Positions 1-32,743 of a stretch of DNA of 32,743 nucleotides are shown here, one piece after another. The DNA comes from Planctomycetota bacterium (lineage in GTDB: Bacteria; Planctomycetota; UBA1135; GCA-002686595). Below the pieces are notes generated by a model. That model did not search any database, was not told the origin of the DNA, and saw only the letters and a list, made by a program, of their open reading frames with translations. The stretch is from contig JAPLOE010000275.1 of the NCBI GenBank assembly GCA_026692705.1, forward strand, positions 1 to 32,743, read 5' to 3'. How positions within the stretch are numbered: position 1 is the stretch's first letter; every line of letters begins with the position of its first letter. Both the position numbers and the translations under genes were made by a program.

Positions 1-1
1 G

Positions 2-1303
2 ATCATCGTCGCGGCGGTGAGCGCGCCGGTCCCGACGCTCATCGTCGTCGGCGTGCTGCCCTTGGTCGCGATCCCGATCGCCAAGCTCGGCCGGCGCGTG
101 CGCAAGCGCTCGACCAAGTCGCTGGCGAGCCTCGGCGCGTCGGTCGAGGTGCTGACGCAGATGTTCTCCGGCATCCGCACGGTCAAGGCCTTCCGTGCGG
201 AGGAACGCGAGCTCGAGCGCTACCGCGGCGTCAACGAGAGCTACCTGAGCACGGCGATGCGCATGGTGCGCGCCGTGGCGACGATCGAGGGCGCGACGAC
301 GTTCCTGTCGCACTTCGGCTTCGCGGTGATGCTCGTCGCCGTCGGCTGGGGAACGCTGCGTTTCGGGCTGTTTTCGAGCCCGGGCGACATGACCGTGTTC
401 TTCGGCGGCATCGCGATGATCTACACGCACGTCAAGCGCATGACGACGGCGATCAACCACGTGCAGGAGGCCTCGGGCGCCGCCGACCGCCTGCAGGCGA
501 TCCTCGACGAGCGCCCCGACATCACCGAACGTCCCGGCGCGCATCCGGTGACGACGCTCGGCAGCGGCATCCGCTTCGAGGACGTGCACTTCACCTATGC
601 AGGTCAGGACAAGCCCGCGATCGACGGTCTCACGCTGCACATCCGGCCGGGCGAGACGCTCGCGCTCGTCGGAGCCTCGGGCGCCGGCAAGACCACGACC
701 GTCGACCTGATCGCGCGCTTCATCGACGCGAGCACCGGCCGCGTCACCGTCGACGGTCGCGATCTGCGCGAGCTCAAGCTCGACCAGTGGACCGGCATGT
801 TCGCGATGGTCGGCCAGGTGCCGTTCCTGTTCCACACCTCGATCCGCGAGAACATCCTCTACGGCAAGCCGAGCGCGACGCAGGCCGAGGTCGAGGCCGC
901 CGCGCGCGCCGCGCACATCCACGACTTCATCGCGTCGCTGCCGCAGGGGTACGACACGATCGTCGGCGACCAGGGCGCGCGCCTCTCCGGCGGCCAGCGC
1001 CAGCGCATCACGATCGCGCGCGCGATCCTCAAGGACGCGCCGCTGCTGCTCCTCGACGAGGCCACCAGCGCGCTCGACAGCGAGAGCGAGGCCGAGGTGC
1101 AGCGCGCTCTCGAAGGCCTGATGAAGCAGCGCACCGTCGTCGTCATCGCGCACCGCCTCTCGACCATCCGCAACGCCGACCGCATCGCCGTCCTCGACCA
1201 GGGCCGCCTCGTCGAGCTCGGCCGCCACGACGAGCTGCTCACCCTCGGCGGCGCCTACGCCCGCCTGCACGCCATGCAGTTCCGCGAGCCGGCGGGGGCG
1301 TGA
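2..1303 (+). CDS. ABC exporter, permease-ATPase fusion (5' end missing)
   Basis: This is the C-terminal part of a half-size ABC exporter, an inner-membrane pump that uses ATP to move lipids, drugs or peptides. The frame is open to the left window edge, so the first membrane helices lie outside. The first ~150 visible residues are the end of the transmembrane domain, including the long cytoplasmic helices and a coupling-type segment (SGIRTVKAFRAEE). The nucleotide-binding domain follows. Walker A is GASGAGKTT (bases 671-697), the signature is LSGGQRQR (from base 983), Walker B is LLLLDEATSALD, and the switch histidine is in VIAHRLSTIRNADRI. All catalytic motifs are intact. The arrangement fits the MsbA/multidrug exporter group, but the substrate cannot be told from this portion. 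A GTG at 17 is merely internal. Confidence 0.93.
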   Translation: MIVAAVSAPVPTLIVVGVLPLVAIPIAKLGRRVRKRSTKSLASLGASVEVLTQMFSGIRTVKAFRAEERELERYRGVNESYLSTAMRMVRAVATIEGATTFLSHFGFAVMLVAVGWGTLRFGLFSSPGDMTVFFGGIAMIYTHVKRMTTAINHVQEASGAADRLQAILDERPDITERPGAHPVTTLGSGIRFEDVHFTYAGQDKPAIDGLTLHIRPGETLALVGASGAGKTTTVDLIARFIDASTGRVTVDGRDLRELKLDQWTGMFAMVGQVPFLFHTSIRENILYGKPSATQAEVEAAARAAHIHDFIASLPQGYDTIVGDQGARLSGGQRQRITIARAILKDAPLLLLDEATSALDSESEAEVQRALEGLMKQRTVVVIAHRLSTIRNADRIAVLDQGRLVELGRHDELLTLGGAYARLHAMQFREPAGA

Positions 1304-1348
1304 ACGGATCTCTCTTGGGGCGTGGAAGTCCCGCGGTCCGCCTTCGGG

Positions 1349-1618
1349 CTATCGGATGACGCTGCTCCAGTAGTCGGAAACGAGCTTGAAGGCGGCGTCG
1401 AGGTCGAGCGCGCGGACGCGGGCTTGAGCGGCGAGCTCCGGGTAGCGTTCGCGCCGCCAAGGCGCGTCCTCGCGCGCGAAGAGCCTGGCGAGCAGTCGCT
1501 CCATGAGCACCTTCGTCAGCAACGTGTTGATCGGCACACCCGACTGCAGCGACTGCGTCCGGAGCCGATCCAGGAGGGCGCGCCGAAGGGAGTCGGCGTT
1601 CGGGTAGCGGCGCGTCAT
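1349..1618 (-). pseudogene. Internally deleted AbiEii-type toxin remnant
   Basis: An 89-residue reading frame whose ATG overlaps the stop of the upstream antitoxin gene by 4 bp (ATGA), the usual AbiEi-AbiEii arrangement. Residues 1-54 read like the start of AbiEii/AbiGii nucleotidyltransferase toxins (YPNADSLRRALLDRLR, then MERLLARLFAREDAPW). In family members that stretch runs directly into the LKGG nucleotidyltransferase core. Here the core is absent: after W54 (base ~1457) the sequence jumps to a short helical tail ending SDYWSSVIR. Family members are roughly 250-300 residues, so about two thirds is missing, including the GS-type catalytic motif. I infer an in-frame deletion that leaves a catalytically dead peptide. 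It could alternatively be a genuine small protein that binds the antitoxin. The family assignment rests only on the N-terminal half. Confidence 0.6.
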
Positions 1619-2238
1619 CGTTGGGTGCGCGGCGGGACGAGGCGGAGTTTCCGGAGCAGCGCGGTGGGAAGGCCGGCGCGCTGGAGGGCCTTGAGGAGCG
1701 CGGGGCGGGTGACGAGGCCGCGTTCGAGGGCGGACCGGACAGCGCGGGCGAGCTCGTCCTGCGGCACATCCATCGATTGGGCGGCGTCGACGAGCGTGCG
1801 GAGCGGAGTCGTGACGGAGAACCCCTCGCGCGGCTCGAAGTCGGCGCGCGCAAGCTCGTCCCGGTGCAGGACACAACCCGTCGGCGGTTTCTTGCGGAAG
1901 CCCAGCGGCACGGTGAGGTGGGCCTTTTCGGGGAGCAGCAGGGTGAGGCCATGCACAGTGAGCGCCGTCACGTGGGAGGCCACGGCCTGCGGCCGGTCCT
2001 GCGAGTCGCGGCTCCAGAGGGACAGGCGGATCAGCTCATCGTGCGGCGAGACGGGCACGGTGGACAGTCGATAGGTCCCGTGCGCGACGCGCTCGAAGCG
2101 TCCGGTGCCGACGTGGTAGGTCAGGTGCGAATAGCCGTAGCCGGCCGTCGCGGCTTCGCGGCTGGTGAAGTAGCCGCCTTGCGCTTCGGCGACGCCGCGC
2201 AGCTCGAGCTCGGCTTGCTGGTTGGAGCGGTATTCCAT
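1615..2238 (-). CDS. AbiEi-family type IV antitoxin
   Basis: A 207-residue protein with the AbiEi layout. An N-terminal winged-helix domain (residues ~10-60; GGYFTSREAATAGYGYSHLTY, then GRFERVAHGTYRL) binds DNA. A C-terminal antitoxin domain follows, with family-typical segments (ASHVTALTVHGL, HLTVPLGFR, VTTPLRTLVDAA). In characterised AbiE systems AbiEi represses its own operon by binding inverted repeats and blocks AbiEii without contacting it. The ATG at 2238 was chosen because family similarity begins a few residues later. The frame continues upstream, but that part resembles leader DNA. A 17-bp AT-rich palindrome lies 76 bp upstream of the start. The downstream toxin gene is truncated, so this antitoxin may now have no partner here. 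Confidence 0.82.
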   Translation of the reverse strand: MEYRSNQQAELELRGVAEAQGGYFTSREAATAGYGYSHLTYHVGTGRFERVAHGTYRLSTVPVSPHDELIRLSLWSRDSQDRPQAVASHVTALTVHGLTLLLPEKAHLTVPLGFRKKPPTGCVLHRDELARADFEPREGFSVTTPLRTLVDAAQSMDVPQDELARAVRSALERGLVTRPALLKALQRAGLPTALLRKLRLVPPRTQR

Positions 2239-2313
2239 GGTCTTCGGGGGCGGCTCTTGGCGGGCCTGTTCCGAGACAGTGTCGACCCTGCCTTCGCGAC
2301 GCTCAACATGAAG

Positions 2314-2330
2314 CTTCAAAATATTTGAAG
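2314..2330. promoter_or_regulatory. Perfect palindrome, likely AbiEi operator/promoter
   Basis: CTTCAAAATATTTGAAG has perfect 7-bp arms around ATA and stands out as an AT-rich island in GC-rich DNA. It lies between the AbiEi-type antitoxin (minus strand) and the yjdF-like gene (plus strand). On the minus strand TATTTT within it could act as a -10 box. AbiEi antitoxins are known to bind inverted repeats in their own promoter, so self-repression through this site is the natural inference. Confidence 0.6.
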
Positions 2331-2392
2331 TTTCTCGCCGCAGCGGGATGGAGCGTGTTCCGCAGCCAAGGGGCTGGCCAAGGAGGGTGAGC

Positions 2393-3034
2393 GTGGGCAA
2401 GCTCGGGAGCGTGAAGTTGCCGGCGGTGCTGCTCGGGTTGTTCGTGGTGCTGTTCGTCGTGCTGGGGATCGCACCGAGTGACCGGTTGACGTGGGCGCTG
2501 GAGAACGGGCTCGCGTTGGCGGGCGTGGCGTTCCTGATGCTCACGAGGAAGCGCTGGCCGTTGTCGAACGCGGCGTACGTGTCGCTGTTCGTGTTCACGG
2601 CGCTGCACGAGATCGGTGCGTACTACACGTACACGCAGGTGCCGTACGACCGCTGGAGCGAGGCGGCGTTTGGGAGCGCGCTCGGGGAGACGTTCGGTTG
2701 GAAGCGCAACCACTACGATCGGCTCGTGCACTTCGCGTTCGGGCTGCTCGTGGCGCCGGCGGTGCGCGAGCTCGTCGTCGGCATCGCGCGCGTCACGCCG
2801 CGCGTGTCGTTGTGGCTCGCGTTGCAGACGGTGATCTCGTGGTCGGCGCTGTACGAGCTCGTCGAGTGGGGCGCGGCCGTCGTGTTCGGCGGCGCGACGG
2901 CCGAGGCCTACGTCGGCATGCAGGGCGACGTCTGGGACGCGCAGAAGGACATGGCGCTCGCGGCCAGTGGCGCGTTGCTCGCGCTCGCGACTGTGGCGTT
3001 CACGACTCTCCGAAGCGCTAGCTCTTCCCGATGA
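2393..3034 (+). CDS. yjdF: YjdF-like DUF2238 membrane protein
   Basis: A 213-residue inner-membrane protein of the DUF2238/YjdF family, function unknown. Several hydrophobic helices are visible: residues ~7-27, 40-55 and 62-75, then two or three more. Two family-typical motifs are present, HEIGAYYTYTQVPYDRW and RNHYDRLVHFAFGLL, plus the acidic stretch VWDAQKDMALAASGALLA near the end. The GTG at 2393 was chosen because AGGAGG at 2381-2386 sits six bases upstream; a GTG at 2387 would be too close. It runs toward ispF and the two 3' ends overlap by 17 bp. The conserved His and Asp residues suggest metal or ligand binding in the membrane, but no role is established. Confidence 0.85.
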   Translation: MGKLGSVKLPAVLLGLFVVLFVVLGIAPSDRLTWALENGLALAGVAFLMLTRKRWPLSNAAYVSLFVFTALHEIGAYYTYTQVPYDRWSEAAFGSALGETFGWKRNHYDRLVHFAFGLLVAPAVRELVVGIARVTPRVSLWLALQTVISWSALYELVEWGAAVVFGGATAEAYVGMQGDVWDAQKDMALAASGALLALATVAFTTLRSASSSR

Positions 3035-3497
3035 GGCACACGGCCTGAACGGCGACGCCGGCGCCGTGCGCCAGCGCGCCGAGGCCTTCGAGCGTCTTGC
3101 CCTTCACGTTGACGGCGTCGGGAGTGACGTGGAGCAGGCTCGCGATGCGTGCGCGCATGGCGGCGCGGTGCGGAGCGATGCGCGGGCCTTCGGTGGCGAT
3201 GACGAGGTCGGCGTTGACGACGTGCCAGCCGGCGGCGTGCACGCGCGCGAGGCATTCGGTGAGGAGCGTGGCGCTATCGGCGCCTTTCCAGCGCGGATCC
3301 TTGTCGCTGAAGAGCGTGCCGAGGTCGTCGAGGCCGGCGGCGCCGAGCAGGGCGTCGGAGAGCGCGTGCAGGACGGCGTCGCCGTCGGAGTGGCCGAGCG
3401 GGCCGGTCGGGTGAGGGAGCTCGATGCCGCCGAGGATGCAGGGGCGCCCGGGCTCGAGGCGGTGCAGGTCGAAACCGAGGCCGACGCGGACGTTCAT
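3018..3497 (-). CDS. ispF: 2-C-methyl-D-erythritol 2,4-cyclodiphosphate synthase
   Basis: IspF converts CDP-ME 2-phosphate to the cyclic diphosphate MEcPP and releases CMP in the cytosolic MEP pathway to isoprenoids. The 159-residue length is normal. The zinc ligands are present: Asp10 and His12 (GLGFDLHRL) and His44 (GHSDGDAVLHALSDALLGAA). The flexible loop (LFSDKDPRWKGADS) and the C-terminal VNVKGKTLEGLGALAHGAGVAV segment are typical. The ATG overlaps the ispD stop (ATGA), so the two genes are translationally coupled; together they supply MEP pathway steps 3 and 5. The last 17 bp overlap the convergent yjdF-like gene. Confidence 0.97.
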   Translation of the reverse strand: MNVRVGLGFDLHRLEPGRPCILGGIELPHPTGPLGHSDGDAVLHALSDALLGAAGLDDLGTLFSDKDPRWKGADSATLLTECLARVHAAGWHVVNADLVIATEGPRIAPHRAAMRARIASLLHVTPDAVNVKGKTLEGLGALAHGAGVAVQAVCLIGKS

Positions 3498-4210
3498 CGC
3501 TGACCCTCTCTGGCGCGGCGCGCGAGGATCGCCTCGGCGATCTCGAGATCGGCGGGCGTGGTGAGCTTGAGGTTGGATTCGTCGCCGCGGACGAGCGGCA
3601 CGGGGCCGACGTAGCGCTCGTACAGCGCCGCGTCGTCGGTCGGCGAGAACTTTTCGGCCAGCGCGCGCGCGAGCAATTCGCTCAGCTCGCGCGTGCGGAA
3701 CACCTGCGGCGTCTGCGCGGCCCACAGCGTCGAACGGTCGACGGTCTGCGTGGCGCGCACGCCATCGGGCGAGCTCTTCAGCGTGTCGCGCACGGGCACG
3801 GCGACGAGCGCGGCGCCTTCGCGCGCGGCGGTCGCGAGCGCAGCTTCGATCGTCGTCGGCAGGATGAGCGCACGCGCCGCGTCGTGCACGAGCACGAACT
3901 CGCACTCGCTCGGCACGGCCGCGACGCCCAGCCGCACCGAATCGCTGCGTTGCGCGCCGCCGGGCACGACTGCGCGGACCTTCGCGAGCGCCGGAACGCG
4001 CTTGGCGAGCTCGCCCACGCGACCGACATCGTCGGGGTGCACGACCAGCACGAGCGCCGTCACCTGCGCGCAGGCCTCGAAGGCCGCGCACGTGTGCTCG
4101 AGCACGCTGCGCCCCGCGAGCGTGAGGAACGGCTTGCGCTCGCCCGCGCCCATGCGCGTCGAGTTGCCGGCGGCGACGAGCACGGCGGCGGCTTGGATCG
4201 GGTTCGTCAC
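3494..4210 (-). CDS. ispD: 2-C-methyl-D-erythritol 4-phosphate cytidylyltransferase
   Basis: IspD joins CTP and MEP to give CDP-ME plus pyrophosphate, the third MEP pathway step. The 238-residue protein has the N-terminal nucleotide loop (VLVAAGNSTRMGAGERKPFL), the GGAQRSDSVRLG segment, the metal and substrate motif VHDAARALI (usually HDAARP, so Pro is replaced by Leu-type context here), and AAQTPQVFR. All fit the GT-A-like cytidylyltransferase fold. The start is GTG at 4210. It heads an ispD-ispF operon with an ATGA overlap. A minus-strand TACGCT box at 4234-4239, overlapping the one assigned to ruvC, could be its -10. Confidence 0.96.
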   Translation of the reverse strand: MTNPIQAAAVLVAAGNSTRMGAGERKPFLTLAGRSVLEHTCAAFEACAQVTALVLVVHPDDVGRVGELAKRVPALAKVRAVVPGGAQRSDSVRLGVAAVPSECEFVLVHDAARALILPTTIEAALATAAREGAALVAVPVRDTLKSSPDGVRATQTVDRSTLWAAQTPQVFRTRELSELLARALAEKFSPTDDAALYERYVGPVPLVRGDESNLKLTTPADLEIAEAILARRAREGQR

Positions 4211-4233
4211 GGGCTTCCTCGGGGCGAGCGCAG

Positions 4234-4243
4234 AGCGTAGGGT
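4234..4243. promoter_or_regulatory. Overlapping -10-like boxes between ispD and ruvC
   Basis: The 47-bp gap between divergent ispD and ruvC holds TAGGGT on the plus strand (4238-4243, 14 bases before the ruvC ATG) and TACGCT on the minus strand (4239-4234, 23 bases before the ispD GTG). Both fit the TAnnCT/TAnnnT shape seen before many genes here. No strong -35 box is visible. Confidence 0.35.
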
Positions 4244-4257
4244 TCCGGCGGCTCGCG

Positions 4258-4776
4258 ATGGAGACTCCTCGTGCCAACCCCGCGCCCAACCCGCGCATCG
4301 TGCTCGGCATCGACCCGGGCACGCGCGTCGTCGGCTTCGGCGCCATCGCGCTCGGCCCGCGCGGGTACGTGTTCCTCGGCGCCGGGGTGATCCGCACTCC
4401 GGTGAAGGCCGAGGTTCCGCAGCGCCTCGGGCAGATCCGGGCCGAGCTCGACCAGATCCTCGCGGACCTCGCCCCCGGCGTCGTGGTCGTCGAGGAGGCC
4501 TTCGCGCACCGCAACGTGCAGAGCGCGCTCCGCATCGGCGAAGGGCGCGGCGTCGTGATCTCGTCGGCGATAGCGGCCGGTGCGCGGGTCGTGCAGATCC
4601 CGCCGGCGGTCGCGAAGAAGGCGCTGGTCGGGTTCGGAGCGGCGGACAAGTCGCAGGTGGCGGCGATGGTGGCGCGGCTTCTGGGGCTCGAGAAATTGCC
4701 GGAGCCGATGGACGCGACCGATGCGCTCGCGCTCGCGCTCACCCACGCGATCCGGAGCACTTCGCCGCTCGGCTGA
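4258..4776 (+). CDS. ruvC: Holliday junction endonuclease RuvC
   Basis: RuvC is the metal-dependent resolvase that cuts Holliday junctions delivered by RuvAB during recombination repair. The 172-residue length is normal. The RNase H-like fold is clear. The first catalytic Asp is in VLGIDPGTRVVGFG. The glutamate strand is VVVVEEAFAHRNVQSALRIGEGRGV, a very characteristic RuvC block. The C-terminal acidic motif is DATDALALALTH. No ruvA or ruvB is next to it. It is divergent from ispD. A short GCGA-loop hairpin follows the stop. Confidence 0.97.
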   Translation: METPRANPAPNPRIVLGIDPGTRVVGFGAIALGPRGYVFLGAGVIRTPVKAEVPQRLGQIRAELDQILADLAPGVVVVEEAFAHRNVQSALRIGEGRGVVISSAIAAGARVVQIPPAVAKKALVGFGAADKSQVAAMVARLLGLEKLPEPMDATDALALALTHAIRSTSPLG

Positions 4777-4782
4777 GGGGTG

Positions 4783-4798
4783 CTTGTCGCGAGACAAG
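4783..4798 (+). terminator. Small hairpin after ruvC
   Basis: CTTGTC-GCGA-GACAAG forms a perfect 6-bp stem closed by a GNRA-type tetraloop, starting 7 bases after the ruvC stop. There is no T-run, so it is a weak terminator candidate or an mRNA 3'-end stabiliser. Confidence 0.35.
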
Positions 4799-4905
4799 GC
4801 GCTCGTTCGACGGTCCGAATCGCGGATCCTTGGAGCAGGGGGCTGGCGCGTTTGGCGGCGTGCGAGCAGACTTTCGCGACTTCGCCTCTGAGGGGGGGCG
4901 CAAGT

Positions 4906-5784
4906 TTGGAGTCCACCGAAGCAGTTTCGGCCGCGGTAGGTCGTGTCGTCGGAGCCGGTTACGCCGGTTGCGAGGTCGTGGACCGGGACCTCGTGCTTGG
5001 CACGGGCGAGCGTTTCCCCTTCGTGCTGGTGGGCGACGGCGGACGGCTCGTGCTCGTCATGGTGCGCGGCGACGACGGGCCGGACGTGCCCGGTGCGGCG
5101 CTCGCGAGCCTCGCCAGCTCCCAGCGTTTCCTGCCGGCGATCGCCGAGCATCTGAGCACGGCCCGCATCGATCCGACCCTTCCGCCGGTCCTGTGGGTGG
5201 TCGTGCGCGAGGCCTCGCGGACCACGCGCGACAGCCTCGAGCGCCTCGCCCCCGGCCAGGTGCGGCTGTTCGAGCTCGTCCGCATCGAGAGCCGCCGCGG
5301 CACCGGCGAGTACCTGACCGAGGTGCAGCTCGGCTCGCGCATCCCCGCGGCCCTGCCGACCGGCTCCCAGCTCAACCCCGGCGCCCGCCCCGGCTCCCCC
5401 AACCTCGCACCCGAGCCCTCGATCGGCCTCGGCGCCCTGCCCACGCACCTGCGCGCGCTCGCCCACTCGATCTCGCGCCGCATCGAGCACCTCGACGACG
5501 CCGTCCTCGCCACCCGCGCCCCGGAGTCGACCGTCTGGCACTTCGATGACGACGTCGTCGCCTCCCTCGCCGCCTGCGGGGGCAAGCTGCACGGCACCGT
5601 CCCCGAAGTCGGCTTCGACGCGCCCGTCGAGCACGCCGCCGACGTCGAGGCCTTCCTCGGCGCCGCCGCCGAGCGCTACCTCAACCTGCTCGGCCAGGTC
5701 GAGCTCGTCGCCGCCCCCAAGCTCTCCCCCCGCGAACCCCTGCTCACCCCCGAAGAACTCGCGCACTTCGATCCGCGCGGCTGA
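4906..5784 (+). CDS. Uncharacterised protein, possible degenerate nuclease-like fold
   Basis: A 292-residue protein that I do not recognise. I chose the TTG at 4906 because a purine-rich AGGGGGGG stretch (4891-4897) sits eight bases upstream; an in-frame GTG at 4780 would give a longer form with an unconvincing N-terminus. Residues ~10-110 alternate strands and helices: GYAGCEVVDRDLVLGTGERF, then GDGGRLVLVMVRGDD, then a helix and VLWVVVRE. This resembles the layout of PD-(D/E)XK/NucS-like nuclease domains, but the expected D...E-x-K residues are not where they should be, so any catalysis is doubtful. A Pro/Gly-rich linker (~residues 145-175) leads to an acidic helical C-terminus. It precedes the FlhG-like ATPase in the same direction. 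Confidence 0.6.
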   Translation: MESTEAVSAAVGRVVGAGYAGCEVVDRDLVLGTGERFPFVLVGDGGRLVLVMVRGDDGPDVPGAALASLASSQRFLPAIAEHLSTARIDPTLPPVLWVVVREASRTTRDSLERLAPGQVRLFELVRIESRRGTGEYLTEVQLGSRIPAALPTGSQLNPGARPGSPNLAPEPSIGLGALPTHLRALAHSISRRIEHLDDAVLATRAPESTVWHFDDDVVASLAACGGKLHGTVPEVGFDAPVEHAADVEAFLGAAAERYLNLLGQVELVAAPKLSPREPLLTPEELAHFDPRG

Positions 5785-6015
5785 GTTGAGTCGCGACAAT
5801 TCCGTGCGGCCCCTTGAAGCGGGTGGGAGCGGGATGCCAGCCTCGTTGCGGTCCTGAAAGGCACCGAAGGGCGGCTGCGAGGAGCGGCGGCCAGAGAGGG
5901 TCTGGAGCTGGGTCTCGACGACGTTCTCCGCAGGTGGAAGAGCGCGCGCTCTGGGAGCGCAGGGGGCCTTGTCGTCGAGGATCTGCCGCGGGCGAACGCG
6001 CCGAAGTGCTCGAGC

Positions 6016-6801
6016 GTGTGCGTCGCGAGCGGCAAGGGCGGCACGGGCAAGTCGGTGATCACGGCGTCGCTGGCGAGCCTGTTGTCGGCGCGCGGGCGGA
6101 CGCTGCTCGTCGATGCGGACATGGGCGTCGGCAACGCGCACATCCTGCAGGACCAGAGCCCGCCGCGTTCGTTCGTCGACGTGGTCGCGGGGCGCTGCAC
6201 GGTGGCCGAGGCGCGCGTGGCGTGTTCGAGCGCGCTCGATCTGGTCGGCGGCGGCTCGGGCGTGTCGCGCATGTCGGCGCTCGACAAGGGCGAGCTCGTG
6301 CACCTCGCGCGCGGCCTCGCGGAGATCGAGGACGAGTACCAATTCGCGCTCGTCGACTCGGCGGCGGGGATCTCGGAGCAGACGGCGTCGTTCGCGGCCG
6401 CGAGCGACCTGTGCCTCGTGGTGACGACGCCGGACATCACGGCGATGACCGATGCCTACGCGTTCCTGAAGGTGCTGCACGCGAGCCGGCCCCGCGCGCG
6501 GCCGCTGCTCGTGGTCAACCGCGTCGCGCAGGGTGAAGGCGACGACGACGGAGCCGCGACCGCCGAGCGCATCGTCGCCGTGTGCCAGAAGTTCCTGGGG
6601 CAGGCGCCGCGTTTCCTGGGAGCCGTGCCCGACGACCGCGCGGTCGTGCGCAGCGTCGCGATGCGGCGGCCGGTGGTGGTGTCCGCTCCCGACAGCGCGG
6701 CGGCGAAAGCCCTGCGGGCGATCGCGCGCGAAGTGCTGGTCGAGCTCGGCACCCGCCCGCGCACGGGCCTCGGGCGGACGCTGGGGCGGCTGTTTGCGTA
6801 G
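6016..6801 (+). CDS. FlhG/MinD-family P-loop ATPase
   Basis: A SIMIBI-class ATPase of the MinD/ParA group, closest in pattern to FlhG (YlxH/FleN). It has the deviant Walker A SGKGGTGKS, switch-type LLVDADMGVGNAHI, Walker B ALVDSAAGISEQTASFAAASDLCLVVTTP, and the FlhG-like continuation ITAMTDAYAFLKVLH. FlhG regulates flagellar number with FlhF, but no flagellar gene is in view, so the role is open. The start is a problem. The GTG at 6016 puts Walker A at about residue 5 and removes the first beta strand. The same frame stays open upstream to 5818 and reads plausibly as protein (for example GRLRGAAAREGLELGLDDVLRRW), with no ATG, GTG or TTG. A CTG at 5854 or an upstream frameshift are alternatives. 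Confidence 0.8.
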   Translation: MCVASGKGGTGKSVITASLASLLSARGRTLLVDADMGVGNAHILQDQSPPRSFVDVVAGRCTVAEARVACSSALDLVGGGSGVSRMSALDKGELVHLARGLAEIEDEYQFALVDSAAGISEQTASFAAASDLCLVVTTPDITAMTDAYAFLKVLHASRPRARPLLVVNRVAQGEGDDDGAATAERIVAVCQKFLGQAPRFLGAVPDDRAVVRSVAMRRPVVVSAPDSAAAKALRAIAREVLVELGTRPRTGLGRTLGRLFA

Positions 6802-6858
6802 CGCGAGGATTTTTCCGAGATCAGGTGCGACCGGCGAGGGGGGCCGAGCGTCGTTCCC

Positions 6859-7197
6859 TTGGTGGGAAGCAGAGAACCTGTGTGGTGTGTCGTGCTCGTC
6901 GGCTGGGTGGCGACGACGTGGCTCGACGGGTTTTGGGAGCCACCGCCGCGGGAGCCCGAGACGAATGCGGAGACCGTCCGTCCCGTGCCGGACCCTGAGG
7001 TCGCGAGCCCCAGGGAGCTGCGCCGCCTGCCGGGCATCGGCGAGACGCGGGCGCTCGAGATCGTGCGCGACCGGTGGGCCCGCAAGGCCAGCGGGGCGCC
7101 GCTGGAGTGGGGGAGCATCCGGGGGGTCGGGCCTTTGACGGAACGACGCATCCGGGAGGCCTTGGCGGAGTGGACCACGCCGCCGCAGCCGCCGTGA
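6859..7197 (+). CDS. Small membrane-anchored helix-hairpin-helix (ComEA-like) protein
   Basis: A 112-residue protein with a short hydrophobic N-terminal segment (VWCVVLVGWVATTWL), a Pro/Glu-rich linker, and a C-terminal pair of helix-hairpin-helix units. The first unit is LRRLPGIGETRALEIVRDR and the second is WGSIRGVGPLTERRIREAL. This is the ComEA architecture: a membrane anchor plus (HhH)2 DNA-binding domain that receives DNA during uptake. Such small proteins are also widespread without competence genes, and no comEC or pilus gene is in the window. The start is uncertain: TTG 6859, GTG 6862 and GTG 6880 are all possible. The gene sits between the FlhG-like ATPase and nadC. Confidence 0.7.
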   Translation: MVGSREPVWCVVLVGWVATTWLDGFWEPPPREPETNAETVRPVPDPEVASPRELRRLPGIGETRALEIVRDRWARKASGAPLEWGSIRGVGPLTERRIREALAEWTTPPQPP

Positions 7198-7243
7198 GGC
7201 TCGCGGAGAGCTCACGCTCCGGCCGCAAGGCGCCGAGGGCTGG

Positions 7244-7249
7244 TAGACT
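7244..7249 (+). promoter_or_regulatory. -10-like TAGACT box before nadC
   Basis: TAGACT lies 30 bases upstream of the nadC GTG and is identical to the -10 box inferred for tRNA-Pro at 27467. No convincing -35 hexamer stands 16-18 bases upstream, so this is a weak call. Confidence 0.35.
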
Positions 7250-7279
7250 CGACCCGCCCCCTGCGGAGCCCCCTGCGCC

Positions 7280-8224
7280 GTGACGTCCCGAGCCACCGAC
7301 CGCTCCGAAGCCCTGCCTGCACCCCGTACCGGCCTGCCGCCGCCGCTCACGCGGGCGCAGATCGACGCGGTCGTCGTGCCGGCGCTGGACGAGGACCGCT
7401 ACGGGCCCGAGCGGACCGGGCGTGGCGACATCACCTCGCTGTACGCGGTGCCGGAGGCCGCGCGGGCGCGGGCCAGGCTCGTCTGCAAGGCCAAGGGGCG
7501 GCTCGCGGGACTCGATGTCTTCGCGCGTGTGGTCGAGCTGTGCGACCCCAAGGCGAAGACCGAGCTGCTCGCGCGCGACGGGGCGGCGATTTCGCCCAAG
7601 GACGTGCTCGCCCGCTTCGAGGGCAGCGCCCGCGGGCTGCTGCTCGCCGAACGCACCGCGCTCAATCTGATCCAGCGCATGAGCGGCACCGCGTCGGCGA
7701 CCGCCCAATACGTCGAGCGCTGCTCGGGCCGCGCGCGCGTGCTCGACACGCGCAAGACGACGCCCAACCTGCGCACGTTCGAGAAATACGCCGTGCGCTG
7801 CGGCGGCGGCGAGAACCATCGCTTCGGCCTGTACGACGAGGCGATGGTGAAGAACAACCACCTCGACCTCGCCGGGCGCGGGCTCGAGGAGGTCGTGCGC
7901 GACCTGCGCAAGGCGCTGGGGCCCGGCGTGCGGATCACGGCCGAGGCGCGCGACGAGGCGGAGGCCCTGGCGGGCATCGCCGGCGGCGCCGACGTCGTCC
8001 TGCTCGACAATTTTTCGGTCGAGCGCCTGCGCGACTCCAACCCGCGCCTGCGCGCGGCGGCCGAGCGCCGCGGCCGGCCGGTCGAGCTCGAGGCCTCGGG
8101 CGGCATCACGCTCGAGACCATCGGCGATTTTGCCGCCACCGGGGTCGACCGCATTTCCGTGGGTGCGCTCACGCACTCGGCTCCGGCTCTGGACCTCTCC
8201 CTGTACCTGGAACCGCTCCCGTGA
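7280..8224 (+). CDS. nadC: Nicotinate-nucleotide pyrophosphorylase (carboxylating)
   Basis: NadC (quinolinate phosphoribosyltransferase) converts quinolinate and PRPP to nicotinate mononucleotide, CO2 and pyrophosphate in de novo NAD synthesis. The 314-residue protein carries the family core DTRKTTPNLRTFEKYAVRCGGG followed by ENHRFGLYDEAMVKNNHL, then VVLLDNFSVERL and the phosphate-binding EASGGITLETIGDFAATGVDRISVGALTHSAPALDLSL. The N-terminal domain has GRGDITS, also typical. The start is GTG at 7280; the first ~20 residues are a non-conserved extension. The stop overlaps the next gene's GTG (GTGA), so the two are coupled. nadA and nadB are not in the window. Confidence 0.96.
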   Translation: MTSRATDRSEALPAPRTGLPPPLTRAQIDAVVVPALDEDRYGPERTGRGDITSLYAVPEAARARARLVCKAKGRLAGLDVFARVVELCDPKAKTELLARDGAAISPKDVLARFEGSARGLLLAERTALNLIQRMSGTASATAQYVERCSGRARVLDTRKTTPNLRTFEKYAVRCGGGENHRFGLYDEAMVKNNHLDLAGRGLEEVVRDLRKALGPGVRITAEARDEAEALAGIAGGADVVLLDNFSVERLRDSNPRLRAAAERRGRPVELEASGGITLETIGDFAATGVDRISVGALTHSAPALDLSLYLEPLP

Positions 8225-8733
8225 CCTCGCCGCTCGAGCCGCGCCGCACCACGACGCACCGCATCGGCGCCGAAGTGTCGTCCGAAGAGCTCCTGCTCGA
8301 GCTCCCGGCGGCGCATTCGGCGGCGCGGGCGGCCCGTGGCCTCGTGCGGCAGTTCGCGATGGCGCGCGGTGTCGGCGGCAGCGACCTCGACAAGCTCGTG
8401 CTGGTCGCCGATGAACTGATGACCAACGCCGTCGACCACGGCGGGGGCATGGGCACACTCGACGCCAAGGACCTTACGTCGCCGGTGCGCATGCAGCTCG
8501 CGCTGCAGGTGACCGCGGCGGGCTGGCAGATCGAGGTCTCCGACCAGGGCGGCGGCGACCCGGAGCTCGTCGACCGGCTGCTGCACCCCGAGGGTGAACC
8601 CGACCTCGAGGACGAGCGTGGGCGCGGCCTGTTCCTGCTCGCGCTGGAGTGCGAGTCGATCGAGGTGCGCCGCAGCGCCGACGAGCTCGACCTGTGCCTC
8701 GTCGCGCACTGCAGCCTCGGGATGAGTGGTTGA
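8221..8733 (+). CDS. GHKL ATPase, anti-sigma factor/serine kinase-like (RsbW type)
   Basis: A 170-residue stand-alone HATPase domain of the RsbW/SpoIIAB type. Such proteins bind and inhibit a sigma factor or phosphorylate an anti-anti-sigma protein. An N-terminal helix (HSAARAARGLVRQFAMARGV) precedes the N box VADELMTNAVDHGG, the G1 box VSDQGGGDPEL and the G2 box ERGRGLFLLALECESIEV, so ATP binding looks intact. No STAS-domain antagonist or sigma-B-like gene is adjacent. The nearest sigma factor is at 10880. The GTG start overlaps the nadC stop, and a VanZ-like gene follows within a few bases, suggesting one transcript. Confidence 0.85.
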   Translation: MTSPLEPRRTTTHRIGAEVSSEELLLELPAAHSAARAARGLVRQFAMARGVGGSDLDKLVLVADELMTNAVDHGGGMGTLDAKDLTSPVRMQLALQVTAAGWQIEVSDQGGGDPELVDRLLHPEGEPDLEDERGRGLFLLALECESIEVRRSADELDLCLVAHCSLGMSG

Positions 8734-8744
8734 GGCAGTCTGGC

Positions 8745-9257
8745 GTGCGAGCCTTCGCGCGCAAGTTGCTCGAACTCCCGCGCGGCGCGGCGTGGCTCCT
8801 GTGTCTCGCGTGGTTCGGGCTGATCTGGTGGATGAGCTCGCACCCCGGCTCGCAGGAGCCCGCAGAGTGGTGGGTTCCGGTGCTCACCAACGGCGCGCAC
8901 GCGCCGGTGTACGGCCTGTTCGCGTGCTGGCTCGCGCTGGTCGTGCCGCGGCGTGAAGGCTGGCCCGTGCTCACCGGAGCGATGCGCGCCGGATTGCTGG
9001 TCGCGATCGTCGTCCTCGGCGTGATCGACGAGCTGCACCAGTCGTCGGTGCCCGGCCGCGACCTGTCGGTGCTCGACGTCGTCACCGATCTGGTCGGCGC
9101 CGCCGTCGCGCTCGAGATCGTGGCTTTCCTCGGGCGCGAGCCGCAGCGCCCCGGCGGCCTCGCGCGCCGGCTCGCCGTCGCGGTGCTGGCCACGCTCGCC
9201 TGCGGAGCGCTCGCGACGTGGATCCCGGTTTGCTTCCCCGGCATCGGCTGGTTCTAG
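8745..9257 (+). CDS. VanZ-like membrane protein
   Basis: A ~170-residue integral membrane protein of the VanZ-like family. It shows the family pattern: a first helix AWLLCLAWFGLIWWMSSHPG, then NGAHAPVYGLFACWLAL, then the conserved loop VIDELHQSSVPGRDLSVLDVVTDLVGA, and a final C-terminal helix. VanZ gives teicoplanin resistance in enterococci, but most members are of unknown function, so resistance should not be assumed. The GTG at 8745 was chosen with GAGG a few bases upstream; a TTG at 8730 is also possible. purB starts 7 bases after the stop. Confidence 0.85.
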   Translation: MRAFARKLLELPRGAAWLLCLAWFGLIWWMSSHPGSQEPAEWWVPVLTNGAHAPVYGLFACWLALVVPRREGWPVLTGAMRAGLLVAIVVLGVIDELHQSSVPGRDLSVLDVVTDLVGAAVALEIVAFLGREPQRPGGLARRLAVAVLATLACGALATWIPVCFPGIGWF

Positions 9258-9264
9258 TACGCGC

Positions 9265-10704
9265 GTGACCGACCAACGCGACAACTACAAGAGCCCGCTT
9301 TCGACCCGCTATTCGAGCGCCGCGATGCGCCAGAACTTCTCCGACCAGAAGAAGTTCGGGACGTGGCGCAAGCTGTGGATCGCGCTCGCCCGCGAGGAGC
9401 GCGCGCTCGGGCTCTCGATCACGGCCGAGCAGGTGGCCGAGCTCGAGGCGCACGCGACCGACATCGACTTCGCCGTCGCGGACGCCTACGAGAGCAAGCT
9501 GCGGCACGACGTGATGGCGCACGTGCACGCTTACGGCGACGTCGCGCCGAAGGCCCGCGCAATCCTGCACCTGGGCGCCACGAGCTGCTACGTCACCGAC
9601 AACACCGAGCTGATCCAGATGCGCGACGGCCTGCGCATCCTGCGTGGCCAGCTCGTGAGCGTGATCGACCAGCTGGCGCGCTTCGCCCGCGAGCACCGCG
9701 CGCTGCCGACGCTCGGCTTCACGCACTACCAGCCCGCGCAGGCGACGACCGTCGGCAAGCGCGCGACGCTGTGGATCCAGGACCTCGTGCAGACGCTCGA
9801 GGAGCTCGAGCACGCGGAAAGCACGCTGCGTTTCCGCGGCATCAAGGGCGCGACGGGCACGCAGGCCTCGTTCCTCGAGCTGTTCGACGGCGACCACGCC
9901 AAGGTGCGCGAGCTCGACCGCCGCATCACCGCCGCCTTCGGCTTCGAGCGCACGTTTGGCGTCACGGGCCAGACTTATCCGCGCCTCGCGGACTTCCGCG
10001 TCGCGCAGGTGCTCTCGCAGATCGCGCAGGCCGCGCACAAGTTCGCCACCGACGTGCGCCTGCTCTCCAACCGCAAGGAACTCGAGGAGCCCTTCGAGGA
10101 CAAGCAGATCGGCTCGTCCGCGATGCCGTGGAAGCGCAATCCGATGCGTTCGGAGCGCATCTGCGCGCTCGCGCGTTTCGTGATGAGCCTGCTCGACAAT
10201 CCGGCGCACACCGCGGCCAACCAGTGGTTCGAGCGCACGCTCGACGACTCGGCCAACCGGCGCCTCGCGATCGCCGAGATGTTCCTCGCCACCGACGCGA
10301 TCCTGCAGGTGTACCTCAACGTCTCGGCGGGCCTCGTCGTGTACCCCGGCGTCGTGCGGCGCAACCTCGATGAGGAGCTGCCGTTCCTCGCGAGCGAGCA
10401 CCTGATGATGGAGGCCGTGAAGGCCGGCGGCGACCGTCAGGAGATCCACGAGGCGATCCGCGTGCACGCGCGCGAGGCGGCGCGTGTCGTGAAGATGGAG
10501 GGCGGCAAGAATCCGCTGCGCGACCTGCTGCACGGCGACCCGGCCTTCGCGAAGGTCGCCGGTCGCATCGACAGCCTGCTCGATCCCGTCCGCTACATCG
10601 GCCGCGCGCCGCAGCAGGTCGACGAGTACCTTGCCGAGGAGGTCGCGCCGTTGCTCACCCGCCACGCCGGCCTGCTCGGCGCGAAGGGCAAGGTCGAGGT
10701 CTGA
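9265..10704 (+). CDS. purB: Adenylosuccinate lyase, eukaryote-like type
   Basis: PurB cleaves SAICAR to AICAR and adenylosuccinate to AMP, both releasing fumarate, in purine synthesis. The 479-residue protein carries the fumarase/aspartase-superfamily signature in the flexible catalytic loop: GSSAMPWKRNPMRSE, with the catalytic Ser. The other active-site blocks are TSCYVTDNTELI and LGFTHYQPAQATTVGKR. These closely follow the animal ADSL pattern (TSCYVxDN, QPAQxTTVGKR, SSAMPYKRNPMRSE) rather than the E. coli or B. subtilis forms. The N-terminal DNYKSPLSTRYSSAAM also matches the animal type. The start is GTG at 9265. Several hairpins follow the stop. Confidence 0.95.
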   Translation: MTDQRDNYKSPLSTRYSSAAMRQNFSDQKKFGTWRKLWIALAREERALGLSITAEQVAELEAHATDIDFAVADAYESKLRHDVMAHVHAYGDVAPKARAILHLGATSCYVTDNTELIQMRDGLRILRGQLVSVIDQLARFAREHRALPTLGFTHYQPAQATTVGKRATLWIQDLVQTLEELEHAESTLRFRGIKGATGTQASFLELFDGDHAKVRELDRRITAAFGFERTFGVTGQTYPRLADFRVAQVLSQIAQAAHKFATDVRLLSNRKELEEPFEDKQIGSSAMPWKRNPMRSERICALARFVMSLLDNPAHTAANQWFERTLDDSANRRLAIAEMFLATDAILQVYLNVSAGLVVYPGVVRRNLDEELPFLASEHLMMEAVKAGGDRQEIHEAIRVHAREAARVVKMEGGKNPLRDLLHGDPAFAKVAGRIDSLLDPVRYIGRAPQQVDEYLAEEVAPLLTRHAGLLGAKGKVEV

Positions 10705-10718
10705 GCGTCCGTGAAGAA

Positions 10719-10802
10719 CTGAGGGCTCGAGCTCTCAGGACGTTGGTTGCGCCGTCGCCCGGCGGCGTCAGACGGCGAGACCGTGAAGGGCTTCACGGTC
10801 TC
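10719..10802 (+). terminator. Tandem hairpins after purB
   Basis: Three consecutive inverted repeats occupy the purB 3' region. At 10719-10738 CTGAGGGCTC pairs with GAGCTCTCAG with one G-U wobble. At about 10752-10766 CGCCG pairs with CGGCG. At 10777-10802 GAGACCGTGAAG and CTTCACGGTCTC are perfect 12-bp arms around GG. No T-tract follows. The last and strongest is the best candidate for termination or 3'-end protection. Confidence 0.5.
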
Positions 10803-10823
10803 TGAGGAACGGCAACGGCCGCG

Positions 10824-10841
10824 AGGAATTTCAGGATTCCT
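10824..10841. promoter_or_regulatory. Inverted repeat before the ECF sigma gene
   Basis: AGGAAT and ATTCCT form 6-bp arms around TTCAGG, 38 bases upstream of the sigma factor ATG; TTCAGG occurs again at about 10849. This could be an operator or autoregulatory promoter element. The evidence is only the symmetry and position. Confidence 0.25.
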
Positions 10842-10879
10842 GCACCCGTTTCAGGCGCCCGCGACACTCTGGTGGAGCC

Positions 10880-11716
10880 ATGGCCGCCCGTCCTGATCTC
10901 GCGCTCGATCTCGTCGCCCAGCAGGAATTCCTGCGGCGGCTCGCGCTCGATCTCGTCGGCCGTCCGGAGGAAGCGGACGAGCTCGTGCAGGAAGCGAACC
11001 TGCGCGCGCTCGATCGGCCGCCGGAGGATGCGCACAGCCTGCGCGGCTGGCTCGCGACGGTGGTCGGTCGGCTCGCGGCCCGCAGCCGTTGGCGCGCGGC
11101 GCAGCGCTGCGAGCGCGAACGCGAGGCGGCGCGCCCCGAGGCGATCGAGAGCGGACTCGAGGAGCTCGAGAACGCACGTTGCCTGTTCGACGGGCTGGCG
11201 AAGTTGCCGGAGCAATACCGGCAGGCGCTGGTGCTGCGCTACTGGCGCGACCAGTCGCCCGAACGCATCGCACGCGCGCTGGACGTGCCCGTCGAGACCG
11301 TGCGCTCGCGGCTCGCGCGCGGCCGGCGACAACTTCGCGAGGAGCTCGAGCGCCGCGGCTTCGGCGGTGCGCGCGGACTTGCGGCGACGCTGGTCGCGCT
11401 CGCGTGGCCGAGCCAAGGCTGGCTCGCGATCGCGCTCGAGCCGCTGACGGGCTGGATGCGGCGCTGGCGGCTCGAGCTCGCGACCGGCGCGCTCGTCGCG
11501 GCGCTCGCGCTGCCCACACCCGCGCCCAAGCTCGTGCCGTGGGTCTCGCTCGACCCGTCGGTCGCGCTCACGTCGCCCACCACGACTCCGCTCGTGCCCT
11601 TCACTGGCCCCGCGCACCCGCTGCAACCCGCGCAGCCGTTGCAGATCGAGCCCGCGCCGCCGATCGCTCGCGAACCACGGCCTCACTCCAGCGCCGTCGC
11701 CACCCTCCAACGCTGA
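10880..11716 (+). CDS. ECF-family RNA polymerase sigma factor with membrane-spanning C-terminal extension
   Basis: A 278-residue sigma-70 family protein. Region 2 spans residues ~11-75 (EFLRRLALDLVGRPEEADELVQEANLRA in two parts, with the core-binding DELVQE). Region 4 spans ~100-155 (LPEQYRQALVLRYWRDQS, then helix-turn-helix IARALDVPVETVRSRLARGRRQLRE). An extra ~120 residues follow, with a hydrophobic stretch at ~198-213 (LELATGALVAALALP), possibly another at ~165-187, and a Pro/Thr-rich tail. Such fused extensions occur in planctomycete ECF groups and probably tether or regulate the sigma factor at the membrane without a separate anti-sigma. The ATG at 10880 has GGTGGAG just upstream. The exported thioredoxin gene follows after 66 bp. 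Confidence 0.9.
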   Translation: MAARPDLALDLVAQQEFLRRLALDLVGRPEEADELVQEANLRALDRPPEDAHSLRGWLATVVGRLAARSRWRAAQRCEREREAARPEAIESGLEELENARCLFDGLAKLPEQYRQALVLRYWRDQSPERIARALDVPVETVRSRLARGRRQLREELERRGFGGARGLAATLVALAWPSQGWLAIALEPLTGWMRRWRLELATGALVAALALPTPAPKLVPWVSLDPSVALTSPTTTPLVPFTGPAHPLQPAQPLQIEPAPPIAREPRPHSSAVATLQR

Positions 11717-11782
11717 ATCTCGCGCCACCGCGAGGCTCGCGCTCCGCATTCGCCCCCCCAGGCCTCCTTGACAGTTTTTCGC

Positions 11783-13213
11783 ATGTTTCGATTCCTGTTC
11801 GTCTCCACCGCTCTGTTCGCACCGCAAGACTCCCGGCCGCCGGTCTTCGCCGACGTGTCGTTCGAAAAGCTGCTCGAGAGCACGCGCGGCGGCGGTCGCA
11901 TCGGCGTGCTCGACGCGATGACGAGCTGGTGCGGCCCGTGCAAGCAGATGGACGCGACGACGTGGCGCGACGCGAGCATCACGGGCTGGTTCGCGCAGCA
12001 CGGCGTCGCGCTGCAGCTCGACATGGACAAGCACGAGGAGCTCAAGAAGCAGCTCGGAATCACGGCCTTTCCGACGATCGTCGCGTTCAAGGACGGCGTC
12101 GAGTTCGACCGCATCGTCGGCTCGCGCGGGCCGAAGGAATTCGGCGAGTGGCTCGAGAGTGTGCGCGCGGGCCACACGGCGGCCGAGCGGCGCATGGCCG
12201 ATCTCGAGCGCGCCCGTGCGCAGGGCGCGGCGGGCTGGTCGGTGCGACGCCGCATCGCGGAAGAGCTCGTGTTCGCGCGCCAGTTCGACGTCGCGCTCGT
12301 CGAATACTTGTGGCTGTGGGACGAGGCCGCGGCTTCGGGACATCCGGCGAGCGAGGTGCGCGCAGGCCTGCAATTCGAGCTGCTTTCGCTCGCCGAGGCG
12401 CATGCGCCGGCCTCGGCGGCCTTGCGCCAGCGGCTCGACGCGTTGCGCGCGGCGGCGGCGAAAGTCGACGCGGACGCAGCGCTGCACTCGGACTTCCTGA
12501 CGCTCGAGCTCGCGCTCGGCGACGAACGGGGACTCGCGGACTGGGCGGTCGCGCTCGCGCGCGAGCCCAAGGGTGTCGAGCGCCTGAAGCAAGTCGAGGA
12601 GCGCGTGTTCGAGGTGCTCGTGCGCCAGGGCGAGTGGCGCGTCGCGGGCCTTTCCTTGCGCAGCCCCGTCGCATCGGTCGAGTGGCTCGGCAAGAACCTC
12701 GGCGCCTACGACGTCGACAACGACGGTTCGCCGAAGTCGATCCCCGCGATCCCGCTCGGGGGCATGAAGCCTGCCGTGCCGGCTCAGGGTGCTCCGGCGG
12801 ACGCGCCCGCGGCGAAGAAGCAGGACTCTATCCCCGCGGTGCCGCTCGGTGGCCTCACGCCCGCCTCCGCGCCGCGCGACGAGAAGCCGAACTCGATTCC
12901 CGCCGTGCCGTTGCTCAGCGGCGGCATGCAGCCCGCGAAACCGCGCGCTGCGGCGCCGACCGATCCTGTCGCGGTGGCCCGCGACGTGCGCGAGCGCCTC
13001 ACGCGCGAGCTGCGCGGCATGGCGAGCCGCCGTTACGCCGCCCTGCTCGCCGCGGATCGTCTCGCGGAAGCTGGCGAGACCGCGACGGCGCTGCTGCGCT
13101 ACGCCGACGACGCCCACTCGCGCGCTGCGCTCGCGGCCTGCGCCCTGCGCGCTGGCAAGTTCGAGCTCGACCGCGACCGACTCCAGCGCTGGCTCGACGA
13201 AGCCGCACGCTGA
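11783..13213 (+). CDS. Exported thioredoxin-domain protein with internal Ile-Pro repeats
   Basis: A ~476-residue protein. A short hydrophobic N-terminus (MFRFLFVSTALFAPQDS) looks like an export signal. A thioredoxin fold follows with the redox pair Cys50-Cys53 (SWCGPCKQMDATTW) and the cis-proline segment GITAFPTIVAF, so disulfide or thiol chemistry outside the cytoplasm is likely. After residue ~120 the protein is helix-rich. At ~318-385 it has three imperfect copies of SIPAxPLGGxxPA separated by Pro/Ala/Lys linkers, then a final helical domain resembling TPR-like helices (RYAALLAADRLAEAGETATALLRYA). The ATG at 11783 is preferred to the TTG at 11768 because it begins the signal directly. It lies downstream of the ECF sigma gene, which might control it. 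Confidence 0.8.
   Translation: MFRFLFVSTALFAPQDSRPPVFADVSFEKLLESTRGGGRIGVLDAMTSWCGPCKQMDATTWRDASITGWFAQHGVALQLDMDKHEELKKQLGITAFPTIVAFKDGVEFDRIVGSRGPKEFGEWLESVRAGHTAAERRMADLERARAQGAAGWSVRRRIAEELVFARQFDVALVEYLWLWDEAAASGHPASEVRAGLQFELLSLAEAHAPASAALRQRLDALRAAAAKVDADAALHSDFLTLELALGDERGLADWAVALAREPKGVERLKQVEERVFEVLVRQGEWRVAGLSLRSPVASVEWLGKNLGAYDVDNDGSPKSIPAIPLGGMKPAVPAQGAPADAPAAKKQDSIPAVPLGGLTPASAPRDEKPNSIPAVPLLSGGMQPAKPRAAAPTDPVAVARDVRERLTRELRGMASRRYAALLAADRLAEAGETATALLRYADDAHSRAALAACALRAGKFELDRDRLQRWLDEAAR
12734..12937 (+). repeat. Three SIPAxPLGG coding repeats
   Basis: Within the thioredoxin-domain gene, 14- to 16-residue units start at 12734 (KSIPAIPLGGMKPA), 12824 (DSIPAVPLGGLTPA) and 12890 (NSIPAVPLLSGGMQPA). 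Spacing is 90 and 66 bases, in frame. The linkers between them are Pro/Ala/Lys-rich. They probably form an extended linker or peptide-binding segment. Confidence 0.8.
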
Positions 13214-13234
13214 TCCCCGTACAGGAGCCTCCCC

Positions 13235-14551
13235 ATGACTCTGCGCAACCTCTCGATTCTCGCCCTGCTCTCCGTCGCCAGCGCTCCGGCGCTCGCGCAG
13301 GACCTGCTGATTCCCGATCGCCTCAACCAGCGCGTCCTCCACATCCGCGGCTCGAACGGCACTGTGGTGACGGCGAACTTCATCGTCGACGGCGGACCTT
13401 CGGGCGCCTACGACTTCGTCACGCCGCGCGAGGTGCTGCAGCTCCCGCCGTACCTGTTCGTGCTCGACACGGACGCCGACGCGGTGTTCCGCTTCCGCTG
13501 GAACGGGACGAGCGCGACCTTCGACGCCAAGCTGCAGCCGGGCATCGACGAGGCGCTCGGCATCGCCGCGGACCCGTCGGGCCTGATCTACATCGCCAAC
13601 AACGGCGGCAACAACGGTGCGCCCGGAGTCGCGCTCGTGCGCATGACGCCCACGGGCACCGTGCTGCCGCCGCTGCCGATCGTGGCCTCGCGCCTCGAGG
13701 ACGTCGCGTACCACAACGGCGAGCTCGTCGTCGCCGACTCGATCTCCAACGTGCTGCGCCGCTACTCGCTCTCGGGCGCCGCGCTCGGCACGGTCTCGAA
13801 CGGCACCGCGCCGATCACCACGCCGCGCAGCTGCCTGACCGCGCTGGCCTCGACCGACCTGATCGTCGCCACGGGCGGCGGCACCACCGGCGTGCACCGC
13901 TTCACGTCCGCCTTCGCGGGCTTGTCGTTTGCGTCGTGGGCCTTCTGGAGCGTCGGCGCCGCCGCGGACCTCTCCAACGGCAACTACATCCTCACCGGCC
14001 CCGCGGGTCTCGCCACGCTCAACCCCAACAGCGGCGGGTTCTCGTTCCTCACGATCAGCGGCGGAATCCAGCCGGGCCTGTTCTCGCGCTTCGATCCGGC
14101 CGCGAACTGCGGCTCGATCGCCGTCAGCTACTGCACCGCGGGCACGAACACGGCCGGCTGCACCGGCTCGATCTCCGCGAGCGGCACCGCCAGCGCGAGC
14201 GCGAGCTCGGGCTTCACGCTCTCCGTCAACGGCGTCGAGGGCCAGCGCCTCGGCCTGATCTTCTACGGCCTCTCCGGCCCTGCCGCGCAGCCGTGGGGCA
14301 CGAGCTCGAGCTTCCTGTGCGTCAAGTCGCCGACGCAGCGCATGGACACGCAGGACAGCGGCGGCAGCGTCGGCCTGTGCGACGGCAGCTACTCGCAGGA
14401 CTGGAATGCGTTCCTCGCGGCGCACCCGTCGGCCCTTGGCTCGCCTCGCCAGGCCGGCCAGGCCGTGCACGCGCAGGCCTGGTTCCGCGACCCGCCGAGC
14501 CCGAAGACGACGCACCTGAGCAACGCGCTCGAATTTTTCATCTGCCCCTGA
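13235..14551 (+). CDS. Secreted propeller-like protein with Cys-rich C-terminal module
   Basis: A 438-residue exported protein. It has a clear signal peptide (MTLRNLSILALLSVASAPALA, cut before QDLL). Residues ~25-285 hold repeating strand-rich units such as EALGIAADPSGLIYIANNGG, LEDVAYHNGELVVADSISN and AAADLSNGNYILTGPAG, which look like NHL/PQQ-type propeller blades. The last ~135 residues form a separate module beginning YCTAGTNTAGC and containing VNGVEGQRLGLIFYGL, FLCVKSPTQR, DWNAFLAAHP and QAWFRDPPSPKTT. The same module ends the protein at 31064. AGGAG at 13219-13226 is a good ribosome site. No enzyme motif is seen; a surface or extracellular role is inferred. Confidence 0.85.
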   Translation: MTLRNLSILALLSVASAPALAQDLLIPDRLNQRVLHIRGSNGTVVTANFIVDGGPSGAYDFVTPREVLQLPPYLFVLDTDADAVFRFRWNGTSATFDAKLQPGIDEALGIAADPSGLIYIANNGGNNGAPGVALVRMTPTGTVLPPLPIVASRLEDVAYHNGELVVADSISNVLRRYSLSGAALGTVSNGTAPITTPRSCLTALASTDLIVATGGGTTGVHRFTSAFAGLSFASWAFWSVGAAADLSNGNYILTGPAGLATLNPNSGGFSFLTISGGIQPGLFSRFDPAANCGSIAVSYCTAGTNTAGCTGSISASGTASASASSGFTLSVNGVEGQRLGLIFYGLSGPAAQPWGTSSSFLCVKSPTQRMDTQDSGGSVGLCDGSYSQDWNAFLAAHPSALGSPRQAGQAVHAQAWFRDPPSPKTTHLSNALEFFICP

Positions 14552-14564
14552 TTCGCCTCCGACA

Positions 14565-14609
14565 CTCGGCGCCGGGGAGCAGGTCGACGACCTGAATCCC
14601 GGCGCCGAG
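14565..14609 (+). terminator. Large nested hairpin (likely terminator)
   Basis: The outer arms CTCGGCGCCGGG (14565-14576) and CCCGGCGCCGAG (14598-14609) are perfectly complementary over 12 bp. Inside them CAGGTCG-A-CGACCTG (14580-14594) forms a second 7-bp stem. It starts 14 bases after the stop of the secreted propeller gene. No T-run follows, but the stability is very high. It probably ends or insulates that transcript before the next gene at 14663. Confidence 0.65.
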
Positions 14610-14649
14610 CGCATTGAAGAGCCTCCGTCGCGAGTTCGCGCGCGAGAGC

Positions 14650-14655
14650 TAGGCT
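14650..14655 (+). promoter_or_regulatory. -10-like TAGGCT box
   Basis: TAGGCT stands 7 bases before the ATG of the 653-residue secreted protein, directly after the nested hairpin. It matches the TAnnCT shape found near other starts here. If used, the transcript would be nearly leaderless. Confidence 0.3.
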
Positions 14656-14662
14656 CTGGGCC

Positions 14663-16624
14663 ATGCGACACCTCCTTTCCCTGGGGTTTGCGCTCGTTCT
14701 CGTTCTTGCGGCGCACGCGCAATCCGTTTCGATCCGCGTCGTCGATGCAGCGTCGGGCGCCGCCGTGCAAGGCGCCGACGTGCGCGCCGTCGTCGTGAGC
14801 CACGTCGAGGAGCGCCGCCGCGAGCGCATTCCGCTCTCGGAGATCGCCGAGTGGGAGGCCGAGCGCGAGGCGACGAAGCTGCGCGCGGTGTCGGACGCGT
14901 CGGGCGCCGCGACGCTCGACTTCAGCGCGATCGGGGTTCCGGAGAGCTACGTGCTCCTGAGCGCACGCAGCGGCGACCTGTGGGGCGGGCGCGCGATCGT
15001 GGGGACGGGCGAAGGTGAAGTTGAACTGCGAGTCGAGCCCGACTTCTCTTTCGACGTGCATGTCTTCGATGCGTCGGGCCAGCCGGCTGCGGGAGTTCCG
15101 GTCGCGTACACGCATGCTCTCCCGGAGCACTCGCGGATTCCCAGGCGGATGTGCACCGCTCTGGTGACGAGCGACGTCCGCGGTGTCGCCCGCTTCCCGC
15201 ACGCGCAGGACGTGCTGCGCTCGATGTCGAACACGACGCCCATGTTGTGGGCCGCGATCCCGACGGTGCGGCCCGTGGAGATCGCGATCGACCCGGCGAT
15301 CTCGCAGCAGCCGAGACTCGAGCTTCACCTGCCGCCGTGCGGCCGCGTCCGCTTCCAGTTCGATGCAGGCTCCGCTGGGCAAGTACGACTCCGAAGGGCG
15401 TATCCGAAGCCCTTCGGCGGTGGGGACGCCTGGATGTCGATGGATCCGTGGCGCGTGCCAGTGCGCGATGGCGTCGCGCTGTTCTCGCACGTCGAGCCCG
15501 GGCTCGAGCTGGACTACCTGGTCGAGACTCCCGGCGTCGATGAGCAGAAGACGATGCAGGTCGTCGGGCCGTCGGGCGCTGGCGAGACGCGCGTGGTGAC
15601 TCCGGGCAAGCGGCCGAAGCCGCGGAGCGTCGTCGCGCAGCTCGTCGATCGCAATCGGGAGCCGCTGCGAGACGGAAAGGTCCATCTGGACATCTGCTCG
15701 CATTTGCGGACCGCCAACCGGAGCTCGAGCTCCAATCGCGGCTACCGGAAGCAGGCGGACGCGGACGGCAGGCTCGAGTTCAACATTCCGTCCGAAGAGA
15801 GCGGCGCCGTGGAGCTGGGGTTCTCGGTCGAAGGTGTGGGGGAGTGGAACGGACTCGTGCCGAAGCTGGCGGACGGCGAGCGGCTCGATCTCGGCGCGCT
15901 CGTGCTGGTGCCCATCGGAGACCCGCAGTACCTCGGGAGCCTCGACGATGACGCGCTCGAGCGCGAGCTCCTGCGCATCGAGACGTTGGCGAAGGTCACA
16001 AGCAGCGCTTGGAGCGCGCTCGAAGGCCTCGCCATCGAGGCCGCGCGCCGCGGTGGCGAGCGATGGAGCTCGTTCTTCCGTCGCAGGCTCGACGACCATC
16101 GCGCGGCGGAGCGGGAAGATCGCTACTCCGACCAGACGCTGCCTGATCTTTCCTGGTTCGTTCTGTTGCGCCGCGCGCAGCGACGGCCGGATCCGTGCCG
16201 GCTCGAGGTCCACCCCGATGACCTCAAGCGCGCATCGTTCACGTCACCTGTGCGGCTCCGCGCGGCGGTCCGCAACGTCGATCCCGAGGAGTCCTTCGAG
16301 ACAGGCACTGACGGGTGCTGGAACGTCCTCGCGGAGTTCGAGCCCAACGGGGCTGGCGTGCGCCCGGCGCGTCGTTCGGACCCTCCGATGCGGGGTGGAC
16401 CGGCCGAGCGCTTCCAGCTGCGCCCCGGCGAGCACTCCGCCGAGAAGTTCGACAGCGGCTGGTGGGACATCGACCTCTCTTGGCAATTCGAAGTGCCCGA
16501 AGGGGACTGGCTCTTGCGGCTGGCTTACAGCCCGACGATAGGGTTCGACTACATGACGTCGCCTGTGGTCGTGAAGGTCGCCGCGGAGCCGTTCGTGCTG
16601 CGCGTGCGCGAAGAGAGGAAGTAG
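14663..16624 (+). CDS. Large secreted protein with Ig-like/carboxypeptidase-regulatory-like domains
   Basis: A 653-residue exported protein with a signal peptide (MRHLLSLGFALVLVLAAHA, cut before QSVSI). Several beta-sandwich modules of the carboxypeptidase-regulatory/CnaB type are suggested by repeated openings: SIRVVDAASGAAVQGADVRAVV (~22), FDVHVFDASGQPAAGVPVAYT (~130) and VVAQLVDRNREPLRDGKVHL (~325), each followed by a DASGAATLDF- or DADGRLEFNI-like strand. A helical segment (DDDALERELLRIETLAKVTSSAW) precedes a final beta-rich domain. No catalytic motif is recognised. It may bind sugars or proteins at the cell surface. Codon use is slightly less GC-extreme than in the neighbours. It converges with the sulfatase gene, 3 bp apart. 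Confidence 0.75.
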   Translation: MRHLLSLGFALVLVLAAHAQSVSIRVVDAASGAAVQGADVRAVVVSHVEERRRERIPLSEIAEWEAEREATKLRAVSDASGAATLDFSAIGVPESYVLLSARSGDLWGGRAIVGTGEGEVELRVEPDFSFDVHVFDASGQPAAGVPVAYTHALPEHSRIPRRMCTALVTSDVRGVARFPHAQDVLRSMSNTTPMLWAAIPTVRPVEIAIDPAISQQPRLELHLPPCGRVRFQFDAGSAGQVRLRRAYPKPFGGGDAWMSMDPWRVPVRDGVALFSHVEPGLELDYLVETPGVDEQKTMQVVGPSGAGETRVVTPGKRPKPRSVVAQLVDRNREPLRDGKVHLDICSHLRTANRSSSSNRGYRKQADADGRLEFNIPSEESGAVELGFSVEGVGEWNGLVPKLADGERLDLGALVLVPIGDPQYLGSLDDDALERELLRIETLAKVTSSAWSALEGLAIEAARRGGERWSSFFRRRLDDHRAAEREDRYSDQTLPDLSWFVLLRRAQRRPDPCRLEVHPDDLKRASFTSPVRLRAAVRNVDPEESFETGTDGCWNVLAEFEPNGAGVRPARRSDPPMRGGPAERFQLRPGEHSAEKFDSGWWDIDLSWQFEVPEGDWLLRLAYSPTIGFDYMTSPVVVKVAAEPFVLRVREERK

Positions 16625-16627
16625 TGC

Positions 16628-18193
16628 TCAGCGCGCGAGCGAGGGGTAGCGCGAGTCGAGTTCGGCGCGCAGGCGAGCGAGAGCGCGGGCGGCGTCGCTG
16701 TCGGCGGCGAGCGGCGCGAGCAGCAGGTCGCGCGCTTCGAACCAGTCGGGAGCGCGAGGTGCGTTCGGGGCGTCGTTCGCGGGGGGACCGCCGTGCGTGA
16801 GGTCGAAGAACTGCTCGCGCACTTCGGGCGCCGCAGCGGTGCTCACGGTCTCGCGGATCAGCTTGAAGCGGCCGTCGGTGAGCGCCTGGTTGTGGCGGCG
16901 CGCGCGGAAACTCGGCGGCGGCGCGCCGGTCGCCGGATCGGGCGTGAAGTTCGGGAAGAAGCTCTCGGTGTAGTGGATTTCACGCACCTGCGCCGCGCGG
17001 CCTTCGAGCAGCGGCACGAGCGAACGCGAGTCGCGCGCGGCGTTGGGCGGCAGTTTCGCGCCCGCGAGCTCGACCGCGGTCGCGTAGACATCCTCGAAGC
17101 CGACGAGCGCGTCGCATGCGCGCCCCGCGAGCTTCGGCGCGAGCCGCGGCGAGCGCACGACGAACGGCACGCGACATCCATCCTCGTGCAGCGTGCCCTT
17201 GGAGTGCGCCGGATCGAAGGGCGGCAGGACGCCGCGCGACTCCGTTCCGTTGTCGCCGACGATCACGACCGTCGTGTCGCTGAAGTCGAGCGCCGCGAGC
17301 AGCTGCCCGACCTGCCGATCGAGCTCGCTCACGACGGCGCGCAGGCGCGCGGGATGGCCCTCGGGCTTCTCCGTCGCACCGGGCACGTCGTGCACGGGCG
17401 CGTGCGCGGCGTTGTAGGCGACGTAGAGGAAGTACGGCTCGGGCAGAGAGCGCACGAGCGCGAGCGCGTCCGCCGTCGTGTCGCTCGTGGGATAGTTCTC
17501 CGCGGGCGGCACGCGCTTGGCCTCCTGCTTCACCGTGCCATCGCGCGCGATCGTCGTCTTGAGCCAGTTCGCGTACCCCGCGTTGCGCGCCGTGTCGGGC
17601 GGCGCCTGCAGGTTGAAGAGCGAGCCGGAGAAGCTGTCGAACCACGAGCCGACGGGACGGCCGAGCGGGTGCGCCGGAAACTCGGCGAGCTGCGCGACGT
17701 CCGCGAGGTGCCACTTGCCGACGGCGGCGCACGCGTAGGCCGGCGACGCGCCGTGCAGCGCCTGCGGCAGGATCGGCAGCGCGAGCGAGAGCCCCGCGTT
17801 GCCCGCGTTCGCCTCGCCGTCGTCTCCGGCGTCCTTCACGACCGAGCCCATGCCGTTCGAGCGCGCGTGCAAGCCGGTGAGCAGGCGCGCGCGGCTGGGG
17901 CTGCAGGTCGGCACGGTCCACGCGTGCGTGAACAGCAAGCCCTCGCGAGCGAAGGCGTCGAGCGCGGGCGTGGCGGCGGGAGTGCCGGGCGCGCGGCCGC
18001 GCTCGCGGAAAAGAACTTCGTAGGCGCCGACGAGATCGATCCCGACGTCGTCGAGCACGACCACGACGACGTTGTGCGGCGGAGCCGAGTGGGGGCGGGC
18101 GGGGGCTGCCTGCTCCGGCGCCTGAGCCGTCGCGCAGGCGGCGAGCCACGTGGTCGCCGCGAGCAGGGGAGCGAGGGCGGGGAACTGGAGCAC
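16628..18193 (-). CDS. Sulfatase, predicted lipoprotein
   Basis: A type I formylglycine sulfatase of ~521 residues. From the GTG at 18193 the N-terminus is a lipoprotein signal (VLQFPALAPLLAATTWLAAC, lipid Cys20). Metal-site Asp48-Asp49 are in VVVVLDDVGIDLVGAY. The sulfatase signature CSPSRARLLTG carries Cys97, which becomes formylglycine, and Arg101. GKWHL, VAYNAAHAPVHD and IVGDNGTESRG supply further active-site residues, so the enzyme looks active. The substrate is unknown; such enzymes commonly remove sulfate from polysaccharides. A longer form from ATG 18256 is possible, but its extra Arg-rich residues would spoil the signal. No modifying enzyme or glycosidase is adjacent. Confidence 0.9.
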   Translation of the reverse strand: MLQFPALAPLLAATTWLAACATAQAPEQAAPARPHSAPPHNVVVVVLDDVGIDLVGAYEVLFRERGRAPGTPAATPALDAFAREGLLFTHAWTVPTCSPSRARLLTGLHARSNGMGSVVKDAGDDGEANAGNAGLSLALPILPQALHGASPAYACAAVGKWHLADVAQLAEFPAHPLGRPVGSWFDSFSGSLFNLQAPPDTARNAGYANWLKTTIARDGTVKQEAKRVPPAENYPTSDTTADALALVRSLPEPYFLYVAYNAAHAPVHDVPGATEKPEGHPARLRAVVSELDRQVGQLLAALDFSDTTVVIVGDNGTESRGVLPPFDPAHSKGTLHEDGCRVPFVVRSPRLAPKLAGRACDALVGFEDVYATAVELAGAKLPPNAARDSRSLVPLLEGRAAQVREIHYTESFFPNFTPDPATGAPPPSFRARRHNQALTDGRFKLIRETVSTAAAPEVREQFFDLTHGGPPANDAPNAPRAPDWFEARDLLLAPLAADSDAARALARLRAELDSRYPSLAR

Positions 18194-18547
18194 GGGGCGA
18201 TTCTGCGCTCGCCCGCGCGCGCTTGCACGACCCGCGACCGGCCGCCGCGGCGGCATGCCCGGTGGAAAGGACTTCGCGCCGACGGTGTGACCGACGTACC
18301 TGCTTCTTTGTAGTTGCTTCGGCTCCCGCCCCGAAAGCGGCTTGCCCCTTGATTGCACCCATGCAGGTTGTGTCGATTCTTTCCGAGCCCCGGGCCCGCT
18401 TCGGTCCGCCGCGGGATCTCCGTGCAGCGAGTTCGGCCACCTCGCCGTGGGCCGGGCTCCCGTCGCGGGGGATCCGCGGCCGATGAAGGGCTCCGCCCGA
18501 TCGCTTCACCCTCTCCCACCGATCGCCCCTAGCCCCCGTCCCGCGCC
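18194..18547. other. Intergenic region between sulfatase and isomerase genes
   Basis: A 354-bp divergent spacer. It contains a locally AT-richer patch (about 18301-18375) suitable for promoters in either direction, and TAGCCC at 18530-18535, 12 bases before the isomerase GTG. No tRNA, riboswitch core or credible small gene was found. Part of it (to 18256) could belong to a longer sulfatase N-terminus. Confidence 0.4.
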
Positions 18548-19468
18548 GTGACCGCCCCCGGAATCCCCAACGAGTTCGTGCTCTCGACCTCGTGCTTCGG
18601 GACACGCCTGCGAACCATCGAAGACCAGGCCTTCGCCGCGGTCGCGATGGGCTTCCGCAAGCTCGAGCTCGGCTGTGCGGAAACGCCGCCGACGCTCAAC
18701 GGCTTCGTCGACTCGCAGCGCGAGACCGGGATCCGCGTGACGTCGGTGGTTTCCGGCTGCCTGAAGCCCTCGAACGAACGCCCCGTGTGCCAGCTGCTGT
18801 CGAGCCCCAACGCCGACGAGCGCGAGCAGGCGATGGGCTCGGTGCGCCGCCACATCCAGCTCGCGCAGAAGCTGCAGGCGCCCGCGGTCGTGCTGCGCGG
18901 CAGCTCGGTCGCCGATCCGAAGCTGCGGCAGGAAGCCGAGGTGCTCAACCTCGAGCTCGCGCGCGACGGCCTGACCGACGAGCTCGCCGAGAAGGTGCGC
19001 GACTTCGTGCTGCGCGTGCAGAAGAAGGGCCAGCGCCAGCTGGAGCACCTCTGCCGCTCGCTGCACACGCTCCTGACCGAGTTCCCCGCGAGCAAGATCG
19101 CGATCGAGCCCGGCCTGCAGATCGACGACCTGCTCAACTTCGAGGCCGTCGGCTGGGTGCTCGAAGACCTCTCCAAGCGCGGGCTGGGTTACTGGCACGA
19201 CGTCGGCCGCATCCACATGCGCGAGAAGGCCGGCCTCCCCGGCCAAGGGCGCTGGCTCGAGTCCTACGCCGGCCGCATGGTCGGCATCCACCTGCAGGAC
19301 GCCGCCGACGGCGAGTACCAGATGCCCCCCGGTTCAGGGGAAGTCGACTTCCGCTTGGTGGCCGAGTACACGCCCTCGACCGCGCTGAAAGTGCTCGAGA
19401 TCGACCAGAGGCACGGCCGCACCGAGATCCTCGGCGCCGTCCAGTTCCTCTCGGGCAAGGGCTTCTAG
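18548..19468 (+). CDS. Sugar phosphate isomerase/epimerase-like TIM-barrel protein
   Basis: A 306-residue protein of the AP-endonuclease-2/xylose-isomerase-like TIM-barrel superfamily. The N-terminal strand pattern is FVLSTSCFGTRLRTIEDQAFAAVAMGFRKLELG. Candidate metal ligands follow in order: AIEPGLQIDDLL (Glu), YWHDVGRIHMREKAG (Asp, His) and VGIHLQDAADGEYQMPPGSGEVDF (His, Glu). The final helix carries LEIDQRHGRTEILGAVQFL. These enzymes isomerise or epimerise sugars, inositols or keto acids; the substrate cannot be told. The start is GTG. Its neighbour across the spacer is a sulfatase, hinting at carbohydrate use, but they are divergent and the link is weak. Confidence 0.8.
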   Translation: MTAPGIPNEFVLSTSCFGTRLRTIEDQAFAAVAMGFRKLELGCAETPPTLNGFVDSQRETGIRVTSVVSGCLKPSNERPVCQLLSSPNADEREQAMGSVRRHIQLAQKLQAPAVVLRGSSVADPKLRQEAEVLNLELARDGLTDELAEKVRDFVLRVQKKGQRQLEHLCRSLHTLLTEFPASKIAIEPGLQIDDLLNFEAVGWVLEDLSKRGLGYWHDVGRIHMREKAGLPGQGRWLESYAGRMVGIHLQDAADGEYQMPPGSGEVDFRLVAEYTPSTALKVLEIDQRHGRTEILGAVQFLSGKGF

Positions 19469-19489
19469 ATCGGGGTGCCGGGTAGGGGC

Positions 19490-19517
19490 TTGCCAAGCTC
19501 CTTGCCGTCGCTATCCT
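19490..19517 (+). promoter_or_regulatory. Putative promoter of tRNA-Gly
   Basis: TTGCCA (19490-19495) and TATCCT (19512-19517) are separated by 16 bases and end 45 bases before the tRNA. This fits a housekeeping sigma promoter and lies just after the isomerase stop. Confidence 0.45.
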
Positions 19518-19562
19518 CTCCGCCTCTCGCCGCTTCCTTGGGAGCGACGGGGCTGACAAAAC

Positions 19563-19637
19563 GCGGGCGTAGCTCAGTGGTAGAGCGCCACCTTGCCAAG
19601 GTGGATGTCGAGGGTTCGAATCCCTTCGCCCGCTCCA
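19563..19637 (+). tRNA. tRNA-Gly(GCC)
   Basis: A complete cloverleaf. Acceptor arms GCGGGCG and CGCCCGC pair perfectly. The D arm is AGCTCAGTGGTAGAGC. The anticodon stem CCACC/GGTGG encloses TTGCCAA with anticodon GCC (19595-19597). The T arm is AGGGTTCGAATCCCT. The discriminator is T, as usual for bacterial tRNA-Gly, and CCA is encoded. It reads GGC and GGU codons. Confidence 0.97.
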
Positions 19638-19952
19638 GCCTCCCTGTCCGGTGGACGGGTCCTGCGGGTCGGTTCGGCCCCGAGGCTGGTGTTCGCAGCA
19701 GGCTGGCCGGCGCCGGTTTTTTCGGCGAGAACCGCGCTTCGTGGTGCTTCCGGCGGGTCGCGATGGAGCTTCCCGGTCGCCTCGTGGCGTCGCATCCGCA
19801 CTTGAGATTCACGGCCGAAGCCGCCGCTGCCGCGAGAGCGTTTGAACCGCTCCCGATCCGCTCCGTTGTAGGGCGCCCCTGACCCCTCCGGCGCCGGGCC
19901 CGCGACGCAGCGCTCCCGCCGCCGGTTCTCTCTCCCCACCGTCCCGCTCCCC
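19638..19952. other. Spacer between tRNA-Gly and TonB-dependent receptor
   Basis: A 315-bp spacer. CCGGCGCCGG followed by six Ts (19707-19722) resembles a short intrinsic terminator for the tRNA, although the stem is only 3-4 bp. The rest is GC-rich. No cobalamin or other riboswitch core, Fur-like AT-rich box or credible gene was seen, even though the next gene is an outer-membrane receptor. Confidence 0.4.
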
Positions 19953-22082
19953 ATGGCTCTACTGCCCCTGTTCCTCGCCCTGCAGGAAGCCGGCTCCGAA
20001 GCCGCCGCTTCCAAGAACCCGCAGGCCCCCGTCTCCCAGACCGTCGTCACGGCCCCGCGCGCCAGTCGCACCGCGACCACCTCGGGAATGGCCCAGCAGG
20101 TGATCTCGTCCGAAGAGCTCGCCGCCACCGGTGAGCGCTCGCTGCCGCGCGCGATCGCGAAGGCGAGCGGGTTGTTCGTGCAGGAGACCAACCTCGGCGG
20201 CGGCGCCCCGATCATCCGCGGCCTGATCGGCAACCAGGTGCTGATCGTGGTCGACGGCGTGCGCCTGAACGACGGCGCGACGCGCGGCGGCCCGAACCAA
20301 TCGCTCAACGGCATCGATCCGACCAACGTCGAGCGGGTCGAGATCGTGCGCGGCCCGACGGGCGTGCTGTACGGCTCGGACGCGCTCGGCGGCACGATCC
20401 TGATCTGGACCAAGACGCGCGCGGCCGCCGCCCGCGAGGGGCTGACCGACCAGGACCAGCGCCTGCGCGCGGTCGCCGGCGTCGAGGCCAACACGGCCGT
20501 CAGCGGCGCGCGCGAGTACGGCTCGCTGTCCTACGGCTTCGACAACGACGGCCTGCTGTTCGGCGGCTCATTCCAGGACTGGCAGAAGCTGCGCTCGGGC
20601 GATGGCGACGTCGAGAACACGGGCTACCACGGGCAGTCGTGGTTCGGCTCCTGGGAGCACCGCCTGTCCGACACGGGCTACCTGCGTCTGTCGGCGATGC
20701 GCACGCGCGACTTCGGCATCCCGCGCTCCGACCGCATGAACGTCGGCTTCCAGCAGACGCAGCCGTCGGACGCCGAGAACTTCTTCAAGCTGCAGGACCG
20801 CGAGCGCTACCTGCTCGCCTGGAACGAGAAGGGCACCGGCTTCTCCGACGACATGCAGGTGCGCCTGTCCCTGCGCGAATACACCGAGAACCGCCAGATC
20901 CGCGCGCGCGGTTCGTCGACGCGCCGCCTCGAGACGGACAACATCGAGACCGGCGGCATCGGAGCCGACTGGCGCAAGGCGATCGGCGACTCGCACTTGC
21001 TGACCTGGGGCTTCGACCTCGACTACGACGATGTCGATTCCAAGCGCACCAACGTCAACATCAACACCAACGTCGCGACCAGCGCGCTCGGCAACTTCGC
21101 GCCGAATTCGAGCTACCTGTACAGCGGCGTGTTCCTGCGCGACGAGATCTACGCCTTCGAGGCGTTCGACCTCACCGCGGGCCTGCGCTACTCCTACTTC
21201 GAGTTCGGCTTCGACGACACGACGACGGGTTCGGACGTCGACGGCGACTTCGACGCGTTCACGGGCTCGCTGCAGGCGGCGCGCGATCTCGCCGAGGGCG
21301 TGCGCGTCACTGCGACGCTCGCGCAGGCCTTCCGCGCCCCGAACCTGTCGGAACTGGCGCGCAACGCGACCTTCAACGGCGGCACAGAGCTCGCCAACCC
21401 CAACCTCGATCCCGAGGAATCGCTGTACGAGGAGCTCGCGCTCGACATGAAGCGCGCGAGCTGGAACTGGTCGCTCGCGATCTACCACAACGAGATCAGC
21501 GACGTGATGGGGCGGCGGCTGGTGAGCGACCCGACCCCCGGCGGCCCGATCGGCGACGAGACCTACATCCGCGAGAACACCGGCGACCTCGACCTGTACG
21601 GCATCGAGACGCGCTACCGCCGCAAGCTCGGCGGACCGGACTCGCCCTACGCGCTCCAGACCTACCTCGAGTACACGTACGGCAAGCAGTACGACGACTT
21701 CGTCGACACGATCAACGGCGGCCAGCCGTTCGACGACAAGCCGGCGAGCAAGATCCCTCCGCTGCACGGCAGCCTCGCGCTGATGTACGAGCCCGCGCAG
21801 GCCAAGGGCTGGTTCGGCTGGGCGAGCACCTCGTTCCACTTCGCGACGTCGCAGAACAAGCTCTCGCCGGCCGACCTCGGCGACCCGCGCATCGACCCCA
21901 ACGGCACCAACGGCTGGACGCGCGTCGACATCGACGCCGGCGGCCCGGTCGGCGACCCCGCGAGCGGCACGACCTGGAACCTCGGCCTGCACAACCTGTT
22001 CGACGAGGACTACCGCGTGCACGGCTCGGGCATCAATGCGCAGGGCCTGGGACTGGTCTTTGGCGTGCAGATGAGCCTCTGA
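19953..22082 (+). CDS. TonB-dependent outer-membrane receptor
   Basis: A 709-residue outer-membrane gated channel that imports a ligand (iron chelate, vitamin or sugar) using TonB energy. A short signal (MALLPLFLALQ) is followed by a possible TonB box (~residues 28-36, SQTVVTAPR). The plug domain has the characteristic APIIRGLIGNQVLIVVDGVRLNDG and then NVERVEIVRGPTGVLYGSDALGGTILIWTK. The remaining ~500 residues are amphipathic strands with tyrosine/aromatic ends (LAQAFRAPNLSELARNATFNGG, NLDPEESLYEELALDMKR) and end NLFDEDYRVHGSGINAQGLGLVFGVQMSL, the typical barrel closure. The receptor size fits siderophore or cobalamin types, but no ligand clue is nearby. A TonB-like gene follows, so they probably work as a pair. 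Confidence 0.93.
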   Translation: MALLPLFLALQEAGSEAAASKNPQAPVSQTVVTAPRASRTATTSGMAQQVISSEELAATGERSLPRAIAKASGLFVQETNLGGGAPIIRGLIGNQVLIVVDGVRLNDGATRGGPNQSLNGIDPTNVERVEIVRGPTGVLYGSDALGGTILIWTKTRAAAAREGLTDQDQRLRAVAGVEANTAVSGAREYGSLSYGFDNDGLLFGGSFQDWQKLRSGDGDVENTGYHGQSWFGSWEHRLSDTGYLRLSAMRTRDFGIPRSDRMNVGFQQTQPSDAENFFKLQDRERYLLAWNEKGTGFSDDMQVRLSLREYTENRQIRARGSSTRRLETDNIETGGIGADWRKAIGDSHLLTWGFDLDYDDVDSKRTNVNINTNVATSALGNFAPNSSYLYSGVFLRDEIYAFEAFDLTAGLRYSYFEFGFDDTTTGSDVDGDFDAFTGSLQAARDLAEGVRVTATLAQAFRAPNLSELARNATFNGGTELANPNLDPEESLYEELALDMKRASWNWSLAIYHNEISDVMGRRLVSDPTPGGPIGDETYIRENTGDLDLYGIETRYRRKLGGPDSPYALQTYLEYTYGKQYDDFVDTINGGQPFDDKPASKIPPLHGSLALMYEPAQAKGWFGWASTSFHFATSQNKLSPADLGDPRIDPNGTNGWTRVDIDAGGPVGDPASGTTWNLGLHNLFDEDYRVHGSGINAQGLGLVFGVQMSL

Positions 22083-22091
22083 ACGCGGCCG

Positions 22092-22128
22092 GCCGCTCCC
22101 GGGGCAGCTCGTGCGCCCCCGGAGCGGC
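22092..22128 (+). terminator. Bulged hairpin between receptor and TonB genes
   Basis: GCCGCTCCCGGGG (22092-22104) pairs with CCCCGGAGCGGC (22117-22128), giving 12 base pairs with one bulged C and a 12-base loop. It fills most of the 59-bp gap and has no T-tract. It may attenuate or process the receptor transcript so that less tonB is made. Confidence 0.45.
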
Positions 22129-22141
22129 TCTCCGCGCTAGC

Positions 22142-22954
22142 ATGACGCCTGTCGTGAGACGCGAGATCGCACTCAAGGCCGCAACGGTCGAGACCCCGGC
22201 GGCCGGTTCCGCCGGAGTTGGCGCGGGTTCACCCTCCGCCTTCTCGTGGAGCTTCGTCGCGAGCTTCGGCCTGCATGCCGCGCTCGCCGGCGGCGTGGCC
22301 TGGATCACGCTCTCCGCTCCTCCGCGCCGCATCGTGCGCGCCGCGTCCTTCGAGGCGGGCACGGCCGAGGCCGAGCTCGCCGTAACGCAGCCCGAGGATG
22401 TCGAGCCCGTGCCCGAGCTCGTCGTCGAGGCGCCGGTCGAGCCTGCGCTCGTCGAGACCGAACTTCCGTTCCAGCCGCTGCTGCCGCTGGAAGGCCCCGG
22501 CGTGCCGCCCAGTCCCGACTCCGACTCGATGCGCGACGTCGTCAAGCTGCTCAACCGGCGCTGGACTTCCGGCGCTTCGGCGGTGGCGACGACCAGCGGC
22601 GACGGTGCGGATGCCGTGGGCAGCGGAACGGGCGCCGTCGCGGCCGCACCCGCGCCGTCGAAGGGCGAGGGCTCGGTCTACGTCGCCGCGCGCCACCTCG
22701 CGACGCCGGAGCCCGCCTATCCACGAATGTCGCAGCGCCTCGGCGAGGAGGGCACGGTCGAGCTGGTGCTTCACATCCGCGCGGACGGCACCGTGGCGGA
22801 TGTGACCTTGCTCGTATCGAGCGGATTCCAGCGCCTCGACGATGCCGCCTTTGCCGCCGTGAGCGCCTGGCGCTTCGAGGCAGCCATTTCCGACGGCGTT
22901 CCCGTCGAGAGCTACCTGCGCCACCTCGTCACGTTCCGGATCGAAGGGCCGTGA
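22142..22954 (+). CDS. TonB-family energy transducer
   Basis: A 270-residue protein with TonB architecture. A cytoplasmic N-terminus is followed by one membrane helix (~residues 35-57, SFVASFGLHAALAGGVAWITL). A Pro/Glu/Val-rich periplasmic spacer comes next (EDVEPVPELVVEAPVEPALVE in two parts). The C-terminal TonB domain begins at ATPEPAYPRMSQRLGEEGTV and continues VELVLHIRADGTVADVTLL and LDDAAFAAVSAWRFEAA. The P-x-Y-P motif and strand order are standard. It would pass proton-motive energy from an ExbB/ExbD complex to the receptor encoded upstream. No exbB or exbD is in the window. The ATG at 22142 is in a TAGCATG context. Its 3' end overlaps the convergent hyuA gene by 26 bp. Confidence 0.9.
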   Translation: MTPVVRREIALKAATVETPAAGSAGVGAGSPSAFSWSFVASFGLHAALAGGVAWITLSAPPRRIVRAASFEAGTAEAELAVTQPEDVEPVPELVVEAPVEPALVETELPFQPLLPLEGPGVPPSPDSDSMRDVVKLLNRRWTSGASAVATTSGDGADAVGSGTGAVAAAPAPSKGEGSVYVAARHLATPEPAYPRMSQRLGEEGTVELVLHIRADGTVADVTLLVSSGFQRLDDAAFAAVSAWRFEAAISDGVPVESYLRHLVTFRIEGP

Positions 22955-24983
22955 GCTCGAGGTGACCGCCGTGCGTCACGCGCGCGAGCGTGCGCGGCGG
23001 GACGAGCGTGGTCCCTGAGAATTCCTGCACGATCGCGGGGCCTTCGAAGTGGTGGCCCGGCGCGAGCGCGGCGCGGTCGACGAGTCGAGTGCGCGTGAAA
23101 CGGCCGGAAAACGCGACGCGGCGCTCGCCGACGAAGGCTGAGCGGGGCGCCGGGCTCGCACGCACGCTGCGCGCGCGCGGCGGCGGCGACGGAAGGCGCA
23201 CCGTGACTCGCACGTTGACGAGCTCGACCTCGCGGTCGTCGAGCGTGTAGCCGTACAGCTCGCGGTGGCGCGCGACGAAACGCCGCTCGACGTCGCCACC
23301 TTCGAGCGGCACGCGCAGCTCGAACGACTGGCCCGAGTAGCGCAGGTCGAGCGCCACTTCGCACTCGGCGTCGCGCAGCGCGTGGCCTGCGTCGGCAAGT
23401 TCCGCGCGCGCGTCGCGTTCGAGCGCGCGCACGCGCAGCGCGAGCTCGCGCTTCGAGAGCGTGTGCACGGGCGCGAGCACCGCACTCGAACGCTCTGCGA
23501 GCGGCTCCGCACTCGCGAGTCCCAACGCCGACAGCACTCCCGGCGCGTGCGGCACGATCGCCCGCGGCATCGACAGCGCGCGCGCGAGGTCGGCCGCGTG
23601 CAGGCCGCCAGCGCCACCGAACGCGACGAGCGGCGTCACCCGCGGATCCTCGCCGCGCTGCAGCGTCATCACGCCCAGCGCGTGCCGCATCGCTGCGCGC
23701 GCGACGTCGAGCGCCGCCTGCGCAGCCGCGAGCGGCTTGAGCCCGAGGCGCTTCGCGAGACGCTCGAACGCGCGCTCGACCCGCGCGACGTCGAGCTCGA
23801 GCCGACCGCCGAGGAACGCACCCGACGCGATGTGCCCGAGCAGCACGTGCGCGTCCGTCACCGTCGGAATCTCGGCCTTTCCGTAGGCCACGGGCCCGGG
23901 CGAGGCACCGGCGCTCTCGGGGCCGACCGTCAGAACTCCCGCGGAATCGACGCGCAGGAGCGAACCTCCGCCGCAGCCGATCGTGTGCAGGTCGAGCGTC
24001 GGGATCGCGAGCGCGTGGCCACCGAGCGAGCTCGACTGCACGGGCTCGACGGCGCGCCGCGTCCCGACGCGCCGGAACGCGACGTCGGTGCTCGTGCCGC
24101 CCATGTCGAGGCCGACCATCGACTCGGCCCCGGCCTCGCGCGCGGCGCGCGACGCACCGAGCACGCCACCGGCGGGTCCCGAGAGCAGGATGCGCACGGG
24201 CTCTTCCGCCGCGCGCTCCGCCGCGATCGTGCCGCCGCTCGAACGCAGCAGCTCGAGCCGCGCGCCACCGAGCGCGTCGGAGAGATGCCGCAGGTAGTCG
24301 CGCACGACCGGCGCGAGCGCGGCGTTGACGATGGCCGTCGAGAAACGCTCGTGCTCGCGATGCTCGCGCACGAGCCCCGCGGACAGCGTGATCGGAACGC
24401 CGAGAGGAGCGAGCGCACGCGCGACTTCAGCCTCGCACTCCGGCGTCGCGTAGGAATGCAGCAGGCCGATCGCGATCGAGTCGACCTGCGCGGCCGCGAG
24501 CGCCCGCCGCAGCCGCGCGAGCTCGCTCGCCTTCGGCCGCCGCAGCACCTCGAACCCGTTTCCGTCCTCGCGCGGCGCCGTGCGCGCCTCGACCTCGAAG
24601 CGCAGCTCGCGCGGCACGAGCGGCGGCGGCTTCACGGGATGCAGCGCGTAAAGATCCGGCCGGTCCTGCCGCCCGATCTCGATCAAGTCGACGAAACCGG
24701 CGTTGGTGACGAAGGCCGCGCGCGCGGTGCGGCCGGTGAGGAGCGCATTGAGCGCGACGGTCGTGCCGTGCACGACCCGCACGGACGGACGCGAGCTTTT
24801 CTTGGCCGTCGCGCCGAATCCCAGCCGCGCCAGCCCCTCGAGCAGCGCCCGCGACGGATCGTCGGGCGTGCTCTGGACCTTCTCGATCGTGAGTCTTCCG
24901 CCGTCGAGCAGCGCGAGGTCGGTGAACGTGCCGCCGGTGTCGACGCCGACGACGGGCAAGGGTCGGGTGGGGGAGCGGGGCAC
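22929..24983 (-). CDS. Hydantoinase/oxoprolinase family protein (HyuA type)
   Basis: A 684-residue protein matching the HyuA/N-methylhydantoinase A subunit. This is an ASKHA-fold, ATP-using enzyme that opens hydantoins or 5-oxoproline, or carboxylates acetone-like substrates. The phosphate loop GVDTGGTFTDLALLD opens the protein. GTTVALNALLTGR and LSGPAGGVLGASRAA follow, then the second ATP motif MVGLDMGGTSTDVAF, GCGGGSLLRVDSAG and VAFGGAGGLHAADLARAL. The length is full. HyuA normally partners with a HyuB subunit, but none is adjacent within the window: upstream is divergent plsY and downstream is the convergent tonB-like gene. The substrate is unknown. The start is GTG, 7 bases after a minus-strand TAGACT box. 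Confidence 0.9.
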   Translation of the reverse strand: MPRSPTRPLPVVGVDTGGTFTDLALLDGGRLTIEKVQSTPDDPSRALLEGLARLGFGATAKKSSRPSVRVVHGTTVALNALLTGRTARAAFVTNAGFVDLIEIGRQDRPDLYALHPVKPPPLVPRELRFEVEARTAPREDGNGFEVLRRPKASELARLRRALAAAQVDSIAIGLLHSYATPECEAEVARALAPLGVPITLSAGLVREHREHERFSTAIVNAALAPVVRDYLRHLSDALGGARLELLRSSGGTIAAERAAEEPVRILLSGPAGGVLGASRAAREAGAESMVGLDMGGTSTDVAFRRVGTRRAVEPVQSSSLGGHALAIPTLDLHTIGCGGGSLLRVDSAGVLTVGPESAGASPGPVAYGKAEIPTVTDAHVLLGHIASGAFLGGRLELDVARVERAFERLAKRLGLKPLAAAQAALDVARAAMRHALGVMTLQRGEDPRVTPLVAFGGAGGLHAADLARALSMPRAIVPHAPGVLSALGLASAEPLAERSSAVLAPVHTLSKRELALRVRALERDARAELADAGHALRDAECEVALDLRYSGQSFELRVPLEGGDVERRFVARHRELYGYTLDDREVELVNVRVTVRLPSPPPRARSVRASPAPRSAFVGERRVAFSGRFTRTRLVDRAALAPGHHFEGPAIVQEFSGTTLVPPRTLARVTHGGHLELTALRSGT

Positions 24984-24990
24984 GGCGGGC

Positions 24991-25008
24991 AGTCTACGTT
25001 GCTACCCT
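24991..25008. promoter_or_regulatory. Divergent -10-like boxes between hyuA-type gene and plsY
   Basis: The 46-bp spacer holds TAGACT on the minus strand (24996-24991), 7 bases before the hyuA-type GTG, and TACCCT on the plus strand (25003-25008), 21 bases before the plsY ATG. -35 boxes would lie inside the opposite gene. Confidence 0.35.
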
Positions 25009-25029
25009 GTCGGCACTCTCCCTCCCCCG

Positions 25030-25656
25030 ATGATGCTTCCGGCAGCGATCCTCCTCTCGTACCTCGTCGGTTCGATCCCGTTCGGGCTCGTGCTCGTGCG
25101 GCTCGTCAAGGGCATCGACCTGCGCACGCTCGGCAGCGGCAACATCGGCGCCACGAACGCCATGCGCGCGGCGGGCAAGCCGGTTGGCCTCGCGGTCTTC
25201 GCGCTCGACTTCCTCAAGGGCTGGGTGGCGCCGTTCGTGTTCGCGGGGCTGCTCGCGCGCGAAGGGGCCCTGACCTGGGGAGCGATGGCCTGCGGCGCCG
25301 CGTCGGTGCTCGGCCACTGCTTCCCGATCTGGCTGCGCTTCAAGGGCGGCAAGGGCGTCGCGACCGGCTGCGGAGCGCTCGTGGCCATCGATCCCTTGAT
25401 CTGGGTCGCCGGCGGCGCCGTCTGGCTCGTGGCGCTCGGACTGTCGCGCATGGTGAGCTTCGCTTCGCTGGCGATGGGCGTCGCGTTCCCCGTCGCGGCC
25501 TGGTTCGTGACCCACGCCGTGCCGCCGACCGTCGGAGCGGCTCTGCTCGCACTCTTGATCCTCGTGCGCCACCGCTCGAACATGGCGCGCATCATGGCCG
25601 GGACCGAACCGAAGATCGGCGCCAAGCGCGCGCCCGCGGAGAACGCCCGTGGCTGA
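25030..25656 (+). CDS. plsY: Glycerol-3-phosphate acyltransferase PlsY
   Basis: PlsY acylates glycerol-3-phosphate at position 1 with acyl-phosphate, the first committed step of membrane phospholipid synthesis. It is a ~208-residue polytopic inner-membrane protein. The three active-site motifs are present: SYLVGSIPFGLVL with LGSGNIGATNAMRAAGK, then HCFPIWLRFKGGKGVATGCGAL, then the C-terminal RHRSNMARIMAGTEPKIG. The ATG at 25030 (with a second ATG at 25033) follows a pyrimidine-rich stretch. Its stop overlaps the gpsA start by 8 bp. The coupling makes sense because GpsA supplies its substrate. The PlsX partner is not in the window. Confidence 0.96.
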   Translation: MMLPAAILLSYLVGSIPFGLVLVRLVKGIDLRTLGSGNIGATNAMRAAGKPVGLAVFALDFLKGWVAPFVFAGLLAREGALTWGAMACGAASVLGHCFPIWLRFKGGKGVATGCGALVAIDPLIWVAGGAVWLVALGLSRMVSFASLAMGVAFPVAAWFVTHAVPPTVGAALLALLILVRHRSNMARIMAGTEPKIGAKRAPAENARG

Positions 25657-26680
25657 GTACGTTCCCGAGCCCGTGCAACGCGCGGTCGTGATCGGCGGCG
25701 GGAGCTGGGGCACCGCGCTCGCGCTGCTGCTCGCGCGCAAGGGCGTCGAGGTCAACGTGTGGTGCAACCAGCGCACGCAGGCCGACGAGTTCAACGCCGC
25801 GCGCGCCAACACGCGCTACCTGCCGGGCGTCGAGCTGCCGGCGAACCTGCGTTTCACGGCCGATCCGCACCGCGCGGCGGCCGGGGCGCAGATCGCGGTG
25901 AGCGCCGTGCCGACGCAGTTCCTGCGGCGCGTCGCGGCGCGCTTCGAGGACGCGCTCGCCGGCAACGTCACGATCGTGTCGGCCACCAAGGGGCTCGAGA
26001 TCGAGACGCTCTCGCGGCCGACGGAAATCCTCGAGGAAGTGCTCGGGACGCGATCGCTCGCCGTGCTCTCGGGGCCGAGCCACGCCGAGGAAGTCGCGCG
26101 CGGCCAGCCGGCGACGGTCGTCGCGGCGTCGAAGGTGCCCGAGGTCGCGGTGCAGGCGCAAGCGGCCTTCAACGGCGACTTCTTCCGCGTCTACACGAGC
26201 TCCGACCTGCTCGGCGTCGAGCTCGCGGGCGCGCTCAAGAACGTGATCGCGCTCGCCGCCGGCATCGGCGACGGGCTCGCGCTCGGCGACAACGCCAAGG
26301 CGGCGCTCGTCACGCGCGGCATGGTCGAGATGGCGCGCGTCGGCGTCTCGCGCGGCGCCCGCATGGAGACGTTCTTCGGCCTCGCTGGCATCGGCGACCT
26401 CGTGACGACCTGCTGCTCGCGCCACTCGCGCAACCGCGCGGTCGGAGAGGCCATCGGCCGCGGCGAGACGCTCGAGCAGGTGCTCGCGCGCATGCAGATG
26501 GTCGCCGAGGGCGTGTGGACCACGAAGGCGCTGTTCGGGCCGGAATCGGAGCTCTCCGACGTCTCGATGCCGATCGCCGCCGAGGTCCACGCCGTGCTGT
26601 TCGAATCCAAGCCGCCGCGCGCCGCCGTCGCCGACCTGATGCGACGCGAGCCCGCGCCGGAGATGAAAGGTCTGGTCTGA
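25649..26680 (+). CDS. gpsA: NAD(P)H-dependent glycerol-3-phosphate dehydrogenase
   Basis: GpsA reduces dihydroxyacetone phosphate to sn-glycerol-3-phosphate for phospholipid synthesis. The 343-residue protein has the Rossmann loop VIGGGSWGTALALLLARKG, the NAD-domain motif SATKGLE, and SGPSHAEEVARGQPATVV. The catalytic-domain block ELAGALKNVIALAAGIGDGLALGDNAKAALVTRG is split here over the conserved Lys that binds substrate. GLAGIGDLVTTCCSRHSRNRAVG follows. All are standard. The GTG start lies inside the end of plsY, and the TGA overlaps the ATG of the next membrane gene (TGATG), so three genes form one operon. Confidence 0.97.
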   Translation: MAEYVPEPVQRAVVIGGGSWGTALALLLARKGVEVNVWCNQRTQADEFNAARANTRYLPGVELPANLRFTADPHRAAAGAQIAVSAVPTQFLRRVAARFEDALAGNVTIVSATKGLEIETLSRPTEILEEVLGTRSLAVLSGPSHAEEVARGQPATVVAASKVPEVAVQAQAAFNGDFFRVYTSSDLLGVELAGALKNVIALAAGIGDGLALGDNAKAALVTRGMVEMARVGVSRGARMETFFGLAGIGDLVTTCCSRHSRNRAVGEAIGRGETLEQVLARMQMVAEGVWTTKALFGPESELSDVSMPIAAEVHAVLFESKPPRAAVADLMRREPAPEMKGLV

Positions 26681-27084
26681 TGCCCGGTCCGCAGGTCCTG
26701 TTCCCGACGTTCCTGATCCTGACGGTCGCGCTGCTCGGGCTGGACGTCTACACGGGCCTCAAGGCCAAGCTCGCCGCGCACCTCACGTTCGTCGTGATCA
26801 CGGTGGCGTCGCTCGTCGCCTCGATCTGGTTCGCGCTCGAGCTCGGCGAGCTCTACGACCTCGAATCGGCGGGCTGGATCACGCCGGTGCACCTCAAGCT
26901 CGCGCGCATCGCGACCTACGCCTACTTGCTGCCGACCGTGAGCGGCATCATGACGCTGCGCGACCGCAAGCACCGCAAGCTGCACTTCCGCCTCGCGATG
27001 CTCACGCTCTCGCTGACCGTGCTCGCCGCGCTCACCGGCACGTGGATGATCCTCGCGGCCCAGCCGCTACCCGCGCAGCCGTAG
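26680..27084 (+). CDS. Uncharacterised four-helix membrane protein with conserved-looking histidines
   Basis: A 134-residue protein with four predicted membrane helices: FPTFLILTVALLGLDVYTGL, HLTFVVITVASLVASIWFAL, LARIATYAYLLPTVSGIM and FRLAMLTLSLTVLAALTGTWMI. Histidines sit near helix ends (AAHLTF, PVHLKLARI, RKLHFRLAM), a spacing reminiscent of heme-binding four-helix proteins such as cytochrome b561-like families. That is only a suggestion. The start overlaps the gpsA stop (TGATG), so it is translationally coupled to plsY-gpsA. The last 18 bp overlap the convergent small membrane gene. No function is assigned. Confidence 0.7.
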   Translation: MPGPQVLFPTFLILTVALLGLDVYTGLKAKLAAHLTFVVITVASLVASIWFALELGELYDLESAGWITPVHLKLARIATYAYLLPTVSGIMTLRDRKHRKLHFRLAMLTLSLTVLAALTGTWMILAAQPLPAQP

Positions 27085-27399
27085 CACGATCCACGGCAGC
27101 ACGATCATCATCCCGTTGGCGCAGATCGGGATGGCGGCGAGCAGGATCCAGACCGTGCGCGCGCGGATCGTCAGCACCGCCAGGATCAGCCCCGGCACCG
27201 TGAAGGCCGACGAGGCGAGCAGCGTCCCCAGCAACCCCGGCCCCGTCGCCGGATCCAGCGCTCGCCACAGGAGCGCCCCGCCCCACACCGCCGCCCCCAG
27301 CGTCGCCAGCGTCATCGACGCCATCCACGTCCGGTGGCGCCGCCGCACCACGGCCTCGATCGGATACAGGCGTCGCAACGGGCGGGGCATGGCCCGCAT
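27067..27399 (-). CDS. Small uncharacterised membrane protein
   Basis: A 110-residue protein (107 if ATG 27390 is used) with a basic N-terminus (PRPLRRLYPIEAVVRRRHR) and three hydrophobic helices: MASMTLATLGAAVWGGALL, LLASSAFTVPGLILAVLTI and WILLAAIPICANGMMIVLPWIVL. The positive-inside rule places the N-terminus in the cytoplasm. No family is recognised. It converges on and overlaps the preceding membrane gene by 18 bp. Confidence 0.55.
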   Translation of the reverse strand: MRAMPRPLRRLYPIEAVVRRRHRTWMASMTLATLGAAVWGGALLWRALDPATGPGLLGTLLASSAFTVPGLILAVLTIRARTVWILLAAIPICANGMMIVLPWIVLRLRG

Positions 27400-27443
27400 T
27401 CTGGGCCCTGCAGGCCCCCGGCACCATGCCCGCGCGCTTCCCG

Positions 27444-27472
27444 TTGGCGTTTCGCTCCCCCCTCGCTAGACT
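27444..27472 (+). promoter_or_regulatory. Promoter of tRNA-Pro
   Basis: TTGGCG (27444-27449), a 17-base spacer and TAGACT (27467-27472) form a good housekeeping promoter, 31 bases upstream of the tRNA. It is the clearest -35/-10 pair in the window. Confidence 0.6.
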
Positions 27473-27503
27473 CTGCGGCCCTCTTTCCGCGAGTGACTTG
27501 GGT

Positions 27504-27581
27504 CGGGGCGTGGCGCAGCCTGGCTAGCGCGCTTCCTTGGGGTGGAAGAGGTCGCAGGTTCAAATCCTGTCGCCCCGACCA
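27504..27581 (+). tRNA. tRNA-Pro(GGG)
   Basis: A complete cloverleaf. Acceptor arms CGGGGCG and CGCCCCG pair perfectly. The anticodon stem CTTCC/GGAAG encloses TTGGGGT with anticodon GGG (27539-27541). The T arm is CAGGTTCAAATCCTG. The discriminator is A and CCA is encoded. It reads CCC and CCU proline codons. Confidence 0.96.
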
Positions 27582-27676
27582 CCTATTCCTGTCCGGCCGG
27601 CCGCGTTGGCGCCCCGTGGGGCTCCCGCGACCCCTGCGCGAGGCTTGCCCCGAACGGGGCTGGTAGCCTGCGACCC

Positions 27677-28303
27677 ATGCAGAGCAAGGCCACCAGTGTC
27701 GCCGCGTACCTGAAGTCGCTCCCGGCGGATCGGCGCGGCGAGATCGAGCGCGTGCGCGACGTGGTCAACCGCAACCTCGACCGCGAGGGGTACGAGGAGG
27801 GGATGAGCTACGGGATGATCTGCTGGGTGGTGCCGCACCGGCTGTTCCCGGCGGGGTACCACTGCAAGCCGGAACAGGCGTTGCCGTTCATGGCGCTCGC
27901 GTCGCAGAAGAACTATTGCTCGGTGTACGTGCCGATCGTGGTGCCGGCGGACGGCGCGAGCCAGGACGCGCAAGGCAAGCTGCACGCGTGGTTCATCGAG
28001 GCGTGGAGGAAGACCGGCAAGAAGCTCGACATGGGGAAGTGCTGCGTGCGCTTCAAGCGCGCGGACGAGCTCGCGCTCGACGTCATCGGTGAGCTCGTCG
28101 CGAGCCTGCCGGCGAAGAAATTCGTCGCGGGCTACGTCGCCGCGCTCGACGCGCAGGCGAAGCGGGGACCCAAGCCGCGCGCCGAGATTCGCGCCGAGGC
28201 CGCGGCTCGCGAGGCGGCGAAGAAGGCGGCCAAGAGCACGCCGAAACGCGCTCCGAAGGCCGCGAAGAAGGTGGCGAGAAAGTCGAGCGGCGCCGCGCGC
28301 TAG
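27677..28303 (+). CDS. DUF1801-family protein with Lys/Ala-rich histone-like tail
   Basis: A 208-residue protein. Residues ~1-150 match the DUF1801/YdhG-like fold: VAAYLKSLPADRRGEIERVRDVV, YEEGMSYGMICW, SQKNYCSVYV, then KKLDMGKCCVRFKRADEL. The family is small, soluble and of unclear function. After ~155 the protein becomes a basic, low-complexity tail (AAREAAKKAAKSTPKRAPKAAKKVARK in two runs) like eukaryotic histone H1 tails and bacterial nucleoid proteins, so DNA or RNA binding is plausible. The ATG at 27677 is 7 bases after a TAGCCT box with no Shine-Dalgarno, suggesting a nearly leaderless transcript. Confidence 0.8.
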   Translation: MQSKATSVAAYLKSLPADRRGEIERVRDVVNRNLDREGYEEGMSYGMICWVVPHRLFPAGYHCKPEQALPFMALASQKNYCSVYVPIVVPADGASQDAQGKLHAWFIEAWRKTGKKLDMGKCCVRFKRADELALDVIGELVASLPAKKFVAGYVAALDAQAKRGPKPRAEIRAEAAAREAAKKAAKSTPKRAPKAAKKVARKSSGAAR

Positions 28304-28315
28304 CCTTCGCTCTCC

Positions 28316-28348
28316 ATGCAACCCGTCGAGCCCGAGATCGCGCGATGA
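28316..28348 (+). CDS. Possible 10-codon upstream ORF coupled to the DoxX-like gene
   Basis: ATG at 28316 opens MQPVEPEIAR and stops at TGA 28346-28348, which overlaps the DoxX-like ATG (ATGA). It lies 9 bases after a TAGCCT box (28301-28306), which in turn overlaps the stop of the DUF1801 gene. It could be a coupling leader peptide or chance; the peptide has no recognisable features. Confidence 0.25.
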   Translation: MQPVEPEIAR

Positions 28349-28716
28349 ACATCCTGCTCTGGGTCCTGCAGATCCTCGCCGCGCTGATGTACGGCGCGTC
28401 GGGCGTGATGAAGACGTTCCTGTTCGACAAGGTGACCGGTGACGTCGCGTCGTTCGGCGCATTGCCGAAGAAGGTCTGGATGGCGCTCGGGCTTTCCGAG
28501 CTCGTCTGCGTCGTGGGCCTGATCCTCCCGGCCGCGCTGCACTGGCACCCGCGCCTCGTCGGCCTGTCCGCGGCCGTGCTCGCACTCGAGAGCCTCGTGT
28601 TTGTCTGGGTGCACGTGAAGTACCGCGAGACCCCGCAAATCGTGATGGTCGTCGTGCTCGGCCTGCTGATGGCCTTCGTCGCCTACGGCCGCCTCGTGCT
28701 CTCGCCGCTGGAGTGA
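28345..28716 (+). CDS. DoxX-like membrane protein
   Basis: A 123-residue protein with four membrane helices of the DoxX-like type: LLWVLQILAALMYGASGVMK, WMALGLSELVCVVGLILPAAL, LVGLSAAVLALESLVFVWVHV and MVVVLGLLMAFVAYGRLVL. The first helix pattern (LQILAALMYGASGVMK) and the GLSELVCVVGLILPA block are typical. DoxX-like proteins are small quinone- or redox-linked membrane proteins of mostly unknown role. The start overlaps a short upstream ORF. It lies between the DUF1801 gene and the operator of the VOC gene. Confidence 0.75.
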   Translation: MNILLWVLQILAALMYGASGVMKTFLFDKVTGDVASFGALPKKVWMALGLSELVCVVGLILPAALHWHPRLVGLSAAVLALESLVFVWVHVKYRETPQIVMVVVLGLLMAFVAYGRLVLSPLE

Positions 28717-28823
28717 GAGGCGCGGGGCCGACCGCAGGGCCGGGGCGGGGCGGAAGGGGGTCGCGGGCCCGTTCGAGCCGGATTGCAGCCGGGGTTCGGC
28801 GTTGCTTTTTGGCCGTGGACAGT

Positions 28824-28839
28824 TACTACAGATGTAGTA
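28824..28839. promoter_or_regulatory. BlaI/MecI/CopY-type operator
   Basis: TACTACAGATGTAGTA is a perfect palindrome built on TACA-N2-TGTA, the core recognised by BlaI, MecI and CopY repressors. TTGCTT (28802-28807) lies 16-17 bases upstream of TACTAC/ACTACA, so the operator probably covers the -10 region of the promoter for the VOC gene at 28919. No BlaI-like repressor or BlaR1-like sensor gene is in the window. Confidence 0.7.
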
Positions 28840-28918
28840 GCATGCGCCGGGCGGACAGGGCGTGTCGCTACCGTGGTGGGGCGGCGCGACTGCGCCAGAA
28901 GGAACGAAGGAACGCTCG

Positions 28919-29401
28919 ATGAACGCACTACCGTCGCTCGCCGTCGCCGGCCTCGCCGCCGCGTGGCTCTTCACCCAGGACCCGCAGGCGAAGGAAACGC
29001 CGAAGGACAACTCCATGCAGCTTGGCAACTTCTCGGTCAGCCTCAACGTCAAGGACATCAAGGCTTCGCAGGCGTTCTACGAGAAGCTCGACTTCAAGCA
29101 GGTCGGCGGGAATCCCGCGCAGAACTGGGTCGTGCTGCAGAACGGTCCCACGACCATCGGGCTCTTCCAGGGCATGTTCGAGCGCAACATGCTGACGTTC
29201 AATCCGGGCTGGAACGCGAAGAAGGAGACGCTGAAGGAGTTCGAGGACGTGCGCGAGCTGCAGGCCAAGCTCAAGGAACGCGGCCTCACGCTCAAGCCCG
29301 AAGCCGATCCCGCCACCGACGGCCCGGCCTTCTTCATGCTCACCGACCCCGACGGCAACCCGATCCTCGTCGACCAGCACGTGCCCAAGCCGAAGCGCTG
29401 A
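28919..29401 (+). CDS. VOC (glyoxalase/bleomycin-resistance fold) protein, possibly exported
   Basis: A 160-residue protein. The N-terminus (MNALPSLAVAGLAAAWLFTQ) is hydrophobic and looks like an export signal or anchor, which is unusual for the family. One vicinal-oxygen-chelate module follows: GNFSVSLNVKDIKASQAFYEKLDFKQVGG, VVLQNGPTTIGLFQG, a helix (EFEDVRELQAKLKERGLTLK) and the closing FFMLTDPDGNPILVDQH. VOC proteins bind metals and act as lyases, dioxygenases or resistance proteins; which applies here is unknown. AAGG at 28907-28910 precedes the ATG by 8 bases. A BlaI/MecI-type operator 80 bases upstream implies derepression by a BlaI-like factor encoded elsewhere. Confidence 0.85.
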   Translation: MNALPSLAVAGLAAAWLFTQDPQAKETPKDNSMQLGNFSVSLNVKDIKASQAFYEKLDFKQVGGNPAQNWVVLQNGPTTIGLFQGMFERNMLTFNPGWNAKKETLKEFEDVRELQAKLKERGLTLKPEADPATDGPAFFMLTDPDGNPILVDQHVPKPKR

Positions 29402-29411
29402 CGCGGCGCGG

Positions 29412-30077
29412 TCAGGGCTTGCGCTGGACCATCGCCGTGACCCAGGTCGGCACGTAGGGGGGCGTGCAGCCTTTCGAGACGGGCCAGTCCTTGTAGAGAC
29501 CGATTTTCTCGCCGAGGGCGAGCACACGCGCGCGGAACTTGGCGTGGTGGATGCCGAGGTTGCCGAGCGCCATGTTCATCGTCCATTGCACTTCCGGCGC
29601 GGCTTTCGGCAGTTCCTTCTCGATGCGCGCGAGCAGCGCGTCGAGGTCGAGGCCGTCGGCGGACTTCGCGATGCGGCTCGCGGTCAGGTTCCAGCCGGCG
29701 CGCGCGGTCCAGCGCTCCTTCGACTTCATCCACTTCTCGCGCAGCTGCTCCTTGTCCGCGTGCTGCGCGACGACGTAGGAGTTGAGCCAGTCGGCGACCT
29801 GCGAGCACGTGGTCGAGCGCGTGAGGCGGTCGAGGTCGTCCGCGCTGAGGTCCGTGGGCTTGAGCAGGAGCGTCGCGACGAGCTGCGCCTCGACGTTGCC
29901 CGACTCCCACAGCTCGAGCGCGAGCTTCTGGTTCTGCTGGAGCGCCTTCGCGACCTTGCGCACGTCGCCGAGCGGCACTCCGAACTGGTTGGCGGGCGCG
30001 CCGGACTTCGCGTTGTGCTTGCGGCGGGTCTCGTTGCCGAGCGCTTCGAGCTGGCCGAGGATCTGCGGGACCTTCAT
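29412..30077 (-). CDS. DNA alkylation repair protein, AlkD-like
   Basis: A 221-residue all-helical protein of the AlkD-like HEAT-repeat family. Known members excise positively charged alkylated bases such as N3- or N7-alkylpurines. Visible blocks are QFGVPLGDVRKVAKAL, LELWESGNVEAQLVATLLL, ADWLNSYVVAQ, WTARAGWNLTASRIAK and VQWTMNMALGNLGIHH, ending with KGCTPPYVPTWVTAMVQRK, typical of one AlkD-like subgroup. The ATG at 30077 was chosen; upstream codons do not match the family. It follows the acetolactate-decarboxylase-like gene after 41 bp in the same direction and may share its transcript. It converges with the VOC gene. Confidence 0.85.
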   Translation of the reverse strand: MKVPQILGQLEALGNETRRKHNAKSGAPANQFGVPLGDVRKVAKALQQNQKLALELWESGNVEAQLVATLLLKPTDLSADDLDRLTRSTTCSQVADWLNSYVVAQHADKEQLREKWMKSKERWTARAGWNLTASRIAKSADGLDLDALLARIEKELPKAAPEVQWTMNMALGNLGIHHAKFRARVLALGEKIGLYKDWPVSKGCTPPYVPTWVTAMVQRKP

Positions 30078-30118
30078 GGGCGCGATGATGACCGCGGTGG
30101 CGCGCTCAGGCGAGAGCT

Positions 30119-30835
30119 TCAGCGTGCGGGGATGCGCACGCGGGCTCCGGCGCGCAACGTGCCGCCATCGAGGTGGCCGGAGAGCGAGGGGACGGGCGCG
30201 GACTCGACGAAGTGCACGTGGAGGCGCTCGCCATGGTGCACGAGCACACCCGGTTCGGCGGGCGCGTGGAAGCCGGCGAGGCGCACGGCGAGCGAAGGGC
30301 GCGCGAGCACCACGAAGGAGTCCGTGGCGCCGGGGTGCGCGTGCGGGCAGGCGCCGGCGACTACGTGGGCTTCGAGCGCGTCGAGCGTGCCTTCGGCGAG
30401 GAACGGCCAGCTCGCGTCGGCGGTGGGCCCGAGCTCGCCCAGCCAAATCCCGAACTCCTCGAGCGTCAGGTCGCGCGGCGTGAGGTGCTCGACCCAGCGC
30501 ACGTTGCCCGAGAGCGCGAGCAGCGTCGCCTGTTCGCCGGGGAGCGGCTCGCGGGCGACCTCGACTCGGCCCGAGACGGCCCGCGCGATCCACAGCTCGC
30601 CCTCGACCACCGTAACTTCGCCCGCGAGGCCCGCGAGTGCGCCGACGCCGACCGTCGCCCGCAGTCCCGGAACCTCGGCGAGCGCCACCCGGCCCTCGCT
30701 CCGCCCCTCGCGCATCACTTCGCGCAGGGTGCCGAAGCGCAGCTCGCGCGCCCCGGCCTGGGGAGCCGCACAGCTCGCCACGAGGCTCGCGAGCGCGACC
30801 GAGAGGGCGGCGAGGCGGACGGGGAGCCGATGCAT
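30119..30835 (-). CDS. Lipoprotein resembling alpha-acetolactate decarboxylase
   Basis: A 238-residue protein. It has a lipoprotein signal (MHRLPVRLAALSVALASLVASC, lipid Cys22). The rest follows the AlsD/BudA pattern: FGTLREVMREGRSEGRVALAEV, then GVGALAGLAGEVTVVEGELWIA (Glu73 at the place of the AlsD active-site Glu), and near the end LHVHFVESAPVPSLSGHLDGG. His206, His208 and His221 match the HxH...H zinc ligands, with two extra residues between them. The classical enzyme decarboxylates acetolactate to acetoin in the cytoplasm, so a lipid-anchored exported form is unusual. The native substrate here may differ. It is upstream of the AlkD-like gene. Confidence 0.72.
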   Translation of the reverse strand: MHRLPVRLAALSVALASLVASCAAPQAGARELRFGTLREVMREGRSEGRVALAEVPGLRATVGVGALAGLAGEVTVVEGELWIARAVSGRVEVAREPLPGEQATLLALSGNVRWVEHLTPRDLTLEEFGIWLGELGPTADASWPFLAEGTLDALEAHVVAGACPHAHPGATDSFVVLARPSLAVRLAGFHAPAEPGVLVHHGERLHVHFVESAPVPSLSGHLDGGTLRAGARVRIPAR

Positions 30836-30909
30836 GGGGTCCAAACTACCTCGAGCACCGGCCGCCCGGCGTCGTCGGCAGGTCGCGCCGGAAAAAGCCC
30901 ACCCTGCCG

Positions 30910-30942
30910 AAGTTTCGTACCGAGTTTGCAATTGCGAAACTT
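30910..30942. promoter_or_regulatory. Inverted repeat in AT-rich island
   Basis: AAGTTTCG (30910-30917) and CGAAACTT (30935-30942) are perfect 8-bp arms around 17 bases that contain the inner palindrome GCAATTGC. It lies in the spacer between the divergent AlsD-like lipoprotein and the secreted protein at 31064, so it could regulate either or both. Confidence 0.45.
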
Positions 30943-30973
30943 TCCCCGGGTTCGGGTCTTGCGGCCCCGGTGT

Positions 30974-30990
30974 TTCGAGGCATTCTCGAA
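30974..30990. promoter_or_regulatory. Second inverted repeat upstream of secreted protein
   Basis: TTCGAG and CTCGAA are perfect 6-bp arms around GCATT, 32 bases downstream of the previous repeat and 73 bases before the ATG at 31064. It may be an operator half or a small leader hairpin. Confidence 0.3.
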
Positions 30991-31063
30991 CCACAGCGGA
31001 GGCGACGCCCGTGAACGTCTGCCCCCGATCGCATCGAAGTCCCCGACTCAGGAGTTCTCCAGC

Positions 31064-32059
31064 ATGCGTCTCTCTCTCGCGTTTGCCCTTGCAGCTCTCG
31101 CTGCCGCCCCCGCGGCCGCGCAGGTGTCGGCCATCGGTCCCTTCACCGGCAGCCTCCAGGAATCCTTCGAAGGCCCGCAGGTGATCTTCACCCCGTGCCT
31201 CACCTACCCGGCGTTCGGTGGCGCGGCCACGCTCTGCACCCCCAGCGGCAGCAACTGCCACACGACCTCGGGATGGGGCTTCATGTGCACCATCTTCCCG
31301 CAGAACGGTGGCAAGTTCTTCGCAAGCATCGGCGGCCCGACGGAGATCATCTTCTCGAACGACATCTTCACGTTCGGCGGCTACTTCGGTTCGAACAGCC
31401 CCGGCGGCGACGCCACGTTCGACTTCTATGACGCCTCGAACAACCTGATCTCGAGCGAGATCGCGCTGTTCCCGGCCGACTGCCAGTGGCGCTGGTTCGG
31501 CTGGCAGAGCTGCTCGACCGCGATCCGCAAGGTCGTCGTCACCGGCATCAACACCTCGGGCGGCGGCTACGTCGACATGGACGGCCTCGAGGCCGGCTCG
31601 TCGCTCCCCGCCGGCTGCAACCCCGGTCCGCAGCCCTATTGCACTTCGGGCACGAGCACTGCCGGTTGCGTCTCGGTGATCAGCGCCACGGCCCAGCCGA
31701 GCGCGACGTTCTCGACGCCCTGCCAGATCAACGTCTCGGCCGTCGAAGGCCAGCGCTCGGGCATCATCTTCTACGGCCTCGACGCCCTGCCCCAGCCGTG
31801 GTGCAGCACGGGTGGCACGAGCTTCCTGTGCGTGAAGGCCCCGACCCAGCGCACCTTCGCCGCCAGCTCCGGTGGCACCGCCGGCGCCTGCAACGGCAGC
31901 CTCTCGCTCGACTGGAACGCGTTCCACGCCGCCAACCCCGGCTCGCTCGGCACGCCCTTCTCGGTCGGCGACGAGGTCTACCTCCAGGCCTGGTTCCGCG
32001 ACCCGCCGGCCTGCAAGACGACCACCCTCTCGGGCGGTCTCGAGCTGACGGTGCAGTAA
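31064..32059 (+). CDS. Secreted protein sharing the Cys-rich C-terminal module
   Basis: A 331-residue exported protein with a signal peptide (MRLSLAFALAALAAAPAAA, cut before QVSAI) and AGGAG nine bases upstream of the ATG. Residues ~20-185 are a beta-rich domain with several cysteines. Segments such as SLQESFEGPQ, IFSNDIFTFGGYFGSNSP, ATFDFYDASNNLI and VVVTGINTSGGGYVDMDGLE look like the lectin-like sandwich domains of extracellular proteins. From residue ~195 (PQPYCTSGTSTAGC) to the end it carries the module also found at 13235: VSAVEGQRSGIIFYGL, FLCVKAPTQR, DWNAFHAANPGSLG and LQAWFRDPPACKTTTLS. Function is unknown. A strong hairpin terminator follows the stop. Confidence 0.85.
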   Translation: MRLSLAFALAALAAAPAAAQVSAIGPFTGSLQESFEGPQVIFTPCLTYPAFGGAATLCTPSGSNCHTTSGWGFMCTIFPQNGGKFFASIGGPTEIIFSNDIFTFGGYFGSNSPGGDATFDFYDASNNLISSEIALFPADCQWRWFGWQSCSTAIRKVVVTGINTSGGGYVDMDGLEAGSSLPAGCNPGPQPYCTSGTSTAGCVSVISATAQPSATFSTPCQINVSAVEGQRSGIIFYGLDALPQPWCSTGGTSFLCVKAPTQRTFAASSGGTAGACNGSLSLDWNAFHAANPGSLGTPFSVGDEVYLQAWFRDPPACKTTTLSGGLELTVQ

Positions 32060-32083
32060 GCCCTCAACGGCTTTGCAAGCGCA

Positions 32084-32111
32084 CGACGGGCGGTCTTCGG
32101 GCCGCCCGTCG
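32084..32111. terminator. Bidirectional hairpin terminator
   Basis: CGACGGGCGG (32084-32093) and CCGCCCGTCG (32102-32111) are perfect 10-bp arms around an 8-base loop. It sits between the converging secreted-protein and arsC genes and can end transcription from both sides. No long T-run is present. Confidence 0.65.
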
Positions 32112-32130
32112 GCGTTTGTGCGGCGACCCG

Positions 32131-32568
32131 CTAGGAGCCGAATTCGGCCGAGCGGAACTCCGCGAGCCGCGCGCGCAGCGTGTCGCGGGCGGTGCGGAAG
32201 CGGCGCAGCATCTCCTCGCGCGGGAGCTGCTCGTCCTTCGTCGCCGGGTCCGGGATCGGCCAGTGCAGGCGGCGGGCCGCGCCGAGGAACACCGGGCAGA
32301 CCTCCTCGGCGCACAGCGTGATGACCGTGTCGACGAGCTTGGGGTCGATCGTCTGCACGGACTTCGAGTGGTGCGAGGAAAGGTCGAGGCCGAGCTCCGC
32401 CAGCACCTCGATCGCGAACGGGTTGACCTTCGAGGGCGCGCTGCCGGCGCTCAGCACGCGCACGTCAGCGGGGAAGAGCGAGCGCGCGAGAGCCTCGGCC
32501 ATCTGGCTGCGCGCGGAGTTGGCGACGCACAGGAACAGGACGCCGCGCGGGGAATTCGGCTGGGGCAT
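32131..32568 (-). CDS. arsC: Arsenate reductase, thioredoxin-coupled low-MW phosphatase type
   Basis: A 145-residue ArsC of the low-molecular-weight tyrosine phosphatase fold. It reduces arsenate to arsenite for export. The phosphate loop is [15 protein letters not shown] (C-x5-R, with the nucleophilic Cys), and the two further redox cysteines are in [26 protein letters not shown] contains the general-acid Asp (DP). This three-Cys layout is the thioredoxin-linked class. It starts 3 bases after the stop of an ACR3-type exporter gene, so the product arsenite can be pumped out directly. No ArsR-like repressor is visible within the window. Confidence 0.92.
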
Positions 32569-32571
32569 GGG

Positions 32572-32743
32572 TCACCTCTTGGGAGCGGAGTTCTCGGCCG
32601 GGAACCAGTGCTGGCGCAACCACAGCGAGACGTTGACGAGGCCGAGCAGCACTGGGACCTCGACCAGCGGGCCGATCACGGCGGCGAAGGCGACGCCGCT
32701 GTGGATCCCGAAGCTCGCGACGGCGACGGCGATCGCGAGCTCG
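32572..32743 (-). CDS. ACR3-type arsenite efflux protein, C-terminal end only
   Basis: The last ~57 residues of a membrane protein, cut by the right window edge. The visible sequence [19 protein letters not shown] continues into [28 protein letters not shown], which is the characteristic final helix and cytoplasmic end of ACR3 (Bile acid:Na+ symporter superfamily) arsenite permeases. It lies immediately upstream of arsC in the same direction. The transporter extrudes the arsenite formed by ArsC. The start and most helices are outside the window. Confidence 0.85.

What the first reader, a model, noticed from the sequence alone, without database searches (positions are those of the whole stretch)
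1349..2330. AbiE toxin-antitoxin locus with intact antitoxin, operator and a deleted toxin
The antitoxin gene, the ATGA coupling to the next gene and a perfect AT-rich palindrome upstream are all preserved. The toxin frame keeps only its first ~54 residues and a short tail, still in frame. This looks like an in-frame internal deletion that removed the catalytic core. The short peptide could be a neutral remnant, or a retained regulator of the repressor-like antitoxin.
Basis: partly seen in the sequence, partly recalled or inferred. Interest (0 to 1): 0.6.

Follow-up and report, generated by a model that had tools for sequence, protein, structure and literature searches.

The report
AbiE antitoxin beside gutted toxin gene
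A bacterial toxin-antitoxin locus kept its antitoxin gene and DNA control site but lost the whole working core of its toxin through one clean, in-frame deletion that a sister species does not have; this is ordinary decay of such a system, shown here unusually clearly.

Summary
The finding holds. Window 1615-2238(-) encodes a complete AbiEi antitoxin. It overlaps by ATGA an 89-codon frame at 1349-1618(-). A sister species (G004 = L019, same flanking genes, antitoxin 92% identical) carries the intact 288-residue AbiEii. The window frame equals its residues 1-54 plus 255-288, with one extra codon at the join: a net 597-bp (199-codon) in-frame deletion that removes all four nucleotidyltransferase motifs. 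Among 199 related genomes no other 89-residue form was found. The upstream palindrome is real: 7-bp arms around 3 bp. It is conserved across six homologous loci, with the arms changing together in one, and occurs once in the genome. The whole locus is an insertion between an ABC transporter gene and a DUF2238 gene that adjoin in another congener. The remnant shows no excess of replacements (dN/dS 0.12, like the antitoxin), so the deletion is recent or the frame is constrained; recency is simpler. I read it as a self-repressing orphan antitoxin beside a dead toxin. In a survey of homologous loci, antitoxin-intact/toxin-broken occurs in 7, both intact in 12, toxin-intact/antitoxin-broken in none. 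A retained regulatory peptide is not supported. An assembly or strain artefact cannot be excluded without reads.

The parts
1615..2238 (-). abiEi: 207-aa AbiEi-type antitoxin with N-terminal winged-helix (AbiEi_4) region, full length
   Evidence: 90-92% identical to sister antitoxin
1349..1618 (-). abiEii remnant: 89-aa frame, net 597-bp in-frame internal deletion
1457..1618 (-). retained N-terminal part, residues 1-54, 91% identical to sister AbiEii 1-54
1352..1453 (-). retained C-terminal part, residues 56-89, aligns to sister 255-288 (81% identical over 255-286)
1454..1459 (-). deletion joint, codons W54-R55 (TGG CGG); both deletion ends in the sister carry TGGC
1615..1618 (-). ATGA overlap of antitoxin stop and toxin start
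2314..2330 (.). operator-like dyad, 7-bp arms with 3-bp spacer, about 76 bp upstream of the antitoxin start, single copy in the genome
17..1303 (+). flanking ABC transporter gene (as seen from the window edge), orthologous and syntenic in sister
2348..3034 (+). flanking DUF2238 membrane protein gene, syntenic in sister; adjacent to the ABC gene in G002 (site without AbiE)

Best explanation
An AbiE type IV toxin-antitoxin operon was present at this site in the common ancestor of this species and its sister. After the split, an internal deletion (net 199 codons, frame kept) removed residues corresponding to about 55-253 of AbiEii. This includes motifs I and II (GG at 58-59, D75, D77), III (K191) and IV (K208-D209-D212), so the product should not be able to bind or transfer a nucleotide. 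Shown here: the deletion, its extent, its frame, the intact antitoxin and the conserved upstream dyad. Inferred: AbiEi still binds the dyad and represses its own promoter, and the overlapping ATGA lets the 89-residue helical stub be translated as an inert by-product. With no toxin the antitoxin is no longer needed for survival, so the locus is most likely in early decay. Any benefit, such as blunting a related incoming AbiEii, would be incidental.
For: Sister locus L019/G004: 288-aa open toxin, same order and flanking genes, N part 91% and C part 81% identical to the window stub. The sister toxin is a bona fide AbiEii (PADLOC 6.4e-84, Pfam PF08843 3.5e-28) and resembles the solved guanylyltransferase-like toxin 6j7o/6j7s. 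Published mutants in each of the four motifs abolish toxicity (PMC3985639). The 89-aa form is unique among 199 relatives. Dyad conserved at homologous loci, e.g. TGTCCAAA-ATA-TTTGGACA in G022, where both arms changed together. Published AbiEi sites are inverted repeats, in S. agalactiae with a 3-bp gap. Locus absent in G002, where the flanking genes adjoin. Remnant dN/dS 0.116 against 0.125 for the antitoxin, and every residue differing from the sister lies at a position where the sister also differs from at least one other homolog.
Against: The genome is a draft (348 contigs, 89% complete) and no reads were available, so the joint rests on one assembly. DNA binding, expression and loss of toxicity were not tested. 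The absence of excess replacements in the stub also fits a frame under selection.
Confidence: 0.83

Rival explanations
1. The stub is a retained working peptide: its N-terminal helices and C-terminal helix bind AbiEi (or another partner) and tune the repressor.
For: The frame is kept, ATGA coupling is kept, and the stub shows low dN/dS (0.116) with no replacement assignable to the window branch alone. A single-sequence model gives an all-helical fold, best mean pLDDT 79.
Against: A random deletion keeps frame one time in three. No AbiEi-AbiEii interaction and no AbiEii effect on transcription in the studied system (PMC3985639). No other genome searched carries such a form. A recent deletion explains the low dN/dS. 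The other four models of the fold scored 60-67.
Confidence: 0.06
2. The orphan antitoxin is actively kept because it neutralises related AbiEii toxins on incoming mobile elements (anti-addiction).
For: Antitoxin intact and constrained (dN/dS 0.125). Antitoxin-only loci recur among homologs. Orphan antitoxins are common in Klebsiella and proposed as anti-addiction modules (PMC7192599).
Against: No close AbiEii partner in the same assembly. Constraint may predate the deletion. Loss of toxin first is expected anyway because loss of antitoxin first would be harmful.
Confidence: 0.12
3. The joint is an assembly error or a minority strain variant, and the species has an intact toxin.
For: Draft assembly; one genome only; a TGGC at both ends.
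Against: The shared word is only about 4 bases, too short to drive a misjoin; the joint carries three bases absent from a simple exchange between the repeats; both flanks are collinear with the sister.
Confidence: 0.07
4. The orphan AbiEi has become a regulator of other genes.
For: An AbiEi mutant in Mesorhizobium huakuii had 116 changed genes (PMC8436566).
Against: The operator sequence occurs once in the genome, at its own promoter, and once in the sister.
Confidence: 0.03

Closest known systems
AbiE type IV toxin-antitoxin system (Streptococcus agalactiae AbiEi/AbiEii; PMC3985639)
   Same: Bicistronic order antitoxin-toxin, winged-helix antitoxin, inverted repeat upstream, AbiEii family N- and C-terminal sequence
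   Different: Toxin lacks motifs I-IV; dyad arms directly flank a 3-bp gap and are 7 bp perfect, about 11 of 14 extended, against 23-bp repeats in S. agalactiae
MenAT systems of Mycobacterium tuberculosis (Rv1044-Rv1045, Rv2827c-Rv2826c; PMC7205606, PMC7319586)
   Same: Sister toxin aligns over residues 1-258 to a solved guanylyltransferase-like toxin (6j7o series; its identity as Rv1045/MenT3 is from my own knowledge); antitoxin autoregulation by inverted repeats
   Different: The mycobacterial toxins are intact; the Rv2827c promoter has four repeats
Orphan antitoxins from decayed TA pairs (Klebsiella survey, PMC7192599)
   Same: Antitoxin kept in original context with the toxin lost
   Different: Here the toxin stub stays in frame and the deletion is mapped against a sister species

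Membership tests
AbiE type IV TA system (functional) | AbiEi antitoxin with N-terminal winged helix and C-terminal domain | tested here: met
   PADLOC AbiEi 9.4e-59 over residues 9-188, Pfam AbiEi_4 3.6e-10
AbiE type IV TA system (functional) | AbiEii toxin with NTase motifs I-IV (hGG-x15-DhD, lysine motif III, +DxxD) | tested here: not met
   All four motifs lie in the deleted stretch; no Pfam match to the stub
AbiE type IV TA system (functional) | Bicistronic operon, antitoxin first, overlapping genes | tested here: met
   ATGA overlap in window and sister
AbiE type IV TA system (functional) | Inverted repeat bound by AbiEi in the promoter | tested here: inconclusive
   Repeat present, conserved and single-copy; binding not testable; no sigma-70-like promoter match
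AbiE type IV TA system (functional) | Toxin inhibits growth, antitoxin reverses it without contact | not testable with these tools
   needs expression assays
Decayed AbiE locus with orphan antitoxin | Intact antitoxin, toxin disrupted relative to a syntenic intact ortholog | tested here: met
Decayed AbiE locus with orphan antitoxin | Relaxed constraint on the remnant toxin | tested here: inconclusive
   dN/dS 0.116, no excess: too recent to show, or constrained

The most novel reading that the evidence does not exclude
The 89-residue helical stub, made of the two ends of AbiEii without its catalytic core, is kept by selection as a small partner that modulates AbiEi, turning a toxin-antitoxin pair into a two-part regulator.
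Probability: 0.05. Interest if true: 0.65.

Novelty: new member of a known kind. Interest (0 to 1): 0.22.

Why it matters
It is a clean case of how a type IV toxin-antitoxin pair decays: toxin first, antitoxin and operator kept. The sister comparison fixes the deletion to within about one codon. The small survey of homologous loci (7 toxin-only losses, 0 antitoxin-only losses) agrees with the expectation that the antitoxin cannot go first. It also shows an annotation trap: Pfam does not recognise the stub, so the locus would be read as a lone regulator next to a hypothetical protein.

Tried and rejected
Independent short AbiEii family: rejected, no other 89-residue form among 199 relatives. 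Chance similarity of the first 54 residues: rejected. Partner toxin elsewhere in the genome: the six other PF08843 matches in the assembly are not close relatives of the sister toxin and no second AbiEi like this one exists. Regulon beyond its own promoter: no second operator copy. Promoter and terminator scans gave nothing. One search failed from a wrong reading frame and was repeated correctly. Structure prediction of the stub gave an all-helical model of moderate confidence with disagreement between models, so no structural argument is built on it. Another species with a similar-looking internal loss, G097 (L031/L064), loses the toxin after about residue 186 and no C-terminus was recognised after that, so it is not counted as a parallel in-frame deletion.

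Full report
Observation. On the minus strand the window encodes a 207-residue protein at 1615-2238 and an 89-residue frame at 1349-1618, overlapping by ATGA. The first is an AbiEi antitoxin (PADLOC PDLC02228 E 9.4e-59; Pfam AbiEi_4 E 3.6e-10). The second matches an AbiEii profile at 1.8e-13, best stretch residues 1-54 aligned to profile 5-56 of 310, with two stretches counted. Pfam AbiEii does not recognise it, because that model covers the core (residues 41-264 of the sister protein), most of which is gone.

The deletion. A search of 199 related genomes found AbiEii homologs in six others, none of them with the short form. In the same-genus genome G004, whose contig appears also to be public as JABWBL010000259.1 (L019; same length, same toxin), the locus has the same two neighbours, an antitoxin 90-92% identical, and an open 288-codon toxin gene. 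Residues 1-54 of the window frame are 91% identical to its residues 1-54. Residues 56-87 are 81% identical to its residues 255-286. The genes differ by 597 bases, exactly 199 codons. At the joint the window reads CCT TGG CGG CGC GAA; the sister reads CCA TGG CTC at the left end and GAG TGG CGC GAT at the right. TGGC is present at both ends, but the window carries three more bases than a simple exchange between them would leave, so the exact mechanism is open. The stretch lost contains the GG (58-59), D75/D77, K191 and K208-D209-D212 of the sister, which fit motifs I to IV defined by Dy et al.; in S. agalactiae AbiEii a mutation in each motif abolished toxicity (PMC3985639).

Setting. In congener G002 the ABC transporter and DUF2238 genes that flank the locus lie about 86 bases apart with no AbiE between them. 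So AbiE most likely sits in an insertion shared by the window species and G004, and the deletion came after they split.

Operator. In operon direction, 76 bases upstream of the antitoxin start, lies CTTCAAA-TAT-TTTGAAG. Six homologous loci carry a dyad with the same 3-base spacer (five with perfect 7-bp arms, G006 with 6 of 7). In G022 the arms have changed together to TGTCCAAA...TTTGGACA, and in L020 and L021 they extend by one pair, CCTTCAAA...TTTGAAGG. The sequence occurs once in the window genome and once in G004, and not in the other five congeners. AbiEi proteins studied elsewhere bind inverted repeats, in S. agalactiae separated by 3 bp. That this AbiEi binds here is inferred.

Age and constraint. 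Between window and sister, dN/dS is 0.125 in the antitoxin, 0.077 and 0.209 in the two toxin parts, 0.116 for both together. If the stub had drifted freely for the whole window branch, roughly 0.37 x 200, or about 74, replacement changes would be expected on that branch (my arithmetic). Only 16 are seen on both branches together. Of 11 residue differences, three changed on the sister side, none can be assigned to the window side alone, and eight are unresolved. At all 11 positions the sister also differs from at least one other homolog. Either the deletion happened in roughly the last tenth of the branch (a rough bound, my arithmetic) or the stub is constrained. I prefer the first because it needs no unknown function and because AbiEii neither contacts AbiEi nor regulates the operon in the studied system.

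Pattern. I scored toxin and antitoxin integrity at homologous loci from an antitoxin-seeded and a toxin-seeded search of the class, plus the loci. Both intact: 12 (G004, G049, G022, G137, G121 twice, G083, G133, G141, G081, G131, G086). Antitoxin intact, toxin broken: 7 (window; G006 with a stop at codon 5; L021 with a stop near codon 113; L020 with only about 20 codons; G015 with none; G097 and G115 truncated). Antitoxin broken or partial and toxin broken or absent: 3 (G010, G046, G012). Toxin intact, antitoxin broken: none. Loci cut by contig ends were left out. The numbers are small, the window itself was chosen for its defect, and the genomes are drafts, but the direction is the expected one.

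Conclusion. The locus is a recently inactivated AbiE system: intact autorepressor-type antitoxin, conserved operator, and a probably inert in-frame toxin stub. Orphan antitoxins are well documented (PMC7192599). The case is clear but ordinary.

Noticed in passing
G000 contigs C128, C188, C226, C133, C207 (L001-L006): Six further PF08843 (AbiEii) matches in the same genome, none close to this one; the pair at C188:6282-6963 is split into two matches with an internal TGA and looks broken.
   Followed up: partly
L011 1501-2358 (G006): Same-genus AbiEii ortholog open over its whole length except a TAG at codon 5, with intact antitoxin upstream; next in-frame start codons are at codons 37 and 39.
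   Followed up: partly
L012 (G010 C20): AbiE ortholog with frame changes in both antitoxin and toxin and an unrecognised antitoxin N-terminus: looks like a full pseudogene.
   Followed up: partly
L026 (G015 C19): An AbiEi homolog without AbiEii is followed instead by a small helix-turn-helix-like frame and a second frame with a nucleotidyltransferase-like motif, possibly another toxin-antitoxin pair.
   Followed up: no
L084 2781-2867 (G002): Congener site without AbiE: ABC transporter and DUF2238 genes lie about 86 bp apart.
   Followed up: yes
window 17-3034: Synonymous divergence from the sister is much higher in the AbiE genes (dS 0.45-0.74) than in the adjacent ABC transporter (0.16), which may reflect expression level, recombination or different ages.
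   Followed up: no

Follow-up and report, generated by a model that had tools for sequence, protein, structure and literature searches.

The window analysed here comprises 32,743 nucleotides of a Planctomycetota bacterium (contig JAPLOE010000275.1 of assembly GCA_026692705.1), and two genes on its forward strand encode predicted exported proteins that share a C-terminal module. The features concerned are the following.

13235..14551, + strand: exported protein 1 (P0001, 438 aa), with a signal peptide, a weakly NHL/propeller-like N-terminal part and the C-terminal module (translation; Pfam)
13235..13297, + strand: putative Sec signal peptide of P0001, MTLRNLSILALLSVASAPALA, followed by Q (read off the translation by a home-made rule, not SignalP)
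14126..14548, + strand: C-terminal module of P0001, 141 aa, stop codon at 14549-14551 (alignment; AlphaFold2 beta-sandwich, pLDDT 96.8)
31064..32059, + strand: exported protein 2 (P0002, 331 aa), with a signal peptide, an N-terminal part without Pfam match and the C-terminal module (translation; Pfam)
31064..31120, + strand: putative Sec signal peptide of P0002, MRLSLAFALAALAAAPAAA, followed by Q (read off the translation by a home-made rule)
31637..32056, + strand: C-terminal module of P0002, 140 aa, stop codon at 32057-32059 (alignment; genome search)

In a single comparison, residues 290-436 of P0001 and 183-330 of P0002 were 52% identical (E=1e-43), and no significant similarity was detected outside the module. 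The resemblance of the two modules is far beyond chance, since the same genome holds 148 matches. The original prediction had claimed such homology over the last ~135 residues, with differing N-terminal domains, and all the motifs it gave (YCTxGTxTAGC, VEGQRxGxIFYGL, FLCVKxPTQR, DWNAFxAxxPxxLG, QAWFRDPP and KTTxLS) were present; its description of the module as Cys-rich corresponded to four near-invariant cysteines per ~136 positions. Both signal peptides are of typical Sec type and end in AxA before Q. The N-terminal part of P0001 resembled an NHL propeller weakly (Pfam NHL, E=0.0023, under the Pfam cut-off), that of P0002 had no Pfam match, and neither module matched Pfam or NCBIfam. A putatively exported thioredoxin-like protein (WCGPC; PF00085, E=3e-11) is encoded at 11768-13213 (+) and ends about 20 bases upstream of the P0001 gene (13235), with which it possibly forms one operon. 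A TonB-dependent receptor gene (PF00593, PF07715) is located between the two module genes at 19953-22082 (+).

The genome of the window (G000; 4.95 Mb, 89% complete, 348 contigs) was searched with one module as query and then with an iterated profile. The single-module query located 148 places, a lower bound given that 150 of the 173 candidates were scored. Nearly all of these loci were retrieved, stop-to-stop frames were collected and iteration of the profile yielded 148 frames. With at least 148 copies in this genome and relatives in many Planctomycetota families, the earlier observation, for which a profile search of this genome and of other Planctomycetota had been proposed, turned out to be an understatement. 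More divergent further copies also occurred in G000, for instance in C214, C106, C348 and C139. In one locus, L094 (G000:C204:9000-26600), at least seven module proteins are encoded in a tandem array, several of them with FG-GAP-like N-terminal parts and with divergent modules; this array is a local gene expansion. When 89 members of the family were compared with Pfam and NCBIfam by single-sequence and profile searches, none matched above the curated cut-off, in agreement with the earlier statement that no named domain was known. Likewise, no description of the module was found in the open-access literature searched.

The position of the module within its proteins was near-strictly C-terminal, as the original prediction had supposed. 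It ended 2-9 residues before the stop codon in 143 of the 144 G000 frames with a visible stop, and the profile match ended 3-6 residues before the stop in all 120 closed frames from relatives. No frame of the G000 set contained two modules, and none were in tandem. The chain end itself was conserved (...QxWxRDPxxxxxxLSNALxFxxxP-stop): the final residue was Pro in 124 of 144 G000 frames (86%) and in 116 of 120 frames from relatives (97%), compared with 11% of the other long frames of the retrieved loci, a background that includes spurious frames. Internal occurrence, named in the original prediction as an argument against a sorting role, was restricted to two proteins of one architecture, all other copies with a visible stop being terminal. 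In L052 of G000 (C155:23093-24451), a signal peptide is followed by the module and then by a domain that is FGE/SUMF1-like by eye. The same order, module then FGE/SUMF1-like domain, was found in L277 of G092, which belongs to another genus; apart from L277, divergent copies elsewhere in Planctomycetota with a visible stop were all C-terminal. These two proteins suggest either that a free C-terminus is not absolutely required or that both serve another role. An action of FGE on the cysteines of the module was considered and rejected: the FGE substrate motif is CxPxR and that of the module is CxxxPxxR, the Cys of which covaries with C3 as its disulfide partner.

After removal of the module, the 144 N-terminal parts fell into 55 clusters (BLAST E<=1e-5), 38 of which were singletons, with expanded clusters of 27, 19 and 10 members among the rest. 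Pfam families identified among them included enzymes (subtilases, matrixins (M10), M14, M28, S15, endonuclease I, GSDH and GHL10) as well as P-domains, FG-GAP, RCC1, thrombospondin repeats, beta-helices, legume lectins and Laminin_G_3. These N-terminal parts are typical extracellular cargo. Under a home-made rule, 112 of the 136 frames that could be assessed have a putative signal peptide and one has a lipobox; the true share of signal peptides is higher, as several of the 24 frames without a call visibly have a signal peptide from a non-ATG start. The module proteins were thus, as previously claimed, predicted exported proteins with unrelated N-terminal partners (at least 112 of 136 with a putative signal peptide; 55 dissimilar groups). 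The predicted mature N-terminus was Gln (AxA before Q) for 70 of the 112 called signal peptides, and such an N-terminal Gln plus the terminal Pro could shield both chain ends from exopeptidases. Among paralogue pairs with homologous N-terminal parts, median identity was 53% for the module and 37% for the N-terminal part, and the module was the more conserved in 156 of 179 pairs, which are not independent of one another. Slower evolution of the module would follow from constraint by a shared partner, and could also be purely structural.

The AlphaFold2 model of the module, based on 89 own-genome rows (pLDDT 96.8), displayed about nine strands and one helix and predicts an Ig-like beta-sandwich. 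The last predicted element of the chains is a beta-strand that finishes 2-9 residues short of the stop codon, and there is no transmembrane helix. The same strand order was predicted for a Cys-less relative from another family (pLDDT 95.7). Covariation was analysed among 289 sequences, divergent ones included: agreement was complete for C3 and C63 (272 of 272) and all but complete for C12 and C83 (270 of 271), other Cys pairs being more often discordant. This joint presence or absence points to two disulfides, C3-C63 and C12-C83, deduced from covariation and not from coordinates. Foldseek comparison of two confident models with the PDB, and of one with BFVD, gave no match at E<=1e-3. The top matches were Ig-like domains and BslA (TM ~0.4-0.5, high rmsd), and because of their weakness no function was taken from this resemblance.

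Profile-profile comparison aligned the module with divergent groups over the full length at probabilities of 99.2 and 99.9%; as these groups came via the A2 profile or from G000, the comparison supports full-length homology, not independent discovery. The divergent forms, mostly Cys-less, hold the same C-terminal place in many other Planctomycetota families, and in many of the Cys-less ones the last residue is not Pro. The distribution of the Cys form was bimodal in the family to which the window belongs, with 50 to at least 134 copies in 21 genomes, many of these counts being lower bounds, and 0-6 in 10. A Cys-less profile (A4) retrieved 26-89 copies from the tested genomes poor in the Cys form (G155, G383 and G351) and at least 150 from each of three genomes of other families (G103, G045 and G179). 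Across the phylum, A4 matched 56 of the 294 genomes sampled at E<=1e-5 and did not match the other 238; the 56 take in every listed genome of the order of the window and many other families. A pattern-based scan of GTDB contigs was run with alignment A3, A2 being too diverse for pattern searching, and the best 80 of its 407 matches were all Planctomycetota MAGs. No module relatives were found among the plasmids, phages and viral contigs searched, and all close relatives found were uncultured MAGs. In one genome (G285:C2, near 80506-80934), the module lies inside an open frame of 24,335 codons, possibly a giant surface protein.

Several known C-terminal sorting systems share traits with the module. 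The T9SS CTD of Bacteroidota (TIGR04183, Por_Secre_tail) is likewise a C-terminal Ig-like beta-sandwich on many unrelated Sec-exported proteins, the cargo of which also includes proteases and other hydrolases. T9SS CTDs have been described as having an Ig-like sandwich fold and as depending on their outermost C-terminal residues for export (PMC11285876), and a Sec signal peptide combined with a C-terminal Ig-like sandwich was also found in the module proteins (signal peptides by the home-made rule, fold predicted). However, TIGR04183 has 72 profile positions versus ~136 in the module, the module of the window's clade has two putative disulfides, unlike the T9SS CTD, and none of 89 modules matched TIGR04183 or another NCBIfam tail model. 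TIGR04183 gave one internal sub-cut-off match in G000 and one match above the cut-off in G355, the Bacteroides control being positive, and SprA_N (PF14349) gave none in 8 genomes, without a responding positive control. By sequence, the module is outside the T9SS CTD family and appears to follow the same logic.

PEP-CTERM tags are also C-terminal and occur on many exported proteins per genome. They consist of a short motif, a transmembrane helix and a basic tail, whereas the module is a folded domain that has neither such helix nor basic tail. The exosortase (PF09721) was not found in G000, G285 and G355, three of the module-richest genomes, and was found in the control and in other Planctomycetota, including other module-bearing genomes; it is therefore neither required for the module nor correlated with it, and was rejected as its partner in G000. 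The C-terminal sorting logic is shared with LPXTG/sortase systems too, but module proteins have no LPXTG-TM-tail layout. Sortase (PF04203) gave no match in 8 genomes, with three positive controls, and this candidate was discarded for G000 as well. The YTV-domain cysteine-rich cell-wall proteins of Planctomycetales (PMC8567305) resemble module proteins in being exported, Cys-bearing and from Planctomycetota. Since no Pfam family matches the module, it is not YTV; it also differs from YTV proteins in that it occurs once, at the C-terminus of varied cargo, and in that its cysteines are dispensable in other families. Secretins (PF00263, GspD) were numerous, with 7 matches in G000 and 5-10 in 7 other genomes, so that a type II route is available. 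Their presence is necessary for T2SS export of module proteins and not specific, type IV pili also using secretins. The T2SS exports folded proteins and would thus fit a disulfide-bonded module, which again is not specific evidence. Targeted searches (exosortase, sortase, T9SS models and secretin) found no translocon, protease or anchor gene dedicated to the module, and the co-occurring processing or secretion gene envisaged in the original prediction was not identified. As neither exosortase nor sortase was found in G000, and no T9SS tail domain either, the module does not belong to the systems with which the original prediction compared it.

Taken together, we consider that the module probably serves, at the C-terminus, for sorting and/or surface retention, and that it is read as a folded whole including its end. 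Sec would take the module protein out of the cytoplasm, and once in the periplasm the module would adopt its Ig-like beta-sandwich fold, locked in the window's clade by the disulfides C3-C63 and C12-C83. The folded module and its fixed end (...QxWxRDPxxxxxxLSNALxFxxxP-stop) would be recognised by an outer-membrane machine for export or attachment that these proteins share, and that machine would move the unrelated N-terminal domains to the cell surface, or hold them there; the module may or may not be cleaved later. Conservation of the final residue may also stem from the way the last strand folds. The earlier sorting or anchoring reading, a proposed function, was thus partly supported: by the terminal position, the unrelated partners, the signal peptides and the lack of a named domain, and not by a partner gene.

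The main rival explanation is that the module binds non-covalently, as a lectin- or CBM-like domain or an adhesive Ig-like one, and would so keep secreted enzymes on the organism's own exopolymer, envelope or substrate, without taking part in passage across the outer membrane. The weak likeness of the beta-sandwich to adhesin/Ig-like domains (TM ~0.4), the abundance of hydrolases and lectins in the cargo and the two proteins with a non-C-terminal module are consistent with such binding. However, CBMs and adhesive Ig domains are found N- or C-terminally as well as in tandem, whereas the module was terminal in 143 of 144 cases, never duplicated and conserved in its last residue; moreover, no CBM or lectin family matched it, and a pure binding role seems rather unlikely. 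Clearly less probable is the view that the module, unread by any machine, serves as a pro-domain or as a C-terminal cap for folding or stability, acting as an intramolecular chaperone or as a closed disulfide-linked fold whose final Pro opposes carboxypeptidases. The disulfides, the final Pro in 86-97% of frames and the Gln start predicted for 70 of 112 mature chains, which could cyclise so that both ends might resist exopeptidases, would suit such a cap. Yet it would be unusual for one cap to serve at least 55 unrelated kinds of N-terminal part, among them propellers and enzymes that fold independently, and many divergent Cys-less forms of other families have no final Pro. Expansion of some N-terminal kinds (the clusters of 27, 19 and 10) could also point to a structural unit without tag function that multiplied by paralogy and simply inherited its C-terminal place. 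The 55 dissimilar clusters, 38 of them singletons, all in the same order, and the recurrence of this domain order in many other families make that scenario very improbable.

As an extension of the preferred sorting and retention reading, the module superfamily may be the cargo signal for an undescribed system by which Planctomycetota secrete proteins across the outer membrane or attach them to the surface, distinct from T9SS, exosortase and sortase; it would also make up the largest class of cargo in these genomes. We advance this proposal tentatively and with somewhat less than even confidence. Protein delivery to the planctomycete surface is poorly known. The domain described here is unannotated, occurs on at least 148 exported proteins in a single genome, has the place and cargo range of a sorting tag and recurs in related forms in many families across the phylum. 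It offers a handle on this process: it may serve as a domain for reporter fusions, as bait for the machinery and as a predictor of the surface proteome, and it is an obvious candidate for inclusion in Pfam as a new family.
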